NCBI RefSeq assembly: GCF_000826125.2
Contig: NZ_LN651372.1
Coordinates: forward strand, 169,386 to 220,594
Origin: Bhargavaea cecembensis
GTDB taxonomy: Bacteria > Bacillota > Bacilli > Bacillales_A > Planococcaceae
Length of the DNA stretch: 51,209 nucleotides
Direction of reading: 5' to 3'
Made by a program: the position numbers and the translations under genes. Of this stretch, positions 1-51,209 are shown piece after piece. Position 1 is the stretch's first letter. Each line of letters starts with the position of its first letter. The notes beneath the pieces were generated by a model that did not search any database, was not told the DNA's origin, and saw nothing but the letters and a program-made list of their open reading frames with translations.

Positions 1-10
1 CCCCCGCCGA

Positions 11-607
11 TCAAGCCGCCCGCCGGAACGGGACCCGCAGGAGCCGCCGGCGGAGCGATCGCGGATGCCCGATGACGCGGACCGGCTGCAGGCCGACCCA
101 TCCGGCAAGCGGCCCTTCGTAGACCGGCGAGAGCCGGGCGGATTCGGCGAAGTCACGGGCCTGCGCGCGCCATGCCGGCGTGTCCGTAATCCGGACGTCC
201 GCACAGGCGAGCATTTCCACGACGAACTGAGAGCAGAAATATGCCCGCCGGCGGGGAATCTCCCGGTTCAGCAGGACGCCGATCAGCCCGAGGAAATTGT
301 ACGTATACCGATCCTGATCCTGCTCGATCTCCTTGATCCGTGCCCGGATCCGGTGCAGCTCCTCCTCCGTCACGCGGAACCGGAAGACGGCGCATTCCGC
401 CTCCTTCAGCAGCCCCTCGCCCGGCCGCTCGCGGACGAAGCCGCCCGAGAGCGGGTTCCACTCCTGTATCCGGCCGAACGAGTACATCTCCCCGAGCTGT
501 TCATCGAACGCGATCGACACGTGATTGAGCCGGCTCCGCGTAAAGCGCCGGATGATTTTTGACAGCACCGTTCCGGTATCCGTCAATACGATAAATACAT
601 CTTTCAT
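11..607 (-). CDS. YiiX/YebB-like NlpC/P60-type cysteine hydrolase
   Basis: A protein of 198 residues that resembles the permuted papain-fold (YiiX/YebB-like NlpC/P60) hydrolases, which cut amide bonds in peptidoglycan or lipid-linked substrates. The His-containing motif LNHVSIAFD lies near residue 28 and the Cys motif FCSQFVVEML near residue 125, in the order expected for a circularly permuted catalytic pair. No signal peptide is seen. The frame stays open far upstream to 1051, but the ATG at 607 follows a GGGGTGG-type ribosome site and begins exactly where family-like sequence begins, so I take it as the start. The actual substrate is unknown. Confidence 0.72.
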   Translation of the reverse strand: MKDVFIVLTDTGTVLSKIIRRFTRSRLNHVSIAFDEQLGEMYSFGRIQEWNPLSGGFVRERPGEGLLKEAECAVFRFRVTEEELHRIRARIKEIEQDQDRYTYNFLGLIGVLLNREIPRRRAYFCSQFVVEMLACADVRITDTPAWRAQARDFAESARLSPVYEGPLAGWVGLQPVRVIGHPRSLRRRLLRVPFRRAA

Positions 608-1016
608 GAAATCCACCCCGTCTTCCCGCCCGGCGTTCCGGCCGGCGGGCTTCTTCTCTCCATCATGAACCGGAATGCCCCTTTCCAAAACGGCCTCGGG
701 CGGGAATCCGCCTCGGTCCCGGGACCGATTGTAATCCGGGACCCGTTTCTTCAATATACGGCGCCCGGGTGCGGAAGGGTTCAAGCGGATGACCCGGTTT
801 TGAAAGAAATTTCCCGGGGGCCTTCCGGTCACGGCGATTCCGCTGGGGATCATGAACGCCTCAACCGTCTCATTGGAGCGCAACCTCATGTCCCCATCAT
901 ACGCGCTGATTCTTAATCTTTTCCGCATGGAGAAGTGAAGATTTTCTGAAGACGGGATGAATCTTCCGGGGCGGTGCTTGCGTATGAATATCATCAGGAC
1001 AGGGAGGGGTTCATTT
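608..1016. other. 409-bp divergent intergenic region
   Basis: The gap lies between two divergently transcribed genes and must carry both promoters. I see no RNA gene, repeat array or convincing terminator. The minus-strand frame is open through most of it, but its translation is arginine and proline rich and has no recognisable domain, so I read it as a GC-driven extension and not as a gene. Confidence 0.5.
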
Positions 1017-1334
1017 ATGCTCGTAACGACGACGAACACGCTGCAGGGCAAGACGGTTGAGACGTATCACGGAATTGTGGTCGGGGAAGCGATCATGGGG
1101 GCGAACATCGTGCGGGATCTCTTCGCGTCGGTGACCGACGTGATCGGCGGCCGCAGCTCGGCATATGAAAGCAAACTGGCGGAGGCCCGCGACATCGCCC
1201 TCCGGGAAATGGAAGACCGGGCGAAGCGGCTCGGTGCGAACGCGATCATCGGCGTCGACCTCGATTTTGAGACGATCCGCGAAGGCATGCTCATGTGCAT
1301 TGCGACGGGCACGGCCGTGACGGCGCGCGACTGA
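1017..1334 (+). CDS. YbjQ/UPF0145 family protein
   Basis: A protein of 105 residues matching the YbjQ (UPF0145, formerly DUF74) family of small, probably oligomeric, putative heavy-metal-binding proteins. The typical pattern is visible: an N-terminal strand with [11 protein letters not shown], then [16 protein letters not shown], a helix with [15 protein letters not shown], and the C-terminal [13 protein letters not shown] signature around residues 75-90. An upstream in-frame ATG at 957 exists, but the ATG at 1017 has AGGGAGGGG just before it and matches the usual N-terminus. The biochemical role of the family is not settled. Confidence 0.88.
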
Positions 1335-1373
1335 TGGCCTGGCAGCAGATTACAGCTTGACAACCTCAAAGCA

Positions 1374-1404
1374 GAACCCCTTCCGGCCGCTCCGGAAGGG
1401 GTTC
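1374..1404. terminator. Bidirectional terminator hairpin
   Basis: Perfect stem GAACCCCTTCCG with CCGGAAGGGGTTC around a short loop lies between the convergent ends of the YbjQ and CDF genes. A-rich sequence on one side and T-rich on the other fit termination in both directions. Confidence 0.8.
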
Positions 1405-1411
1405 ATTTGAT

Positions 1412-2353
1412 TTACGGCAGGCCTTCCGCTTTCGGGTCCGCCATGATCAGTTCGCACGTGCAGTTGTCGAATTCTTTGGCGAGCGCGGCGTTGGCTTCGC
1501 GCATGGCTGACTGTAGCGACGGTACCGAGAGGGTGTCGCGCCCGGTTCTGAAATACACGGCCACCCACATCCTCCGTCCCGTGCGGGTCACGTCATAAAA
1601 CACGGACTCCAGTTCATGTCTTTCCAGCACGCGGTTGCACGCAGACTTGATGCGGTCCATCGTCTCTTTCTCCGGGGAAATGAGGATCACGTCTTTGATT
1701 GCCCGGAAGAGCATTTTCATCGCCTCCGGCAGCATGAACAGCACGATGAGCACGGAGACGATCTGGTCAAAGTACGGGGAAAGCCATTCCAACGGGGTCC
1801 CTTTCAAGAACGTTGATCCGAAGAAGGCTGCCCCCATTCCGACGCTGTACGCCACGTCCACTTTCCAGCCATAGACCTCCATGTTGATGATCGGCGATGA
1901 CAGCGACCGGTTCATCCGGCGCATGATGATCAGGATGACGAGACTGGCCACGGCGACGATTCCCTGGAAAATCGAGATCTGGATGCCGGCCACTTCATTG
2001 CCGCCCGACAGCGCAACCTCCACGCTCTTCGCCGACAGGCCGAGTGTCACCGACAGGAGCATGAGACCTTTGGCGATGACCAGAATGGATTCCAACTGCG
2101 AAAATCCGAACGGAAGCTTTTCCGAGATCGGCCTGTGAAACAGCGGCATGAGAAACAGCATAAGCCCGACGACCAGCAATTCGGACGCATCATACGCCGC
2201 GTCCATCAGCACGGCCTGGGATCCCGAATAAATCGCCATTAAAAATTCGGCCAAGGCAAAAAGGCTGCCCGTCCAGAACGACAGCCACAAAATCCGTTTT
2301 TCGATCTTCACTTCTTTTAACACGGTAAACGTCCTCTCCCGCCCCGCTGTCAC
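1412..2353 (-). CDS. Cation diffusion facilitator (CDF) family transporter
   Basis: A 313-residue membrane transporter of the CDF family, which exports divalent metals by proton antiport. About six transmembrane helices cover residues 20-215, followed by a roughly 90-residue cytosolic domain. The second helix carries DAAYDASE, corresponding to the family's first metal-site Asp pair; the fifth helix carries GWKVDVAY, where an Asp is kept but the usual His is replaced, so metal choice may differ from zinc exporters. The GTG start at 2353 follows AGGAGGAAG. It is the last gene of a minus-strand group with the membrane protein at 2372 and nitronate monooxygenase at 2849, with gaps of only 3-18 bp. 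Confidence 0.85.
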   Translation of the reverse strand: MTAGRERTFTVLKEVKIEKRILWLSFWTGSLFALAEFLMAIYSGSQAVLMDAAYDASELLVVGLMLFLMPLFHRPISEKLPFGFSQLESILVIAKGLMLLSVTLGLSAKSVEVALSGGNEVAGIQISIFQGIVAVASLVILIIMRRMNRSLSSPIINMEVYGWKVDVAYSVGMGAAFFGSTFLKGTPLEWLSPYFDQIVSVLIVLFMLPEAMKMLFRAIKDVILISPEKETMDRIKSACNRVLERHELESVFYDVTRTGRRMWVAVYFRTGRDTLSVPSLQSAMREANAALAKEFDNCTCELIMADPKAEGLP

Positions 2354-2371
2354 GGGACTTCCTCCTCCATT

Positions 2372-2845
2372 TTAATGAATCGGCGGGCGGTCCTCAACTT
2401 TGTGACCATCGTCCGGAAGAACTTCCCCATCCGAAGGTCCCGACGAACCGGCGACCGCGCAAAGGAACGCGATCCAGAACGGAGTGATGGAGAGCCAGAA
2501 CAGGAGAGTGAGTTCAGTCCCCTCGCTGAACCGGTCGCTCGTGTCCACGACCGGGAAGAACAGGCCGAACAGGAAATAAATCAGCAGGAAATACGGGATC
2601 CACAGAAGGGACAGGACGAACCGGGACGGCCGCACGCCGAGCCAGCGCCGGATGAGCAGGAATCCGGCCGCGGACAGGACGGCGATCCACACGGAATTCA
2701 GGAAGAAGCTCGCGGTCACGAGCGTGTCCGGCTCCCAGTCCATGACGCGGAGGATCCGGTTGGCGTTGAGGTCGGCCAGTACTGGAACGGCGACCATGAG
2801 GGCAAAGAGGACGGCGAGGGCATTCAGGCGGAGGAAAATTCTCAT
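2372..2845 (-). CDS. Hypothetical four-helix membrane protein
   Basis: I do not recognise the family. The 157-residue product has four likely transmembrane segments (about residues 6-24, 45-65, 78-100 and 112-132) and a polar, acidic C-terminal tail ending in a run of Asp, Lys and Pro residues. It starts with ATG three bases after the nitronate monooxygenase stop and ends 18 bp before the CDF transporter start, so the three genes are probably cotranscribed. Nothing in the sequence shows its role. Confidence 0.7.
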   Translation of the reverse strand: MRIFLRLNALAVLFALMVAVPVLADLNANRILRVMDWEPDTLVTASFFLNSVWIAVLSAAGFLLIRRWLGVRPSRFVLSLLWIPYFLLIYFLFGLFFPVVDTSDRFSEGTELTLLFWLSITPFWIAFLCAVAGSSGPSDGEVLPDDGHKVEDRPPIH

Positions 2846-2848
2846 GCC

Positions 2849-3880
2849 TCAGATCTTTTCCTCCGCTGCGCCGCCCGTCAGCCGCTCCACAATCTCCGCC
2901 ACCGTGCCGCCTTCGCCGCGCCAGCCGTTTTCACCGCTCCAGAGCGACAGGAGGCCGGAGTCCCCCTGTTTTCCGGCTTCCGACCGGATCGGTTTCGTCA
3001 AGCCGTTCTGGAGCGGGTACGGGGCGATCGGCGCGCCGGCCATCTCCCGGGTGAACCGGTTGGCCAGTCCGCGGGCGCTTTTCCCGCTGAATGCCTTCGT
3101 GATGACGGTGTCCCCGTCAGCGGCGCCGAGGATCGCTTCTTTATGAAGCGAGTTCGCCCCGCTTTCTTCGGAGACGAGCAGCGCGGTGCCGACCTGGACG
3201 GCGGAGGCGCCGGCGTCCAGCGCAGCGCGGACTGTTTCCGCGTCCCAGATGCCGCCGGCCGCGATCAGCGGAACCGAGACGTCCGTTTCCGCCAGCAGAT
3301 CGCCGAGCGACAGGAACCGGTCTTCCCCGTCGAACGCCCCGCGGTGGCCGCCGGCTTCCTTTCCCTGCAGGACGACCGCGTCCATCCCGGCCCGTTCTGC
3401 CTGGACCGCCTCTTCAGGCGTCGTCGCCGTGCCGATGAGGAAGCAGCCGGCGCCCTTCAGCCGGAGGACCGAGTGCTCATCCGGCAGGCCGAACGTGAAC
3501 GACACGACCGGCACGTGCTCCTCGGCGAGCACCGCGACCTGTTCCCCGAACCCGCTTTCGCCGAGCGCCGGCAGTTCTTCCGGCAGTCCGAGCTCTTCCC
3601 GGTACGGCCGGAGCGCTCCGAACGCCGCTTTGATCACGTCCGGATCCCGCTCGGGGTTTTCCGGAACGAACAGGTTCACGCCGAACGGCCTTTCCGTCAG
3701 CTCCCGGATCTCCCGGACCGCCTTCCGCGTCACATCCGCCGTCATATATCCCGCGCCAAGCGACCCGAGGATCCCCGCCCCGCAGCACGCCGCGACGAAC
3801 TTCGGCGGCGTCGATCCGGCCATCGGGGCCTGGATGATCGGATGTTGCAGATTGAATGCCTTCCACCAGTTGCTGTTCAT
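2849..3880 (-). CDS. Nitronate monooxygenase (2-nitropropane dioxygenase family)
   Basis: A 343-residue FMN-dependent TIM-barrel enzyme that oxidises alkyl nitronates such as propionate-3-nitronate to the corresponding carbonyl and nitrite. Visible family marks are HPIIQAPMAGS at residues 14-24, the GAGILGSLGAGY loop, VVSFTFGLP near residue 125, the GKEAGGHRGAF substrate and flavin loop near residues 174-184, and the C-terminal phosphate-binding AAGGIWDAETVRAALDAGASAVQVGT. The start at 3880 has GGGAGG seven bases upstream. It heads a three-gene unit. A five-unit family A repeat array begins only 30 bp upstream of its start codon, in the place where its promoter would be expected. Confidence 0.88.
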   Translation of the reverse strand: MNSNWWKAFNLQHPIIQAPMAGSTPPKFVAACCGAGILGSLGAGYMTADVTRKAVREIRELTERPFGVNLFVPENPERDPDVIKAAFGALRPYREELGLPEELPALGESGFGEQVAVLAEEHVPVVSFTFGLPDEHSVLRLKGAGCFLIGTATTPEEAVQAERAGMDAVVLQGKEAGGHRGAFDGEDRFLSLGDLLAETDVSVPLIAAGGIWDAETVRAALDAGASAVQVGTALLVSEESGANSLHKEAILGAADGDTVITKAFSGKSARGLANRFTREMAGAPIAPYPLQNGLTKPIRSEAGKQGDSGLLSLWSGENGWRGEGGTVAEIVERLTGGAAEEKI

Positions 3881-3910
3881 TTTATCGCCTCCCGAATAGT
3901 GTGCGGCGCG

Positions 3911-4008
3911 TGAATCGAACGATTATGCATTTGAATCGAACGATTGCGCCTTTGAATCGAACGATTAAGCGTTCGAATCGAACGATTGCGCCGCCGAATC
4001 GAACGATT
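3911..4008. repeat. 21-bp phased array A1 (5 units, core GAATCGAACGATT)
   Basis: Units start at 3911, 3932, 3953, 3974 and 3995, exactly 21 bp apart. The core (T/C)GAATCGAACGATT is identical in all five and contains the dyad AATCG-AA-CGATT. The seven-base spacers vary and loosely alternate between an AT-richer and a GC-richer type. The array fills the gap between the stop of the PstS-like gene (4029) and the start of nitronate monooxygenase (3880). Reading it in any frame gives a heptapeptide repeat because 21 is a multiple of three. Confidence 0.92.
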
Positions 4009-4028
4009 GCCAGACGACGGACGTTCTT

Positions 4029-5171
4029 TTACTTCCCAATCCCTACATACCCTGTCTTCTCCACGATCTCCTGCCCTTCCTCCGACAGCACCCAGTCGAT
4101 GAACGGTTCGACATTCGGATTGGCCGTGCCGGCGGTGATTGCATAGAGCTCGCGGGTGAGCGGGTAGTCGCCGGAGCGGATCGTGTCGACCGCGGGCCTC
4201 ACGCCGTCGACCGCGAGCAGCTTGATCTCATTGTTGCCGATCATCGATTCGGAATAATAACGGAACGTGTAGCCGATCGCCCCGCCGAAGTTCCGGTAGT
4301 CGGCGACGTCCTCGATCATGCCGCTCATGAGGTCTGCGGTATTCTCGGTCGGCGCAGCCATGATCGGCGTGTCGCCCATGAAGTCCTCGAGAGCGGTCTG
4401 GCTCCCGCTGTCGGGCGGCCGCTGATATGCGCGGATCTTCGTCCGCTTTCCGCCGGCTTCCTTCCAGTTCGTCAGTTCACCGGAATAAATGCCGCGCAGC
4501 TGATCCTGCGTCAGACCGTCCACCGGATTGTCCTCGTTCACGAAAAAGACGAATGCCTCCTTCCCGACCGGGGTGAGGACGAGTTCCTTCCCGGCTTCTT
4601 CCGCGCGTCGTCTTTGCGCTTCGGACGGGCCGAGTGCGAAGATGAGATCGGCTTCTCCGGCGATCAGCCTCCTGTACGCCTCTCCCGTGCGGTTCGACAT
4701 CACTTCGCTTTCGTACGGATCGTATTCCCTCTCCGGATATACCGCCTCGGCGAACGACGCGTACACCGGATACAGCGCCGTCGCCCCGTCGATCACCGGC
4801 AGGTCTTCGGTGATCTTGAATGAAGCGGGCTGATCGAGACTGACCGTCTTCGTCCCGGAAAACGGCGCGTAATCAAACAGATCCACTTCCTGCGCCGAGA
4901 CGACGGGCTTTGACTGCATATACCAAAGCGGAACCGAAGCGACGATCCCGGCGAGCAGAATCCCGGCCGGCACCCCGTAGAACACCTTCCGGCTCCTCAC
5001 GTTGAAAATCGCCATGCCGATGATCGTGATGAACCCGATCAGCAACCCGAGGAACGCCGGCGCCCAGTGGATGAGCCCGCCGAACACGATGTACAGGATC
5101 GGCGTAATCGAGAAAATCAAAATAAAAACCGTGATACCGACGAGCGACAGCACCTTCCCCGCCACCTTCAT
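4029..5171 (-). CDS. Membrane-anchored PstS-like substrate-binding protein
   Basis: A 380-residue protein with three predicted transmembrane helices at about residues 8-30, 36-58 and 68-88, followed by an extracytoplasmic phosphate-type periplasmic-binding (PBP-like) domain. Binding-domain marks are DGATALYPVYASFAEAVYP, GEADLIFALGPSE, the hinge GKEAFVFFVNEDNPVDGLT, GIYSGELTNWKEAGG and DSGSQTALEDFM. No lipobox is present and no pstCAB genes are nearby, unlike a normal PstS. The ATG at 5171 follows GAAAGGGGTGGGG. It may sense or bind phosphate or a similar oxyanion while tethered to the membrane; that role is inferred. Confidence 0.78.
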   Translation of the reverse strand: MKVAGKVLSLVGITVFILIFSITPILYIVFGGLIHWAPAFLGLLIGFITIIGMAIFNVRSRKVFYGVPAGILLAGIVASVPLWYMQSKPVVSAQEVDLFDYAPFSGTKTVSLDQPASFKITEDLPVIDGATALYPVYASFAEAVYPEREYDPYESEVMSNRTGEAYRRLIAGEADLIFALGPSEAQRRRAEEAGKELVLTPVGKEAFVFFVNEDNPVDGLTQDQLRGIYSGELTNWKEAGGKRTKIRAYQRPPDSGSQTALEDFMGDTPIMAAPTENTADLMSGMIEDVADYRNFGGAIGYTFRYYSESMIGNNEIKLLAVDGVRPAVDTIRSGDYPLTRELYAITAGTANPNVEPFIDWVLSEEGQEIVEKTGYVGIGK

Positions 5172-5316
5172 AACCCCACCCCTTTCCCCTATTCTAATGG
5201 AGAGACGCCCGTACAGGGAAGACGGTTTCAAAATTGCGGAAATACTTCCGGATGTTTAGCGCGGGGCCGGAGCGGAAACACTAGATATAGACAATTTCTG
5301 AAAGGAGTGCGGACAA

Positions 5317-5475
5317 ATGAATGAAAAGAAGCCTCCACACGAACGGATGACCGAGAAGAACAACGGCCTCTCCGACACACAGGAAGTGCTGTACCAGGAC
5401 GACTTCAACCGGGCCGATAAGGCTGCGGAGGATGAACAGTCGAACAGCCAATCCTCCGAGAAAGACAGCAAGTGA
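5317..5475 (+). CDS. Small acidic hypothetical protein (52 aa)
   Basis: A short ORF with a good ribosome site (AAAGGAGTG, eight bases before the ATG). The product is highly charged, has no membrane segment, and its last third is rich in Glu, Ser, Gln and Lys. It is likely intrinsically disordered. It stands 62 bp ahead of the SDR gene on the same strand. I do not recognise the family. Confidence 0.6.
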   Translation: MNEKKPPHERMTEKNNGLSDTQEVLYQDDFNRADKAAEDEQSNSQSSEKDSK

Positions 5476-5536
5476 CATACCCGCCGCCCCGCAGCCGGAC
5501 TGCGCGGGCGGTTTTTGGATGAGAGGAAGGATACCC

Positions 5537-6181
5537 ATGAATGTACTCGTCATCGGCGCTAACGGGCAGATCGGCCGTCAAGTCGTCGGTCTGCTGAAGG
5601 AAAGCAAAAATCATACTCCCCGGGCGATGGTGCGGAGCGAAGAACAGGCGGGGCGCTTTGAACGAGATGGGGTGGAAACGATTGTTGCCGACCTGGAGGG
5701 GAGCGTCGAGCAGCTCACGCGTGCGATGGTCGGCATCGACGCCGTCGTGTTTGCAGCAGGTTCCGGCGGACATACCGGTCCGGACAAGACGCTCCTGATC
5801 GACCTGGACGGTGCAGTGAAATCAATGGAAGCCGCCGAAAAAGGCGGGATCGGCCGGTTCATCCTCATCAGCGCCCTCCAGGCCAATCACCGGGAAAATT
5901 GGAACGAGACCATCCGGCCGTACTACGTTGCGAAGCATTATGCGGACCGGGCACTCACCGAAAGCAGCCTGGACTACACGATCATCCGGCCGGGCGGACT
6001 CATGAACACACCCGGCACCGGCCGGGTGACCGCAGCCGAAAACCTTGAGGGCGGATCGATCTCCCGCGAAGACGTCGCCCGGACGATCGTCGCCGCCCTC
6101 GATGAGGACAAAACGATCCGCCGCGCATTCGACCTCGTTGCCGGAGATACTTCCATCGCAGAGGCCTTGGAGAAGATATAA
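5537..6181 (+). CDS. NAD(P)-binding SDR-type oxidoreductase (YhfK-like)
   Basis: A 214-residue Rossmann-fold protein of the atypical short-chain dehydrogenase/NmrA-like group. The nucleotide-binding glycine motif GANGQIG lies at residues 7-13, followed by RQVVGLLKES. The strand VVFAAGSGGHTG and LISALQANHRENW match the middle of the fold, and IIRPGGLMNTPGTGRV near residues 149-164 is the family's substrate-pocket segment. Closest in my memory is Bacillus YhfK, but the substrate is not known. The ATG at 5537 follows GAGAGGAAGG. A strong hairpin ends the gene at 6190-6222. Confidence 0.85.
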   Translation: MNVLVIGANGQIGRQVVGLLKESKNHTPRAMVRSEEQAGRFERDGVETIVADLEGSVEQLTRAMVGIDAVVFAAGSGGHTGPDKTLLIDLDGAVKSMEAAEKGGIGRFILISALQANHRENWNETIRPYYVAKHYADRALTESSLDYTIIRPGGLMNTPGTGRVTAAENLEGGSISREDVARTIVAALDEDKTIRRAFDLVAGDTSIAEALEKI

Positions 6182-6189
6182 AGCAGAAA

Positions 6190-6222
6190 CGCCGCCGACC
6201 GGGAAGACCGGTCGGCGGCGTT
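6190..6222. terminator. Terminator between SDR gene and ywbE
   Basis: The stem CGCCGCCGACCGG pairs with CCGGTCGGCGGCG over a five-base loop and is followed by TTTGTTC. It lies between convergent genes and can serve both. Confidence 0.85.
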
Positions 6223-6225
6223 TGT

Positions 6226-6426
6226 TCATTCTTCGATGATTTCCTGCACACGGCCGACCTGGCCGTCCTCGAGCCGCACTTTGATGCCGTGCGGATGGGT
6301 CGGAGAATTTGTGAGGAGATCCTTCACGATTCCCTCGGTCAGCTTCCCGGTCCGCTGGTCTTTCTTCAGGACGATGTTCACGCGCTGTCCGGGTTTCACG
6401 TCCGCGCGGGTTTTTCCGTTTTTCAT
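6226..6426 (-). CDS. ywbE: YwbE family protein
   Basis: A 66-residue basic protein matching the conserved YwbE family of Bacillota, whose function is unknown. The family pattern is clear: an N-terminal lysine-rich start, PGQRVNIVLKKDQRTGKLTEG, KDLLTNSPTHPHGIKVRLE and a VGRVQEI end. The compact beta-rich sequence suggests a small nucleic-acid-binding or KOW-like fold, which is only an inference. A family D repeat array covers 6462-6559, directly upstream, where its promoter should be. Confidence 0.88.
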   Translation of the reverse strand: MKNGKTRADVKPGQRVNIVLKKDQRTGKLTEGIVKDLLTNSPTHPHGIKVRLEDGQVGRVQEIIEE

Positions 6427-6461
6427 TCGGGTTCAGCTCCTTTTTCCGGTGTTGCTTCTAT

Positions 6462-6559
6462 GAGTGTCGACTTTGTGGCTGCGGGTGTCAACTTTCAGCA
6501 GGTGAGTGTTAATTCCTCGGTGTCGAGTGTCAACTTTCCGCATGCGGGTGTCAACTTCC
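6462..6559. repeat. 21-bp phased array D (5 units, core GAGTGTCAACTTT)
   Basis: Units start at 6462, 6483, 6504, 6525 and 6546, exactly 21 bp apart. The core is G(A/G)GTGTCAACTTTC; the third unit is the most diverged (GAGTGTTAATTCC) and the others have at most two changes. It lies between ywbE (start 6426, minus strand) and the stop of the membrane-kinase gene (6657). No other copy of this family is in the window. Confidence 0.82.
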
Positions 6560-6656
6560 CCGGTTCCCCGTCAACCCAAAAAACAAAAGCCGCTCCGCGA
6601 TTGCAGAACGACTTGTTTGCGAGTGTTCCCTTCCCGCCCCAAAATAAACAGAATTA

Positions 6657-7916
6657 TTATTTAAATGTCAATTTCCCGTCTACCAGGTCCCGCACGAACA
6701 GTTCGAGCCGGCGCTTCACTTCGTCTTCGGTGAGCGTGGTGACGCCGAAGGGGATCCAGCGGCGGGCGATGCCGTCGGTACCGCTCCCTGCGAGCCACCC
6801 GTAGACCGCGCGGAGGTCCCAGTAGCGGCTGTACGAGAATGCTTCGCCGGCAGATTCGCGGTACGTCTTCAAAAATCGGTCTGCGACTTCTTCGCCGTGG
6901 ATGAGCGCGAGGGCGATGCGCATCCGGCCGATGTCGGTCTGGGGGATGCCGATGCCGGCGTGTTCCCAGTCGACGATGCCGCTCACATGGCCGTCGTCGA
7001 ACAGGATATTCGCGGGTTCGCAGTCGCCGTGGATGAACCGGAGCGGGGCGTCTTCGGCTTCGCGCGCGAAGAGGTCCGCGGCGCGCTGCCAGATGTCCCG
7101 GTCGATCGCCCATTCCGGCACGACGGGATCCGCCGGGACGGGATCCGTCAGCCGGGCGCCGGCCGGGTCGGCCTTGTGCACCCGGCCCATGACGTCCGCA
7201 ATCTCGTCCGCCCACAGGTCAAAGCTGAGCGGGTGGAGGAAAACCCCGCCGCCAATACGGCGCATGAGGAGGAGTGAACCGGGCTGTCCGTCCTCCTTCA
7301 CGTCTGCCGCCGCAAGTTCCGGCGCGGGCAGCCCCCGGTCCGCGGCGAACTGGAGGGCATCCGCCTCGCCGGCCGCTTTTTCCGCATGGACCGACGCCTT
7401 CACGACAAACGGCTCCTTTTCTTCATTCGTGAATTCATAGACACGGTGACCATCGCCCGAGGGGATTTCCTTGAAGGACTTCAGCTTCACTTCACCGACC
7501 CGGCCGGCGATCCAGTCGACCGTCCCCTTCGGCAGGTCGATGTCCGGGATGAGCGTCTTGCGCCAGAACACGAGGCCGAGCAGCGCGCCCGCCAGGACGA
7601 GGAAAAATCCGGGCCAGTTGATGACGGCTGCGCTGAGGACGAGCGTCAGCACGGCGACGCCAAATTTCCTTTTCCAGACGAGCATGATGCCGAGCAGGAT
7701 CATGAACACGCCGAAGATCGTCGGGAAGAGGAGCGAGTCGAGGCGGATCCAGATGCCGCGCGTCACTTCGACGAGCACCGGATCCCCCCGCCCGGGCAGG
7801 CAGAGCGCGCCGTACACCCGGAGCCAGTACATGTAATAGTAATAAACCGTGTAGATCCCGCCCGCGAGCACGAGCAGCCCGGGCAGGAAGTTGCGGATCG
7901 GCCGTGCAGCGGACAT
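6657..7916 (-). CDS. APH-family phosphotransferase with N-terminal membrane domain
   Basis: A 419-residue fusion. Residues 1-115 hold about four hydrophobic segments (around 10-30, 57-77, 80-93 and 94-112). Residues 130-419 form an aminoglycoside-phosphotransferase-type kinase domain: the catalytic loop is FIHGDCEPANILF with H296 and D298, and the metal-binding Asp is D316 in GIVDWEHAG. The VVKASVHAEKAAGEADAL segment supplies the Lys/Glu pair of the N-lobe. Soluble family members phosphorylate small alcohols such as choline, homoserine or antibiotics. GTG and ATG codons lie upstream, but GGAGGAGGAG stands six bases before the ATG at 7916. It follows the amidohydrolase by 17 bp and is probably cotranscribed. 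Its substrate is unknown. Confidence 0.78.
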   Translation of the reverse strand: MSAARPIRNFLPGLLVLAGGIYTVYYYYMYWLRVYGALCLPGRGDPVLVEVTRGIWIRLDSLLFPTIFGVFMILLGIMLVWKRKFGVAVLTLVLSAAVINWPGFFLVLAGALLGLVFWRKTLIPDIDLPKGTVDWIAGRVGEVKLKSFKEIPSGDGHRVYEFTNEEKEPFVVKASVHAEKAAGEADALQFAADRGLPAPELAAADVKEDGQPGSLLLMRRIGGGVFLHPLSFDLWADEIADVMGRVHKADPAGARLTDPVPADPVVPEWAIDRDIWQRAADLFAREAEDAPLRFIHGDCEPANILFDDGHVSGIVDWEHAGIGIPQTDIGRMRIALALIHGEEVADRFLKTYRESAGEAFSYSRYWDLRAVYGWLAGSGTDGIARRWIPFGVTTLTEDEVKRRLELFVRDLVDGKLTFK

Positions 7917-7933
7917 GGCCATCTCCTCCTCCA

Positions 7934-9508
7934 TCACTTCTTATACTGGACATCCCCGTCCACGACGGTCATCAAAACATTCGTCTCCATGATCTCGTCT
8001 TCCGGCAGACGCTCAAGGTCCCGGTCCACGATCGTGAAGTCGGCGAAATGCCCCGGGGCGATCAGGCCGCGGCGGTCTTCCTGGCCGAGCACGCGCGCCG
8101 CTTCCGTCGTGTACAGCCGGATGGCGTCGAAGTTCGACAGCTTTTCATCAGGCAGATAGCCGCCTTCCTTCGGGTCGTCCGGAAGCTTGCGCGCAACCGC
8201 GGTGTAAATGCCGAGGAACGGATCGGCCGAGTCGACCGGCGAGTCGGAGCCGCCGCCGCAGATGAATCCGCGGTCCATGAGCTTTTTCCAGGCATACGCC
8301 CAGCCGAGCCGGTCCGGGCCGAGGCGGTCTTCCGCCCACGGAAAGTCCGAGCCGACGAACACCGGCTGGATGTCGAGGATGACCGGCAGCTTCTCCATCC
8401 GTTCCACAAGGTCTTCGCGGAGCACGCATACGTGGATGAGCCGGTCGCGTTTGCCGGCCGGGCACGGATACGTTTCGATCAGGTCGAGCGCGAGCTCCGT
8501 CGCCGCGTCGCCAATCAAATGGACCGCGATCGCTTCGTCATGCCGGCGGGCCCGGCGGACGAGTTCCTCCGCTTCTTCGCGTGTGACGACAAACGTGCCG
8601 CGGTTGCCCGGATCGTCGGAATAGTCTTCCGACAGCGCCGCCGTCTTGCCGCCGAGCGCGCCGTCGATGAAGAACTTCATCGCGCCGGGTTCGGCCCACG
8701 GCTCGTTGTACGTCGCCCCGTCCTCGATCATCTGCTCGAACACGGTCGACCGGCGCAGCAGATGCGCCCGGAACTTCCGCCTGCCTTCGCCGAGAACCTC
8801 ATGGAACGCATTGAGCGGGTTCTGATAGCGGCCGAAATAGCCGAGGTCATCGGTGTGGCAGCCGGTGAGCCCCATCGACGTCAGATCGTCGACCGCGGTT
8901 TCAAGCGCTTTTTGGATCGATTCTGCAGTCGGCGCCGGTACGATCGATTCGACGAGGTCCTGTGCGTCTTCCTTCAGGAAACCGGTCGGCCGGCCTTCCG
9001 CGTCCCGCACGATCACCCCGCCTTCCGGGTCCGGCGTGTCTTTGGTGATGCCCGCGAGCCGGAGCGCCGCCGAGTTTGCCAGCAGCATATGCCGGCACGT
9101 CCGCTTCAGCATCATCGGCTTGTCCGTCACCGAATCGAGTTCGGCGAGCGTCGGCACGTGAGAGTCCGGGAACAGGTTCTCATCCCAGCCCTCGCCGAGC
9201 ACCCACTCGCTCTCCGGCACCTTCTCCGCCGCTTCCTTCATCACACGGAGCAGCTCATCCGACGAATGGACCGCCGAGAGATTGTTGCTCAAAAGCTGCT
9301 GGCCGTGCCCGATGATGTGCATATGCGTGTCGACGAATCCCGGATACACGAACGCCCCCCCGACATCGACTTCCCGGTCCGCCCGGCTTTTCAGCTCCTC
9401 GTATGTGCCGACCGCCCCGATCCGGCCGTCCTCGACGAGCACCGCCTCCACCATGTCACCCTCCGACTTCATCGTCCTGAACGAACCCCCGTGCCAGAGC
9501 GTCTTCAT
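7934..9508 (-). CDS. YtcJ-like metal-dependent amidohydrolase
   Basis: A 524-residue amidohydrolase-superfamily enzyme of the YtcJ/exoenzyme type. The first metal motif is in YPGFVDTHMHIIGHG (His-x-His near residues 62-64). Further marks are VLGEGWDENLFPD, the YNEPWAEPGAMKFFIDGALGG strand, IAVHLIGDAATELALDLIE and the late Asp in FICGGGSDSPVDSADPFLGIY. Family members hydrolyse cyclic amides or N-acyl bonds, but this substrate cannot be told. The ATG at 9508 is chosen because GGAGG stands seven bases upstream; an ATG six bases earlier would be too close. The membrane-kinase gene follows on the same strand. Confidence 0.85.
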   Translation of the reverse strand: MKTLWHGGSFRTMKSEGDMVEAVLVEDGRIGAVGTYEELKSRADREVDVGGAFVYPGFVDTHMHIIGHGQQLLSNNLSAVHSSDELLRVMKEAAEKVPESEWVLGEGWDENLFPDSHVPTLAELDSVTDKPMMLKRTCRHMLLANSAALRLAGITKDTPDPEGGVIVRDAEGRPTGFLKEDAQDLVESIVPAPTAESIQKALETAVDDLTSMGLTGCHTDDLGYFGRYQNPLNAFHEVLGEGRRKFRAHLLRRSTVFEQMIEDGATYNEPWAEPGAMKFFIDGALGGKTAALSEDYSDDPGNRGTFVVTREEAEELVRRARRHDEAIAVHLIGDAATELALDLIETYPCPAGKRDRLIHVCVLREDLVERMEKLPVILDIQPVFVGSDFPWAEDRLGPDRLGWAYAWKKLMDRGFICGGGSDSPVDSADPFLGIYTAVARKLPDDPKEGGYLPDEKLSNFDAIRLYTTEAARVLGQEDRRGLIAPGHFADFTIVDRDLERLPEDEIMETNVLMTVVDGDVQYKK

Positions 9509-9613
9509 GCCCATTCCTCCCAAACTGCGATTTTCTTTTAGTGTATCACTTTTCTGAACAGGCGGGCGTGAAGGTTTTAGGGCGGATTTGAGGAAAGTGC
9601 GGGAGGCTTTGAC

Positions 9614-9713
9614 GGATAAAGATAACGCTCGTGCGGATAAACGCAACGCTTGGCCGGATTAAGATAACGCTACCTCCGATAAAAGCAACGCTTCGCCGGA
9701 TAAAGATAACGCT
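9614..9713. repeat. 21-bp phased array B1 (5 units, GATAAAGATAACGCT type)
   Basis: Units start at 9614, 9635, 9656, 9677 and 9698. Two variants alternate: the GATAACGCT type at units 1, 3 and 5, and the GCAACGCT type at units 2 and 4, giving a 42-bp superperiod. The array lies between the amidohydrolase start (9508) and the rhomboid stop (9770), all in a minus-strand tandem. Confidence 0.92.
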
Positions 9714-9769
9714 TCGCCAAAAAAGACGGGATTGTGTCCTCGTTAACGGACGCAACCTCGTCTCTTCTT

Positions 9770-10393
9770 TCAATCATATGTACTTCTCCTCCGCCTGCGG
9801 GCCGGCAGCCTATCCAAGACACCGAACAGAACACCGCCGACAAAACCGCCGACATGGGCAGAGATGCTGATCGCCAGCCCGTTCCGGAAAATGAGCCAAT
9901 GGACGAAAAGGTTGACCAACAAAATGGCTTCCATTGAAATCTTATAGCGCTTCGAAAGATCGTTCGGATACAAAACAGCCCATGTGCTGTACACGCCCAG
10001 CATCCCAAAAACAATCCCGGAGGCACCGATCACACTGGAAAAATCCGAGCTCACGATCACGGCAGTGCTGCTCGTGATGACCGACAACAGAACAAGGCCG
10101 GCCATCTTGGTGCTCCCATAAGCGGTCTCTATTTGCTTCGACATCCACGTGATCAGAACGATATTGAACAAATAATGCGCAAAGCTCCGATGGAACAAAG
10201 AAAATGTGAAGGGAGTCCAATATTTCCCGTCGAGCAGGTTCTCCCTGGAGATGCCGAATGCCTGATGGAGGGTGTCGAGGCTTGCCGGCAACAGCAGGGC
10301 AGGCAAAGAGGCCGCAGTGATCAGGAGAATCAATATGTACCGGGTTGGATACGGTTTAACGCCTTCCATTAAAACTTTCCTTTCCGTTGTCAT
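9770..10393 (-). CDS. Rhomboid family intramembrane serine protease
   Basis: A 207-residue polytopic membrane protease of the rhomboid family, which cuts transmembrane segments of other proteins. The catalytic serine is S125 in VIGASGIVFG and the histidine is H180 in ISAHVGGFVGG. The LFHRSFAHYLFNI segment at residues 67-79 carries the conserved His and Asn of the oxyanion region. About six membrane helices are present and the tail is arginine-rich. The ATG at 10393 overlaps the upstream stop as ATGA, which suggests translational coupling; an internal ATG at 10369 with GGAAAGGAAAG before it is an alternative start. Confidence 0.9.
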   Translation of the reverse strand: MTTERKVLMEGVKPYPTRYILILLITAASLPALLLPASLDTLHQAFGISRENLLDGKYWTPFTFSLFHRSFAHYLFNIVLITWMSKQIETAYGSTKMAGLVLLSVITSSTAVIVSSDFSSVIGASGIVFGMLGVYSTWAVLYPNDLSKRYKISMEAILLVNLFVHWLIFRNGLAISISAHVGGFVGGVLFGVLDRLPARRRRRSTYD

Positions 10394-11118
10394 TGCAGAG
10401 AACTTTCCAATTGGGAACAGCCCAGACTTTCTGTTTTTTCAGAGCCAAAGATCACGTACTGGTATTTCCGTTCAGGCTTTCCTTCTTCCTGTGTTGCGCC
10501 GTTCGCCCCGAAGCGCACCTTCTCTTGCGGCAGTTCTTTGACTCTGTTGCCGTTTTCGTCCACGTAAAAGGCCTTCGTCCGGTACGGACCCGAGCCATGC
10601 TCGCTGGCCCATCCAAGTTCCATCGGGGAGGAAGTGTCGATGATGCCGCTCTCGGGAACGGTGTAGACAATTTCGTTATCCGTGAATTTCAGAGGCGGAG
10701 CGCCCTTTACGTCATAGCGGACGACCACACATCCTTCAAATCCGTCCGGCAGCAGATAAGTCTCGTCCGCCCCTTTCTTGCCGGACACGATGCCGATGAA
10801 AATGAACCCTGCAAGGAACAAGGAGAGAACCACCATCCCGATCCGGCTCGTCCAGCGCGCCGAGCGTTCGTCCCACAGCAGCAGGAAAAAGAGATAGATC
10901 AACTCCGCCGTCCCCGCCACCGCCCAGAACGACATCCAATTCTCCAAAAACGGCAGCCGGGTTATCAGATAAACAAACAGAAAGGTACCCGCAACGCCCC
11001 CCGCATATCCGACAGCTTTCGGGACCGGAAACCGCTGGATCAAGCGGTTGGCCAGAAACCCGCCGAATGCACCGGCCAGCACAACGAACACAAACACATA
11101 AAGCATGGATAAAAACAC
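10390..11118 (-). CDS. Membrane protein with C-terminal DUF6843-like domain
   Basis: A 242-residue protein with four transmembrane helices in residues 3-120 and an extracytoplasmic C-terminal part that resembles DUF6843: YLLPDGFEGCVVVRYDVKGAPP, then EIVYTVPESGIIDTSS and a GWAS segment. The GTG at 11118 follows a perfect AGGAGGTG, so I prefer it over the ATG at 11106. The stop overlaps the rhomboid start by four bases. Function is unknown; the domain assignment is from pattern memory. Confidence 0.7.
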   Translation of the reverse strand: MFLSMLYVFVFVVLAGAFGGFLANRLIQRFPVPKAVGYAGGVAGTFLFVYLITRLPFLENWMSFWAVAGTAELIYLFFLLLWDERSARWTSRIGMVVLSLFLAGFIFIGIVSGKKGADETYLLPDGFEGCVVVRYDVKGAPPLKFTDNEIVYTVPESGIIDTSSPMELGWASEHGSGPYRTKAFYVDENGNRVKELPQEKVRFGANGATQEEGKPERKYQYVIFGSEKTESLGCSQLESSLQ

Positions 11119-11154
11119 CGGATCTGCACCTCCTGGAAGCGTGGAATACGGTTG

Positions 11155-11190
11155 AAAAACGCCCTTGAGAACATGGGAATCTCAAGAGCG
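11155..11190 (-). terminator. Minus-strand terminator
   Basis: The arms GCCCTTGAGA and TCTCAAGAGC form a stem just downstream of the 11200 gene. On the minus strand it is followed by GTTTTTC. Confidence 0.65.
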
Positions 11191-11199
11191 CCGGACTGT

Positions 11200-11547
11200 T
11201 CATCGTATGGACATCGGCGGGTTCTTCGGCCGCATTGCAAACTTTGCCAGCAGGAAGATGATGAGGCTGATCCACGCACCGAGTGCCGTTCCGCGGTTGG
11301 ACACATACGTCTCCGTAACCATGCCGGTCCCCGTCAAGACATTCATGGCAAAAAAGAAAATGAATGCGCCCATCGACGCAGCGACCAGCCGATTTTTGCG
11401 GAGCAGCTTTTGATCGGGCGCTTGCGTGCGCTCGAGCATACTCATGTACCGGATCTGCCGCCGGAGTCCGACAAGCAGACCGATAATCAAACCTGAAAAG
11501 GCAAGAATACCAAGGACATCACTCACCTCACCCATCCCTCGCTCCAT
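11200..11547 (-). CDS. Hypothetical three-helix membrane protein
   Basis: An unrecognised 115-residue protein with hydrophobic segments at about residues 10-28, 57-72 and 84-105, and a basic C-terminus. The start is uncertain: the ATG at 11547 has a weak GGAAG site, and a later in-frame ATG (GEVSD) is possible. Its own hairpin terminator follows. Nothing points to a function. Confidence 0.6.
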   Translation of the reverse strand: MERGMGEVSDVLGILAFSGLIIGLLVGLRRQIRYMSMLERTQAPDQKLLRKNRLVAASMGAFIFFFAMNVLTGTGMVTETYVSNRGTALGAWISLIIFLLAKFAMRPKNPPMSIR

Positions 11548-11571
11548 TTTTCTTCCATTATGATGGATCGC

Positions 11572-12432
11572 TCAGATAGTTTCCATAGGAGAATTATCCG
11601 GCCGATTGGCGATTAGCGCATTTACATAACCCGGTATGTCATCTTCTTTGATCCCCGCAATTTCTTTAAATGTTACGCCGCTTTCCAAAAGGGATCTCAC
11701 AATCTCCCAACCAACGTAGTATGCTTCTCTTTCATGGTTGATTGTCCCATTTCCAATGGTGAATTTCGTTACGATCTCAGATGAAGATTCATTTAGATAT
11801 GGAGCTATGCCTGCAAAGATTTCTGCTTTATTTTCATTGCAGGACTGCAACCATCCCTTCTGGTGTTCAATATACAGTTCATCAGGATTTCCGGGAATCA
11901 AATATTTACTTGCCTGAGTAGCCAGACCTTCTTGCAGTATAGTGGAAGCGATTGTTCGTTCCCAGCCTCCTGTCAATTGTGCCGTATGAGCATGAACAAT
12001 ATGTGTAAGTTCATGGACCAGATGGATATCGGAGTCACCATTTTCAACGGGAAGACATAGTGCCAACCTTTCATCGTCAAAGGGGGCAACGAAGGGATTA
12101 TTCTCAAAGCCTCCGACAAAGTAAATAACAACCAAGCTGACTGGTTGATCATAGCCAAGTAATGTCTTTACTTTTGACAGATAGGTTTTCACTTTTTCCT
12201 CGTCGGGGGCCCACTTCTCGATCACGGTTAGTTCTTGTTCATATTTATCCCACGCGCCCTCTACTAACTTCTTTGCCATTGCCTGTCCTTCTTCGCCTGG
12301 AGGAACAGCGGCAAAATCATAAAGCTCTTTCCACAACGCCCATCTCTTGTCTTCATCGATATCTTCTTTGTTGGCAAGTCTATAAAAGTCCAGAAACTTA
12401 GGAACCAAGTTTATTACTTTTACGCTATCCAA
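11572..12432 (-). CDS. Putative zinc metallopeptidase (DUF2268-like)
   Basis: A 286-residue protein with the zinc-peptidase signature HELTH in IHLVHELTHIVHAHTAQL, about residues 139-156, and a downstream ILQEGLATQASKYL that can supply the third ligand Glu, as in gluzincin-type and DUF2268 proteins. No signal peptide is seen, so a cytoplasmic role is likely. An in-frame ATG lies at 12453, but it precedes the ribosome site GGAGAGG; the TTG at 12432 stands five bases after that site. The DUF2268 link is from memory of the motif layout. Confidence 0.7.
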   Translation of the reverse strand: MDSVKVINLVPKFLDFYRLANKEDIDEDKRWALWKELYDFAAVPPGEEGQAMAKKLVEGAWDKYEQELTVIEKWAPDEEKVKTYLSKVKTLLGYDQPVSLVVIYFVGGFENNPFVAPFDDERLALCLPVENGDSDIHLVHELTHIVHAHTAQLTGGWERTIASTILQEGLATQASKYLIPGNPDELYIEHQKGWLQSCNENKAEIFAGIAPYLNESSSEIVTKFTIGNGTINHEREAYYVGWEIVRSLLESGVTFKEIAGIKEDDIPGYVNALIANRPDNSPMETI

Positions 12433-12555
12433 CAGACCCTCTCCTTTTCTCATCTGCTTTCCATCCTATTCTCTTGAGCATAGGGCTTATAACTTAGGCG
12501 AGTCATTTAAAAAAGGGGACAATGAAAGATACCCATTCTTTATCCAATCCGGGCA

Positions 12556-13155
12556 TTAGTTTAACTTCGTATCCATCATCTTCTCCGTGAGCGGCTGCAT
12601 CACCTGCTCGATCACCACGCCGTCTTCGTCAATGATGTACGTCACCGGGTAGAACAGAATCTCGTACAGTTCCGATGTGTTGCCTTTCTCGTCCATGAGA
12701 ATCGGGAACGTGAGGCCGAGTTCCTCGACGAACGGAGCGACGGCTTTTCCGTTGCCCCGCTCGGTTTCCGTGGCGTTGACCGCAACGATCTCGAACGCTT
12801 CCCCTCCGCCGTTTTCCTCGTAGTACCGCTGCATATGCGGCATTTCTTCCCGGCACGGCGGACACCAGGTTGCCCAGAAGTTCAGGACCACCTTCTTGCC
12901 CCGATAATCGCTCAGGCTCGCCGTTTTTCCGTCCAGTGTCGCCAGTTCAAAATCCGGCGCGAGCTCGCCCGGCTTCAGTCCCATCTCCGGCAATTCCTCG
13001 ACGACCGCATCCGGATTGGCGCCGATTGTTGCGTCCTCATACTCCGATGCGTCAAAACCGTCCCCCTGCGGCAGGTTTGACCGGACCATGATGAACACGA
13101 GCCACGCGATCAGGAGGACGGCGAGAATGCTTCCAATCAGTCTAAGTGTCTTCAT
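12556..13155 (-). CDS. TlpA/ResA-like thiol-disulfide oxidoreductase
   Basis: A 199-residue membrane-anchored thioredoxin-fold protein. An uncleaved signal-anchor spans residues 5-24; the thioredoxin domain follows from about residue 62, with LNFWATWCPPCREEMP carrying the active-site pair C98 and C101, and the cis-proline loop in LFYPVTYIID. Family members such as ResA reduce apocytochrome or other exported thiol proteins outside the membrane. AAGGAGG precedes the ATG. It is divergent from the PspC gene, with the seven-unit array A2 between them. Confidence 0.88.
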   Translation of the reverse strand: MKTLRLIGSILAVLLIAWLVFIMVRSNLPQGDGFDASEYEDATIGANPDAVVEELPEMGLKPGELAPDFELATLDGKTASLSDYRGKKVVLNFWATWCPPCREEMPHMQRYYEENGGGEAFEIVAVNATETERGNGKAVAPFVEELGLTFPILMDEKGNTSELYEILFYPVTYIIDEDGVVIEQVMQPLTEKMMDTKLN

Positions 13156-13262
13156 GAGGCTGCGCCTCCTTCAAGTTGATTCCGGCTGGTGCTCTCCTGC
13201 TCCTAGCTTAAACGAATCCACTCAAGCTCCGCCAATAAAGGAATCGCGGATGAGGTAACAGG

Positions 13263-13402
13263 CGAATCGAACGATTACGCATTTGAATCGAACGATTAGC
13301 CGCTCGAATCGAACGATTACGCGTTTGAATCGAACGATTAGCCGCTCGAATCGAACGATTACGTGTTTGAATCGAACGATTCCCCGCTTGAATCGAACGA
13401 TT
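13263..13402. repeat. 21-bp phased array A2 (7 units, core GAATCGAACGATT)
   Basis: Units start at 13263, 13284, 13305, 13326, 13347, 13368 and 13389, a strict 21-bp step. All seven cores are identical. The spacers alternate between an ACGCGTT-like and an AGCCGCT-like type, so the real period is a 42-bp dimer. The array is in the 316-bp divergent gap between the TlpA-like gene and the PspC gene, 107 and 69 bp from their start codons. Nothing else is seen in that gap apart from presumed promoters. Confidence 0.94.
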
Positions 13403-13470
13403 AATTTCCGCAAAAGGAGTTCCGCCCTGCTTTCCCGAATAGGAATCTTAACAGGGGAGGGATCGGGAGA

Positions 13471-13650
13471 ATGAGGTTCACACGTTCATCTGAGGACCGG
13501 GCGCTTTTCGGGGTATGCGGAGGGCTGGCCGAGCATTTCGGAATCTCTTCTTTCCTGGTGAGACTGGCATTCCTGTTGACGCCGGCCTCTCCGCTGATTT
13601 ATTTGGCGCTTGGCAGCTTCATGCCGGAGGAAAAGAGAACGCTGTATTAA
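13471..13650 (+). CDS. Small PspC domain protein
   Basis: A 59-residue protein that is nearly all PspC domain: a basic N-terminus, DRALFGVCGGLAEHFGIS at residues 9-26 and one hydrophobic helix at about 28-50. PspC proteins take part in envelope-stress signalling; stand-alone copies are common in Bacillota. The ATG at 13471 follows GGGAGG. The GNAT gene begins 12 bp after its stop, so they may share a transcript. Confidence 0.85.
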   Translation: MRFTRSSEDRALFGVCGGLAEHFGISSFLVRLAFLLTPASPLIYLALGSFMPEEKRTLY

Positions 13651-13662
13651 GGGGATGAGGAG

Positions 13663-14148
13663 TTGGAGACGACGATCAGAAACATGACGGCCGCGGATAT
13701 TCCGCATGTGCGGCGGGTGGCGACGGAGAGCTGGCACGCGACTTACGAGGGGCTGATTCCCAGGGAGGTGCAGGACCGCTTCCTTGATCAGGCCTACAGT
13801 CCGGGGATGCTCGAAAAGCGTTGCGGGCGCACGCCGTTTTACGTGGCCGAAACCGGCAATGAAATCATCGGATTCGCCAACTTCTCGCCTGTCCGGGAAG
13901 ACGGCAGCGTGGAGCTCGCCGCCATCTACCTCCTGCCTGAAGCGCAGAACAGGGGCGCCGGATCGAAACTCCTCCGGCAAGGTATCCGAGAACTCCAGCC
14001 GAAATCCGTCTTCATTGACGTCGAATCCGGCAACCGGATCGGCAAGACGTTCTACGAAGCAAAGGGCTTCCGCACGGTCGAGGAATTTGACGATGACTTT
14101 GACGGGCATGTCTTGAAGACGGAGAGGATGCGGCTTGATCTTGAATAA
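13663..14148 (+). CDS. GNAT family N-acetyltransferase
   Basis: A 161-residue single-domain GNAT enzyme that moves an acetyl group from acetyl-CoA to an unknown amine. The N-terminal IRNMTAADIPHVRRVATESW is the usual first strand and helix, and the CoA-binding motif A is LAAIYLLPEAQNRGAGSKLL near residues 88-107 (QNRGAG). The C-terminal FYEAKGFRTVEE is the family's last motif. The TTG start follows GATGAGGAG. A strong terminator lies at 14157. Confidence 0.88.
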   Translation: METTIRNMTAADIPHVRRVATESWHATYEGLIPREVQDRFLDQAYSPGMLEKRCGRTPFYVAETGNEIIGFANFSPVREDGSVELAAIYLLPEAQNRGAGSKLLRQGIRELQPKSVFIDVESGNRIGKTFYEAKGFRTVEEFDDDFDGHVLKTERMRLDLE

Positions 14149-14156
14149 ACAAAAAC

Positions 14157-14185
14157 GAGGAGAACAACCATCCGTTGTTCTCCTC
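14157..14185. terminator. Terminator between GNAT and lipoprotein genes
   Basis: The stem GAGGAGAACAAC pairs exactly with GTTGTTCTCCTC around CATCC. T- and A-rich flanks fit use from both convergent genes. Confidence 0.85.
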
Positions 14186-14194
14186 TTAATACAT

Positions 14195-14560
14195 TTAATC
14201 GTAAATGAGGACACCAAGCGGCGCGGGTTCGCCGTTGACCCGGAATTCCGTTGCGTCCGGCTCTTCCCCGGTCTCAACTTTGTAGACATGCGTTTCGATT
14301 TGGTCCGATTGCGGAGGTACTTCATCCAAGTTGACGATGAGGGTGCTGCCTTTCGTTTCAAATCCCGACCGAACGGACATGTAGCTGCGGAACACCAGAT
14401 AGGATCCTGATCCGGTTTCAATCATCTGCAGTGAATGTTCGTTCTCCATGAGCTTCTCCACTTTCCGCGGAACCTGGTCCAACTTCTCCACTACAGGGCC
14501 GGAAGATTCGCATCCCGCCAGCCACATGATTACAAGCAGGGCTGCCGCCAATCGCTTCAT
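14195..14560 (-). CDS. Putative lipoprotein (paralogue 1)
   Basis: A 121-residue exported lipoprotein with a signal peptide and lipobox LAGC (Cys17). The mature part contains EKLDQVPRKVEKL and SYLVFRSYMSVRSG, then VNGEPAPLGVLIYD at the end. It is clearly related to the next gene upstream (14595-14969), with which it shares the LDxVPRKVE segment, the YLVFRS strand and the NG-x-PI/LG-V ending. No functional clue is visible. The start at 14560 follows GGGGGAG. Confidence 0.8.
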   Translation of the reverse strand: MKRLAAALLVIMWLAGCESSGPVVEKLDQVPRKVEKLMENEHSLQMIETGSGSYLVFRSYMSVRSGFETKGSTLIVNLDEVPPQSDQIETHVYKVETGEEPDATEFRVNGEPAPLGVLIYD

Positions 14561-14594
14561 TGGACTCCCCCTCTTTTCATTCAGTATACTTCCG

Positions 14595-14969
14595 TCAATC
14601 GATGATCACTATGCTTATCGGCACCGACTGGCCGTTTATCAAGTACTCGACCGTGTCCTCCCTGCCGTTGCGCTTCACTTTAAACACATGCCACCCGTTT
14701 GAACTCCCGGCATTGCCCGTTTCGTTCAGCTTGACGTTCGCCTTGCTGTTTTTCACTTCGATGGCCGCATCCACCGCCCGGTCCGATCGGAACACCAGAT
14801 AATAGGACTTCGTATCACTTGTCTGGATCGCCTGAAGCCATTCATTACGGTCCAGATTCTCCTCGACCTTCCTCGGCACTTTGTCCAATTCCTCGATCGA
14901 TGCCTCTTGTGATCCGCACGCCGCCAACACCAGCAACGTTCCAAGCAAGAGCAACGCCAGCTTCTTCAC
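14595..14969 (-). CDS. Putative lipoprotein (paralogue 2)
   Basis: A 124-residue exported lipoprotein with lipobox LAAC (Cys18), then EELDKVPRKVEENLDRNEWLQ and SYYLVFRSDRAVDA. It is a tandem paralogue of the gene at 14195. The frame is open upstream to 15209, but the GTG at 14969 follows AAGGGGTGG and starts a proper signal peptide (KKLALLLLGTLLVL), so the longer reading is rejected. Function is unknown. Confidence 0.8.
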   Translation of the reverse strand: MKKLALLLLGTLLVLAACGSQEASIEELDKVPRKVEENLDRNEWLQAIQTSDTKSYYLVFRSDRAVDAAIEVKNSKANVKLNETGNAGSSNGWHVFKVKRNGREDTVEYLINGQSVPISIVIID

Positions 14970-15090
14970 CCTTATCCACCCCTTCCCAACAACTGTAGTC
15001 AATCCCTCTCTGCATTTGCCACTGCTTCTTGACCTGCAGGCGACCTCTCGCTTATTATATCGAATATCAGAAATTTGTGGAAAGTAGGCG

Positions 15091-15501
15091 GTGAAATTGG
15101 AAGAACGAACCATTGGCAAATGGACCATCGGGCTGAAGCCCCGCCTGTCCCGTGAGCGGGATATCCTGTGCGACTGCTTGTATTGCCTGAATTTCCGGAA
15201 GGCCGTCAAAGACCTAAACGAGCAAGAGCGCCGGCTGTTTGATCAGCTTAGTCTCGATCCGGCACGCCCCGACCTCCTTTCCGACTTTCCCGCCGAGTCC
15301 TTTCCCGAACGGTATTACTTGGGACACTATGAGCTGGCAGGCCAATTGCTGGACGGGCCGCCAGCCGCATCCGACCACTGGACCGACGAAAACACGGAGA
15401 CGATCGGACGCTTCCGCATCGGTTTTTCCAACGGATCGAAACTGCGGCTGGAGTTTGAAACTGTTCTTCCCTGGCTGCTGAGCGAACCGCCGGAAGACTG
15501 A
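15091..15501 (+). CDS. Hypothetical cysteine-containing protein
   Basis: I do not recognise the family. The 136-residue acidic protein has an early cysteine cluster CDCLYC (about residues 27-32) that could bind a metal, and a YYLGHYELAGQLLDGPP segment in the middle. There is no signal peptide or membrane segment. The GTG start has only a weak GGCGG site. Its last residues run up to the leader of queF, 75 bp before the riboswitch. Confidence 0.55.
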   Translation: MKLEERTIGKWTIGLKPRLSRERDILCDCLYCLNFRKAVKDLNEQERRLFDQLSLDPARPDLLSDFPAESFPERYYLGHYELAGQLLDGPPAASDHWTDENTETIGRFRIGFSNGSKLRLEFETVLPWLLSEPPED

Positions 15502-15575
15502 CTCAGACACACATTGACTCTTCCAACTATCTCCTCTATGATAAAGACAGAATTGAATTGCCCGCACACAGGCGG

Positions 15576-15616
15576 GAGAGGTTGCATAGCGATCACCCTC
15601 TATAAAAAACCTATGG
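15576..15616 (+). promoter_or_regulatory. preQ1-I riboswitch upstream of queF
   Basis: The stretch fits the preQ1-I aptamer. P1 is AGAGG (15577-15581) with CCTCT (15597-15601). Loop bases CATAG (15585-15589) pair with CTATG (15611-15615) in the A-rich tail, forming the P2 pseudoknot, and the AAAAAAC run is in the right place. The P2 bases differ from the B. subtilis queC aptamer but still pair, which is covariation support. A terminator follows at 15632. preQ1 binding should lower expression of the queF-queC-transporter genes. Confidence 0.9.
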
Positions 15617-15631
15617 AACCATGACGATTTC

Positions 15632-15670
15632 CCGCCATGTCCATGCCGGATATGACGGCTTTGTTTTTTT
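15632..15670 (+). terminator. Riboswitch expression-platform terminator
   Basis: CCGCCATGTCC pairs with GGATATGACGG (one mismatch, one G-U pair), followed by CTTTGTTTTTTT. It sits 15 bp after the preQ1 aptamer and is the likely OFF-state terminator. Confidence 0.8.
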
Positions 15671-15688
15671 ATAGATCGATCACAGACA

Positions 15689-15732
15689 GCCTCTCTTGCG
15701 TGTGCCGGCCGACACGACAAGGAGGCTTTTTT
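15689..15732 (+). promoter_or_regulatory. Hairpin enclosing the queF ribosome site
   Basis: GCCTC-T-CTTG-CGTGT pairs with ACACG-A-CAAG-GAGGC, 14 base pairs with one single-base bulge on each strand. The 3' arm contains the queF ribosome site AAGGAGG, and six T residues follow directly before the ATG at 15734. It looks both like a terminator and like a ribosome-site clamp, in addition to the riboswitch terminator. Confidence 0.65.
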
Positions 15733-15733
15733 C

Positions 15734-16234
15734 ATGCCTGGACGAAACAAGGAAGAAGGGCTCAACGATCTGACGCTGCTCGGCAACCAAAACGTCAGCT
15801 ACTCATTCGAATACGCGCCGGAAGTGCTCGAGGCGGTCGACAATCTGCATTCGGGCCGCGATTTTTTCGTGAAGTTCAACTGCCCGGAATTCACGAGCCT
15901 GTGCCCGATCACGAACCAGCCGGACTTCGCCACGATGTACATTTCCTACATCCCCGACAAGAAACTCGTCGAAAGCAAGTCGCTGAAGCTGTATCTGTTC
16001 AGCTTCCGCAACCACGGAGACTTCCACGAAGACTGCGTGAACATCATTATGAATGACCTCATCGACCTGCTTGAGCCGCGTTACATCGAGGTTTGGGGCA
16101 AGTTCACCCCGCGCGGCGGCATCTCGATCGACCCGTGGTGCAACTGGGGAAGGCCCGGAACGAAATATGAGGAGATCGCCGACTACCGGCTCATGAACCA
16201 CGACATGAACCCGGAGACGATCGACAACCGGTAA
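15734..16234 (+). CDS. queF: NADPH-dependent 7-cyano-7-deazaguanine reductase QueF
   Basis: A 166-residue cytosolic T-fold enzyme that reduces the nitrile of preQ0 to the amine preQ1 with NADPH, in queuosine biosynthesis. The catalytic Cys57 lies in [13 protein letters not shown] and the proton-donor Asp64 follows it; [21 protein letters not shown] at residues 80-100 is the QueF signature with the substrate-binding Glu and His. The length matches the short Bacillus-type enzyme. It is first in the unit queF-queC-VUT under a preQ1 riboswitch. queD and queE are not in this window. Confidence 0.96.
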
Positions 16235-16242
16235 CCGAATAC

Positions 16243-16272
16243 GAGTGGTTCTACCACTTTAAAAAACTAAGG
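16243..16272 (+). promoter_or_regulatory. preQ1-I-like element between queF and queC (possibly degenerate)
   Basis: GTGG-TTCTA-CCAC is followed by TTTAAAAAACTAAGG. The GGTTCTA start and AAAAAACTAA tail match the B. subtilis preQ1-I aptamer, but about six loop bases that normally hold the ligand pocket and the P2 partner are missing. A terminator-like hairpin follows. It may be a decayed or non-standard second aptamer. Confidence 0.4.
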
Positions 16273-16305
16273 AAAGCAGCCCGTTTCCTCGTGCTGTTTT
16301 TCTTT
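16273..16305 (+). terminator. Terminator-like hairpin before queC
   Basis: AAAGCAGC pairs with GCTGTTTT (one G-U) and a T-rich run follows. An alternative GGAAA/TTTCC pairing overlaps it, so it could act as an attenuator between queF and queC. Confidence 0.5.
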
Positions 16306-16324
16306 TTGGAAAGGGAGTCATCAC

Positions 16325-16999
16325 ATGCTCAAAGACGAAAAAGCGCTCGTCGTGTTCAGCGGCGGGCAGGACAGCACGACCTGCCTCCTCTGGGCGAAGG
16401 AGCAATTCGCGGAAGTCGAGGCCGTCACGTTCGACTACGGCCAGCGCCATGCCCTCGAAATCGACTGCGCCAAGGAAATCGCCGAAGAGCTCGGTGTCAA
16501 CCATCACATCCTCGACATGTCGCTCCTCGGCCAGCTCGCGCCGAATGCACTCACGCGAGGCGACATCGAAGTGGCGGACGGTGCGGACGGCGAACTGCCG
16601 TCCACATTCGTCCCAGGACGCAATCTGCTGTTCCTGTCATTCGCCGGCGTCCTCGCCAGCCAGATCGGCGCGAAACACCTCGTCACCGGCGTGTCCGAAA
16701 CCGACTTCAGCGGCTACCCGGACTGCCGCGACGCCTTCATCAAATCGTTCGACGTCACGCTGAACCTCGCGCTGGACGCGCCATTCGCCGTCCATACCCC
16801 GCTCATGTGGCTCGACAAAGCCGGCGTATGGGCGCTCGCCGACGAGCTCGGCGCGCTCGACTTCGTCCGGACGAAAACCCTCACCTGCTACAACGGCGTC
16901 AAGGCCGACGGATGCGGCGAATGCCCCGCCTGCCGGCTGCGCAAACACGGCCTCAAGCAGTACATGAATGAAAAAAGCGAAACGGCCGGCGCCCGCTGA
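16325..16999 (+). CDS. queC: 7-cyano-7-deazaguanine synthase QueC
   Basis: A 224-residue ATP-dependent enzyme that converts 7-carboxy-7-deazaguanine and ammonia to preQ0. The PP-loop SGGQDS is at residues 12-17, [11 protein letters not shown] follows near residue 39, [10 protein letters not shown] lies near the middle and the C-terminal zinc site is formed by the cysteines in [16 protein letters not shown]. Length is normal. AAAGGGAG precedes the ATG. The VUT transporter begins 33 bp after its stop. The order queF then queC, without queD and queE between them, differs from the B. subtilis queCDEF operon. Confidence 0.96.
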
Positions 17000-17032
17000 T
17001 CCGCCAATCCAACCATCAAGGAGTCATCGAAC

Positions 17033-17584
17033 ATGAGAATCTTCCTCTACCTGATATCGATCGTCATCGCCAACGTCATCACCGCCGCCCTCCAGCCGTT
17101 CCAGTTCGGCGTATTCATCGTGCCGATGGGGACGTTCTTCGTCGGCGCGACGTTCATCTTCCGCGACCTCGTCCAAAACCGGTACGGCCGCAAGAAAACT
17201 TACATGGTCATCGTCACGGCACTCGCGCTGTCGGCGGTCGTGTCATTCCTGCTCGGCGACACACTCATGATTGTCGCCGCCTCCGCGCTGTCATTTGCAC
17301 TTGCGGAAACGGCCGACACCGAAGTCTACTCGCGGGTCAAACTGCCGATGGCCTGGCGCGTCTTCTACAGCGGCACCGCCGGCGGCCTCCTCGACTCCAC
17401 CGTCTTCGTCATCATCGGCCTCAGCCCGCTCGGCGCCGGATTCCTCCCGTGGGAAGCCGTCCCCTACGCGATACTCGGGCAGATCATCGTCAAGACGACC
17501 CTCCAGATGGCCGGCGCCCTCATCCTGAGCCGCACCCGCTTCATCCGGAGAGAAGACCCGTACTTCGCAACAACTGCGAACTGA
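17033..17584 (+). CDS. VUT/QPTR family queuosine precursor transporter
   Basis: A 183-residue membrane protein of the VUT (DUF165, YhhQ-like) family, whose members import queuosine precursors such as preQ0 and preQ1. Six helices are predicted. The early segment VPMGTFFVGATFIFRDLVQNRYG with its charged FRD-Q-RYGR loop is the family mark, and VYSRVKLPMAWRVFYSGTAGGLLDS is the later one. AAGGAG precedes the ATG. Placement directly after queF and queC and behind a preQ1 riboswitch strongly supports precursor uptake. Confidence 0.88.
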   Translation: MRIFLYLISIVIANVITAALQPFQFGVFIVPMGTFFVGATFIFRDLVQNRYGRKKTYMVIVTALALSAVVSFLLGDTLMIVAASALSFALAETADTEVYSRVKLPMAWRVFYSGTAGGLLDSTVFVIIGLSPLGAGFLPWEAVPYAILGQIIVKTTLQMAGALILSRTRFIRREDPYFATTAN

Positions 17585-17595
17585 CCGCTTGCCCG

Positions 17596-17625
17596 CCGGC
17601 ATCTCGCAAGTGGATGCCGGTTTGC
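17596..17625 (+). terminator. Terminator of the queuosine unit
   Basis: CCGGCATC pairs with GATGCCGG and is followed by TTTGCTT. The first unit of array C1 starts inside this T-rich tail. Confidence 0.75.
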
Positions 17626-17721
17626 TTAACATTCAGCAACCCTTTCTTAACATTCAGCCACTCTTTCTTAACATTCAGGCGGCCTTTCTTAACATTCAGC
17701 CGCTCTTTCTTAACATTCGGC
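17625..17721. repeat. 21-bp phased array C1 (5 units, core CTTAACATTCAGC)
   Basis: Units start at 17625, 17646, 17667, 17688 and 17709. The core CTTAACATTCAGC is exact in three units and has one change in two. Spacers are pyrimidine-rich and end in CTTT. The array begins in the T-run of the VUT terminator and ends at the edge of a GNAT gene remnant. The wider gap 17585-17960 holds this array, the remnant and a terminator. Confidence 0.9.
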
Positions 17722-17725
17722 CAGC

Positions 17726-17818
17726 CTACTAGACAAACAGCACCCGAACGCCCTCCGCTTCTATGAAAAGCTTGGCTTCACCACAAGTCTGGAAGGCATG
17801 AAGCGCCCTTTTGAATAA
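17726..17818 (+). pseudogene. C-terminal remnant of a GNAT acetyltransferase gene
   Basis: About 30 codons remain open up to a TAA: the sequence NALRFYEKLGFTTSLEGMK is a typical GNAT C-terminus and closely resembles the end of the intact GNAT at 26219-26671 (AMRFYEKLGFTATHEGMK). No start codon, ribosome site or CoA-binding part is present; the upstream part is replaced by array C1. A terminator follows at 17825. Confidence 0.8.
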
Positions 17819-17824
17819 TGAACG

Positions 17825-17860
17825 AAAGAGGAGGGACGCATCTGCGTTCCTCCTCTTTTA
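17825..17860 (+). terminator. Terminator after GNAT remnant
   Basis: AAAGAGGAGG-GACGC pairs with GCGT-TCCTCCTCTTT. It was presumably the terminator of the former GNAT gene. Confidence 0.75.
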
Positions 17861-17960
17861 CTTTACCGCCATTCGACAGAAACATTTACCTTCTCCGAAC
17901 TTAGTGACACGAATCATTATTTAGAATATACTATTTCACTGTAGGAAAGGAGATGCACAT

Positions 17961-19115
17961 ATGCTGACACTCATCAAGAACGGAGACATCCTCTCCCCCG
18001 AACCGCTCGGCAGAAGGTCGATTTTATTTGCCGGCAATGAAGTCCTCCACATCGGTGAAATCGACGAGGCGGCACTCGCTTCCGCAGGCGTCGAGATCGA
18101 CGTCATCGATGCTAACGGCGCCTGGGTCATCCCTGGGCTCCTCGATCCGCACGTCCATTTCACCGGAGGCGGCGGGGAAGGCGGATTCGCCACGCGCACG
18201 CCGGAGATCCAGATCAGCGACTTCATCAGCGGCGGGATCACGACCGCTGTCGGGCTGCTCGGCACGGACGGCACAACACGACACATGACCTCCCTCCTCG
18301 CGAAGGCCCGGGGGCTTGAAGAGGAAGGAATGACCACTTACATCTATACCGGCAATTACGACGTCGATACGCCGACGATCACCGACAACGCCAAAGACGA
18401 TATCATCCTGATCGACAAGATCGTCGGCATCGCAGAAATCGCCATCTCCGACTCCCGCTCGGGCCAGCCGACCGTCGAGGAACTGTCGAAGCTCGCCGCA
18501 CAGGCCCGTGTCGGCGGCCTCCTCAGCGGCAAGGCGGGCGTCGTTCATTTCCATACCGGACCGGGCAAGGGTTATCTGTCGCAGCTGCATGAACTGCTCG
18601 ACCGGTACGAACTCCCGCCGACGACGCTGTACGCCACCCATATCAGCCGCAGCAAAGAACTGTTTGACGACGCCATCCGCCTCGCCGCCCGCGGCTCGTT
18701 CGTCGACATCACGGCGGCGGACGACACCGGCGAATGGATCCGCTATTACAAGGAAAGCGGCGGCGACCTAAACCAGCTCACCCTCTCCTCCGACGGCAAC
18801 GGCAGCCTGCCGGTGTTCAATGAGGCCGGCGAGATGATCGGCCTCGGCGTAGCCAGCGCCCGCACCTTGTTCGAACAGTTCATCTCCGCGGTGAATGACC
18901 ACGGCATGACACTCGATGAGACCTTGCCGCTCGTTACATCCAATACGGCCCGCGCACTGAAGCTCGGGCGCAAAGGCCGCATCGCGACCGATGCAGACGC
19001 AGACTTCGCCATCCTCGACAAAGACACACTCGAGCTCCGGGACGTGTTCGCAAAAGGACGCCGCATGATGAAAGACGGAGAAATCCAGGTGTTCGGCACA
19101 TTCGAGAAACGGTAA
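17961..19115 (+). CDS. iadA: Isoaspartyl (beta-aspartyl) dipeptidase
   Basis: A 384-residue binuclear-zinc amidohydrolase that cuts beta-aspartyl dipeptides arising from damaged proteins. Metal and substrate marks: GLLDPHVHFTGGGGEGGF near residues 56-73, the GTDGTTRHM loop near 98-106, IYTGNYDVDTPT, VVHFHTGPGKGYL near 194, TLYATHISR near 218, and the late Asp in TLSSDGNGSLPVF. These match IadA closely, and the length is normal. AAAGGAG precedes the ATG. nhaC follows 36 bp downstream on the same strand and likely shares the transcript. Confidence 0.94.
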   Translation: MLTLIKNGDILSPEPLGRRSILFAGNEVLHIGEIDEAALASAGVEIDVIDANGAWVIPGLLDPHVHFTGGGGEGGFATRTPEIQISDFISGGITTAVGLLGTDGTTRHMTSLLAKARGLEEEGMTTYIYTGNYDVDTPTITDNAKDDIILIDKIVGIAEIAISDSRSGQPTVEELSKLAAQARVGGLLSGKAGVVHFHTGPGKGYLSQLHELLDRYELPPTTLYATHISRSKELFDDAIRLAARGSFVDITAADDTGEWIRYYKESGGDLNQLTLSSDGNGSLPVFNEAGEMIGLGVASARTLFEQFISAVNDHGMTLDETLPLVTSNTARALKLGRKGRIATDADADFAILDKDTLELRDVFAKGRRMMKDGEIQVFGTFEKR

Positions 19116-19151
19116 CCCCCTTCACCCAGTCAGTCATCAAGGAGGCTTCCT

Positions 19152-20633
19152 ATGAAATCAATCCGCAAACCGAACTTCTTTGAAGCATTCTCGCCCATCG
19201 TCGTCATGCTGCTCCTGCTCGCCATCGGGTACGGCGTGTTCAAGTTCCCGCCGGAGCCGCTCCTTATCCTCGCTTCCCTTTACGCCGGGCTCATCGCCAT
19301 GCGCCTCGGCCTCAAGTGGGATGACATGATGGACGGCATCCAGGACAAGATCCGCCAGGCGATGCCGTCGATCCTCATCCTGATCTCAATCGGCATCCTG
19401 ATCGGCACGTGGATGATCTCGGGCACGATCCCGATGCTCATCTTTTACGGACTGAACCTGATCAATCCGGATTTCCTCATCGTGATCGCCTTCATCGTGT
19501 CCGCGCTCATCTCGATTGTCACCGGGACGTCGTGGGGATCGGTCGGGACTGTCGGCGTCGCGCTCATGGGCATCGCGACCGGACTGGATGCAAACCTCGC
19601 CGCCACGGCCGGCGCCATCGTTTCGGGCGCTTATTTCGGAGACAAGCTGTCGCCTTTGTCCGACACGACGAACCTTGCGCCGATCGCAGCCGGCAGCGAG
19701 CTGTATGATCACATCAAGCACATGCTCTGGACGACCATCCCGGCCGCCCTCATCGCGCTCGTCGCCTACTTCATTGCCGGGCTGCAGCTTTCCCCCGGCA
19801 ACGTGGGTACCCCGGAGACGATGACCCAGATGCTCGCCACGCTCAAGGAAATGTTCAAGTTCAGCACGCTCCTGCTCCTGCCGCCGGCGATCGTGCTGTT
19901 CGGCTCGATCCGCAAGCACCCGACCCTTCCGGTCATCATCTTCTCTTCGATCGTCGCTGCCCTGCTCGGCTGGCTTTATCAGGGCTTCAGTTCGACGAAC
20001 ATTTTCACCTCGACCGTATCGGGCTTCACTGTCGATATGGTCGAAAAGAAAGGATTCAATCCGGAAAGCGTCATCTTCGAAGTGACCCGCCTCGTCAACC
20101 AGGGCGGCATGCAGTCGATGACCGGCGTCGTCCTCATCGCATTCGCCGCGTTCATCTTCGCCGGCATCATGACGAAATCCGGCTCGCTTGAAGTCATCAT
20201 CGAAGCACTCATGAAAATCGTCAAGCGCACCGGCGACCTGATCCTGTCGACCGTCCTCTCGTGCATCACGATGGCGCTCGTCACCGGCAACTCGTACCTG
20301 TCGATCATCGTCCCGGGCGAGATCTACAAAGATACATACAAGGCGAAAGGCCTCGCCGCGAAGAATCTGTCCCGGACGCTCGAGGACTCCGGCACCGTCG
20401 TCGTGCCGCTCGTCCCATGGTCATCCGCAGGCGTCTTCATGGCCGGCACGCTCGGTGTCTCGGTGTTCGAATACGCACCGTGGGCCATCCTCTGCTACAC
20501 CGGCTTCATCTTCGCAATCATCCTCGGGTATACGGGGATCGGGATCGCAAAGATCGATGACGGAGAAATGTCTCCGCCTCCAAGCGGCGGCAAAGCCGTT
20601 GACCGCTCTCCCGTGTCCGCGGTGAACGAGTAA
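19152..20633 (+). CDS. nhaC: Na+/H+ antiporter NhaC family
   Basis: A 493-residue polytopic membrane protein of the NhaC family. About eleven helices are predicted. Family marks are the SIVTGTSWGSVGTVGVALMG segment near residues 118-137, AYFGDKLSPLSDTTNLAPIAAG near 159-180 with its charged DKLSPLSDT, and VVPLVPWSSAGVFMAGTLGV near 417-436. Members exchange sodium for protons or malate for lactate with sodium. AAGGAGG precedes the ATG. It follows iadA and ends in a strong terminator; pairing with a peptidase suggests, but does not show, a metabolite substrate. Confidence 0.92.
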   Translation: MKSIRKPNFFEAFSPIVVMLLLLAIGYGVFKFPPEPLLILASLYAGLIAMRLGLKWDDMMDGIQDKIRQAMPSILILISIGILIGTWMISGTIPMLIFYGLNLINPDFLIVIAFIVSALISIVTGTSWGSVGTVGVALMGIATGLDANLAATAGAIVSGAYFGDKLSPLSDTTNLAPIAAGSELYDHIKHMLWTTIPAALIALVAYFIAGLQLSPGNVGTPETMTQMLATLKEMFKFSTLLLLPPAIVLFGSIRKHPTLPVIIFSSIVAALLGWLYQGFSSTNIFTSTVSGFTVDMVEKKGFNPESVIFEVTRLVNQGGMQSMTGVVLIAFAAFIFAGIMTKSGSLEVIIEALMKIVKRTGDLILSTVLSCITMALVTGNSYLSIIVPGEIYKDTYKAKGLAAKNLSRTLEDSGTVVVPLVPWSSAGVFMAGTLGVSVFEYAPWAILCYTGFIFAIILGYTGIGIAKIDDGEMSPPPSGGKAVDRSPVSAVNE

Positions 20634-20646
20634 CCCAGTAAAAAGA

Positions 20647-20694
20647 AGAGACGAGAATGCACCCGGTAACCAGGCTGCATTCTCGTCTCTTTTA
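20647..20694 (+). terminator. Terminator of iadA-nhaC
   Basis: A 15-bp stem, AGAGACGAGAATGCA with TGCATTCTCGTCTCT, is followed by TTTT. Confidence 0.9.
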
Positions 20695-20721
20695 GCTTGG
20701 GCAAAGTTCAGGTCATAGCGA

Positions 20722-20821
20722 AGCGTTGCTTTTATCGGAGCGAGCGTTATCTTTATCCGGCGAAGCGTTGCTTTTATCGGTGCGAGCGTTATCTTTATCC
20801 GGCGAAGCGTTGCTTTTATCG
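20722..20821. repeat. 21-bp phased array B2 (5 units, reverse orientation)
   Basis: Units start at 20722, 20743, 20764, 20785 and 20806. On the plus strand they read AGCGTTGCTTTTATC and AGCGTTATCTTTATC alternately, with the GCAAC-type at units 1, 3 and 5. It is the reverse complement orientation of arrays B1 and B3. It lies in the convergent gap between nhaC and the flavin reductase, just after the nhaC terminator. Confidence 0.93.
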
Positions 20822-20832
20822 CTGTAGGAAGG

Positions 20833-21555
20833 TCATCTCATCACCGTCGCGTCCACCGGCAGGAATTCCGCAAGCTGTCCCTCCCGCTTGTCGAGCATAA
20901 TCTGTTCCGGCCGGACGCCCACTCTGCGCAGAACATCAATGTTCTGCCTGAGGAACTCGTCACTGCCGACCACGTAGAACAGGCCTTCCCCGTCCGCCGC
21001 AAGGTTCTTCAGCTCTTCGTAGTATTTGTTCCGGTTCACGACAAATCGGGACGTGAACTTCTGCTCAGGCGCCGCTCCGAACACGTCCGGGAACAGGAAC
21101 TTTTTCGATGAGTCGATGTTCAGCGAGTGGATTTGATTGACCCCGTCGGCACGCTCGAAAAAGTCCAGCACGAGCGGACGGAAAGTGGCCAGGCCGACGC
21201 CCGACGACAACAGGTAGACATTTTTGTCTTCCCGCTTGAGCGGAACGTTTGAATGGGTCTTGAAGATTGCGACTTCATCTCCGACTTTCATCTCTCGCAA
21301 AATCCCCTTGAACTCCGAGCACTGCTCCCGGATGCGGGTGGTGATTCCGATTACCCCTTCATGAGGCAAGGTCGAAATGGACATGTGGCGGATCAGGCTG
21401 CGGTTCGGCTTGTCCCCGGCGTTGAACCCCTTGAGCGCCATGTGGGTGTGAGACCCCTCTTCCCACTCAAAGCCATCCGGGCAGTCGAGCATGTATGTCT
21501 TGACCTCAGGCGTTTCGTCGATTATCCGGTTGATCTTCGTCCAGTATATTTTCAT
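20833..21555 (-). CDS. Ferredoxin-NADP-reductase-like FAD/NAD oxidoreductase
   Basis: A 240-residue FNR-superfamily enzyme. The N-terminal FAD domain carries RHMSIST at about residues 61-67 (the RxYS-type flavin motif with Met in place of Tyr) and VGDEVAIFKTHSNVPLK; the NAD domain begins at VYLLSSGVGLATFRPLVLDF near 114 and ends with FYVVGSDEFLRQNIDVLRRVGV. There is no [2Fe-2S] domain, so an electron partner is needed. The ATG at 21555 is chosen over the GTG at 21570. A Fur-box-like site lies 50 bp upstream, so a role in iron reduction or iron-limited electron transfer is plausible. Confidence 0.82.
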   Translation of the reverse strand: MKIYWTKINRIIDETPEVKTYMLDCPDGFEWEEGSHTHMALKGFNAGDKPNRSLIRHMSISTLPHEGVIGITTRIREQCSEFKGILREMKVGDEVAIFKTHSNVPLKREDKNVYLLSSGVGLATFRPLVLDFFERADGVNQIHSLNIDSSKKFLFPDVFGAAPEQKFTSRFVVNRNKYYEELKNLAADGEGLFYVVGSDEFLRQNIDVLRRVGVRPEQIMLDKREGQLAEFLPVDATVMR

Positions 21556-21592
21556 TTGGCAGTCCCCCACTTCAAAATTCCCGTCTCGCTCA

Positions 21593-21621
21593 ACCTTACA
21601 CTAACTGATAACCATTCTCAA
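21593..21621 (-). promoter_or_regulatory. Promoter with overlapping Fur-box-like operator
   Basis: TGATAACCATTCTCA at 21606-21620 matches the 7-1-7 Fur consensus TGATAATNATTATCA at 12 of 14 positions. On the minus strand it overlaps TTGAGA (-35) and lies 17 bp before TAAGGT (-10) for the flavin reductase gene. Iron-dependent repression is inferred from this. Confidence 0.6.
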
Positions 21622-21775
21622 TAAATATCCCCAATCATGCTTTCCGGCAGGACCACACACGTATGAATTGACCCAATGTCCAAGGAGTAAATCAAGTAGT
21701 AAAATGGATATACGACGAAAGTTCCGCTATCATAAACGTCACCAAGACATTTAAAGAAAGAAAGGGAAACTCATT

Positions 21776-23014
21776 TTGGCAAAGCTTTGGAAAAGATATA
21801 AAGAGGCTTCGTTCATCCTGAAGGTTTCGGTCATGTTCGTGGCCGGCATCATCCTCGGGCTCCTCATCGGCGACCAGGCCATCGTCCTGAAACCCGTCGG
21901 CACGCTGCTCATCCACCTGCTCAGCTTCGTCGCGATACCGATCGTGTTCTTGACCGTCATCTTGGCGGTCAATCAGATGAACATCGCCACGCTCGGCAAA
22001 TTGGGTGCGAAGCTCATCTTCTACTACACGGCGACAACGGCCGCTGCCGTCCTGATCGGCATCAGTCTGGCACTCTGGATCAGTCCGGGCAAGGGGCTGA
22101 CCCTCCCCCATGCGCCGGTCGACCCGCCGCAGACCCCGCATATTTCCGACATCCTGCTGCAGGTCGTGCCGGAAAACCTGTTCTCGGCATTCGCGTCGGG
22201 CGATCTGCTCGCCATCATGTTCACAGCCATCGTGATGGGCGCCGCGCTGTCCGCGATGAACTTCTCCAAGGATTCTCAGCTCGCGGAACAGGGCCAGCTG
22301 CTCGGCGGAGTGGTTGCCGCCCTGAACAAATTGTTTTATAAGATCCTGGACGGCGTGCTGCTCGTTGCTCCGATCGGCATCGGGGCAATCAGCGCCGTCA
22401 CTTTCGGCACCCAGGGACTGGGCACCCTGCTCTCACTGTCCAAGTTCCTCGCCGTGTTTTATCTCGGCATCCTGATCCACTGGACAGTCGTCTATACGTT
22501 CTTCCTCCGGTTTGCCGGATTCCACGTCATCCCGTTCCTGAAGGATACGAAGGAAGCCTACGGCACGGCGTTCTTTACATCGAGCAGCCTGGCGTCGCTT
22601 CCTGTCGCGATCAAATCCGCCCAGAAAGCGGGCATCTCCGAGCGGGTCGCCAATTTCTCGCTGCCGCTCGGAGCCGTGTTCAACTCGGACGGCGGCGCGC
22701 TCCGCATGGGGGCGTCGATTGTGTTTGCGGCCAACATCATGGACCTGAACCTGTCGTTTTCCGACCTGTTCCTCATCGTCCTGATCGGCACGGTCATCTC
22801 CGTCGGGACCGCCGGGGTGCCGGCAGCCGGACTGATCACCTTGTCGGTCGTACTCGGCGTGTTCGGCCTCCCGCTTGAGATCGTGGCACTCATCGCCGGC
22901 ATTGACGCCCTCATCGGGATGGGCGGCACCGCCTCGAACGTCATGGGCGACATCGTCGGCGCCGCGTTCATCGACGGCCGGAAGCACCGCAAGTCACCGG
23001 CCTTTCCTGAATGA
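21776..23014 (+). CDS. DAACS (SLC1-type) dicarboxylate/amino-acid:cation symporter
   Basis: A 412-residue membrane symporter of the DAACS family, which takes up glutamate, aspartate or C4-dicarboxylates with sodium or protons. The re-entrant loop HP1 reads FFTSSSLASLPVAIKSAQKAG near residues 262-282, transmembrane helix 7 has VFNSDGGALRMG near 301-312, HP2 is GTAGVPAAGLITLSVVLGVFG near 342-362, and helix 8 is GIDALIGMGGTASNVMGD near 376-393. The usual Arg of helix 8 is replaced by Gly-Gly, so the substrate may not be an acidic amino acid. The TTG start follows GAAAGGG. Confidence 0.9.
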   Translation: MAKLWKRYKEASFILKVSVMFVAGIILGLLIGDQAIVLKPVGTLLIHLLSFVAIPIVFLTVILAVNQMNIATLGKLGAKLIFYYTATTAAAVLIGISLALWISPGKGLTLPHAPVDPPQTPHISDILLQVVPENLFSAFASGDLLAIMFTAIVMGAALSAMNFSKDSQLAEQGQLLGGVVAALNKLFYKILDGVLLVAPIGIGAISAVTFGTQGLGTLLSLSKFLAVFYLGILIHWTVVYTFFLRFAGFHVIPFLKDTKEAYGTAFFTSSSLASLPVAIKSAQKAGISERVANFSLPLGAVFNSDGGALRMGASIVFAANIMDLNLSFSDLFLIVLIGTVISVGTAGVPAAGLITLSVVLGVFGLPLEIVALIAGIDALIGMGGTASNVMGDIVGAAFIDGRKHRKSPAFPE

Positions 23015-23055
23015 AAAACGAATCAGCCCCCAAGCGGGAGCTGATTCGTTTTTTT
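23014..23055. terminator. Bidirectional terminator
   Basis: AAAAACGAATCAGC pairs with GCTGATTCGTTTTTT between the convergent symporter and DUF1801 genes. Confidence 0.88.
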
Positions 23056-23473
23056 ATTGTTCCGGGTACTGTTCCTTCATGAACGCAACGGTATGGCTGA
23101 CCAGCTTTTTCAACACATCCAAGTCCACGTCATCCAACTTGTTGACGTACACACACGCTTTCCCTTTCGTGTGTTTTCCGAAGTCCTTCAACAACTCGTC
23201 GGTCTTCGGATCCCCGGCCAGGTACAGGCTGATCTTCGCTTTCCGGGGTGAAAAGCCGACGAGCGGCGCATCTCCTTCATGACCGGATTTGTACTTGTAA
23301 TGATACCGGCCGAACCCGATGATGCTCGGCCCCCACATCTTCGCCGGGTATCCCGTCTCCTCCGTGAACAGATCCAGCAGCCGGCAGGCATCCTCTCGTT
23401 TCCTCGGGTTCTCCACTTCTTCGATAAACTCCATGACATCGCGGTCCGTCTCTTTCGTCTTCAGCTCGTACAT
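23054..23473 (-). CDS. DUF1801 domain protein
   Basis: A 139-residue cytosolic protein of the DUF1801 (YdhG/YjhG-like) family of unknown function. The pattern DVMEFIEEVENPRKREDACRL, then GYPAKMWGPSIIGFGRYHYKY, VGFSPRKAKISLYLA and a C-terminal FGKHTKGKACVYVNKLDDVD is characteristic. It is transcribed convergently with the symporter and shares its terminator. The fold resembles a frataxin-like sandwich according to what is known of the family; no catalytic residues are evident. Confidence 0.88.
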   Translation of the reverse strand: MYELKTKETDRDVMEFIEEVENPRKREDACRLLDLFTEETGYPAKMWGPSIIGFGRYHYKYKSGHEGDAPLVGFSPRKAKISLYLAGDPKTDELLKDFGKHTKGKACVYVNKLDDVDLDVLKKLVSHTVAFMKEQYPEQ

Positions 23474-23525
23474 CTTCCCGCCTCCCTCTCCGTTTATGAC
23501 TCTTCATTCCGGCGCATCCTGTTTC

Positions 23526-24089
23526 TTAAAGTTCATCCGCCGGCCGGTCGTTTTCCAGCGCCAGGTACCGGTACAGCGTCGTCTTGCTGATGTTCGTCTT
23601 CTCGCGGATCTCGGCGAGCGTGTACTGATTCGTCCGGTACATGCGGATCGCCTCGCGGACGTTTTCGTCTTTCTTGCGCGGGCGTCCGGTCTCGATGCCT
23701 TTTCCACGCGCCTCATCGATGCCGGCCCTCGTCGCGATGCTCTTCGCCTCGCTCTGGAACTCGGTGAACATGCGCACCATCTGCTCAAGCGTCAAGGCCA
23801 GCGGCTCGTCCGAGTCGATCTCCTCCCGGTGGCAGTACACCCGGATCTTCTTCTCCGCCGCCGCCTCCAGCACCTGCCCGAGGTGCACCGGCGAGTGGGC
23901 GAGCGCGGCGAGCGACTGCACATACACCACATCGCCGGGCTCCCCACGCTCGAGCAGCGCATCCAGCACCCCGTTGTCGCGGTAGCTCTCTTCCCGCGCC
24001 CACTCCCCGATGCGGTAGGGCTTCAGCGTCTCCATCTGCCCCGCCATCTCCGGGTCGGACGGCAGCGGGCGGACATATCCATAATTCAT
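23526..24089 (-). CDS. Degenerate serine-recombinase-like protein with intact HTH
   Basis: A 187-residue protein laid out like a small resolvase/invertase. The N-terminal domain keeps the fold pattern (NYGYVRPLP, then [16 protein letters not shown] near residues 52-67), but the active site is lost: the normal YxRVS reads YVRPLP, and the LDRLGRS arginines read LAALAHS. The linker helix [25 protein letters not shown] is kept, and the C-terminal HTH ([20 protein letters not shown], about 158-177) is typical. It therefore probably binds DNA but cannot recombine it. GGAGGAG precedes the ATG at 24089; no mobile element is seen around it. Confidence 0.78.
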
Positions 24090-24208
24090 CGGACTCCTCC
24101 TTAGCGAATCATCATCCATTTATTCACTGTTCGTCCCGAAAGGGTTCCCTTCTGGAACAACAGATGGTACACTGTCTCAGTCTGAATATAATAAAGAGGT
24201 GGATCCCA

Positions 24209-25672
24209 TTGTCTCCAACATTAAAACACGAATGGTTCGGCAACGTCCGAAAAGATATATTGGCCGGGATTGTCGTGGCACTCGCCCTCATCCCCGAAGC
24301 CATCGCCTTCTCCATCATCGCCGGGGTGGACCCGATGGTCGGCCTGTATGCATCATTCTGCATCGCCGTCATCATCGCATTCGCCGGCGGCCGGCCGGGC
24401 ATGATCTCGGCGGCGACCGGCGCGATGGCGCTCCTCATGGGACCGCTCGTCCGCGAACACGGGCTTGATTACCTGTTTGCGGCAACGATCCTCACCGGCG
24501 TCATCCAGATCATATTCGGCGTGTTCAAGATCGCGAAAGTGATGAAGTTCATCCCGCGCGCCGTCATGATCGGATTCGTCAACTCGCTCGCCATCCTCAT
24601 ATTTATGGCACAGGTGCCGCATTTCCTCGGCATCAACAACATGACTTACGCATTCGTCGCCATCACGCTCGCCATCGTCTACATTGTACCAAGATTCTTC
24701 AAAGCCATCCCGGCCCCGCTCATCGCGATCGTCTTCCTGACCGCGGCCGCGATCTTCGCAGGGCTCGACCTCCGGACCGTCGGCGACCTCGGCACCGTGA
24801 CGAAATCCCTGCCGAGCTTCTTCGTCCCGGACGTGCCGTTCAATCTCGAGACGCTCGCCATCATCTTCCCGTACTCGATCGCGCTCGCCATCGTCGGTCT
24901 GACCGAATCGCTGCTCACTTCGCAGATTGTCGACGACATGACCGACACCGGGAGCAATAAAAACCGCGAAGCGCGCGGCCAGGGGATCGCGAACTTCGTG
25001 ACCGGCTTCTTCGGCGGCATGGCCGGCTGCGCGATGATCGGCCAGTCGGTCATTAACGTCAAAAGCGGCGGACGCGGACGGCTCTCGACTCTGACGGCCG
25101 GCCTGTTCCTCATGTTCCTCATCATCGTGCTCGGCGACCTCGTCGTCCAGATCCCGATGCCGGTGCTCGCCGGGATCATGATCATGGTGTCCATCGGCAC
25201 ATTCGACTGGGGCTCGTTCGCCTATCTCATGAAGGCGCCGAGAGCGGACGCGGCCGTCATGGTCGTCACGATGGCGATCGTCCTCGCGACACACGACCTG
25301 TCCAAGGGCGTCATCGCCGGTGTTGTCCTGAGCGCGATCTTCTTCGTCGTCAAAATCTCCAGACTGAAGATCGACAAGACGGCAGATGACGGGTATACAA
25401 ACTACAACGTGCACGGCCAGCTGTTCTTTGCATCCGTTGAAGACTTTCTCGCCGGCATCGACCTGGGCGACACCGGCAAAACGATCCGCATCGACTTCAC
25501 CGACTCCCACGTCTGGGACGACTCGGCCGTCGGCGCCATCGACAAGGCGGTCCTCAAACTCAGGGAGAACGGCAACGACATCACGCTCATTGGCCTGAAC
25601 ACGGCCAGCCGCAACATCGTCGACAAACTCACCGTCTCTAGCGAACCCGGCACCCGACCGGCCGGGCAATAA
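24209..25672 (+). CDS. SulP family inorganic anion transporter with STAS domain
   Basis: A 487-residue SulP (SLC26-type) transporter. Residues 1-390 contain about 12-14 helices with the entry motif [27 protein letters not shown] near 14-40 and [10 protein letters not shown] near 80-89. Residues 395-487 form a cytosolic STAS domain ([16 protein letters not shown], then [23 protein letters not shown]). Substrates in the family include sulfate, bicarbonate and carboxylates. The TTG at 24209 follows AGAGGTGG, which I prefer over an upstream ATG. A UspA gene begins 14 bp downstream, a common pairing with SulP. Confidence 0.92.
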
Positions 25673-25686
25673 AGGAGGTGCACCCG

Positions 25687-26106
25687 ATGGCCAAACGAAT
25701 CGCCCTTGCCGCGGACGGCTCGGAGAACGCCCTTCGAGCCGCCCGGGAAGCGGTCAAGCTCGCCAACCTGTCCCCCGGCGCCACGATCGAAGTGATCTAC
25801 GTCGCCGACCACACGAAAGCGAAAAGCGAGATCCTCCACGCAGGCGACCGCGAAACGCTCGAATACAACCGGCGGCAGCGGATCCGTCCCGTCGAGGACC
25901 TGCTTCGGGGAGAGAATATCCCCCATGAAGTGAGGTTCCTCCACGGCGACCCCGCCCCGGCGATCATCGACTACGTGAACAGCCAGCCGTTCGACCTCAT
26001 CATCCTCGGCAGCCGCGGCCTCAACGCCCTGCAGGAAATGGTCCTCGGCAGCGTCAGCCACAAAGTCGTCAAGCGCGCCGACGCGCCCGTCTTAATCGTG
26101 AAATAA
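25687..26106 (+). CDS. Universal stress protein UspA family
   Basis: A 139-residue cytosolic UspA-fold protein. The ATP-binding signature G-x2-G-x9-GS is visible in LGSRGLNALQEMVLGSVSHK near residues 109-128, with the preceding strand FDLIIL and the ending DAPVLIV. The first strand IALAADGSENA carries the Asp that contacts adenine. AAAGGAGG stands eight bases before the ATG at 25687. It is coupled to the SulP gene and may tune that transporter; this is inference from adjacency. Confidence 0.93.
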   Translation: MAKRIALAADGSENALRAAREAVKLANLSPGATIEVIYVADHTKAKSEILHAGDRETLEYNRRQRIRPVEDLLRGENIPHEVRFLHGDPAPAIIDYVNSQPFDLIILGSRGLNALQEMVLGSVSHKVVKRADAPVLIVK

Positions 26107-26114
26107 GAAAGCAG

Positions 26115-26149
26115 AGGATGGCACCGGGACAACCGGGCCATCCTTTCTT
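26115..26149 (+). terminator. Terminator after UspA gene
   Basis: AGGATGGC pairs with GCCATCCT, with an inner CCGG/CCGG pairing, followed by TTCTTGTT. Confidence 0.7.
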
Positions 26150-26218
26150 GTTGCGGAAGTGAATAAAGGGAAAGCGCCCCAAAAGGCGAAACCTACTAGT
26201 GAAACGGAGGTGAAGGCA

Positions 26219-26671
26219 ATGGAATTCCGGAAAGCGATGCACGAAGATCTGAAAGAGATCGTCAGGCTCCTGGCCGACGACGAACTCGGCGCCACGCGGG
26301 AGAAGTACGAAGACCCGCTGCCGGACGCGTACGAACAGGCATTTTCCGACATCCAGGCACAAACCGGCAATCAAATCCTCGTGGCGGCGGAAGACGGATC
26401 GGTCATCGGCTGCCTGCAGCTGACCTTCATCCCGGGCCTTTCCCGGCTCGGCATGAAACGCGCCCAGATCGAAGGCGTCCGGATCGACAAGCGATGCCGG
26501 GGCCGCAAGATCGGCGAATCCCTCATCCGGGAAGCCATCCGGCTGTCGCAGGCCGAAAACTGCGGACTCATCCAGCTCACGACGGACAAAACCCGGGAGG
26601 ACGCCATGCGCTTCTACGAAAAGCTCGGATTCACCGCCACCCATGAAGGCATGAAACTGATCCTGGAATAG
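26219..26671 (+). CDS. GNAT family N-acetyltransferase
   Basis: A 150-residue GNAT domain. The first element EFRKAMHEDLKEIVRLLADDELG is typical; QLTFIPGLSRLGMKRAQIEGVRIDKRCRGRKIGESLI holds motif A with the CoA pyrophosphate loop (CRGRKIG, about residues 99-105), and AMRFYEKLGFTATHEGMKL is the C-terminal part. Proteins of this subtype often acetylate small molecules; the substrate is unknown. ACGGAGG precedes the ATG. The gene remnant at 17726 is similar to its C-terminus. Confidence 0.9.
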   Translation: MEFRKAMHEDLKEIVRLLADDELGATREKYEDPLPDAYEQAFSDIQAQTGNQILVAAEDGSVIGCLQLTFIPGLSRLGMKRAQIEGVRIDKRCRGRKIGESLIREAIRLSQAENCGLIQLTTDKTREDAMRFYEKLGFTATHEGMKLILE

Positions 26672-26820
26672 GCTCGGATTGAATCCTTGAACCGGGGATT
26701 CATCATCACCCGCTGCCGCATAAAATTTGTCCGGCAATCCGGCTGGCAAGAACTTCAACCGTATGTTTTCCGCCTCCTTGCACACGATAATAGCAATCCC
26801 AATAAAGGAGGCGAAATCAC

Positions 26821-27024
26821 ATGCCAAACAACAACAACTCGAACAAACTTCTCGTCCCGGGCGTCCGCCAGGCACTCGATCAGATGAAGGAAGAGATCGC
26901 AAGCGAATTCGGCGTCCAAATGGGTTCTGAAACGACAGCGCGTGCCAACGGATCCGTCGGCGGAGAAATCACCAAGCGCCTGGTCAGACAAGCCCAGCAG
27001 CAGATGAAGGGCACCCAGGAATAA
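26821..27024 (+). CDS. Alpha/beta-type small acid-soluble spore protein
   Basis: A 67-residue SASP that coats and protects DNA in the dormant spore and is degraded at germination. The family pattern is clear: a Asn-rich start, [23 protein letters not shown], and the second conserved block [21 protein letters not shown]. The expected GPR protease cleavage site lies in the EIASEFG segment (about residues 25-31). AAAGGAGG precedes the ATG. A sigma-G-like pair GTATG (26761) and GATAATA (26786) is upstream with a 20-bp spacing, slightly long, so I give it little weight. It shows that the organism forms spores. Confidence 0.95.
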
Positions 27025-27068
27025 AAGAGCTTTGAAATAGGATGGCTGAAGAAGGTGCAGCCATACGG

Positions 27069-27110
27069 AAAACCGCCGGCGGGGAATTAACTCTCTCCCG
27101 GTGGTTTTAT
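27069..27110 (+). terminator. SASP gene terminator
   Basis: AAAACCGCCGGCGGGGA pairs with TCTCCCGGTGGTTTT (with small mismatches), followed by ATTATTTTTATT. Confidence 0.78.
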
Positions 27111-27136
27111 TATTTTTATTCTTGGCGTCACGAAAT

Positions 27137-27170
27137 AAGGCCCTCCGGATCGGTGTCCGAATGGCCTTTT
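27137..27170. terminator. Second hairpin, terminator of the GmrSD-type gene side
   Basis: AAGGCCCTCCGGA pairs imperfectly with TCCGAATGGCCTT and has TTTT on the plus side and A-rich sequence before it, between convergent genes. Confidence 0.6.
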
Positions 27171-27186
27171 AGAATGAGTCTTTGCT

Positions 27187-28860
27187 TTATAACTGCCATG
27201 CTTTAACTAACATTGAAATCAATCTATCTTGTCTCTTCTTTAACACGGCCGGGGTCCAATCTTTCTCTTGAATTACCTGATTAGTAAGAGCAAAGGTGTT
27301 AACACCATTTTTAACTTGAAAATATGTCGACTTTTTCTTTTCAAAATCATAGTTCTTAGCCTGTGAATTTTTTACTCGAGTTAACAAAACTAAATTCCCT
27401 AATTTATGGACAAACTCTTCAGGTTCATGAAAATGTAAAAGCCAATCGCTGTCATCCTTCGGTCGTTGGGGTAAAACATGTTCAACAGTGATAACTGAGT
27501 GATCATAATACGGTTGTCCCTTTGTTAATAATGAATCAAGTTTAAGCAACACATATCTTCTTACCGAGTCTTTCAATTCTACGTATACATCGCCCTTTAG
27601 CTTTAATAGAACTTCGGCTTTATCCTCATTAGTCACCTCAAGTGCTGATTGGGCAGAAAATATATCCACCCCCTTGTCCATTTCTTTTAGTATCTGAGAA
27701 TATCTCGATTGTCTCCAATTAAAGTTTTTCCTAAGCACCATGCTTATTCCAGCGAAAGTCTCTAATCTATAGAGGAATTCCTCTAAATCCTTCTCGCCAA
27801 CTTTATTTATATAATACATGGCAACTGAATACCAATCTGTATTATCAATTTTATTCAATAAGCTTAGTATTTTTAATACGTTAGGCTGATTGTTATAAAA
27901 TGCATTGTAGTTATTTAGCTTTAAGAAAGTCTCACTGTAAGGCAACAAAACTTTATCAATGAACTCTTTACCACTGATTCTTGAAAATATTTCTTCGTAC
28001 TCCTTTTTTGAGTTGCTACTTCCTTTTCTCTTTTGAATTATAAGTCGTATATGTTCAAATAGGCGGCTGAACTTTTCTCTGCCAAGAGAAACCTCTACCT
28101 CTTCCCATTTACTCGTATAGTATTCTTGCTCACTATTATCTATATCACCGATAACACGAGCTTTGAAAATGTCACTTGGCAATAAATCAAGTCCTCTATC
28201 ATTTAGCACAGTAAATATTCGAAACGCAGAGTTGAAATTAGGGGTCGAAACAACTACAACGTAACATAATGTGGCTATAACACCCGGCAAGATATTTAAT
28301 GTTTTTTCGTCTAAATCGTTAAATCTATTTAGGTAGTATAAAACGTTTTCTTTAATCGCCTTTTGGCTGTCTGTTTTGACAGACAAATTCTCGTCCACTT
28401 TAAAAATTGCTCCTGCTGTTTGAACATATTGTTCAAAAAACGCGTTATCTCTGTTTCTTAGTCTTAATCTAAATGTGTCTTGAATCCCTCTAATCTTACT
28501 TCCTTTTTGGACTATCAAGCTGTTAATTTCTTTTGCATAATCACTTCCAATGTAATCACGTAAAACTGCTAATAGGATGGTTAAGGTGGTTAATCGTTGT
28601 TGACCATCCAATACTTCGGACTGTGGGCCGTCTTGCTTAACTAGAACAATACTACCCAAAAAGTAAGGTTCCTCAATGTTGTTCATATTTATCTCTGAAA
28701 TATTATATTCCTCGATAAAATTCAACAAATCATCTAGCAACTCACCAGCTTCATCCGACGTCCAAGAATATGGCCTTTGAACACTTGGTACGGTGAAAAG
28801 GTAGTCGTCTGAGAAAACCTTGTGAAGAGGCGTTTCTTGTGCGGATAGTGTCGTTTTCAT
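27187..28860 (-). CDS. DUF262/DUF1524 (GmrSD-type) protein
   Basis: A 557-residue protein with an N-terminal DUF262 domain and a C-terminal DUF1524 HNH-like nuclease domain, the layout of GmrSD type IV restriction enzymes that attack modified phage DNA. DUF262 marks: VPSVQRPYSW near residue 25, YFLGSIVLV near 64, and EVLDGQQRLTTL near 80-91. DUF1524 marks: ITVEHVLPQ near 460 and LGNLVLLTRVKNSQAKNYDF near 488-507. The ATG at 28860 follows AAGGTGG; the longer frame starts with a poor TTG. The gene is strikingly AT-rich against its surroundings, a sign of horizontal transfer. It follows the helicase by 62 bp on the same strand. Confidence 0.88.
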   Translation of the reverse strand: MKTTLSAQETPLHKVFSDDYLFTVPSVQRPYSWTSDEAGELLDDLLNFIEEYNISEINMNNIEEPYFLGSIVLVKQDGPQSEVLDGQQRLTTLTILLAVLRDYIGSDYAKEINSLIVQKGSKIRGIQDTFRLRLRNRDNAFFEQYVQTAGAIFKVDENLSVKTDSQKAIKENVLYYLNRFNDLDEKTLNILPGVIATLCYVVVVSTPNFNSAFRIFTVLNDRGLDLLPSDIFKARVIGDIDNSEQEYYTSKWEEVEVSLGREKFSRLFEHIRLIIQKRKGSSNSKKEYEEIFSRISGKEFIDKVLLPYSETFLKLNNYNAFYNNQPNVLKILSLLNKIDNTDWYSVAMYYINKVGEKDLEEFLYRLETFAGISMVLRKNFNWRQSRYSQILKEMDKGVDIFSAQSALEVTNEDKAEVLLKLKGDVYVELKDSVRRYVLLKLDSLLTKGQPYYDHSVITVEHVLPQRPKDDSDWLLHFHEPEEFVHKLGNLVLLTRVKNSQAKNYDFEKKKSTYFQVKNGVNTFALTNQVIQEKDWTPAVLKKRQDRLISMLVKAWQL

Positions 28861-28922
28861 ATTTACCACCTTCAAGTTGAGTAGTATCTTGCCTTACTTT
28901 CATTTCGATCATGAATATCCAT

Positions 28923-31361
28923 TTAATCGCTCTTTGGTAGGCTAATCCTATTTTTCTTTTCAAAGTGAAATTGCAACCGGTAGTTAACAATGCTTCTTGT
29001 CCACTTATGCAAAAAGTTCGCTTTTTCTCCATCCTTCTTTAATTTAACAAAGAAAACCTTATTAGCAAATCTAACGATTTTCAATGTGTCGCTCCTGCTC
29101 CATTTCGTCATCGGCATCTTCGCGATCAGATCAGCTGTCCGCTTTTCATCATATTCGATTAGCCGTTGACCGGTCTTGTCGCTCAGGTCTGCCCGAATGC
29201 GGTACTCTTTCTCCGTTAGGTACCGGTGGAAGAACGGAGCGACTTCTTCGGGCGTGACGGGGTCTGTCCAGTGCTTAGAACCCCTTGAGAGCATGTAAAG
29301 CAGGACGACCATTTTGTAACTCTTGTTCATCCCGGTCTTTTCGACTTCGATGAACCAGTCTTTGTAAGTTTCCCAGACTTCCAACTCTTCGTCATCCAGT
29401 TCCCCTGCGTAGGCCAGCATGCCGAAATAGCTGCCGAATTCCTGTTTGACCGCTTTTGAATCGGCGTCTGCCTGCAGATGGTATTCCAGATAGTCCGGAC
29501 GTCTTCCGAGCTCTCGTTTCAATTCAAAATAAGCGGCGACGAGGGCATCTCTTCTCGGCGCCCGCTTTTTAGCCATCTCTTTCAGCAGGTTGATGACTTT
29601 CAGATCCAGGTTGAACTCGCACACCGCCGGGACCGTGGGCTCGGTGAACCTCCCCCGCTTTTCCCCGTAAGTGCCCGGCTCGTCAAAGACGGCGAGTTTC
29701 ACGTCCGCATTCCGGTAGTTCCCGATGAAGTCGATGATGACGCAGTGGCTTTTCCCGTCCGCCAGGCGAAGTCCGCGGCCGATCTGCTGGGTGTAGACGG
29801 TGAGGGATTCGGTCGGACGGATGAAGAGCAGCGTGTCGACCTTCGGAATGTCGACGCCTTCATTGAACAGGTCGACCGTGAAGATCGCTTCCAGTTCCCC
29901 TCGTTCAAGACGTGCCGTTGCGCTGCGCCGCTCTTCATTCCCAGTCTGGCCATGCAGGGCCATCGACCGGATGCCCTGCCGCCGGAAGAAGTCATCCATG
30001 AACGCGGCCTGCCGGACGGATGAGCAGAAGACGATCGTCCGGCTCTGCCGGTGTTCCATGTAGGCATCGAAGATCTTTCGGGCAAACTCCTCCCGCAGCT
30101 GGGCGGCGAGGAGCTCTTCCTCGTCGTAACGCGTCCCCCGCCATGGAATCTGAGAGTAGTCGGTGTCGTCGTAGACGCCGTAATACCGGAACGGCGCCAG
30201 CCATCCGCGTTCGATCGCTTCGAGGAAATGGATCGAGATGGCGACATTCCCGCCGCAAATCGCGTAGACGTCTTTATTGTCCATCCGGTCGGGCGTTGCC
30301 GTGATGCCGAGCAGGAACTTCGGCTTGAAGTAGTCCAAAACCCGTTCATATGTAGGGGCTGCCGCATGATGGAACTCATCGATGACGATCAGGTCGAATG
30401 CATCGGGAGCGAATTGTTCGACATTGTGCCGGCTCCCGAGTGTGTACACCGATGCAAAGACGAAGTCCGCATCGGTCGACTTTTCTGTTGCATTGAAGAG
30501 CCCCGCCGATCGTTTCGGGTGGACGCGGCGAAATGAATTCCCGGCCTGCCTGAGGATCTCTTCCCGGTGGGCCACGAACAGGACCCGCTTGAAGTTCCGG
30601 GCGAAGAAGGCGGCCAGATAAGTCTTCCCGAGACCGGTCGCCAGCACGGCCATCGCGCGGTCATATTCCTCTTCCATCGTCGCTTCGAGTGCTTGGAGTG
30701 CCATCTCCTGTGCAGGACGGGGATTTAGCGGTTCTGCGGTGTAATCAGCGACGGGTTCCGCGATTTCCTGCGGTTCCCCGGGCCCCAGCATCAGTTCGGT
30801 CTCTTCGGCCTCGGACCAGGCGGCGCTGATCGGCTTTGCCCGGTTCGCTTCCTTATGCAGCGCAGCATACTCTGCGAGCGTTTCCGGATTCACCGGAATT
30901 GTGGATTCGTGATAAAAGAGCCTTTCAAACTGTTCGTTCGCTTCTTCAAAAACCTGTCCGTCCGCAGCCGACGGAGCGACAAGATTCCACTCGACACCGG
31001 AAGTTAGCGCAGACTTTGACAGGTTCGACGAGCCGACGATCAGATGATGATCGCCTTGTCCCCGAAAGAGATAGGCCTTCGGGTGGAAACTCGCTCCCCC
31101 GCTCCGCCAGAGACGTATTTCCGCCTCCGGCAATTCTTTTAGAAGCAGGCCGAGTGCCTCAGGCTGCGTCACGAAAAGATAGTCTCCCGTCAGCAGCTTC
31201 ACCGTAGACCCGCGTCCGGCCGCCTCTTTCAGAAAGGGCAATACTTGGCGGACGCCGGAAGCCATCGTGAAGGCGGTCATCCAGCTGATTTCAGTCGCTT
31301 CCTTTGACAGCTTCTCCAGATGGCCGATCAGTTCGGACGTGACGAGCTGCAGCTTAGTCAT
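28923..31361 (-). CDS. DEAD/DEAH helicase with N-terminal PLD domain
   Basis: An 812-residue multidomain protein. Residues 1-150 form a phospholipase-D-type nuclease-like domain (SFHPKAYLFRG at 91-101, IVGSSNLSKSAL at 108-119). Residues 215-600 form a superfamily 2 helicase: Walker A ATGLGKT at 241-247, DEFHH at 328-332, TATPDRMD near 352, and the motif VI segment QQIGRGLRL. The rest resembles the DUF3427 region of such helicases. Its ATG lies inside the 3' end of the MazG-like gene (overlap ATGACTAA), so it is translationally coupled. The last 55 or so codons switch to AT-rich usage like the next gene. A role in phage defence or DNA repair is inferred. Confidence 0.88.
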   Translation of the reverse strand: MTKLQLVTSELIGHLEKLSKEATEISWMTAFTMASGVRQVLPFLKEAAGRGSTVKLLTGDYLFVTQPEALGLLLKELPEAEIRLWRSGGASFHPKAYLFRGQGDHHLIVGSSNLSKSALTSGVEWNLVAPSAADGQVFEEANEQFERLFYHESTIPVNPETLAEYAALHKEANRAKPISAAWSEAEETELMLGPGEPQEIAEPVADYTAEPLNPRPAQEMALQALEATMEEEYDRAMAVLATGLGKTYLAAFFARNFKRVLFVAHREEILRQAGNSFRRVHPKRSAGLFNATEKSTDADFVFASVYTLGSRHNVEQFAPDAFDLIVIDEFHHAAAPTYERVLDYFKPKFLLGITATPDRMDNKDVYAICGGNVAISIHFLEAIERGWLAPFRYYGVYDDTDYSQIPWRGTRYDEEELLAAQLREEFARKIFDAYMEHRQSRTIVFCSSVRQAAFMDDFFRRQGIRSMALHGQTGNEERRSATARLERGELEAIFTVDLFNEGVDIPKVDTLLFIRPTESLTVYTQQIGRGLRLADGKSHCVIIDFIGNYRNADVKLAVFDEPGTYGEKRGRFTEPTVPAVCEFNLDLKVINLLKEMAKKRAPRRDALVAAYFELKRELGRRPDYLEYHLQADADSKAVKQEFGSYFGMLAYAGELDDEELEVWETYKDWFIEVEKTGMNKSYKMVVLLYMLSRGSKHWTDPVTPEEVAPFFHRYLTEKEYRIRADLSDKTGQRLIEYDEKRTADLIAKMPMTKWSRSDTLKIVRFANKVFFVKLKKDGEKANFLHKWTRSIVNYRLQFHFEKKNRISLPKSD

Positions 31362-31680
31362 CCACAACTTCGATGAGGTAGATCCGCTCGTCGAATGCTC
31401 CCCGCTCTTCCGCTTTCTTTTCCCGGATCATGTCGAGCTGGTGGGGCGTGGCGCCGTGTGCGTTGGCGGTGGCGTAGATGAGTTCGAGCATGTCCGCCAG
31501 TTCCTCAACGGCCGCGACGGCGTTGTCTGCGGCGAGGTATTCCTCGAGTTCCTCCCCGAGCTTTTTCCTCAGTTCCTTCATATACTCTTCGTCGTTTAGC
31601 GTTCGCACGGACGGTTGTTTGCCGTCCTTTTCGATGATTTCCGGAATCCGGTCTCGGACGAGCTTGTGGTAGACTGGCAT
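31354..31680 (-). CDS. MazG-like nucleotide pyrophosphohydrolase
   Basis: A 108-residue all-alpha NTP pyrophosphohydrolase of the MazG-like type. The opening VYHKLVRDRIPEIIEKDG is characteristic of this subgroup, and the metal-binding pattern is seen in KLGEELEEYLAAD (about residues 40-52) and EELADMLELIYATAN (about 57-71), the EExxE and ExxD pairs. AAAGGG precedes the ATG at 31680. It is the first gene of the minus-strand unit with the PLD-helicase and the GmrSD-type protein, overlapping the helicase by eight bases. It may hydrolyse nucleotides as part of a stress or defence response. Confidence 0.88.
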   Translation of the reverse strand: MPVYHKLVRDRIPEIIEKDGKQPSVRTLNDEEYMKELRKKLGEELEEYLAADNAVAAVEELADMLELIYATANAHGATPHQLDMIREKKAEERGAFDERIYLIEVVDD

Positions 31681-31880
31681 TTTGAACACCCTTTCAATTC
31701 CAATTCTTTAGGATAAGGATAGCACGACTTCCGAGAAAACTCGATTTAGCAAACCGGGACTTTGAAGCCTTTCGGCGACCGGGCAGAAAATTGTCGGAAA
31801 TTAAAAACATCTCTCCTTCCTGCCTGTGTTGAAATTTCGTTATGCTGTAGCTATCAGCATTTCAGTCAGGGGGTGTCGGG

Positions 31881-33086
31881 ATGTGGAAAAAGTACGGCTT
31901 GCTGCTCGGCGGGATTGGCGTGTCCAACTTCGGGAACTGGGTGTATCTCGTGGCGCTGAATCTGCTGGTGCTCGATATGACCGGGTCGGCGGCTGCGGTG
32001 GCGGGGATCTATATCATCGGTCCGGCGGCACGGGTGATCACGAATCTGTTCGCCGGGTCGGTGATCGACCGGTCGGACAAGAAGCGGCTGATGATCGCCT
32101 CGGATGTGCTGAGGGGGCTGCTCATCCTCCTCATGCCGTTTGCGGGGTCGATCTGGCTCATCTACGCGCTGGTGTTCTGCACGAATGCAGTCGGGGCGTT
32201 CTTTGGACCGAGTTCGACGTTCGTCATCACGAAACTTGTGCCGGACGGGGACCGGAAGCGGTTCAATTCATTCATGGGTATGATGAATTCGGGGGCGTTC
32301 GTGCTCGGTCCCGCACTTGCGGGCGTGCTCATCCTGGCATTCGGCACGACGTGGAGCATCTTTTTGAACGCAGTTACTTTCTTCATCTGCGCGGTCTGCA
32401 TCTCGTTGTTGCCGGCTGTTGCGGTTGAGCGGGATACAGAGGAAACCCGGTTCGGCTGGCGGATGATCCGGGGGGACTTCTCCGCCGTCCGCCGGTTCAC
32501 GAAGGCGGAGCCGTTCTTCTTCCGCATCTACCTGCTGTTTCAGGTCACGCTCATGGTGGCGTTCGCGCTGGACTCTCAGGAAGTGACGTTCCTGAAGCAG
32601 GATCTCGGACTCGACGACCGCCAGTACGGGCTCATCGTCAGCATCACGGGCGCCGGCTCGCTCGTCGGCGCGTCGCTTGCGGCGGCCCTGTCGAAGAAGG
32701 TCTCGCTGCAGATGTATATCGCGGTCGGCATGGCGATGACGATGGCGGGATACGCGGCGTTCTACAGTTCATCCGGATTCTGGACCGCCACCGGTTCATT
32801 CATCGTGCTCGGCGTCTTCATGGCGTTCTCAAACGCCGGCTACGAGACATTCTACCAGCGGAATGTCCCGACCTCGCTCATGGGCAGGTTCGGCAGCCTG
32901 GCGGCGATTTTCCAGAGCGCCCTGCAGATTCTGTTCACGCTCGTCCTCGGCCTGGCAGCCGAGTGGTTCAGCGTCCAGGGAGCGGCGATCGGCTTCGCGG
33001 CACTCGCTCTTCTCCTGTCGGGCGTCCTTGCAATTTCTGTGCTGGACAGGCGGAAGGCAGGATACTTTGGGGCGGAGACGGCCTGA
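31881..33086 (+). CDS. Major facilitator superfamily transporter
   Basis: A 401-residue MFS protein with twelve predicted helices. SNFGNWVYLVALNLLVLDMTGSAAAVAG at residues 15-42 and AGSVIDRSDKKRLMIASDVLRG near 58-79 (the motif A loop) resemble the macrolide-efflux MefA-type exporters. The central loop around residues 180-210 is charged. CAGGGGGTG precedes the ATG. It is divergent from the MazG-helicase unit. The exported compound cannot be told. Confidence 0.87.
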   Translation: MWKKYGLLLGGIGVSNFGNWVYLVALNLLVLDMTGSAAAVAGIYIIGPAARVITNLFAGSVIDRSDKKRLMIASDVLRGLLILLMPFAGSIWLIYALVFCTNAVGAFFGPSSTFVITKLVPDGDRKRFNSFMGMMNSGAFVLGPALAGVLILAFGTTWSIFLNAVTFFICAVCISLLPAVAVERDTEETRFGWRMIRGDFSAVRRFTKAEPFFFRIYLLFQVTLMVAFALDSQEVTFLKQDLGLDDRQYGLIVSITGAGSLVGASLAAALSKKVSLQMYIAVGMAMTMAGYAAFYSSSGFWTATGSFIVLGVFMAFSNAGYETFYQRNVPTSLMGRFGSLAAIFQSALQILFTLVLGLAAEWFSVQGAAIGFAALALLLSGVLAISVLDRRKAGYFGAETA

Positions 33087-33151
33087 AGCCGGGGGACCTG
33101 CCAGTGTATCCAATGCGCCTGCTCATTCGTCTCATAGACAGGAGGGATTCA

Positions 33152-33517
33152 ATGAGGAATCGAATGGACTTTTGGGGACTGTTCCTGTTGGGGGCGGCCC
33201 TGTTCATTGGCGGCTGTACGACGGCCGACGAGGGGCCGGTTGACATGGAGATGACGGTTGAAGGAATTATTCTTGAGGTGAATGCAGCGGAAGGCCGCAT
33301 CCTCGTAGCCGAAGACATCTCGCGGGAGAAGTACGAGGAGATCAAGGGGGCAGATTGGCCGAATTTGGCTGATGAGGGAATTTCGCTGTATTTCTTCGGT
33401 TATTCCGCGGCGGATCAATTGAAGGCAGGCGACCGCGTGAAGGTTTGGATCGACGGGGGCGTCGATGAGTCGTGGCCGGCGCAGGCCGGGGCGGAGAAGA
33501 TAGAAGTGCTGGGATGA
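33152..33517 (+). CDS. DUF3221-like lipoprotein
   Basis: A 121-residue exported lipoprotein: a signal peptide with lipobox IGGC (Cys22), then a small beta-rich domain of DUF3221 type (VEGIILEVNAAEGRILVAEDI, then LKAGDRVKVWIDGGVDESWPAQA). DUF3221 is a common Bacillus lipoprotein family without a known function. GGAGGG precedes the ATG. It lies 65 bp after the MFS gene on the same strand. Confidence 0.8.
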   Translation: MRNRMDFWGLFLLGAALFIGGCTTADEGPVDMEMTVEGIILEVNAAEGRILVAEDISREKYEEIKGADWPNLADEGISLYFFGYSAADQLKAGDRVKVWIDGGVDESWPAQAGAEKIEVLG

Positions 33518-33553
33518 ACCGAAGTGCATCGGCGGTCCAAAGAGAGGTGTTCA

Positions 33554-33928
33554 GTGTCCGTGGATTGGGATGACAAGAACAGCTTAGAACATGAAAAGTC
33601 TATCCTCTCCGTAAAGATCGGTTGCTTTTTTGGAGTCATCATGATGGGACTCCTGGCTGTTTTAGTAATAGGCTGGCATGCTTTGTTCCCTCAAGAGACC
33701 CTGTTAAAGGCAAGCGAATCCCCCAACAAGATCAACATGGTTGAAATCGTCAGGAAAAATGACTTCCCCGATCCGACCATCAGAATTAACTATGACCAGA
33801 AAAGTATCATGAAAACAAAAATCCCGGACAGCATCTCCGTGGAATGGAGAAATGATTATGAAGCGACTGTCATCCTTGAAATGCAAGGCCGGGAACCTAG
33901 CATTGTTGATATAACGTTCGAAGAGTGA
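33554..33928 (+). CDS. Hypothetical single-span membrane protein
   Basis: A 124-residue protein with one transmembrane helix at about residues 23-45 and an extracytoplasmic domain of about 75 residues. I do not recognise it. The GTG at 33554 has AGAGAGG six bases upstream and is preferred to an ATG ten codons earlier. It follows the DUF3221 lipoprotein by 36 bp and may be cotranscribed. Its base composition is more AT-rich than its neighbours. Confidence 0.65.
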   Translation: MSVDWDDKNSLEHEKSILSVKIGCFFGVIMMGLLAVLVIGWHALFPQETLLKASESPNKINMVEIVRKNDFPDPTIRINYDQKSIMKTKIPDSISVEWRNDYEATVILEMQGREPSIVDITFEE

Positions 33929-33983
33929 GCGGGTGTACCGGTCCGCGAAGCTCTTAATCTTCCGGCGTCAATCAATTTAATTT

Positions 33984-34016
33984 AACCGGGCAACCGAGCG
34001 GCTCGGTTGCCCGGTT
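33984..34016. terminator. Hairpin between convergent genes
   Basis: AACCGGGCAACCGAG pairs with CGGTTGCCCGGTT. No strong T-run follows on the plus strand; on the minus strand an AT-rich tail does. Confidence 0.65.
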
Positions 34017-34037
34017 GATCGTCTGTTTCGGCCACGA

Positions 34038-34388
34038 TCATTTCCTCAGAATTTTCTCCATCGCCTTCCCCTTGGCCAGCTCGTCGATCAGCTTGTCGAG
34101 GTAGCGGATTTCGCGCATCGTCGGTTCTTCGATCTCTTCTACCCGGATGCCGCAGATGACGCCTTTGATCAGGCTGCGCGCCGGGTTGGGCGCGGGGGCT
34201 TCGGCAAAAAAGGTTTCGAAGTCGGTTCCGTTCTCGAGCTGTGTCTCCAGTTCTTCCTGGGTGTATCCGGTCAGCCAGCGGAAGATTTCGTCGACCTCTG
34301 ACTTCGTGCGGCCTTTCCTCTCCGCTTTCGCGATATAGCTCGGGTAGACTTTTGCGACGCTCATCAAGTAGATCTTATGTTTGGCCAT
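34038..34388 (-). CDS. DUF2200 family protein
   Basis: A 116-residue cytosolic protein matching DUF2200: [39 protein letters not shown] near the start, then [47 protein letters not shown]. The family is widespread and uncharacterised. GGAGGAACC precedes the ATG at 34388; the frame is open further upstream to 34682, but that part overlaps the methyltransferase gene and has no family match. Confidence 0.9.
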
Positions 34389-34494
34389 GGCGGTTCCTCC
34401 TTCGTTTTTCCGGGTTTTCGTCCACTTGGGCGAGATGTGCGGTATCATGATTTTACAGCAGAAATGCGCTAAAGAACAATTGGAGGCGGATGGA

Positions 34495-35238
34495 TTGAAC
34501 ACTGAAGACAATCTGGAGAAATATGCAGATCCGGCCGGGTACGATGAGCGGTACGGCAGATATACGGCGGATGTGGAACTGATCCTGGAATCCCTTTCGG
34601 CTGGGCCTGCAACCGTCATCGACCTCGCCTGCGGAACGGGCAGGGCCTCCCTCCCGCTGGCGCGTGCCGGCCATGACGTCATCGGCGTTGATCTTCATGA
34701 AGGGATGCTTGGCCTTGCGCGGGAAAAGGCGGCTGCCGAAGGACTGGATATCCTATTCGCCCGGCAGGACTGCCGCTTTCTCGACCTTCCCGCTGCCGCC
34801 CCGCTCATCGTCATGACGGGGAACTCGTTCCAGCATTTCCTGACCAACGAAGATCAGGACCGCCTTCTTGAAAGTGTGCGTCGCCATCTTTCCTCAGGCG
34901 GCCGTTTCATCTTCGATACGCGGAATCCGGTGGCCCGTGAATTGGCGGGGATTGACCGGTACGAGGAGGAACACCGGGCTGATGGCCGGACGGTCCGCGA
35001 GTTGCATGTGGAAACCTATGAGCCGGCCGGCCAAATCCTCCGGTGCGAGACCGAAATACTCGAGGATGATGCTTCCCGCCACGATGCCATCTCCCTTAGG
35101 TACACCTATCCGCTCGAACTCGAACGGCTCCTCCGGCAGCACGGATTCATGCTTGAACACCGGTTCGGCGATTGGCGGCGCGGCCGGTTTGACGGGGAAA
35201 GCCCGCAGATGGTCTGCATATGCAGAATGGATTCTTAG
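34495..35238 (+). CDS. Class I SAM-dependent methyltransferase
   Basis: A 247-residue methyltransferase. Motif I is [19 protein letters not shown] near residues 41-59, motif II has the acidic [11 protein letters not shown], and motif III-IV has [11 protein letters not shown] and [12 protein letters not shown]. The C-terminal part has a beta-rich insert ([35 protein letters not shown]), as in ubiE-like small-molecule methyltransferases. TTG at 34495 follows GGAGGCGG and suits the family N-terminus ([12 protein letters not shown]). The acceptor is unknown. Confidence 0.88.
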
Positions 35239-35355
35239 GCGGGTTTCGTCGCCGGCTTCTCTCCGGGACCGTCATGCTATAATTCAGGAGAGGGTCTGCC
35301 GCAGCAAGCGGCAGGCGCCGACAATAATTCTGTTGAGTTTCGGAAGGAAGATGGC

Positions 35356-35844
35356 ATGGGCGTTTTGCATGCGTTTCAACTCAGTCTGTCATTGCCGAAA
35401 AAGGAAGCGGTCTTTCAGCTGAACCGGGTGAAGACAAAGGATTTCCTTTTATATATCGTGTTTTTGCTTTTGCCGGTGTCTCTGCCAAACGGGGTCGGGC
35501 TCGTCAGGAATTCTGTCTCCGGCGGGAAATTCGCCAAGGAGTTTCTGATCATCCTTTTCGCCTACCCGTCATCCGTGATCCTGCTCGGGATGGCCACGGT
35601 CTCCCTGCTCGCGGCAACGGGGCTCGCCATCCGGAAACTGGCCCGGCGGAAACTGGTTTACCAGCTGTTATGGAAGATGAGCGTGTACGCGCTGACCTAT
35701 CCAGTTCTGCTCATTTCCGTCTTTAACCTGTTCGGGATCACACACTGGCTCCTCAATCTTTTGGCGCTCGTCATTTTCCTCGTAATCTTCACGGGAATGA
35801 TCTTGGCGTACCCGAAAGTCCGGCAACCTGCAGCGAAGAGATGA
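35356..35844 (+). CDS. Membrane protein, DUF1189-like
   Basis: A 162-residue protein with four hydrophobic segments (about 30-47, 64-88, 105-127, 130-153). The first 30 residues (FQLSLSLPKKEAVFQLNRVKT, then KDFLLYIVFLLLPVSLP) recall DUF1189 membrane proteins of Bacillus, but the usual length is about 260 residues, so this could be a shortened relative. GGAAGGAAG precedes the ATG. Function is unknown. Confidence 0.6.
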   Translation: MGVLHAFQLSLSLPKKEAVFQLNRVKTKDFLLYIVFLLLPVSLPNGVGLVRNSVSGGKFAKEFLIILFAYPSSVILLGMATVSLLAATGLAIRKLARRKLVYQLLWKMSVYALTYPVLLISVFNLFGITHWLLNLLALVIFLVIFTGMILAYPKVRQPAAKR

Positions 35845-35872
35845 ACGAAGTAAAGTGAAGAAAGGAGTCACT

Positions 35873-36124
35873 ATGGTACCCATTTCCTTGGAAGACTATG
35901 TGAAGAAGCATTGCAAACGGAATCCGGATGAAAATCCTGCGCAGTTCAAAAAAGCACTCAAACAGGCTGTCAAAGCTAAAAAGGACGGGGCGACTTGTGC
36001 TAATTGCGGGCAGGAGATCTGGGCACTCGGAAGCGCGGTCGCTTTTCAAGGCTGTTTCTCGTGCATTACCGGCGAGGCCGACTCCTCCGTCGACTACGAA
36101 ATCGATGAAGTTTGCTGGTCATAA
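35873..36124 (+). CDS. Small zinc-ribbon-like protein
   Basis: An 83-residue protein. A basic helical N-terminal half is followed by CANCGQEIW and CFSC, two CxxC pairs about 20 residues apart that could bind zinc, and an acidic end. AAAGGAG precedes the ATG at 35873. I do not recognise a family; nucleic-acid binding would be a guess. It lies 28 bp after the DUF1189-like gene. Confidence 0.65.
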   Translation: MVPISLEDYVKKHCKRNPDENPAQFKKALKQAVKAKKDGATCANCGQEIWALGSAVAFQGCFSCITGEADSSVDYEIDEVCWS

Positions 36125-36251
36125 TCCTCTGGATCACCCGTTCGCTTGGTACCTGTTCTACTACGGAACCGTTTAATTTCAGATAGAGGTATATTCCCCC
36201 TCCCCCTGTCCCACACTTGGCTCACAACCAATCGGGCAGGGGGAGATTTGT

Positions 36252-36845
36252 ATGATGAACGTTGAGCTTCCGGTGATCAGAAAGGCGGCGGTGTATTCCA
36301 GGGCGACTTATTGGGGCAGGCGGCCGCTCCATGCATCACAGGAGGAGAATGAGCGGACGCTTGTCGGGCTCATCGGGCGTCACTGTGAGTATGAAATTTT
36401 CCGCGAGGGCAGCAGTTTCAAGGAGAACGCGTCCGCGATGGCGATCCTGCGTGCGGTCGATGAGGGAGAGTTCGATGCGATCGTCGTGCCCCATGTGTAC
36501 TCGCTCGGGCTGGCTCTGAAGTTCGACTGGGAGACGGTGTTCGGACTCGTTGTGCTGCGCGGCATTCCAATCATCACGCCGAAACTCGTGTACTCGACCG
36601 AGAGACTTTCAGACCTGAACGAGCTGAAGTTCCAAATGGACGCGATGCGGCTGGAGCATGAAATGAAGTTCGGTTCGGTATGGGACCGTGTGCAGCCGAC
36701 TTACACGCTCGAAGCGAACCCGGTGCACCGCGGCAGCCTGTACGACAGCCGCACGGCACGCCGCTCGAGGAAGGAAGCGGGCCGGCTAGGGAAGGTCCGG
36801 TCGCTGCTTGCCCGGCAGGAGACGAAGGCGGATCCGCTCATTTGA
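36252..36845 (+). CDS. Degenerate resolvase-fold protein without HTH
   Basis: A 197-residue protein whose first 115 residues follow the serine-recombinase N-terminal fold: KAAVYSRATYW at 11-21, SQEENERTLVGLIGRH as the next helix, GEFDAIVVPHVYSLGLALKF at 72-91 and VLRGIPIITP at 101-110. The catalytic serine position reads Thr, and the two arginines of the LDRLGR loop are Ser and Leu here, so it should be inactive. There is no C-terminal HTH; the tail is basic. GGGGGAG precedes the ATG. It is unlike the protein at 23526 in detail, though both lost the same residues. Confidence 0.68.
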   Translation: MMNVELPVIRKAAVYSRATYWGRRPLHASQEENERTLVGLIGRHCEYEIFREGSSFKENASAMAILRAVDEGEFDAIVVPHVYSLGLALKFDWETVFGLVVLRGIPIITPKLVYSTERLSDLNELKFQMDAMRLEHEMKFGSVWDRVQPTYTLEANPVHRGSLYDSRTARRSRKEAGRLGKVRSLLARQETKADPLI

Positions 36846-36856
36846 AGTAAATAAAG

Positions 36857-36890
36857 AAAAGACGCTCCGACTTGATGCCGGAGCGTCTTC
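36857..36890. terminator. Bidirectional terminator
   Basis: AAAAGACGCTCC pairs with GGAGCGTCTT between the convergent recombinase-like and GNAT genes. Confidence 0.82.
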
Positions 36891-37434
36891 ATGTGCAGTC
36901 TCCTTTTAAAAGCGAATACATATACAGATCATCAAATTCCCCCTGAGTGTATTCATAATGGCGCAGCAGGCCTTCCCGCAGGAAGCCGTTCCTCTCGACC
37001 AATTTGATGGAGGGCAAATTGGCCGGCTCGATCAGAGCCTCGATCCGTTCAAGGTTAAGCCGGCTGAATCCATACTGCACGACTGCCCGCAATGCCTCAG
37101 CCGCTATCCCCTGACCCCAATAGTCATGGCTCAATTCATATCCGATCTCCGCACGAAAATGTTTCGGTTCGCGATTGAGGAATCCGCAGCTCCCGATCAT
37201 TTTCCCCGAGTCCTTTAATGTGATAGCCCAGCGGATGCCCGTTCCTTCCGCGTTGATTGACCGATACCAGGCGATTTCATCCAGTGCATCAGCAGTATTC
37301 TCAAACGGAGCCAGTCCCATGTGCTTCACCACCCTGATATCAGACAAGTAATGAACCATGTCGGCTGCATCCTCGTTTGTCGCTTCCCGAAGGATCAGCC
37401 GTTCCGTAAATATCACCGGGAACTCACTGGTCAA
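36889..37434 (-). CDS. GNAT acetyltransferase, RimJ/RimL type
   Basis: A 181-residue GNAT of the RimJ/RimL group: FTERLILREATNEDAADMVHYL near the start, AEIGYELSHDYWGQGIAAEALRAVVQYGF with the CoA loop WGQGIA (about residues 108-113), and LIEPANLPSIKLVERNGFLREG at the end. Relatives acetylate ribosomal protein N-termini or small molecules. The TTG at 37434 stands eight bases after GGGAGG; the GTG three codons earlier overlaps that site. Confidence 0.9.
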   Translation of the reverse strand: MTSEFPVIFTERLILREATNEDAADMVHYLSDIRVVKHMGLAPFENTADALDEIAWYRSINAEGTGIRWAITLKDSGKMIGSCGFLNREPKHFRAEIGYELSHDYWGQGIAAEALRAVVQYGFSRLNLERIEALIEPANLPSIKLVERNGFLREGLLRHYEYTQGEFDDLYMYSLLKGDCT

Positions 37435-37553
37435 GAGCTCCACCTCCCGATTCTTATTATACCCATCCCGATTCTCTTGACGAGGAGAGAAAAGGATTTA
37501 TTCATGCTATATTGAAACCACACTAAGGTAAAAACAAGGGAGGCGGTTCATTC

Positions 37554-37889
37554 GTGACGGCATCAATTGACGATTTTATGAAACTGGACATCCGGATCGG
37601 CACGGTCATCAGTGCCAATCCATTTCCCGAGGCGAGGACGCCGGCGATCAAGCTGGAGATCGATTTCGGGGAAGAACTGGGCATCCGGAAATCTTCCGCA
37701 CAGATCACGAAGAGGTATTCGCCCGAGGATCTTCCGGGACGGCAGGTGGTCGCGGTCGTGAACTTCCCCGCGATGCGCATCGCCGGCTTCAAGTCCGAAG
37801 TGCTCGTGCTCGGCGGGGTTCCGGATGAGGGCGACGTCGTTTTGCTGAAGCCCGACCAGGCGGTGCCGAACGGGACAAAGATCTCTTAA
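37554..37889 (+). CDS. csaA: CsaA, tRNA-binding-domain chaperone
   Basis: A 111-residue OB-fold protein, homodimeric in the family, with export-chaperone activity in Bacillus. The tRNA-binding-domain pattern is clear: FMKLDIRIGTVISANPFPEARTPAIKLEIDFG, SAQITKRYSPEDLPGRQVVAVVNFPAMRIAGFKSEVLVLG and a VPNGTKI end. The GTG start follows GGAGGCGG. Length is standard. Confidence 0.95.
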   Translation: MTASIDDFMKLDIRIGTVISANPFPEARTPAIKLEIDFGEELGIRKSSAQITKRYSPEDLPGRQVVAVVNFPAMRIAGFKSEVLVLGGVPDEGDVVLLKPDQAVPNGTKIS

Positions 37890-37891
37890 CG

Positions 37892-37930
37892 AAAGCAGCC
37901 GCTCCGCGTGATTCCGGAACGGCTGCTTTT
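37892..37930. terminator. Bidirectional terminator after csaA
   Basis: AAAGCAGCCG pairs with CGGCTGCTTTT, with an inner CTCCG/CCGGA pairing, between csaA and the convergent HTH gene. Confidence 0.85.
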
Positions 37931-37931
37931 C

Positions 37932-38141
37932 TTATTCATCTTGTTGATATTCCAATATATCGCCCGGCTGGCAGTCGAGCGCCTTGCAGATTGCCTCGAG
38001 CGTCGAGAAACGCACGGCCTTGGCCTTGCCGGTTTTCAGGACGGACAGGTTCGCCATCGTGACGCCGACTTTTTCGGAGAGCTCGGTGAGGCTCATTTTC
38101 CGCTTGGCTAGCATGACATCCAGGTTGATGATGATCGGCAT
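37932..38141 (-). CDS. XRE-type HTH regulator (YozG-like)
   Basis: A 69-residue Cro/CI-type DNA-binding protein that is one HTH domain: NLDVMLAKRKMSLTELSEKVGVTMANLSVLKTGKAKAVRFSTLEAICKALDCQPGDILEY. This is the YozG-like companion of DUF2975 proteins. GAGGAGAGG precedes the ATG at 38141, 14 bp after the DUF2975 stop. A 25-bp inverted repeat at the operon promoter (38685-38709) is a likely binding site. Confidence 0.9.
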   Translation of the reverse strand: MPIIINLDVMLAKRKMSLTELSEKVGVTMANLSVLKTGKAKAVRFSTLEAICKALDCQPGDILEYQQDE

Positions 38142-38155
38142 GTTTCCTCTCCTCC

Positions 38156-38635
38156 TCAGACGGTCAGGTCGTTCTCGGTCTTGATGTCGATGGCGTTTTG
38201 CAGCAGCTTCTGCAGGACGGCGGCAAAAATGGCCACGGTGAACGCGGCGAACACCATTCCCCCGCCGACCAGGATGAGTCCCGGGGCATCGTCGATTTCC
38301 GCGAGGACGTACACCGGCAACAGGCCCGCCGTATAAAACAGCCCGATCGCCACGGCAAGACGCTTGATCTTCTTGAGCGTGTTCGCCGAATCCTCCGAGA
38401 AGGCGTGGTTCCGGTCGATGAAGCCGAGCAGCCGGAATGCCTGGTACAGCGCCGCGAAGAAGAGGATCGCCGTGCCGTACAGGACGACCAGGATGCCGGT
38501 GACCGCGTAGGCGATGTTCGTCCGGTAATCCGGAATATGTACCGCGAGCTGCGGCAGCGCAAAGATGCAGACGGCCAGCACCGGGATCCCGAGCAGGATT
38601 ACCGCGGCCTTCAGAAAGAGCGTTTCCCGTTTCAT
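38156..38635 (-). CDS. DUF2975 membrane protein
   Basis: A 159-residue four-helix membrane protein of the DUF2975 (YoaS-like) family. Helices at about 7-30, 40-65, 92-112 and 120-145 are separated by the conserved loop LGFIDRNHAFSEDSANTLKKIK at residues 69-90, typical of the family. It is translated just ahead of the small HTH regulator and the pair is regularly found together; the function is not established. Confidence 0.88.
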   Translation of the reverse strand: MKRETLFLKAAVILLGIPVLAVCIFALPQLAVHIPDYRTNIAYAVTGILVVLYGTAILFFAALYQAFRLLGFIDRNHAFSEDSANTLKKIKRLAVAIGLFYTAGLLPVYVLAEIDDAPGLILVGGGMVFAAFTVAIFAAVLQKLLQNAIDIKTENDLTV

Positions 38636-38684
38636 GAGTGCACCTCGTTTTCATTGTGATGCTTGAAATTTAACATATTGTTTA

Positions 38685-38709
38685 TCGATAATCAATAAAT
38701 AATTATCGA
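38685..38709 (-). promoter_or_regulatory. Inverted repeat overlapping DUF2975/HTH promoter
   Basis: TCGATAAT and ATTATCGA form perfect 8-bp arms with a 9-bp spacer. On the minus strand the repeat overlaps TTGATT (-35), which is 17 bp from TAAATT (-10). This fits autoregulation by the HTH protein. Confidence 0.6.
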
Positions 38710-38749
38710 GGAGCGAGAGACTTTCCGTTCCTGACAAGGCCCGCTTCTT

Positions 38750-38790
38750 TTCTCGAAAAACGAAAAAGCATCCGGGGCGGCGGATGCTTT
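38750..38790 (-). terminator. Minus-strand terminator downstream of the Fic gene
   Basis: AAAGCATCCG pairs with CGGATGCTTT; on the minus strand the stem is followed by TTTTTCGTTTTTC. Confidence 0.75.
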
Positions 38791-38856
38791 CGGGATTGCG
38801 GTTCAGAGGAGTCTGAGAGTGTCGGGCAACTACGTTCTCGCCCGTCCTCTCCCTTA

Positions 38857-39585
38857 TTAATCAATCGCGCTCAAGTATAAATCCAGCGAGTTTTCCATCT
38901 CTTCTTTCACCAATGTTATAAAGTCCCGGTAGTCTTCTGTTGTATGTGCTTTGTCCAGCGCTTCATAATAAGCCAATCGGTTTTCCGCCTTGATCACGAC
39001 TGGAGGGAATCCGTCTTTCATGACTTCCAGGTTGAGCAGGAGTCTGGAGGTGCGCCCGTTCCCATCCACGAAGGGATGAATGCCCGTGAAAATCGCATGT
39101 AGCATGGCCCCCCGCTCGACAGGGTGAAGGAGGAAACCTTCTTTGTGATACCAGTCCATCATCCGCTCCATTTTCTCCTGGATCAAAAAGTGAGCCGGCG
39201 GGATGTGTTTTGCGCCCGAAATGAAGACTTGTTCTCCGCGGTATCTGCCGGCGTAATCGTCATCGATCCCCTTTAAGACCAATCGGTGCAAGTTTTTGAC
39301 TTGCCATTCGGAAAGAGGCTCTTTCTTTTGGACAATTTCCTCGACGTACATGATCGCATCGCGGTGATTGATGACCTCCAAATGTTCCCTTAACGTTTTC
39401 CCGCCCACCGTGATTCCTTCTAGGACGATTTTCGTCTCGTTCAGCGTCAACGTGTTTCCTTCGATGGCATTGGAGTTGTAGGTCCATTCCAAAAAAAGTT
39501 TCTCCTGCAGGCTTTTCAATGTGTAGGGCGGCAACGGACGGGCAGCATCCAGACGGGCCATCTTTGCATCGATGGTTTCGAACAA
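38857..39585 (-). CDS. Fic family protein (AMP-transferase type, class II)
   Basis: A 242-residue Fic protein that should transfer AMP (or another nucleotide part) to target proteins. The core motif is HAIFTGIHPFVDGNGRTSR with catalytic His170 and the HPFxDGNGR loop. An N-terminal autoinhibitory helix is present as YNSNAIEGNTL: the (S/T)xxxE(G/N) pattern with Glu42, which is class II. ISGAKHIPP near 123-131 is the flap. The TTG at 39585 has GAGGTG six bases before it; the GTG three codons earlier has no site. It follows uvsE on the same strand with a short open stretch between. Confidence 0.9.
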   Translation of the reverse strand: MFETIDAKMARLDAARPLPPYTLKSLQEKLFLEWTYNSNAIEGNTLTLNETKIVLEGITVGGKTLREHLEVINHRDAIMYVEEIVQKKEPLSEWQVKNLHRLVLKGIDDDYAGRYRGEQVFISGAKHIPPAHFLIQEKMERMMDWYHKEGFLLHPVERGAMLHAIFTGIHPFVDGNGRTSRLLLNLEVMKDGFPPVVIKAENRLAYYEALDKAHTTEDYRDFITLVKEEMENSLDLYLSAID

Positions 39586-39600
39586 ACAGATCACCTCATT

Positions 39601-39739
39601 TCAGCTTAAGTCGCTTGATTTCTCCAGGGCCATCATCCTCTTCGCAAAGTTCTTGAAGTCATCTAAGTGTTTTTCCAAGGTGGTTTCCAAAACAACCAGG
39701 TCCGTATCCTTTGCCGGGCAAATGCCAAAAACGATTCAT
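39601..39739 (-). other. Open stretch between uvsE stop and Fic gene
   Basis: The uvsE frame stays open for 45 codons after its TGA and ends in TGA at 39601, right at the Fic ribosome site. Its translation contains LVVLETTLEKHLDDFKNFAKRMM, which looks like an amphipathic coding helix. No clear start codon or ribosome site is seen. It may be a small coupled ORF or the stub of a lost gene. Confidence 0.4.
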
Positions 39740-40642
39740 TCAGGATGCGCCGTCCACCCGGATCCCCCGCTCCCCGAGCAGTTCGATCACGCCGAGCGCG
39801 GCCCGTTCCTTCGCCTTCGCTTCGACCATGATGTCGGCGTTGCGGCCGGCGAGGACGTCGAGCAGCCAGTCGACGTCTTCGGGGGAGATGAAGTCGTGGT
39901 GCCGGCGGTCGCTCGGTGCGGTCTTGCCGGAGGAGATGTGGACTTTCGGCGTGCCGGTGTTTCTCCATGTTTCGTACACCCGGTTGATGAGTCCTTCGAG
40001 CGGGGCGTCCGCCGGGTTGCAGCGGTGATGGTGGATGTCGAAGCAGGCCGGTACGCCGGTCGCTTCGCTGACAAACAGGACGTCTTCCAGGTTGTAGGTC
40101 CGGTCGTCGTTTTCAAACCGCAGCCGTTTGAGGATCGGTTCGGGCAGTGCGCGCGTTTCATTCACGAGCCGGCCGAGCGCCGCTTCCGGGTCTCCATATT
40201 TGCCGCCGAGGTGGAGGATCATGTCCTGCGCTCCGGTGAGCTCGGACAGTGCCGCATGGTAGTCGAGATCGGCGATTGTCCGGTCGACGACGTCCGGATT
40301 CGGCGAGTTGAGCACCGAGTACTGTCCCGGATGCGTCGACAGCCGGAGGCCGTGTTCATCGCGGAGCATCTTGATCTCCGAGCAGGCTTGGATCACGTCC
40401 GGATCGTTCCGCCAGTCCCACGGATTGACCGGATGCGTCGCAAGGACGACCATCTCGCTCGTCATGCGGTAAAACTTGATCCCGTGTTCGATGTTCCATT
40501 CGATGATCCGCTTCGTGAGCTTCAGGTTCTCGAGCGTGAGCTCCTTGAGGATTTCGGGGCCCTTCTTCTCGACCGTTGCCACGCGGCACGTCCTGAAATG
40601 CTCTTTGATCGATGTGTTGATGCAGGCGTATCCGACTTTCAA
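39740..40642 (-). CDS. uvsE: UV damage DNA endonuclease UvsE
   Basis: A 300-residue TIM-barrel endonuclease that nicks DNA 5' of UV photoproducts and abasic sites. Family marks: KVGYACINTSIKEHFRTCRVA at the start, NIEHGIKFYRMTSEMVVLATHPVNPWDW, LRLSTHPGQYSVLNSPNPDVV near 122-142, DMILHLGGKYGDPEAAL near 165, NDDRTYNLEDVLFV near 198, and CFDIHHHRCNPADAPLE near 220-236 with its metal His residues. The start is uncertain: the TTG at 40642 fits the family N-terminus and a GGGGTG site; ATGs lie at 40675 and 40708. Confidence 0.92.
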   Translation of the reverse strand: MKVGYACINTSIKEHFRTCRVATVEKKGPEILKELTLENLKLTKRIIEWNIEHGIKFYRMTSEMVVLATHPVNPWDWRNDPDVIQACSEIKMLRDEHGLRLSTHPGQYSVLNSPNPDVVDRTIADLDYHAALSELTGAQDMILHLGGKYGDPEAALGRLVNETRALPEPILKRLRFENDDRTYNLEDVLFVSEATGVPACFDIHHHRCNPADAPLEGLINRVYETWRNTGTPKVHISSGKTAPSDRRHHDFISPEDVDWLLDVLAGRNADIMVEAKAKERAALGVIELLGERGIRVDGAS

Positions 40643-40742
40643 GCTCCTCACCCCACTGGCTGTTTCCTTTATCATACTATATACCCCCGGCGCCCCCGCA
40701 TCATCCATCCCCCCTGCTCTTCATTCCTTGCAGTCCAGACTC

Positions 40743-40771
40743 TTGACAATTAACGTTTACAAACGTAAACT
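40743..40771 (+). promoter_or_regulatory. copY-copA promoter with palindromic operator
   Basis: TTGACA (40743-40748) and TAAACT (40766-40771) are 17 bp apart. The perfect palindrome GTTTAC-AAAC-GTAAAC (40755-40770) lies in the spacer and over the -10. It stands 41 bp before copY and is the likely binding site of this BlaI/CopY-type repressor. Confidence 0.8.
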
Positions 40772-40811
40772 AAAAGCACAAGAGATAAAACTGAGCAAAA
40801 GAGGTGTCGAT

Positions 40812-41273
40812 ATGTCCGTTAAAACCGATTTCAACGTCACTGATTCAGAATGGGAAGTCATGCGGGTCGTCTGGGCACACGGCCAGGCATCGAGCAAAGA
40901 GATCATCGACGTGCTCGGACAAAAGATGGACTGGAAGCCGGCCACGACCAAAACGTTTCTCGGCAGGCTTGTCAACAAAGGCATGCTGAGCACCGAAACG
41001 GAAGGCAGGCGCTATCTTTATTCCGCAATGGTCGGCGAAAGCGAGTTCGTCCGCCACGCGCTGGATGAGTTTTTCAGTCATGTATGCAACCGGGAAGTCG
41101 GCAGGACGATCGGGGATGTGCTGTCCAAGGCGACGCTGAGCCACCGGGATATTGATGTGCTCCAAGCCATTCTCGACGAGAAAAAAGAAACCGCAGTCGA
41201 AGAAGTGCCGTGCAACTGCATCCCCGGGCAGTGCCATTGCAGCCTGCACGGGAATGACGGATGCGGCTGCTGA
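40812..41273 (+). CDS. copY: CopY/BlaI-family copper-responsive repressor
   Basis: A 153-residue winged-helix repressor of the BlaI/MecI/CopY family. The DNA-binding part is NVTDSEWEVMRVVWAHGQASSKEIIDVL and TTKTFLGRLVNKGMLSTETEGRRYLY at residues 9-78. The C-terminal cysteine cluster CNCIPGQCHC plus CGC at the very end is the CxCxxxxCxC copper/zinc site of CopY proteins, so copper should release it from DNA. AAGAGGTG precedes the ATG. copA starts 30 bp downstream, and a palindrome overlaps the shared promoter. Confidence 0.92.
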   Translation: MSVKTDFNVTDSEWEVMRVVWAHGQASSKEIIDVLGQKMDWKPATTKTFLGRLVNKGMLSTETEGRRYLYSAMVGESEFVRHALDEFFSHVCNREVGRTIGDVLSKATLSHRDIDVLQAILDEKKETAVEEVPCNCIPGQCHCSLHGNDGCGC

Positions 41274-41303
41274 TCAAGACCGTATGAAGAAAGGATGAGT
41301 TCC

Positions 41304-43721
41304 ATGAGCGAACCCTCAAAAGAAGCAAGCATCCAGATTTCCGGGATGACTTGCGCAGCATGCGCCACCCGCATTGAAAAAGGGCTGAGCAAGATGGACG
41401 GCGTCGAACAGGCGGCCGTCAACCTCGCCCTCGAGAAGTCATCCGTCAAGTATGATCCGTCCAAGATGTCCGAAGCCGAGTTGGAAAAGAAAATCGAATC
41501 CCTCGGCTACGGGGTCGTGAAGCAGAAGGCGGAATTCGACATCACCGGCATGACGTGCTCGGCATGTGCCACGCGCATCGAAAAAGGGCTGAACAAAATG
41601 GACGGCGTCTCGGCTGCGAACGTCAACCTGGCCCTTGAAAAAGCGACCATCTCGTATAACCCGTCAGAAGTCACCGTCCGCGACCTGATCGCGAAAGTGG
41701 AGAAGCTCGGCTACGAGGCCCACCCGAAGCAGGATGAGACGGAGCCCGTCGATTACCGGGAACAGCATATCAAATCGCAGCAGCGCAAATTCATCGCTTC
41801 CCTGATCCTGTCCCTGCCGCTGCTTTGGACGATGTTCGCCCACTTCTCCTTCACGTCGTTCATGTACGTGCCGGATCTCCTGATGAATCCGTGGTTCCAG
41901 ATGGCGCTCGCCACGCCGGTGCAGTTCATTATTGGCCGGCAGTTTTACGTCGGCGCCTACAAGGCGCTCCGCAACGGCAGCGCGAACATGGATGTCCTCG
42001 TCGTCATGGGGACGTCGGCCGCCTATTTCTACAGTCTCTACCAGGCGATTGTGACGGCGGGAACCAGTCATGTTCCCCATCTGTACTTTGAAACGAGTGC
42101 CGTGCTGATCACCCTGATCCTCCTCGGCAAACTGTTCGAAGCCAAAGCCAAGGGCCGTTCGTCCGATGCGATTAAAAAACTGATGGGCCTTCAGGCGAAG
42201 ACGGCAACCGTCCTGAGAGACGGCACGGAAAGAGAAGTTCCGCTCGATGAAGTCATCGTCGGCGACACGATCCTCGTGAAGCCGGGCGAAAAGATTCCGG
42301 TCGACGGTGAAATGCTCGAAGGGCACACCGCAGTGGACGAATCCATGCTGTCGGGTGAAAGTCTCCCGGTCGACAAACAGGCCGGCGATGCCCTGTTCGG
42401 ATCCACGATCAACAAAAACGGCTTCATCAAGATGACCGCAACCAAGGTCGGGCGCGACACCGCGCTCGCCCAGATCATCAAAGTCGTGGAAGATGCACAA
42501 GGCTCGAAGGCCCCGATCCAGCGTCTGGCCGACAAAATCTCGGGAATCTTCGTCCCGATTGTCGTCGGCATCGCCATCCTGGCGTTCATCGCGTGGTACT
42601 TCTGGGTGCAGCCGGGCGACTTCACGCCGGCACTTGAAGTCTTGATCACGGTCCTCGTCATCGCCTGCCCTTGCGCACTCGGCCTGGCCACCCCGACTTC
42701 CATCATGGCGGGGTCCGGCCGGTCCGCCGAATTCGGGATCCTGTTCAAAGGCGGCGAACATCTCGAACAGACCCAGGCCGTCGACACGGTCGTCGTCGAC
42801 AAGACCGGTACCGTCACGCACGGCAAGCCCGTACTGACGGATGTCCGGGTTGCAGACGGACAGGATGAAGAGAAATTCCTCTCGCTGATCGGCGCGGCCG
42901 AGAAGCAGTCCGAACACCCGCTGGCGGAAGCCATCGTGAACGGCATCCAGGAAAAAGGAATCGAACTCGGCAACGTCCAGTTCTTTGAAGCGATCCCCGG
43001 TCACGGCGTCACGGCCACCATTTCCGGACAGGGCGTCGTCATCGGCACGCGGAAGCTGATGCAGGAATATAACATCGACGTGCAATCCGTCCTTCCGGTC
43101 ATGGAAGAACTCGAACGGCAAGGCAAGACCGCGATGATCGCCGGCATCAACGGCGAGTACGCCGGAATGGTCGCTGTCGCCGACACGATCAAGGAAACGT
43201 CCGTCGAAGCAGTAAAACGTCTGAAAGACATGGGCATCACCGTCATCATGATGACCGGTGACAACGAGCGGACTGCGCAGACGATCGGCAACGAAGTAGG
43301 CGTCGATGCCGTCATCGCGGAAGTTCTTCCCGAAGGCAAAGCGAAGGAAGTCGAAAAGCTCCAGCAGCAGGGCAAGAAAGTCGCCATGGTCGGCGACGGC
43401 ATCAACGACGCCCCTGCCCTGGCCACGGCAAATGTCGGCATGGCGATCGGAACCGGCACGGACGTCGCCATGGAAGCCGCGGACATTACGCTCATCCGCG
43501 GCGATCTGAACAGCATCGCCGACGCCATCCTCATGAGCCGGAAAACGATGCGGAACATCAAGCAGAACCTGTTCTGGGCGTTCGCCTACAACAGCCTCGG
43601 CATCCCGGTCGCCGCAGCCGGCCTCCTCGCCCCTTGGGTGGCGGGCGCCGCGATGGCTTTCAGTTCTGTGTCCGTCGTGCTGAATGCGCTGCGTCTGCAG
43701 CGGGTAAAGCTGTCCAAGTAA
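41304..43721 (+). CDS. copA: Copper-exporting P-type ATPase CopA
   Basis: An 805-residue P1B-type ATPase that pumps Cu(I) out of the cell. Two N-terminal metal-binding domains carry GMTCAAC (14-20) and GMTCSAC (82-88). Eight membrane helices follow; the transport motif CPC is C455-P456-C457 and the phosphorylated Asp is D499 in DKTGTVTHGKP. TMSGES-like MLSGESLPVDK (actuator), SEHPLAE (nucleotide binding) and MVGDGINDAPAL are all intact. The ATG at 41304 has AAAGGA upstream. No separate copZ chaperone is in the operon. A strong terminator follows. Confidence 0.96.
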   Translation: MSEPSKEASIQISGMTCAACATRIEKGLSKMDGVEQAAVNLALEKSSVKYDPSKMSEAELEKKIESLGYGVVKQKAEFDITGMTCSACATRIEKGLNKMDGVSAANVNLALEKATISYNPSEVTVRDLIAKVEKLGYEAHPKQDETEPVDYREQHIKSQQRKFIASLILSLPLLWTMFAHFSFTSFMYVPDLLMNPWFQMALATPVQFIIGRQFYVGAYKALRNGSANMDVLVVMGTSAAYFYSLYQAIVTAGTSHVPHLYFETSAVLITLILLGKLFEAKAKGRSSDAIKKLMGLQAKTATVLRDGTEREVPLDEVIVGDTILVKPGEKIPVDGEMLEGHTAVDESMLSGESLPVDKQAGDALFGSTINKNGFIKMTATKVGRDTALAQIIKVVEDAQGSKAPIQRLADKISGIFVPIVVGIAILAFIAWYFWVQPGDFTPALEVLITVLVIACPCALGLATPTSIMAGSGRSAEFGILFKGGEHLEQTQAVDTVVVDKTGTVTHGKPVLTDVRVADGQDEEKFLSLIGAAEKQSEHPLAEAIVNGIQEKGIELGNVQFFEAIPGHGVTATISGQGVVIGTRKLMQEYNIDVQSVLPVMEELERQGKTAMIAGINGEYAGMVAVADTIKETSVEAVKRLKDMGITVIMMTGDNERTAQTIGNEVGVDAVIAEVLPEGKAKEVEKLQQQGKKVAMVGDGINDAPALATANVGMAIGTGTDVAMEAADITLIRGDLNSIADAILMSRKTMRNIKQNLFWAFAYNSLGIPVAAAGLLAPWVAGAAMAFSSVSVVLNALRLQRVKLSK

Positions 43722-43726
43722 AATGC

Positions 43727-43764
43727 AAAAGCCGCAGGAGCTCACGCCTCCTGCGGCTTTTTTC
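43727..43764. terminator. Bidirectional terminator after copA
   Basis: AAAAGCCGCAGGA pairs with TCCTGCGGCTTTTTT between convergent genes. Confidence 0.9.
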
Positions 43765-44807
43765 TATTCCATATTGATGAAAGGCTTGTGATAATCCAGC
43801 ATGCCCTTCACCCGGGTCACGTTCGTTCGCTCCCCCTCCTGCAGGAAACGGCCGAAGTTGAAGATGACGGGCATTTGATTGCCGCCGATTGCAAACAGGG
43901 CCTTCCGCTCGGCGGGCAGGTAGGCGGATGTGTGGATCGTCCCGGCCGACGCACCGTACTTCTCGGCGAAGATTCCTTCCTTGCGGCCGTTCAACAGCCG
44001 GTAGGCCGCGGACGCATCCAGTCCGTCTCCCCGGTCAGTCAATTCATCCCGCCTTCTCACCGAGTCTTCCGTCCTGTAGCGGTTTTCTTCGGCAAGGATC
44101 TCAAAATGGTTCGTACTGACAGACGCTCTTCTTTCGGTCACTTTCCTCGGGGAGGCTTCCACGATGAACGTGTCGCCGGCCGGGTCCGTCAGCATATAGT
44201 TGAACGAAGTCCGGTGAGGGATTTCCTTCAGCAGCGCGATCGCTTCCCGGACATCCGCACAGGTCTCCAGGACCATCCGTCCGATCATGTTGCAGATGAA
44301 CCCATCCCCCGAACGGACCCGGTTCACAAAGTTGTATCCCATCGCCAGGCCCTTTTCGTTCATCCCATCGGTGCGGCCCGTAATCTGCATGGTCGGCCCC
44401 AAGGTCGCATAGCCTCCGTCGGTCGGCTGGTAGATGACGTAGCGCCCTTCATAAAATGCCGGATCGCTGTCATAGTTGCGGATCATGAAGTCCGGCCCCG
44501 TCAGAATCGAACAGCCGCTTTTGGCGGTTTCCACATAGTAGCCGCCGAATTCCACCAACGCCTCCTCCATCGTCCAGCCGAGCGAATCGGCCAGTCCCTG
44601 CAACTCGTCGAGCATATGCGGGATGAACCTGGAGAACAGATCGACCGCTTCGGATTGATTGATATTGAAATGGCGTTTTCTCGTGGCCGCCCATTGCGCT
44701 GCCCGCCTGGATAAGATGGGGGACTCTTTCAGCCGTTCCCCCTGCATATAGCCGAAGTCGTAGTGGCTCCCTTTGAATTGGATGACGTCGCTGTAATAAG
44801 CGTTCAT
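43764..44807 (-). CDS. C45-family autoproteolytic acyltransferase/hydrolase
   Basis: A 347-residue Ntn-hydrolase of the peptidase C45 type (acyl-CoA:6-aminopenicillanate acyltransferase-like, related to choloylglycine hydrolases). KGSHYDFGYMQGERLK at residues 12-27 is the family entry motif, and the likely self-processing nucleophile is the Cys in YVETAKSGCSILTGPDFMIRNYD (about residue 98). ITGRTDGMNEKGLAMGYNFV and SFNYMLTDPAGDTFIVEASP follow as expected. No signal peptide is seen, so it is cytoplasmic. GAGGAG precedes the ATG. The acyl substrate is unknown. Confidence 0.86.
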   Translation of the reverse strand: MNAYYSDVIQFKGSHYDFGYMQGERLKESPILSRRAAQWAATRKRHFNINQSEAVDLFSRFIPHMLDELQGLADSLGWTMEEALVEFGGYYVETAKSGCSILTGPDFMIRNYDSDPAFYEGRYVIYQPTDGGYATLGPTMQITGRTDGMNEKGLAMGYNFVNRVRSGDGFICNMIGRMVLETCADVREAIALLKEIPHRTSFNYMLTDPAGDTFIVEASPRKVTERRASVSTNHFEILAEENRYRTEDSVRRRDELTDRGDGLDASAAYRLLNGRKEGIFAEKYGASAGTIHTSAYLPAERKALFAIGGNQMPVIFNFGRFLQEGERTNVTRVKGMLDYHKPFINME

Positions 44808-44990
44808 GCGCTCAGACTCCTCGTATGGTCAGTCTTCGGCCCGGATACCGGGTCTTTCATCACGTTACCACCCGGCCAGCCTGGACTCCAGTAAATGGAT
44901 TGTATATAGCTCCTGCCGGCCCTGTTTTGGCGCCGTCCGGGCGGTCGTGTTACAATGGAACCGACTGAATTTTCTGTGGAGGGGATCATC

Positions 44991-45431
44991 ATGCGTTTGA
45001 CTGTTTACCTGGCCGGCGAGATCCATTCGTCCTGGCGCGATGAAATTCGCGAGAAAGTTGCTGCACTGAAGCTGCCGATCGACTTTGTCGGTCCCCAGGA
45101 GGACCATGACCGTTCAGACAACATCGGCGAGGAAATCATCGGCGAACAGCCGGGTCCGGCCTACAAGGACTGGGCCGCGTCGAGCTTCAACAATCTGCGC
45201 ACCGAGGTGCTCATGCAGAAGGCCGACCTCGTCATCGCCCTGTTCGGCGAGAAATACAAGCAGTGGAACACCGCGATGGACGCCTCGGCAGCCGTTGCGC
45301 TCGGCAAGCCGCTCATCCTGATCCACCCGGAAGCGCACACCCACGCGCTGAAAGAGCTGTCGCGCAAGGCGAGCGCCACCGTCGAGACGTGCGACCAGGC
45401 GATCAAGGCACTGAAGTATATCTTTGATTGA
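44991..45431 (+). CDS. ytoQ: YtoQ family protein
   Basis: A 146-residue protein of the YtoQ family, with a flavodoxin/nucleoside-2-deoxyribosyltransferase-like fold. The first strand LTVYLAGEIHSSWRDEI, then FVGPQEDHDRSDNIGEEI and DLVIALFGEKYKQWNTAMDASAAVALGKPLILIHPE are diagnostic. GTGGAGGGG precedes the ATG at 44991. The family has no established reaction; deoxyribosyltransferase-like residues (the YLAG start and the MDASAA stretch) hint at nucleoside chemistry. Confidence 0.88.
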   Translation: MRLTVYLAGEIHSSWRDEIREKVAALKLPIDFVGPQEDHDRSDNIGEEIIGEQPGPAYKDWAASSFNNLRTEVLMQKADLVIALFGEKYKQWNTAMDASAAVALGKPLILIHPEAHTHALKELSRKASATVETCDQAIKALKYIFD

Positions 45432-45444
45432 AAGGCGGGATTCG

Positions 45445-45558
45445 GTGAATGAGGAACGGAAGGCGTCCCGCTTCTCTCTATTGATATATAGCGGAGTCGG
45501 AGCGGCGATCGGGGCGATCATCGGGATCATCGCCTACAACCAAAATTGGCTCGGCTGA
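45445..45558 (+). CDS. Very small membrane protein (37 aa)
   Basis: A short ORF with a GTG start 6-7 bases after AAAGGCGGG. The product has a basic N-terminus and one glycine-rich membrane helix (GVGAAIGAIIGIIAY), like a YtxH-type or holin-like miniprotein. It lies 13 bp after ytoQ, and its stop overlaps the proposed GNAT start by 13 bases. No family is recognised. Confidence 0.5.
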   Translation: MNEERKASRFSLLIYSGVGAAIGAIIGIIAYNQNWLG

Positions 45559-46055
45559 ACGTGGAAGTGCGGCAGGCGGTCCCGGAAGACGCGGACGGAC
45601 TCGCGGAAGCCGTGGAGAGCGCGGAAGCCTCGGGGATGATGCTGTTTGCACCTGGCGAGCGCGGGATGACTGCGGACGGAGCGGCGGTGATGATCAACCG
45701 GCTGCGGGAGGACCCGGCGTCCACTCTGTTGGTCGCTCATGGCGGCGGGCGAGTTGCCGGCTACCTCATCGCACGGGGAGATGACACATTGAGGACCCGC
45801 CACCGGGCGTATGTCGTGGTCGGCGTGCACGAAGACTGTCGCGGAAGGGGCATCGGCCGTGCACTGTTCGATGCGCTCGGCGAATGGGCCGCCGCCCGCG
45901 GACTCCGTCGGCTCGAACTCACCGTGCGGACCGACAACGAGGGCGGTGTCGCGCTCTATAAGCGGGCAGGCTTCGAGGTCGAAGGCATCAAGCGGGACTC
46001 CCTGCTCGTTGCCGGCCGGTATGTGGATGAGTATTACATGGCGAAGTTGATTTGA
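45546..46055 (+). CDS. GNAT family N-acetyltransferase
   Basis: A 169-residue GNAT enzyme: VEVRQAVPEDADGLAEAVESAEASGMM at the start, YVVVGVHEDCRGRGIGRALFDALGEWA with motif A (CRGRGIG, about residues 98-104), then LELTVRTDNEGGVALYKRAGFEVEGIKRDSL. The last segment is typical of the group that includes putative phosphinothricin-type acetyltransferases. The TTG at 45546 overlaps the small membrane ORF; a GTG at 45561 is an alternative start. The ribosome site is weak, which fits translational coupling. Confidence 0.86.
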   Translation: MARLNVEVRQAVPEDADGLAEAVESAEASGMMLFAPGERGMTADGAAVMINRLREDPASTLLVAHGGGRVAGYLIARGDDTLRTRHRAYVVVGVHEDCRGRGIGRALFDALGEWAAARGLRRLELTVRTDNEGGVALYKRAGFEVEGIKRDSLLVAGRYVDEYYMAKLI

Positions 46056-46075
46056 TGACAGGAAGAAGCCGTCCG

Positions 46076-46096
46076 GCGTGCGCCGGACGGCTTTAA
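46076..46096. terminator. Terminator after GNAT gene
   Basis: AAGCCGTCCGGC pairs with GCCGGACGGCTTT over a tight loop. Confidence 0.82.
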
Positions 46097-46193
46097 TTCA
46101 TTCGCAATGAAAAGCGGCGAGCTCGTGTTGGCTGTTGCCCTTCCCCCTGCCCTCATGTACACTATTGAAAAAAATAACAGCGGGCAGGTGAAG

Positions 46194-46739
46194 ATGATGC
46201 TGTATAAAAAAGCGGGCAACAAAACGGAATTCTGGGAAGTATGGAAGAATGGCCGGACACTCATGATCCACCACGGGACCGTCGGGTCAGACGGCGTGAC
46301 GGAAGAGGTGAAACCCGGATCGGTCCAGAGCTCCGGCAGACTGATGAATCAATTGACCGAAGAGCAAATGAGAAACGGATTTGAACTTGTCGACGAAGAC
46401 GGACTGCATGAATTCGTCGTCCAGTTCAGTTACGAGGACGGCGACATGCAGGCCGCATTGGACAAGCGTCAGATTGCCGAAGACGAGTTGGATGAACGTT
46501 TGAACCGGACAGGGATCGGCTACTGCGACGGCGGCGATATCGGCAGCGGCACTGCGAATACTTTCTTCTATGTCATCGACGTGGACAAAGCACTACAAGT
46601 CGTCACCGACGAACTCGCCAAGCATGGACTTCTCGAAGAAGCGGCAATCGCCTGTGCCACGCCGGACGGAGATGACTATCTGTCCCTCCATCCGGCGGGT
46701 GCCGAATTCCGGCTGATGGATATTGAGGATGAGGAATGA
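46194..46739 (+). CDS. Hypothetical protein with WGR-like N-terminus
   Basis: A 181-residue acidic protein. Residues 8-40 (KTEFWEVWKNGRTLMIHHGTVGSDG) resemble the WGR domain of poly-ADP-ribose polymerases and MolR-like proteins, though the WGR triad itself reads HHG. The rest has a IGYCDGGDIGSGTANTFFYVIDVD segment found in uncharacterised proteins. Two ATGs lie side by side at 46194 and 46197 behind CAGGTGA; the longer frame to 46107 lacks a site. Function is unknown. Confidence 0.68.
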   Translation: MMLYKKAGNKTEFWEVWKNGRTLMIHHGTVGSDGVTEEVKPGSVQSSGRLMNQLTEEQMRNGFELVDEDGLHEFVVQFSYEDGDMQAALDKRQIAEDELDERLNRTGIGYCDGGDIGSGTANTFFYVIDVDKALQVVTDELAKHGLLEEAAIACATPDGDDYLSLHPAGAEFRLMDIEDEE

Positions 46740-46756
46740 GTGCCGGACATTCCCGG

Positions 46757-47245
46757 TTAAATAAAATCCTTCTTTTCCAGTGAATAGATGATCTGCTCCG
46801 CCCCAAATCTCATGACCCTTCCCGCTTCCTCCATTCCGAGACGAGTGAGAAGCCGTCGGGAGGCGGTGTTGGCGGCCTGTGTTTCGGCAAGCAACCGGTC
46901 GAGCCCCTTTTCATCGAATGCATGCCGGATCACTGTCCTCACCGCTTCGGTTCCGAATCCTTCACCCCAGAATTCAGGCAGGATCTGAAAGGAAATTTCT
47001 GTTGCTTCGCCGTCGTGGTGAGGGTCGAGCGAAATCATTCCGATGAATGCGTCATGTCTCCGTTGTCGGATCACCCAGGATGGGCCGGGATTCTTGAGCA
47101 TCTCATCGAAAGCCCGCTCTACTTCCTCCGGAGGTCTGGGCCCGCCGAGATGGGCACGGACTTTTTCACTTCTATAAAGGGACTGGACATCCGGCAGGTC
47201 ACCGGGAACCGGTGGCCTAAGGACGCATCGTACGGTTTCTAACAT
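46757..47245 (-). CDS. GNAT acetyltransferase, RimJ/RimL type
   Basis: A 162-residue GNAT: ETVRCVLRPPVPGDLPDVQSLY at the start, ISFQILPEFWGEGFGTEAVRTVIRHAF with the CoA loop WGEGFG (about residues 94-99), and LLAETQAANTASRRLLTRLGMEEAG at the end. AGGGGA precedes the ATG. Its 5' end overlaps the 3' end of the HIT gene by 29 bases, so the two are coupled. Confidence 0.88.
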   Translation of the reverse strand: MLETVRCVLRPPVPGDLPDVQSLYRSEKVRAHLGGPRPPEEVERAFDEMLKNPGPSWVIRQRRHDAFIGMISLDPHHDGEATEISFQILPEFWGEGFGTEAVRTVIRHAFDEKGLDRLLAETQAANTASRRLLTRLGMEEAGRVMRFGAEQIIYSLEKKDFI

Positions 47246-47666
47246 CCGGTGTCTCCCCTCCGGCCAGCGCGGCCCTCAGCTTTTCTTCCAAAGAATCGAA
47301 GTCGACCGACGATATGTCGATGTCCGGCTCCACCCAGCCGAAACCGTCGTTTTTGAAACGCGGAATGATGTGCATGTGGTAGTGTTCCACGTCTTTGAAA
47401 ATCCCGTTGTTTTGCATGACGGTGATGCCGTCCGTGCCGAGTTGCCCTTCGATTGCCCGGGCGATGTTCTGGGCCGCCCGGATCGCGGCTGCCAGGCTCT
47501 CCGGATCGACGTCGGTGAATTCAGCCGTATGCACTTTTGGAACGACGAGCACATGGCCCGGATTGATCGGATATCTGTCGAGGAAGCAGCAGACGTGTTC
47601 ATCCTCATAAAGGATGTGTGCCGGTGCTTGGCCGGAGATGATCTTGCAGAAAATACAGGCGGTCAA
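47217..47666 (-). CDS. HIT family nucleotide hydrolase/transferase
   Basis: A 149-residue histidine-triad protein that acts on nucleotide phosphoramidates or dinucleoside polyphosphates. The zinc-type CIFCKIISGQAPAHILYEDE opens the chain with two Cys residues, PGHVLVVPKVH follows near 40, and the catalytic triad is HYHMHIIPRF near residues 97-106. The TTG start at 47666 follows AGGGGG. It heads a two-gene unit with a GNAT. Array B3 lies 101 bp upstream of its start. Confidence 0.94.
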   Translation of the reverse strand: MTACIFCKIISGQAPAHILYEDEHVCCFLDRYPINPGHVLVVPKVHTAEFTDVDPESLAAAIRAAQNIARAIEGQLGTDGITVMQNNGIFKDVEHYHMHIIPRFKNDGFGWVEPDIDISSVDFDSLEEKLRAALAGGETPDVRNRTMRP

Positions 47667-47767
47667 TGGCGATTCCCCCTCTGTCGCTGTTCAGACAATT
47701 CTACCACACGGCAAGGTCCGCCGACCGATTCCTGTAAAAGCGCCGCATTTCGGCGTGATGGCCTCGC

Positions 47768-47867
47768 GAATAAAAGCAACGCTTCTGCGGATATAGATAA
47801 CGCTCACTCCGATAAAAGCAACGCTTCGCCGGATAAAGATAACGCTTCTGCGGATAAAAGCAACGCT
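47768..47867. repeat. 21-bp phased array B3 (5 units)
   Basis: Units start at 47768, 47789, 47810, 47831 and 47852. GCAACGCT-type units (1, 3, 5) alternate with GATAACGCT-type units (2, 4). It occupies the middle of the 305-bp divergent gap between the HIT gene and the membrane protein at 47972, about 100 bp from each start codon. The rest of the gap shows no other feature. Confidence 0.92.
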
Positions 47868-47971
47868 TTATGTCGAAGGAAGATTCACTCGGCAAAAGCG
47901 GCGCGGTCGTTGACGATTCGTTTGTCGTCATGCCCTGCGGGAATAGGTGAAGAAAGAGCGGGGGTGGAGGC

Positions 47972-48391
47972 GTGCGCGATGCGGCGAAGCTGGCGGCGAT
48001 CGGATTGATTGCGGGGACGGTGCTGATCGTCGTGCTGAAACTGGTGGAGTTGCTGACGGGGAATCCGGCGTATGTGCTGCTGTTCAACTTTGATTACATT
48101 CCGGTTGTGAACAGGTGGCGGCCGGTGTGGCTGATCGGGCTGCTGTTCCACTACGGAATCTGCGTCTTTAGCGCGATCATTTTATTTTATTTCCTCCGGC
48201 CGTTCGGGCGGGAGCATTGGATCTCGCCGTATGTGGCGGTTTACACGATCGGCTCGGCGCTGTTGTTTTCCCTGACGGCGCTGTCGGACCAGCCGCCCGA
48301 GTTTTCGGACGGGGTGGCTTGGGTGTACTGGACGCTCGCGCATGCCGTGTTCGGCTGGGTCGTCGGCTGGCTGATCCGGAAGTGGGTTTGA
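47972..48391 (+). CDS. Hypothetical four-helix membrane protein (paralogue 1)
   Basis: A 139-residue protein with helices at about 7-27, 55-75, 83-103 and 117-135. The loop YVLLFNFDYIPVVNRWRP at residues 34-51 is shared in altered form with the gene at 48820 (YTLLMNIDYVPVLKEYRF). The GTG start follows GGGGGTGGAGG. I do not recognise the family beyond its likeness to the neighbour. Confidence 0.72.
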   Translation: MRDAAKLAAIGLIAGTVLIVVLKLVELLTGNPAYVLLFNFDYIPVVNRWRPVWLIGLLFHYGICVFSAIILFYFLRPFGREHWISPYVAVYTIGSALLFSLTALSDQPPEFSDGVAWVYWTLAHAVFGWVVGWLIRKWV

Positions 48392-48471
48392 GGCTTATTT
48401 GCAAAAGTTTGACCGGGATCAAGGTTCCCGGCCGGCCGCGGTGGGACAATGGTCTCAAGGAGGCGGTCGAC

Positions 48472-48648
48472 ATGAACGGCCACGAAATGAGCGTACAAGC
48501 TGAAAAAATGCAGTGTGAATGCGTGGTGCAGGTGGACCGGATGATCAGCGAAGGGCTTGGCGGCGGGTTCATTCTCAGCGAGTATGACGGCGGACGCCTG
48601 GACGATCCGGTGTCCCGCGAGCGGGAGGTGGTGCCGGCCGTCTCATGA
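48472..48648 (+). CDS. Small hypothetical protein (58 aa)
   Basis: A short ORF with a strong ribosome site (AAGGAGG, nine bases before the ATG). The product is acidic with two Cys residues in a CxC pair (MQCECVVQVD) and ends in a charged tail. No known family comes to mind. It lies between two paralogous membrane protein genes. Confidence 0.55.
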   Translation: MNGHEMSVQAEKMQCECVVQVDRMISEGLGGGFILSEYDGGRLDDPVSREREVVPAVS

Positions 48649-48715
48649 CGGCGGACCGCCTCGCCCGATCTTGCATGTGCAACCCAACAACTTCACATCC
48701 GAACATTCCACTCAT

Positions 48716-48749
48716 CGCAGCGCCGGTCTACCGGAGCTGCGGCTTTTTT
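48716..48749 (+). terminator. Terminator after the 58-aa ORF
   Basis: GCAGC-G-CCGGT pairs with ACCGG-A-GCTGC over a two-base loop, followed by GGCTTTTTT. Confidence 0.78.
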
Positions 48750-48819
48750 GCATTGGGCTACCAGGCGCCGTGGTTCTCGTGTAGGATGGAATCAAATGGA
48801 GCCAGAGGAGCGCGAAGCG

Positions 48820-49275
48820 ATGGGAAACCGGCGGAACAAATGGATTGGACGACCGGCCGCGGCGGGACTGGCCGCCGGCGTTTTCCTCGGCGCGCTGCTG
48901 TATGCGGCCGAGAAGGCGACAGGGCTGAAGGTGTATACGCTCTTGATGAACATCGACTACGTGCCGGTGCTGAAGGAATACCGCTTCCCCGCTCCGGTCG
49001 AGTTCTCGTTCCACCTGATCGTCTCGGTCGTCCTTGCCGTCATCCTCTTCCGGATCGTCCTCCGCTTCCGGTGGACGGGCCGGCGGATGGCGGGATGGGT
49101 CACCGCGCTCAACGGGATCGTCGGTCTCGGTATCTGGCCGGTAACCGCGCTGTCGGAACGGACGCCTGCGCTTGGCGATGCGGCGGCGCTCGGCGTGTGG
49201 CTCGCAGCGCACCTGCTGTATGGCGGGGTGCTGGCCTGGATGTTCGGAAGGATACTGAGGAAAGAAGAAAGTTAA
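48820..49275 (+). CDS. Hypothetical four-helix membrane protein (paralogue 2)
   Basis: A 151-residue protein with a basic start and helices at about 12-30, 60-82, 88-108 and 122-143. It shares with the gene at 47972 the loop LMNIDYVPVLKEYRF, the overall helix order and the end pattern WLAAHLLYGGVLAWMFGRI. GAGGAGCGCGAAGCG precedes the ATG at 48820. The two probably arose by duplication. Function is unknown. Confidence 0.72.
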   Translation: MGNRRNKWIGRPAAAGLAAGVFLGALLYAAEKATGLKVYTLLMNIDYVPVLKEYRFPAPVEFSFHLIVSVVLAVILFRIVLRFRWTGRRMAGWVTALNGIVGLGIWPVTALSERTPALGDAAALGVWLAAHLLYGGVLAWMFGRILRKEES

Positions 49276-49304
49276 ATACCGGAATGCCGTCCACCCGATT
49301 CTTT

Positions 49305-49401
49305 CTTAACATTCACGACTGTTTGCTTAACATTCAGCGGCTCTTTCTTAACATTCAGCCCGTTTTGCTTAACATTCAGCTCCCCTTGCTTAACATTCAC
49401 C
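49305..49401. repeat. 21-bp phased array C2 (5 units, core CTTAACATTCAGC)
   Basis: Units start at 49305, 49326, 49347, 49368 and 49389. Three cores are exact CTTAACATTCAGC; the first and last read CTTAACATTCAC. The array is in the convergent gap between the membrane protein at 48820 and psuG, same orientation as array C1. Confidence 0.9.
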
Positions 49402-49433
49402 CCCTCACACCCGATTCCGCATCAAAAAGCCGC

Positions 49434-49452
49434 CCATCACAGGCGGCTTTAC
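49434..49452 (-). terminator. psuK-psuG terminator
   Basis: AAAGCCGCC pairs with GGCGGCTTT; on the minus strand TTTTTGATG follows the stem. Confidence 0.75.
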
Positions 49453-49455
49453 TCT

Positions 49456-50376
49456 TTATCGATTCACTTCGTTAAACGCAACCGCAATGCCCGCGCCGAT
49501 CTTCGCGTTGTTCTTAACGAGGGCGATGTTTGCTTCCAGGCTCTTGCCTTCGGTGAGTTCCTTCACTTTTGCGAGGAGGAACGGGGTGGTGTCTTTGCCT
49601 TTGATGCCGTTTGCGGCGGCTTCGTCGAGCGCGTTTCCGATGATGCCGTTGATGAAGTCGGCGTCGAGCGCATCCGAGTCGGGGATCGGATTGGCGATGA
49701 CGGCGCCGCCTTCGAGTCCGAGGTCCCATTTCGCCTTCAGCATGCCGGCGATTTCATCCGGGCCGTCTGCGCGGAGGCCGAGCGGGAAGCCGCTTTTCGG
49801 CGTGAAGAACGCCGGGAGTTCGTCCGTGCCGTAGCCGACGACCGGGACGCCTTTCGTCTCGAGGTATTCGAGCGTGAGGCCGAGGTCGAGGATCGACTTG
49901 GCGCCCGCGCAGACGACGGCGACGTTGGTCTTGCCGAGTTCGTCGAGGTCCGCGGAGATGTCCATCGTCTCCTCGGCGCCGCGGTGGACGCCGCCGATGC
50001 CGCCGGTGACGAAGATCCGGATGCCGGCGAGTTCGGCGCAGATCATCGTCGCGGCCACCGTCGTCGCACCGGGCTGCTTCGTCGCTACGACCCACGGCAG
50101 GTCGCGGCGGGACACTTTCGCGACGCCTTCCGCATTGCCGAACATTTCAAGTTCCTCGTCGGACAGGCCGATCTTGATCTTGCCGTCGATGATGGCAATC
50201 GTGGCCGGCACCGCGCCGTTCTCGCGGATGATCTCCTCCACTTCGCGGGCGGTCCGGACATTCTGGGGATACGGCATGCCGTGGGAGATGATCGTCGATT
50301 CGAGCGCGACGACCGGCTTGCCTTCGTCCATCGCTGCTTTCACTTCTGCGGAAAAGTCGAGATATTGGTTGATCAT
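49456..50376 (-). CDS. psuG: Pseudouridine-5'-phosphate glycosidase PsuG
   Basis: A 306-residue enzyme that cuts pseudouridine 5'-phosphate to uracil and ribose 5-phosphate, with a Mn-dependent ring-opening mechanism. Family marks: [18 protein letters not shown] near residues 22-39, [25 protein letters not shown] with the catalytic Lys near 99, [21 protein letters not shown] near 124-144, and [32 protein letters not shown] with the second Lys. GGAGGAAC precedes the ATG, whose ATGA overlaps the psuK stop. Length is normal. Confidence 0.95.
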
Positions 50377-51209
50377 TGGAGTTCCTCCGTTTCGGATTCG
50401 AGTTGGTCTTTCGTGAGCTCAGGGCGCACGGTGTGCGGGGAGCCGAGCGTTCTGGCGGCGTTGACAAGGCCGAGCCGGATGATTTCATCGAACGGGCGGC
50501 CTTCAAGATGCCCGTGCAGAACGCCGGAGACGAACGCATCCCCCGCGCCCGTCACGTCTTCCACCCGGACGCGCGGGACAGCCGGGCAGCGGTGCACCCC
50601 TCCGCCCTGCGACCCGGCCATGACGCCGTCCGGGCCGGCCGTCACGGCGGCCGAGCCGGCGCCTTTCTTCAATAAAAGCTGTACGGCCTGTTCCCAGGTT
50701 GCGTCGTCCCTGATCGTGATCCCGGTGTAGGCTTCGGCTTCGTCCCGGTTGCAGATGAACCAGGAGACGCCGTCCAGGTTATCGGGCATGCGGTCCATCT
50801 TTGGCGAGGAGACGGGGACGACGGCGAGCGGGGTTCCGTTCCTGCGGGCGATTTCCCGGACGTGCTGCACGGTTTCTGCCGGGCAGTTCAGGTCAATGAC
50901 GATGAGTGCGGCACCTGCGAGCGCGGCGGCGTGCGAGTCGATAAAGGCGGGGGACAGTTCGTCATAGACGTCCATGTCGGCGAGTGCGACGGCCATCTCC
51001 CCGTCCGGGTTCAGGACGGCGGAATAGGATCCGGTCGTCCGGCCGGGGAGCCGGGCGACGTGGGTCAGGTCGATGTGATTGGCCGACGCCTCTTCGATGC
51101 GCTGCCAGTCGGCATCATTGCCGGCGACCGTGAGCAGGCTCACCGGGTGGCCGAGGCGGCCGAGGTTCTCCGCAACGTTTCGCGCGACGCCGCCGACCGA
51201 GACGGAGAC
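50373..51209 (-). CDS. psuK: Pseudouridine kinase PsuK (PfkB family), 5' end cut off
   Basis: At least 278 residues of a PfkB-type sugar kinase that phosphorylates pseudouridine, partner of psuG. The frame runs past an internal GTG at 51143 to the window edge, and the upstream codons read [19 protein letters not shown], the conserved PfkB N-terminal motif, so the true start lies outside. The C-terminal signature [20 protein letters not shown] near the end carries the catalytic Asp. [25 protein letters not shown] and [11 protein letters not shown] fit the family. It overlaps psuG by four bases. Confidence 0.93.

Follow-up and report, generated by a model that had tools for sequence, protein, structure and literature searches.

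The window analysed here, a stretch of 51,209 nucleotides from Bhargavaea cecembensis, holds eight short tandem arrays, and hairpins lie beside some of them. The features are as follows, in window coordinates.

3912..4008, plus strand: family A array, five units of GAATCGAACGATT at a 21-bp step, flanked by a nitronate monooxygenase-like gene and a PBP-like gene
6462..6559, plus strand: family D array, five units of the GAGTGTCAACTTTC type at a 21-bp step, one unit degenerate
9615..9713, plus strand: family B array, five units GATAAA(GAT or NGC)AACGCT, two alternating unit types
9725..9764, minus strand: hairpin adjoining the 9615 array, by alignment a diverged relative of the hairpin of other B arrays; the strict hairpin pattern does not match it
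13264..13402, plus strand: family A array, seven units, spacers alternating
17594..17621, plus strand: stem-loop CCGGCATC/GATGCCGG, read from the sequence, followed by TTT and then directly by the C array
17625..17720, plus strand: family C array, five units of CTTAACATTC at a 21-bp step
20648..20689, plus strand: terminator-type hairpin GAGACGAGAATGC...GCATTCTCGTCTC, a pattern that matches exactly at six sites in the genome, this one included
20722..20820, minus strand: family B array, five units of two alternating types, the hairpin pattern 33 bp away
47769..47867, plus strand: family B array, five units, two alternating unit types
49305..49400, plus strand: family C array, five units of CTTAACATTC at a 21-bp step

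The preliminary description had reported eight arrays with an exact 21-bp step from unit to unit. All eight are indeed present, and direct reading gives 21 bp throughout. TRF assigns period 21 to each of them (indels 0-10% in seven and 14% in the family D array at 6462), and also scores a period of 42 bp for six. In a lag scan of the window, lag 21 yields six seeds and all other lags from 15 to 30 yield none. The preference for 21 bp holds genome-wide as well. Our genome sample consists of the window and 40 further stretches of the same genome, 851 kb in total, picked for holding arrays of families A-D; in it the array detector finds 178 arrays of period 21, eight of period 20 and none of period 19, 22 or 23. 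A plain lag spectrum of the same sample gives 180 at lag 21, with 30 at 15, 12 at 18, 18 at 20, 10 at 40, 33 at 42 and 7 at 50. Searches of the whole genome for pairs of cores at 21-bp spacing return 63 matches for A, 100 for B, 63 for C and 38 for D, and the reversed-pattern controls return zero in each case. A step of 21 bp corresponds to two helical turns.

Other parts of the preliminary description need revision. Instead of four families, 163 arrays sort into 15 clusters of more than one member, 12 of which contain four or more arrays, and three singletons, a count that still includes some duplicate copies; single-linkage clustering was dropped, having lumped 143 of the 163 together. Nor is it true that the number of units is never even. 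Among recounted arrays with at least three units, 89 are odd and 63 even, and the full recount (153 arrays, 12 families) gives one array of two units, 17 of three, 45 of four, 62 of five, 16 of six, eight of seven and one each of eight, nine, ten and eleven. Parity differs by family: A is odd in 12 of 14 arrays, F7 even in 10 of 11 and F9 even in 7 of 11. The cores had also been called unrelated, but once they are turned alike a GA(A/G)T start is, by eye, common to many of them, and close variants of the C type occur in congeners. The architecture does recur with different cores: seven congeners carry 21-bp arrays with other cores.

The claim that the arrays lie between genes is borne out for all eight in the window and, in the 851 kb, for 170 of 178, which are outside called genes. 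Some mechanical open reading frames do overlap window arrays, for example 48645-49475, for which a Pfam search returned zero matches. For the counts that follow, the set of 178 was trimmed to 163 by removing duplicate copies together with in-gene arrays and to 152 by dropping copies with identical unit lists, and counts relative to the origin were pruned of copies by hand. Arrays sit 3' of genes and are rare in divergent regions: 53 of 163, some duplicate copies included, are between convergent and 13 between divergent genes, compared with 108 and 113 intergenic regions of these kinds (p = 5e-6). The deduplicated 152 comprise 51 convergent, 11 divergent and 89 codirectional cases. Relative to codirectional genes the array strand is mixed in most families, again with some duplicates counted, which argues for double-stranded DNA as the form that matters; F7 (9 of 9) and F10 (6 of 7) are strand-biased exceptions. 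Of the A-D arrays that could be placed, 58 of 76 are in the origin-proximal half, a figure to be read knowing that these families were first spotted in an origin-proximal window; for family A alone the bias (9 of 14) is not significant. Identical arrays 0.9-1.4 kb apart at first sight resemble array-linked gene duplication, which we rejected. What they indicate is scaffold overlaps left unmerged: the matches listed include more than 30 exact duplicates, many of them split by a single N, occurring with and without arrays.

In families B and D whole arrays have been copied. Across four related B copies identity is 0.97 in the core, 0.67 in the spacer, 0.56 in the linker and 0.46-0.50 in the outer flanks; across six related D copies it is 0.89 in the core and 0.68 in the spacer. 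This core conservation is partly ascertained, because the detector finds arrays by their cores, and orthologous arrays offer few changes from which core and spacer rates could be counted. Between species the arrays turn over. Family A is absent from all seven congeners searched, and C-type cores are shared with congeners in variant form. In the comparison with Edaphobacillus, 14 of 26 of our arrays are bracketed; at 12 of these 14 sites there is no array in Edaphobacillus, so no single site is kept for long. Whole intergenic regions also differ there. Between B. massiliensis and B. beijingensis arrays are likewise present or absent, most differing sites being too diverged to serve as clean empty sites.

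It is possible, though in our opinion rather unlikely, that the arrays are selfish short interspersed repeats: non-autonomous elements, with or without the terminator hairpin, spread by an enzyme and tolerated nowhere but in intergenic DNA 3' of genes, without benefit to the cell. Whole-array copying, the differences in presence between relatives and the scarcity of arrays in divergent regions are what such elements would leave behind. However, once arrays have been copied their cores persist longer than the spacers and the linker, and at the sites inspected in the two comparisons above neither a clean insertion junction nor a target duplication was definable. A domain search for the Y1 (IS200-like) transposase PF01797 also found it in none of the eight genomes, while a control search was positive in 5 of 14 named genomes. 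Far less credible is neutral birth and growth by replication slippage. Alternate units are more similar to each other, as if arrays grew by pairs of units, and unit number varies between sister species; slippage gives no reason, however, why one exact period should span many sequences and eight genomes, why each family should have the same core at 14 to 29 loci, or why cores should persist longer than spacers.

The hairpins suggest back-up termination or insulation alone, with array-bound proteins stopping RNA polymerase that has passed an intrinsic terminator, above all where two genes converge. Six exact copies of one specific terminator-type hairpin are present in the genome, all of them with a B array no more than 45 bp away, and the mixed strand agrees with such a role. 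A terminator-like hairpin is aimed at the array within 150 bp in 91 of 152 arrays and in 44 of the 51 between convergent genes, but these are raw counts, uncorrected for chance, from a lenient finder (1012 sites, 583 of them intergenic). Moreover, 75 arrays have a hairpin pointing away, intergenic regions behind genes carry terminators anyway, and termination alone does not explain the origin-half excess; we consider this explanation doubtful. We give very little credence to a function at the RNA level, in which array transcripts would serve as small RNAs or as sponges for protein, a role suggested for a class of 52-nt repeats (PMC8161180). Most shuffles of the window's family A array do fold less well than the array itself (z -2.30; matched by 3 of 200), whereas the family C array shows little folding (z -1.65; matched by 13 of 200), and Rfam matches no array within the window. 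We disfavour this role on account of the mixed strand in most families and the modest folds.

The reading that we prefer, and to which we give about an even chance, is that these are helically phased arrays for protein docking, of fast-evolving specificity, likely organising or insulating the chromosome. Each core of 12-15 bp would be the site for one subunit of a putative DNA-binding protein. Since the core recurs every two turns, a row of usually three to seven subunits would occupy the same side of the helix, binding cooperatively. A different specificity would go with each core family, and species would differ in the core that is preferred. At least some arrays have been copied whole into new intergenic sites, sometimes with the adjoining terminator hairpin, after which spacers would drift while selection kept the cores. 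Situated past the ends of genes, and more frequent in the origin-proximal half, the resulting nucleoprotein patches would most likely help to organise or insulate the chromosome. The preliminary description had likewise suggested that the arrays repeat a surface for protein binding, with several specificities. The two-turn spacing, the constraint on cores, the mixed strand and the arrays with other cores in seven congeners all fit that suggestion, and the protein itself is our inference. In favour of docking we also count the scarcity of arrays in divergent regions and their excess in the origin-proximal half. Several families per genome would demand several specificities from the docking arrangement, which we count against it, as we do the partial ascertainment of core conservation, the short life of single sites seen against Edaphobacillus, the strand bias of F7 and F10 and the limits of the origin bias given above. 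A bolder form of the idea is improbable in our judgement: a paralogous family of DNA-binding proteins in the genus, each cooperatively loading its own two-turn-phased arrays, with specificity changing so fast that species rewrote cores at dozens of dispersed sites. It would be a bacterial counterpart, in the origin-proximal nucleoid, of the co-evolution of satellites and centromere proteins.

The form itself does have a published precedent, contrary to the initial impression that no named element resembles it. Non-coding, species-specific tandem repeats of 20-21 nt, constant in size and variable in sequence, are described from Bacillus and other bacteria with function unknown (Subirana and Messeguer, PMC8161180). 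A known matching family with a settled explanation would have been a serious objection to the preliminary description; this class matches the arrays in form, and the part of its report that we rely on gives it no settled explanation (PMC8161180). Shared features are the period, the small number of units, several families of different sequence per genome, a short signal conserved within the unit and some related 40-nt repeats (PMC8161180). Our arrays agree with that class in their constant unit, in having at least four units in 135 of 153 recounted arrays (18 have two or three), in their several families (15 clusters in 163 arrays, some duplicate copies included), in their mostly non-coding position (170 of 178 outside called genes) and in species-specificity, family A being confined as described and congeners carrying other cores, with C-type variants shared. 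The part of the report that we rely on presents the class without the terminator-hairpin composite, 3' placement, constraint on core versus spacer, or origin bias (PMC8161180). New here are that constraint, the mixed strand, the 3' placement, the hairpin tied to B arrays and the turnover of cores among congeners; among open-licence papers we found no report of such arrays in Bhargavaea nor of hairpin-array composites.

The genus makes the question of function testable: each genome has many arrays, cores differ among the eight species, one specific hairpin forms a composite with arrays, and baits are simple to design (core intact versus scrambled). A cognate protein, if found, would define a new sequence-specific system for organising or insulating the chromosome. 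Such a system is possibly common to other groups, as 20-21-nt repeats are also reported in Cyanobacteria and Actinobacteria (PMC8161180).

As to other known systems, the arrays do not look like CRISPR arrays, which have unique spacers about as long as the repeats, along with cas genes; in families A-D the spacers are just 6-9 bp. REP and REPIN elements, which go with RAYT transposases, are short repeats scattered through intergenic DNA, in some cases with hairpins, and form palindromic pairs. Our arrays are similarly short, dispersed, intergenic and in part accompanied by hairpins, but they are direct phased repeats, and mobilisation of the REP/RAYT kind was rejected as all eight genomes lack the Y1 transposase. 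The BOX elements of Streptococcus pneumoniae, short, interspersed, intergenic and modular with one module repeated, are alike in architecture, though without a two-turn period. Plasmid replication iterons consist of a small number of direct repeats, each about 20 bp long, with protein bound along one side of the helix. They are what the arrays may work like, with the difference that the arrays amount to hundreds of chromosomal units rather than a replication origin.

The eight arrays of the window are indeed present where the preliminary description placed them, with 21 bp between units, and 21 was the sole lag with seeds among lags 15-30 in a scan of the window. That description also called for a genome-wide scan of its core families A-D. 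In the genome containing the window (3.156 Mb in 4 contigs, the window being C2:169386-220594), core pairs at 21-bp spacing gave 63, 100, 63 and 38 matches for A, B, C and D, respectively, vs 0 for each reversed-pattern control. An array detector was then applied to 851 kb of this genome, namely the window and 40 stretches of 20 kb; since these stretches were picked for holding A-D arrays, array densities from this sample are biased upwards. It returned 178 arrays of period 21, 8 of period 20 and none of period 19, 22 or 23. The proposed intergenic preference holds, with 170 of the 178 lying outside called genes; dropping in-gene arrays and some scaffold-overlap copies left 163 arrays.

Several other features of the window and the sampled stretches (L-numbers) may be recorded here.
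Window 16239-16276: PreQ1 riboswitch, the sole Rfam match in the window at gathering score
L053 13374-14890: tandem array, period 50 bp
L056 1-741: tandem array, period 160 bp
L052 16214-16909: tandem array, period 70 bp
L032 6688-8420 and L066 12955-15151: examples of many exact direct duplicates of ~1 kb, often with a single N between
These duplicates probably represent scaffold overlaps left unmerged; such overlaps may account for the assembly's 6.7% contamination value as well.

Two details of the preliminary description had to be given up. Instead of four core families, average-linkage clustering of the 163 arrays yields 15 multi-member clusters and 3 singletons; one family beyond A-D, GAGTGTNATCG, has 215 pair matches across the genome, with 0 in the genome-wide control search. 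Nor is the number of units never even: among 153 arrays of 12 families five units are commonest (62 arrays), but four occur in 45 and six in 16, besides two in 1, three in 17, seven in 8, and eight, nine, ten and eleven in one each. Alternate units resemble each other beyond adjacent ones by a mean excess of 0.59 bp, matched by 0 of 1000 permutations of unit order. Taken singly, arrays go either way (72 up and 63 down, p 0.49 by a sign test), hence the signal is driven by a subset of arrays. It is clearest in clusters F1 (family B), F9, F11 and F6 (family A), and is what TRF gives as a 42-bp signal for six window arrays.

The arrays lie in convergent (53), divergent (13) and codirectional (95) gene contexts, with 2 at stretch ends; the sample's intergenic regions with a length of 30 bp or more number 108, 113 and 336, so that convergent regions are favoured over divergent ones (p = 5e-6). 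Of the codirectional arrays, 66/95 are nearer the stop of the upstream gene. As raw counts, which include whatever chance contributes, terminator-like hairpins within 150 bp are directed at the array in 91/152 cases and away from it in 75/152. Most families are mixed in array strand with respect to codirectional genes, the exceptions being F7 (9/9 the same way) and F10 (6/7 opposed). With dnaA at C2:567 kb and the terminus, by skew, near C3:1.48 Mb, the origin-proximal half holds 58/76 placed A-D arrays (p = 5e-6), given an inferred contig order and families first noticed in an origin-proximal window. Family A alone gives 9/14 (p 0.42), and F2 23/32 (p 0.02, counted from zero-mismatch rows alone, one of them a likely scaffold copy).

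Some arrays form composites with an adjoining terminator-type hairpin. The pattern AGACGAGAN{10,30}TCTCGTCT has six sites in the genome, none of them more than 45 bp away from a B array. Four sites lie 32-34 bp beyond the same array end, one on C4 lies 16 bp from that end, and one, at C2:530670, lies 43 bp from the opposite end. The stems vary among copies through paired changes. The exact hairpin is absent at the remaining B arrays, three of which carry relatives that by eye have diverged. Likewise, C3:112674 and C3:116530 (family C) have both hairpin and array in common, C2:152505 and C3:562948 (F11) share array plus terminator, and at several D loci the D array adjoins an F2 array within shared stretches of ~225 bp. 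Pairwise comparison of four related B copies gives an identity of 0.97 in the core, 0.81 in the hairpin stem, 0.67 in the spacer, 0.56 in the linker, 0.51 in the loop and 0.46-0.50 in the outer flanks; six related D copies give 0.89 for the core vs 0.68 for the spacer. Part of this core conservation is ascertainment, because arrays were detected via their cores. Co-linear homology of spacers between loci is clear in D, where z is 4.1 for the mean over pairs and 5.7 for their top tenth. By these two measures it is weaker in B (z 1.5, 2.7), A (z 2.4, 0.1) and F8 (z 2.1, 1.1), with z <2 in the remaining families tested.

We compared seven congeners, 40 syntenic kb each: Edaphobacillus lindanitolerans, Bhargavaea cecembensis DSE10 and T14, B. 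ginsengi, B. beijingensis, B. massiliensis and Bhargavaea sp. CC-171006. All seven have 21-bp arrays. Together with the window, these stretches give 51 seeds at lag 21, besides 56 at lag 12, 11 at 15 and 3 at 18, and none at 16, 17, 19, 20 or 22-41. Family A was found in 0/7 congeners with up to 2 mismatches allowed. Arrays were detected 3' of the orthologue of the 7934-9508 gene in 5/7 congeners, with four different cores, one common to B. beijingensis and B. massiliensis. Inspection of this place by eye shows a single degenerate unit in DSE10 and nothing in Edaphobacillus. The C superfamily spans the genus, and its preferred variant differs between species. In sampled sequence, TTAACATTC and TTAACACTC account for 75 and 8 units in the window's genome (a sample biased to C arrays) and for 4 and 13 in Edaphobacillus (4 arrays), while B. 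ginsengi has GTAACACTC in 6/6 units of one array; in the whole B. beijingensis genome, 13/18 zero-mismatch pairs are TTAACACTC twice. In B. massiliensis (L121-L126) and the B. beijingensis L134 region, TTTCGTCATTC arrays and their reverse complements stand as back-to-back inverted pairs. Beyond the genus, 2/19 sampled stretches contain a 21-bp array, and 1/6 named loci has any, vs 25 arrays in the seven congener loci. One stretch labelled Arthrobacter beigongshangensis (L112) carries a 21-bp array; its GC of 0.42 and its protein, which has 61% identity to that of the window, close to the 62% of a Sporosarcina locus, indicate that the label is probably wrong.

How are the arrays to be explained? 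Spacing by two helical turns, mixed strand and constraint on the core favour a protein on DNA over RNA or slippage; such a protein might organise the chromosome, insulate, or be exploited by a parasite. We consider it very improbable that the arrays work as RNA, and give just as little credit to an origin by slippage. A role in roadblock termination alone appears unlikely to us; that the arrays are selfish repeats is a somewhat better, though still doubtful, proposition. In our opinion there is an even chance that they are docking arrays for a candidate DNA-binding protein with an organising or insulating role.

The preliminary description knew of no named element with this form, but such a class is already published. 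Subirana and Messeguer (PMC8161180), in the portion of their article drawn on here, describe tandem repeats with a constant unit size of 20-21 nt but varying sequence, which are species-specific and non-coding and carry short conserved signals; they propose a polymerising protein, nucleoid stabilisation or small RNAs. The Bhargavaea arrays share every feature of that class which we tested, as far as this portion defines it, and therefore belong to this known, unexplained class as a rich case. What they add, relative to the same portion, is the hairpin composite and the pattern of core against spacer.
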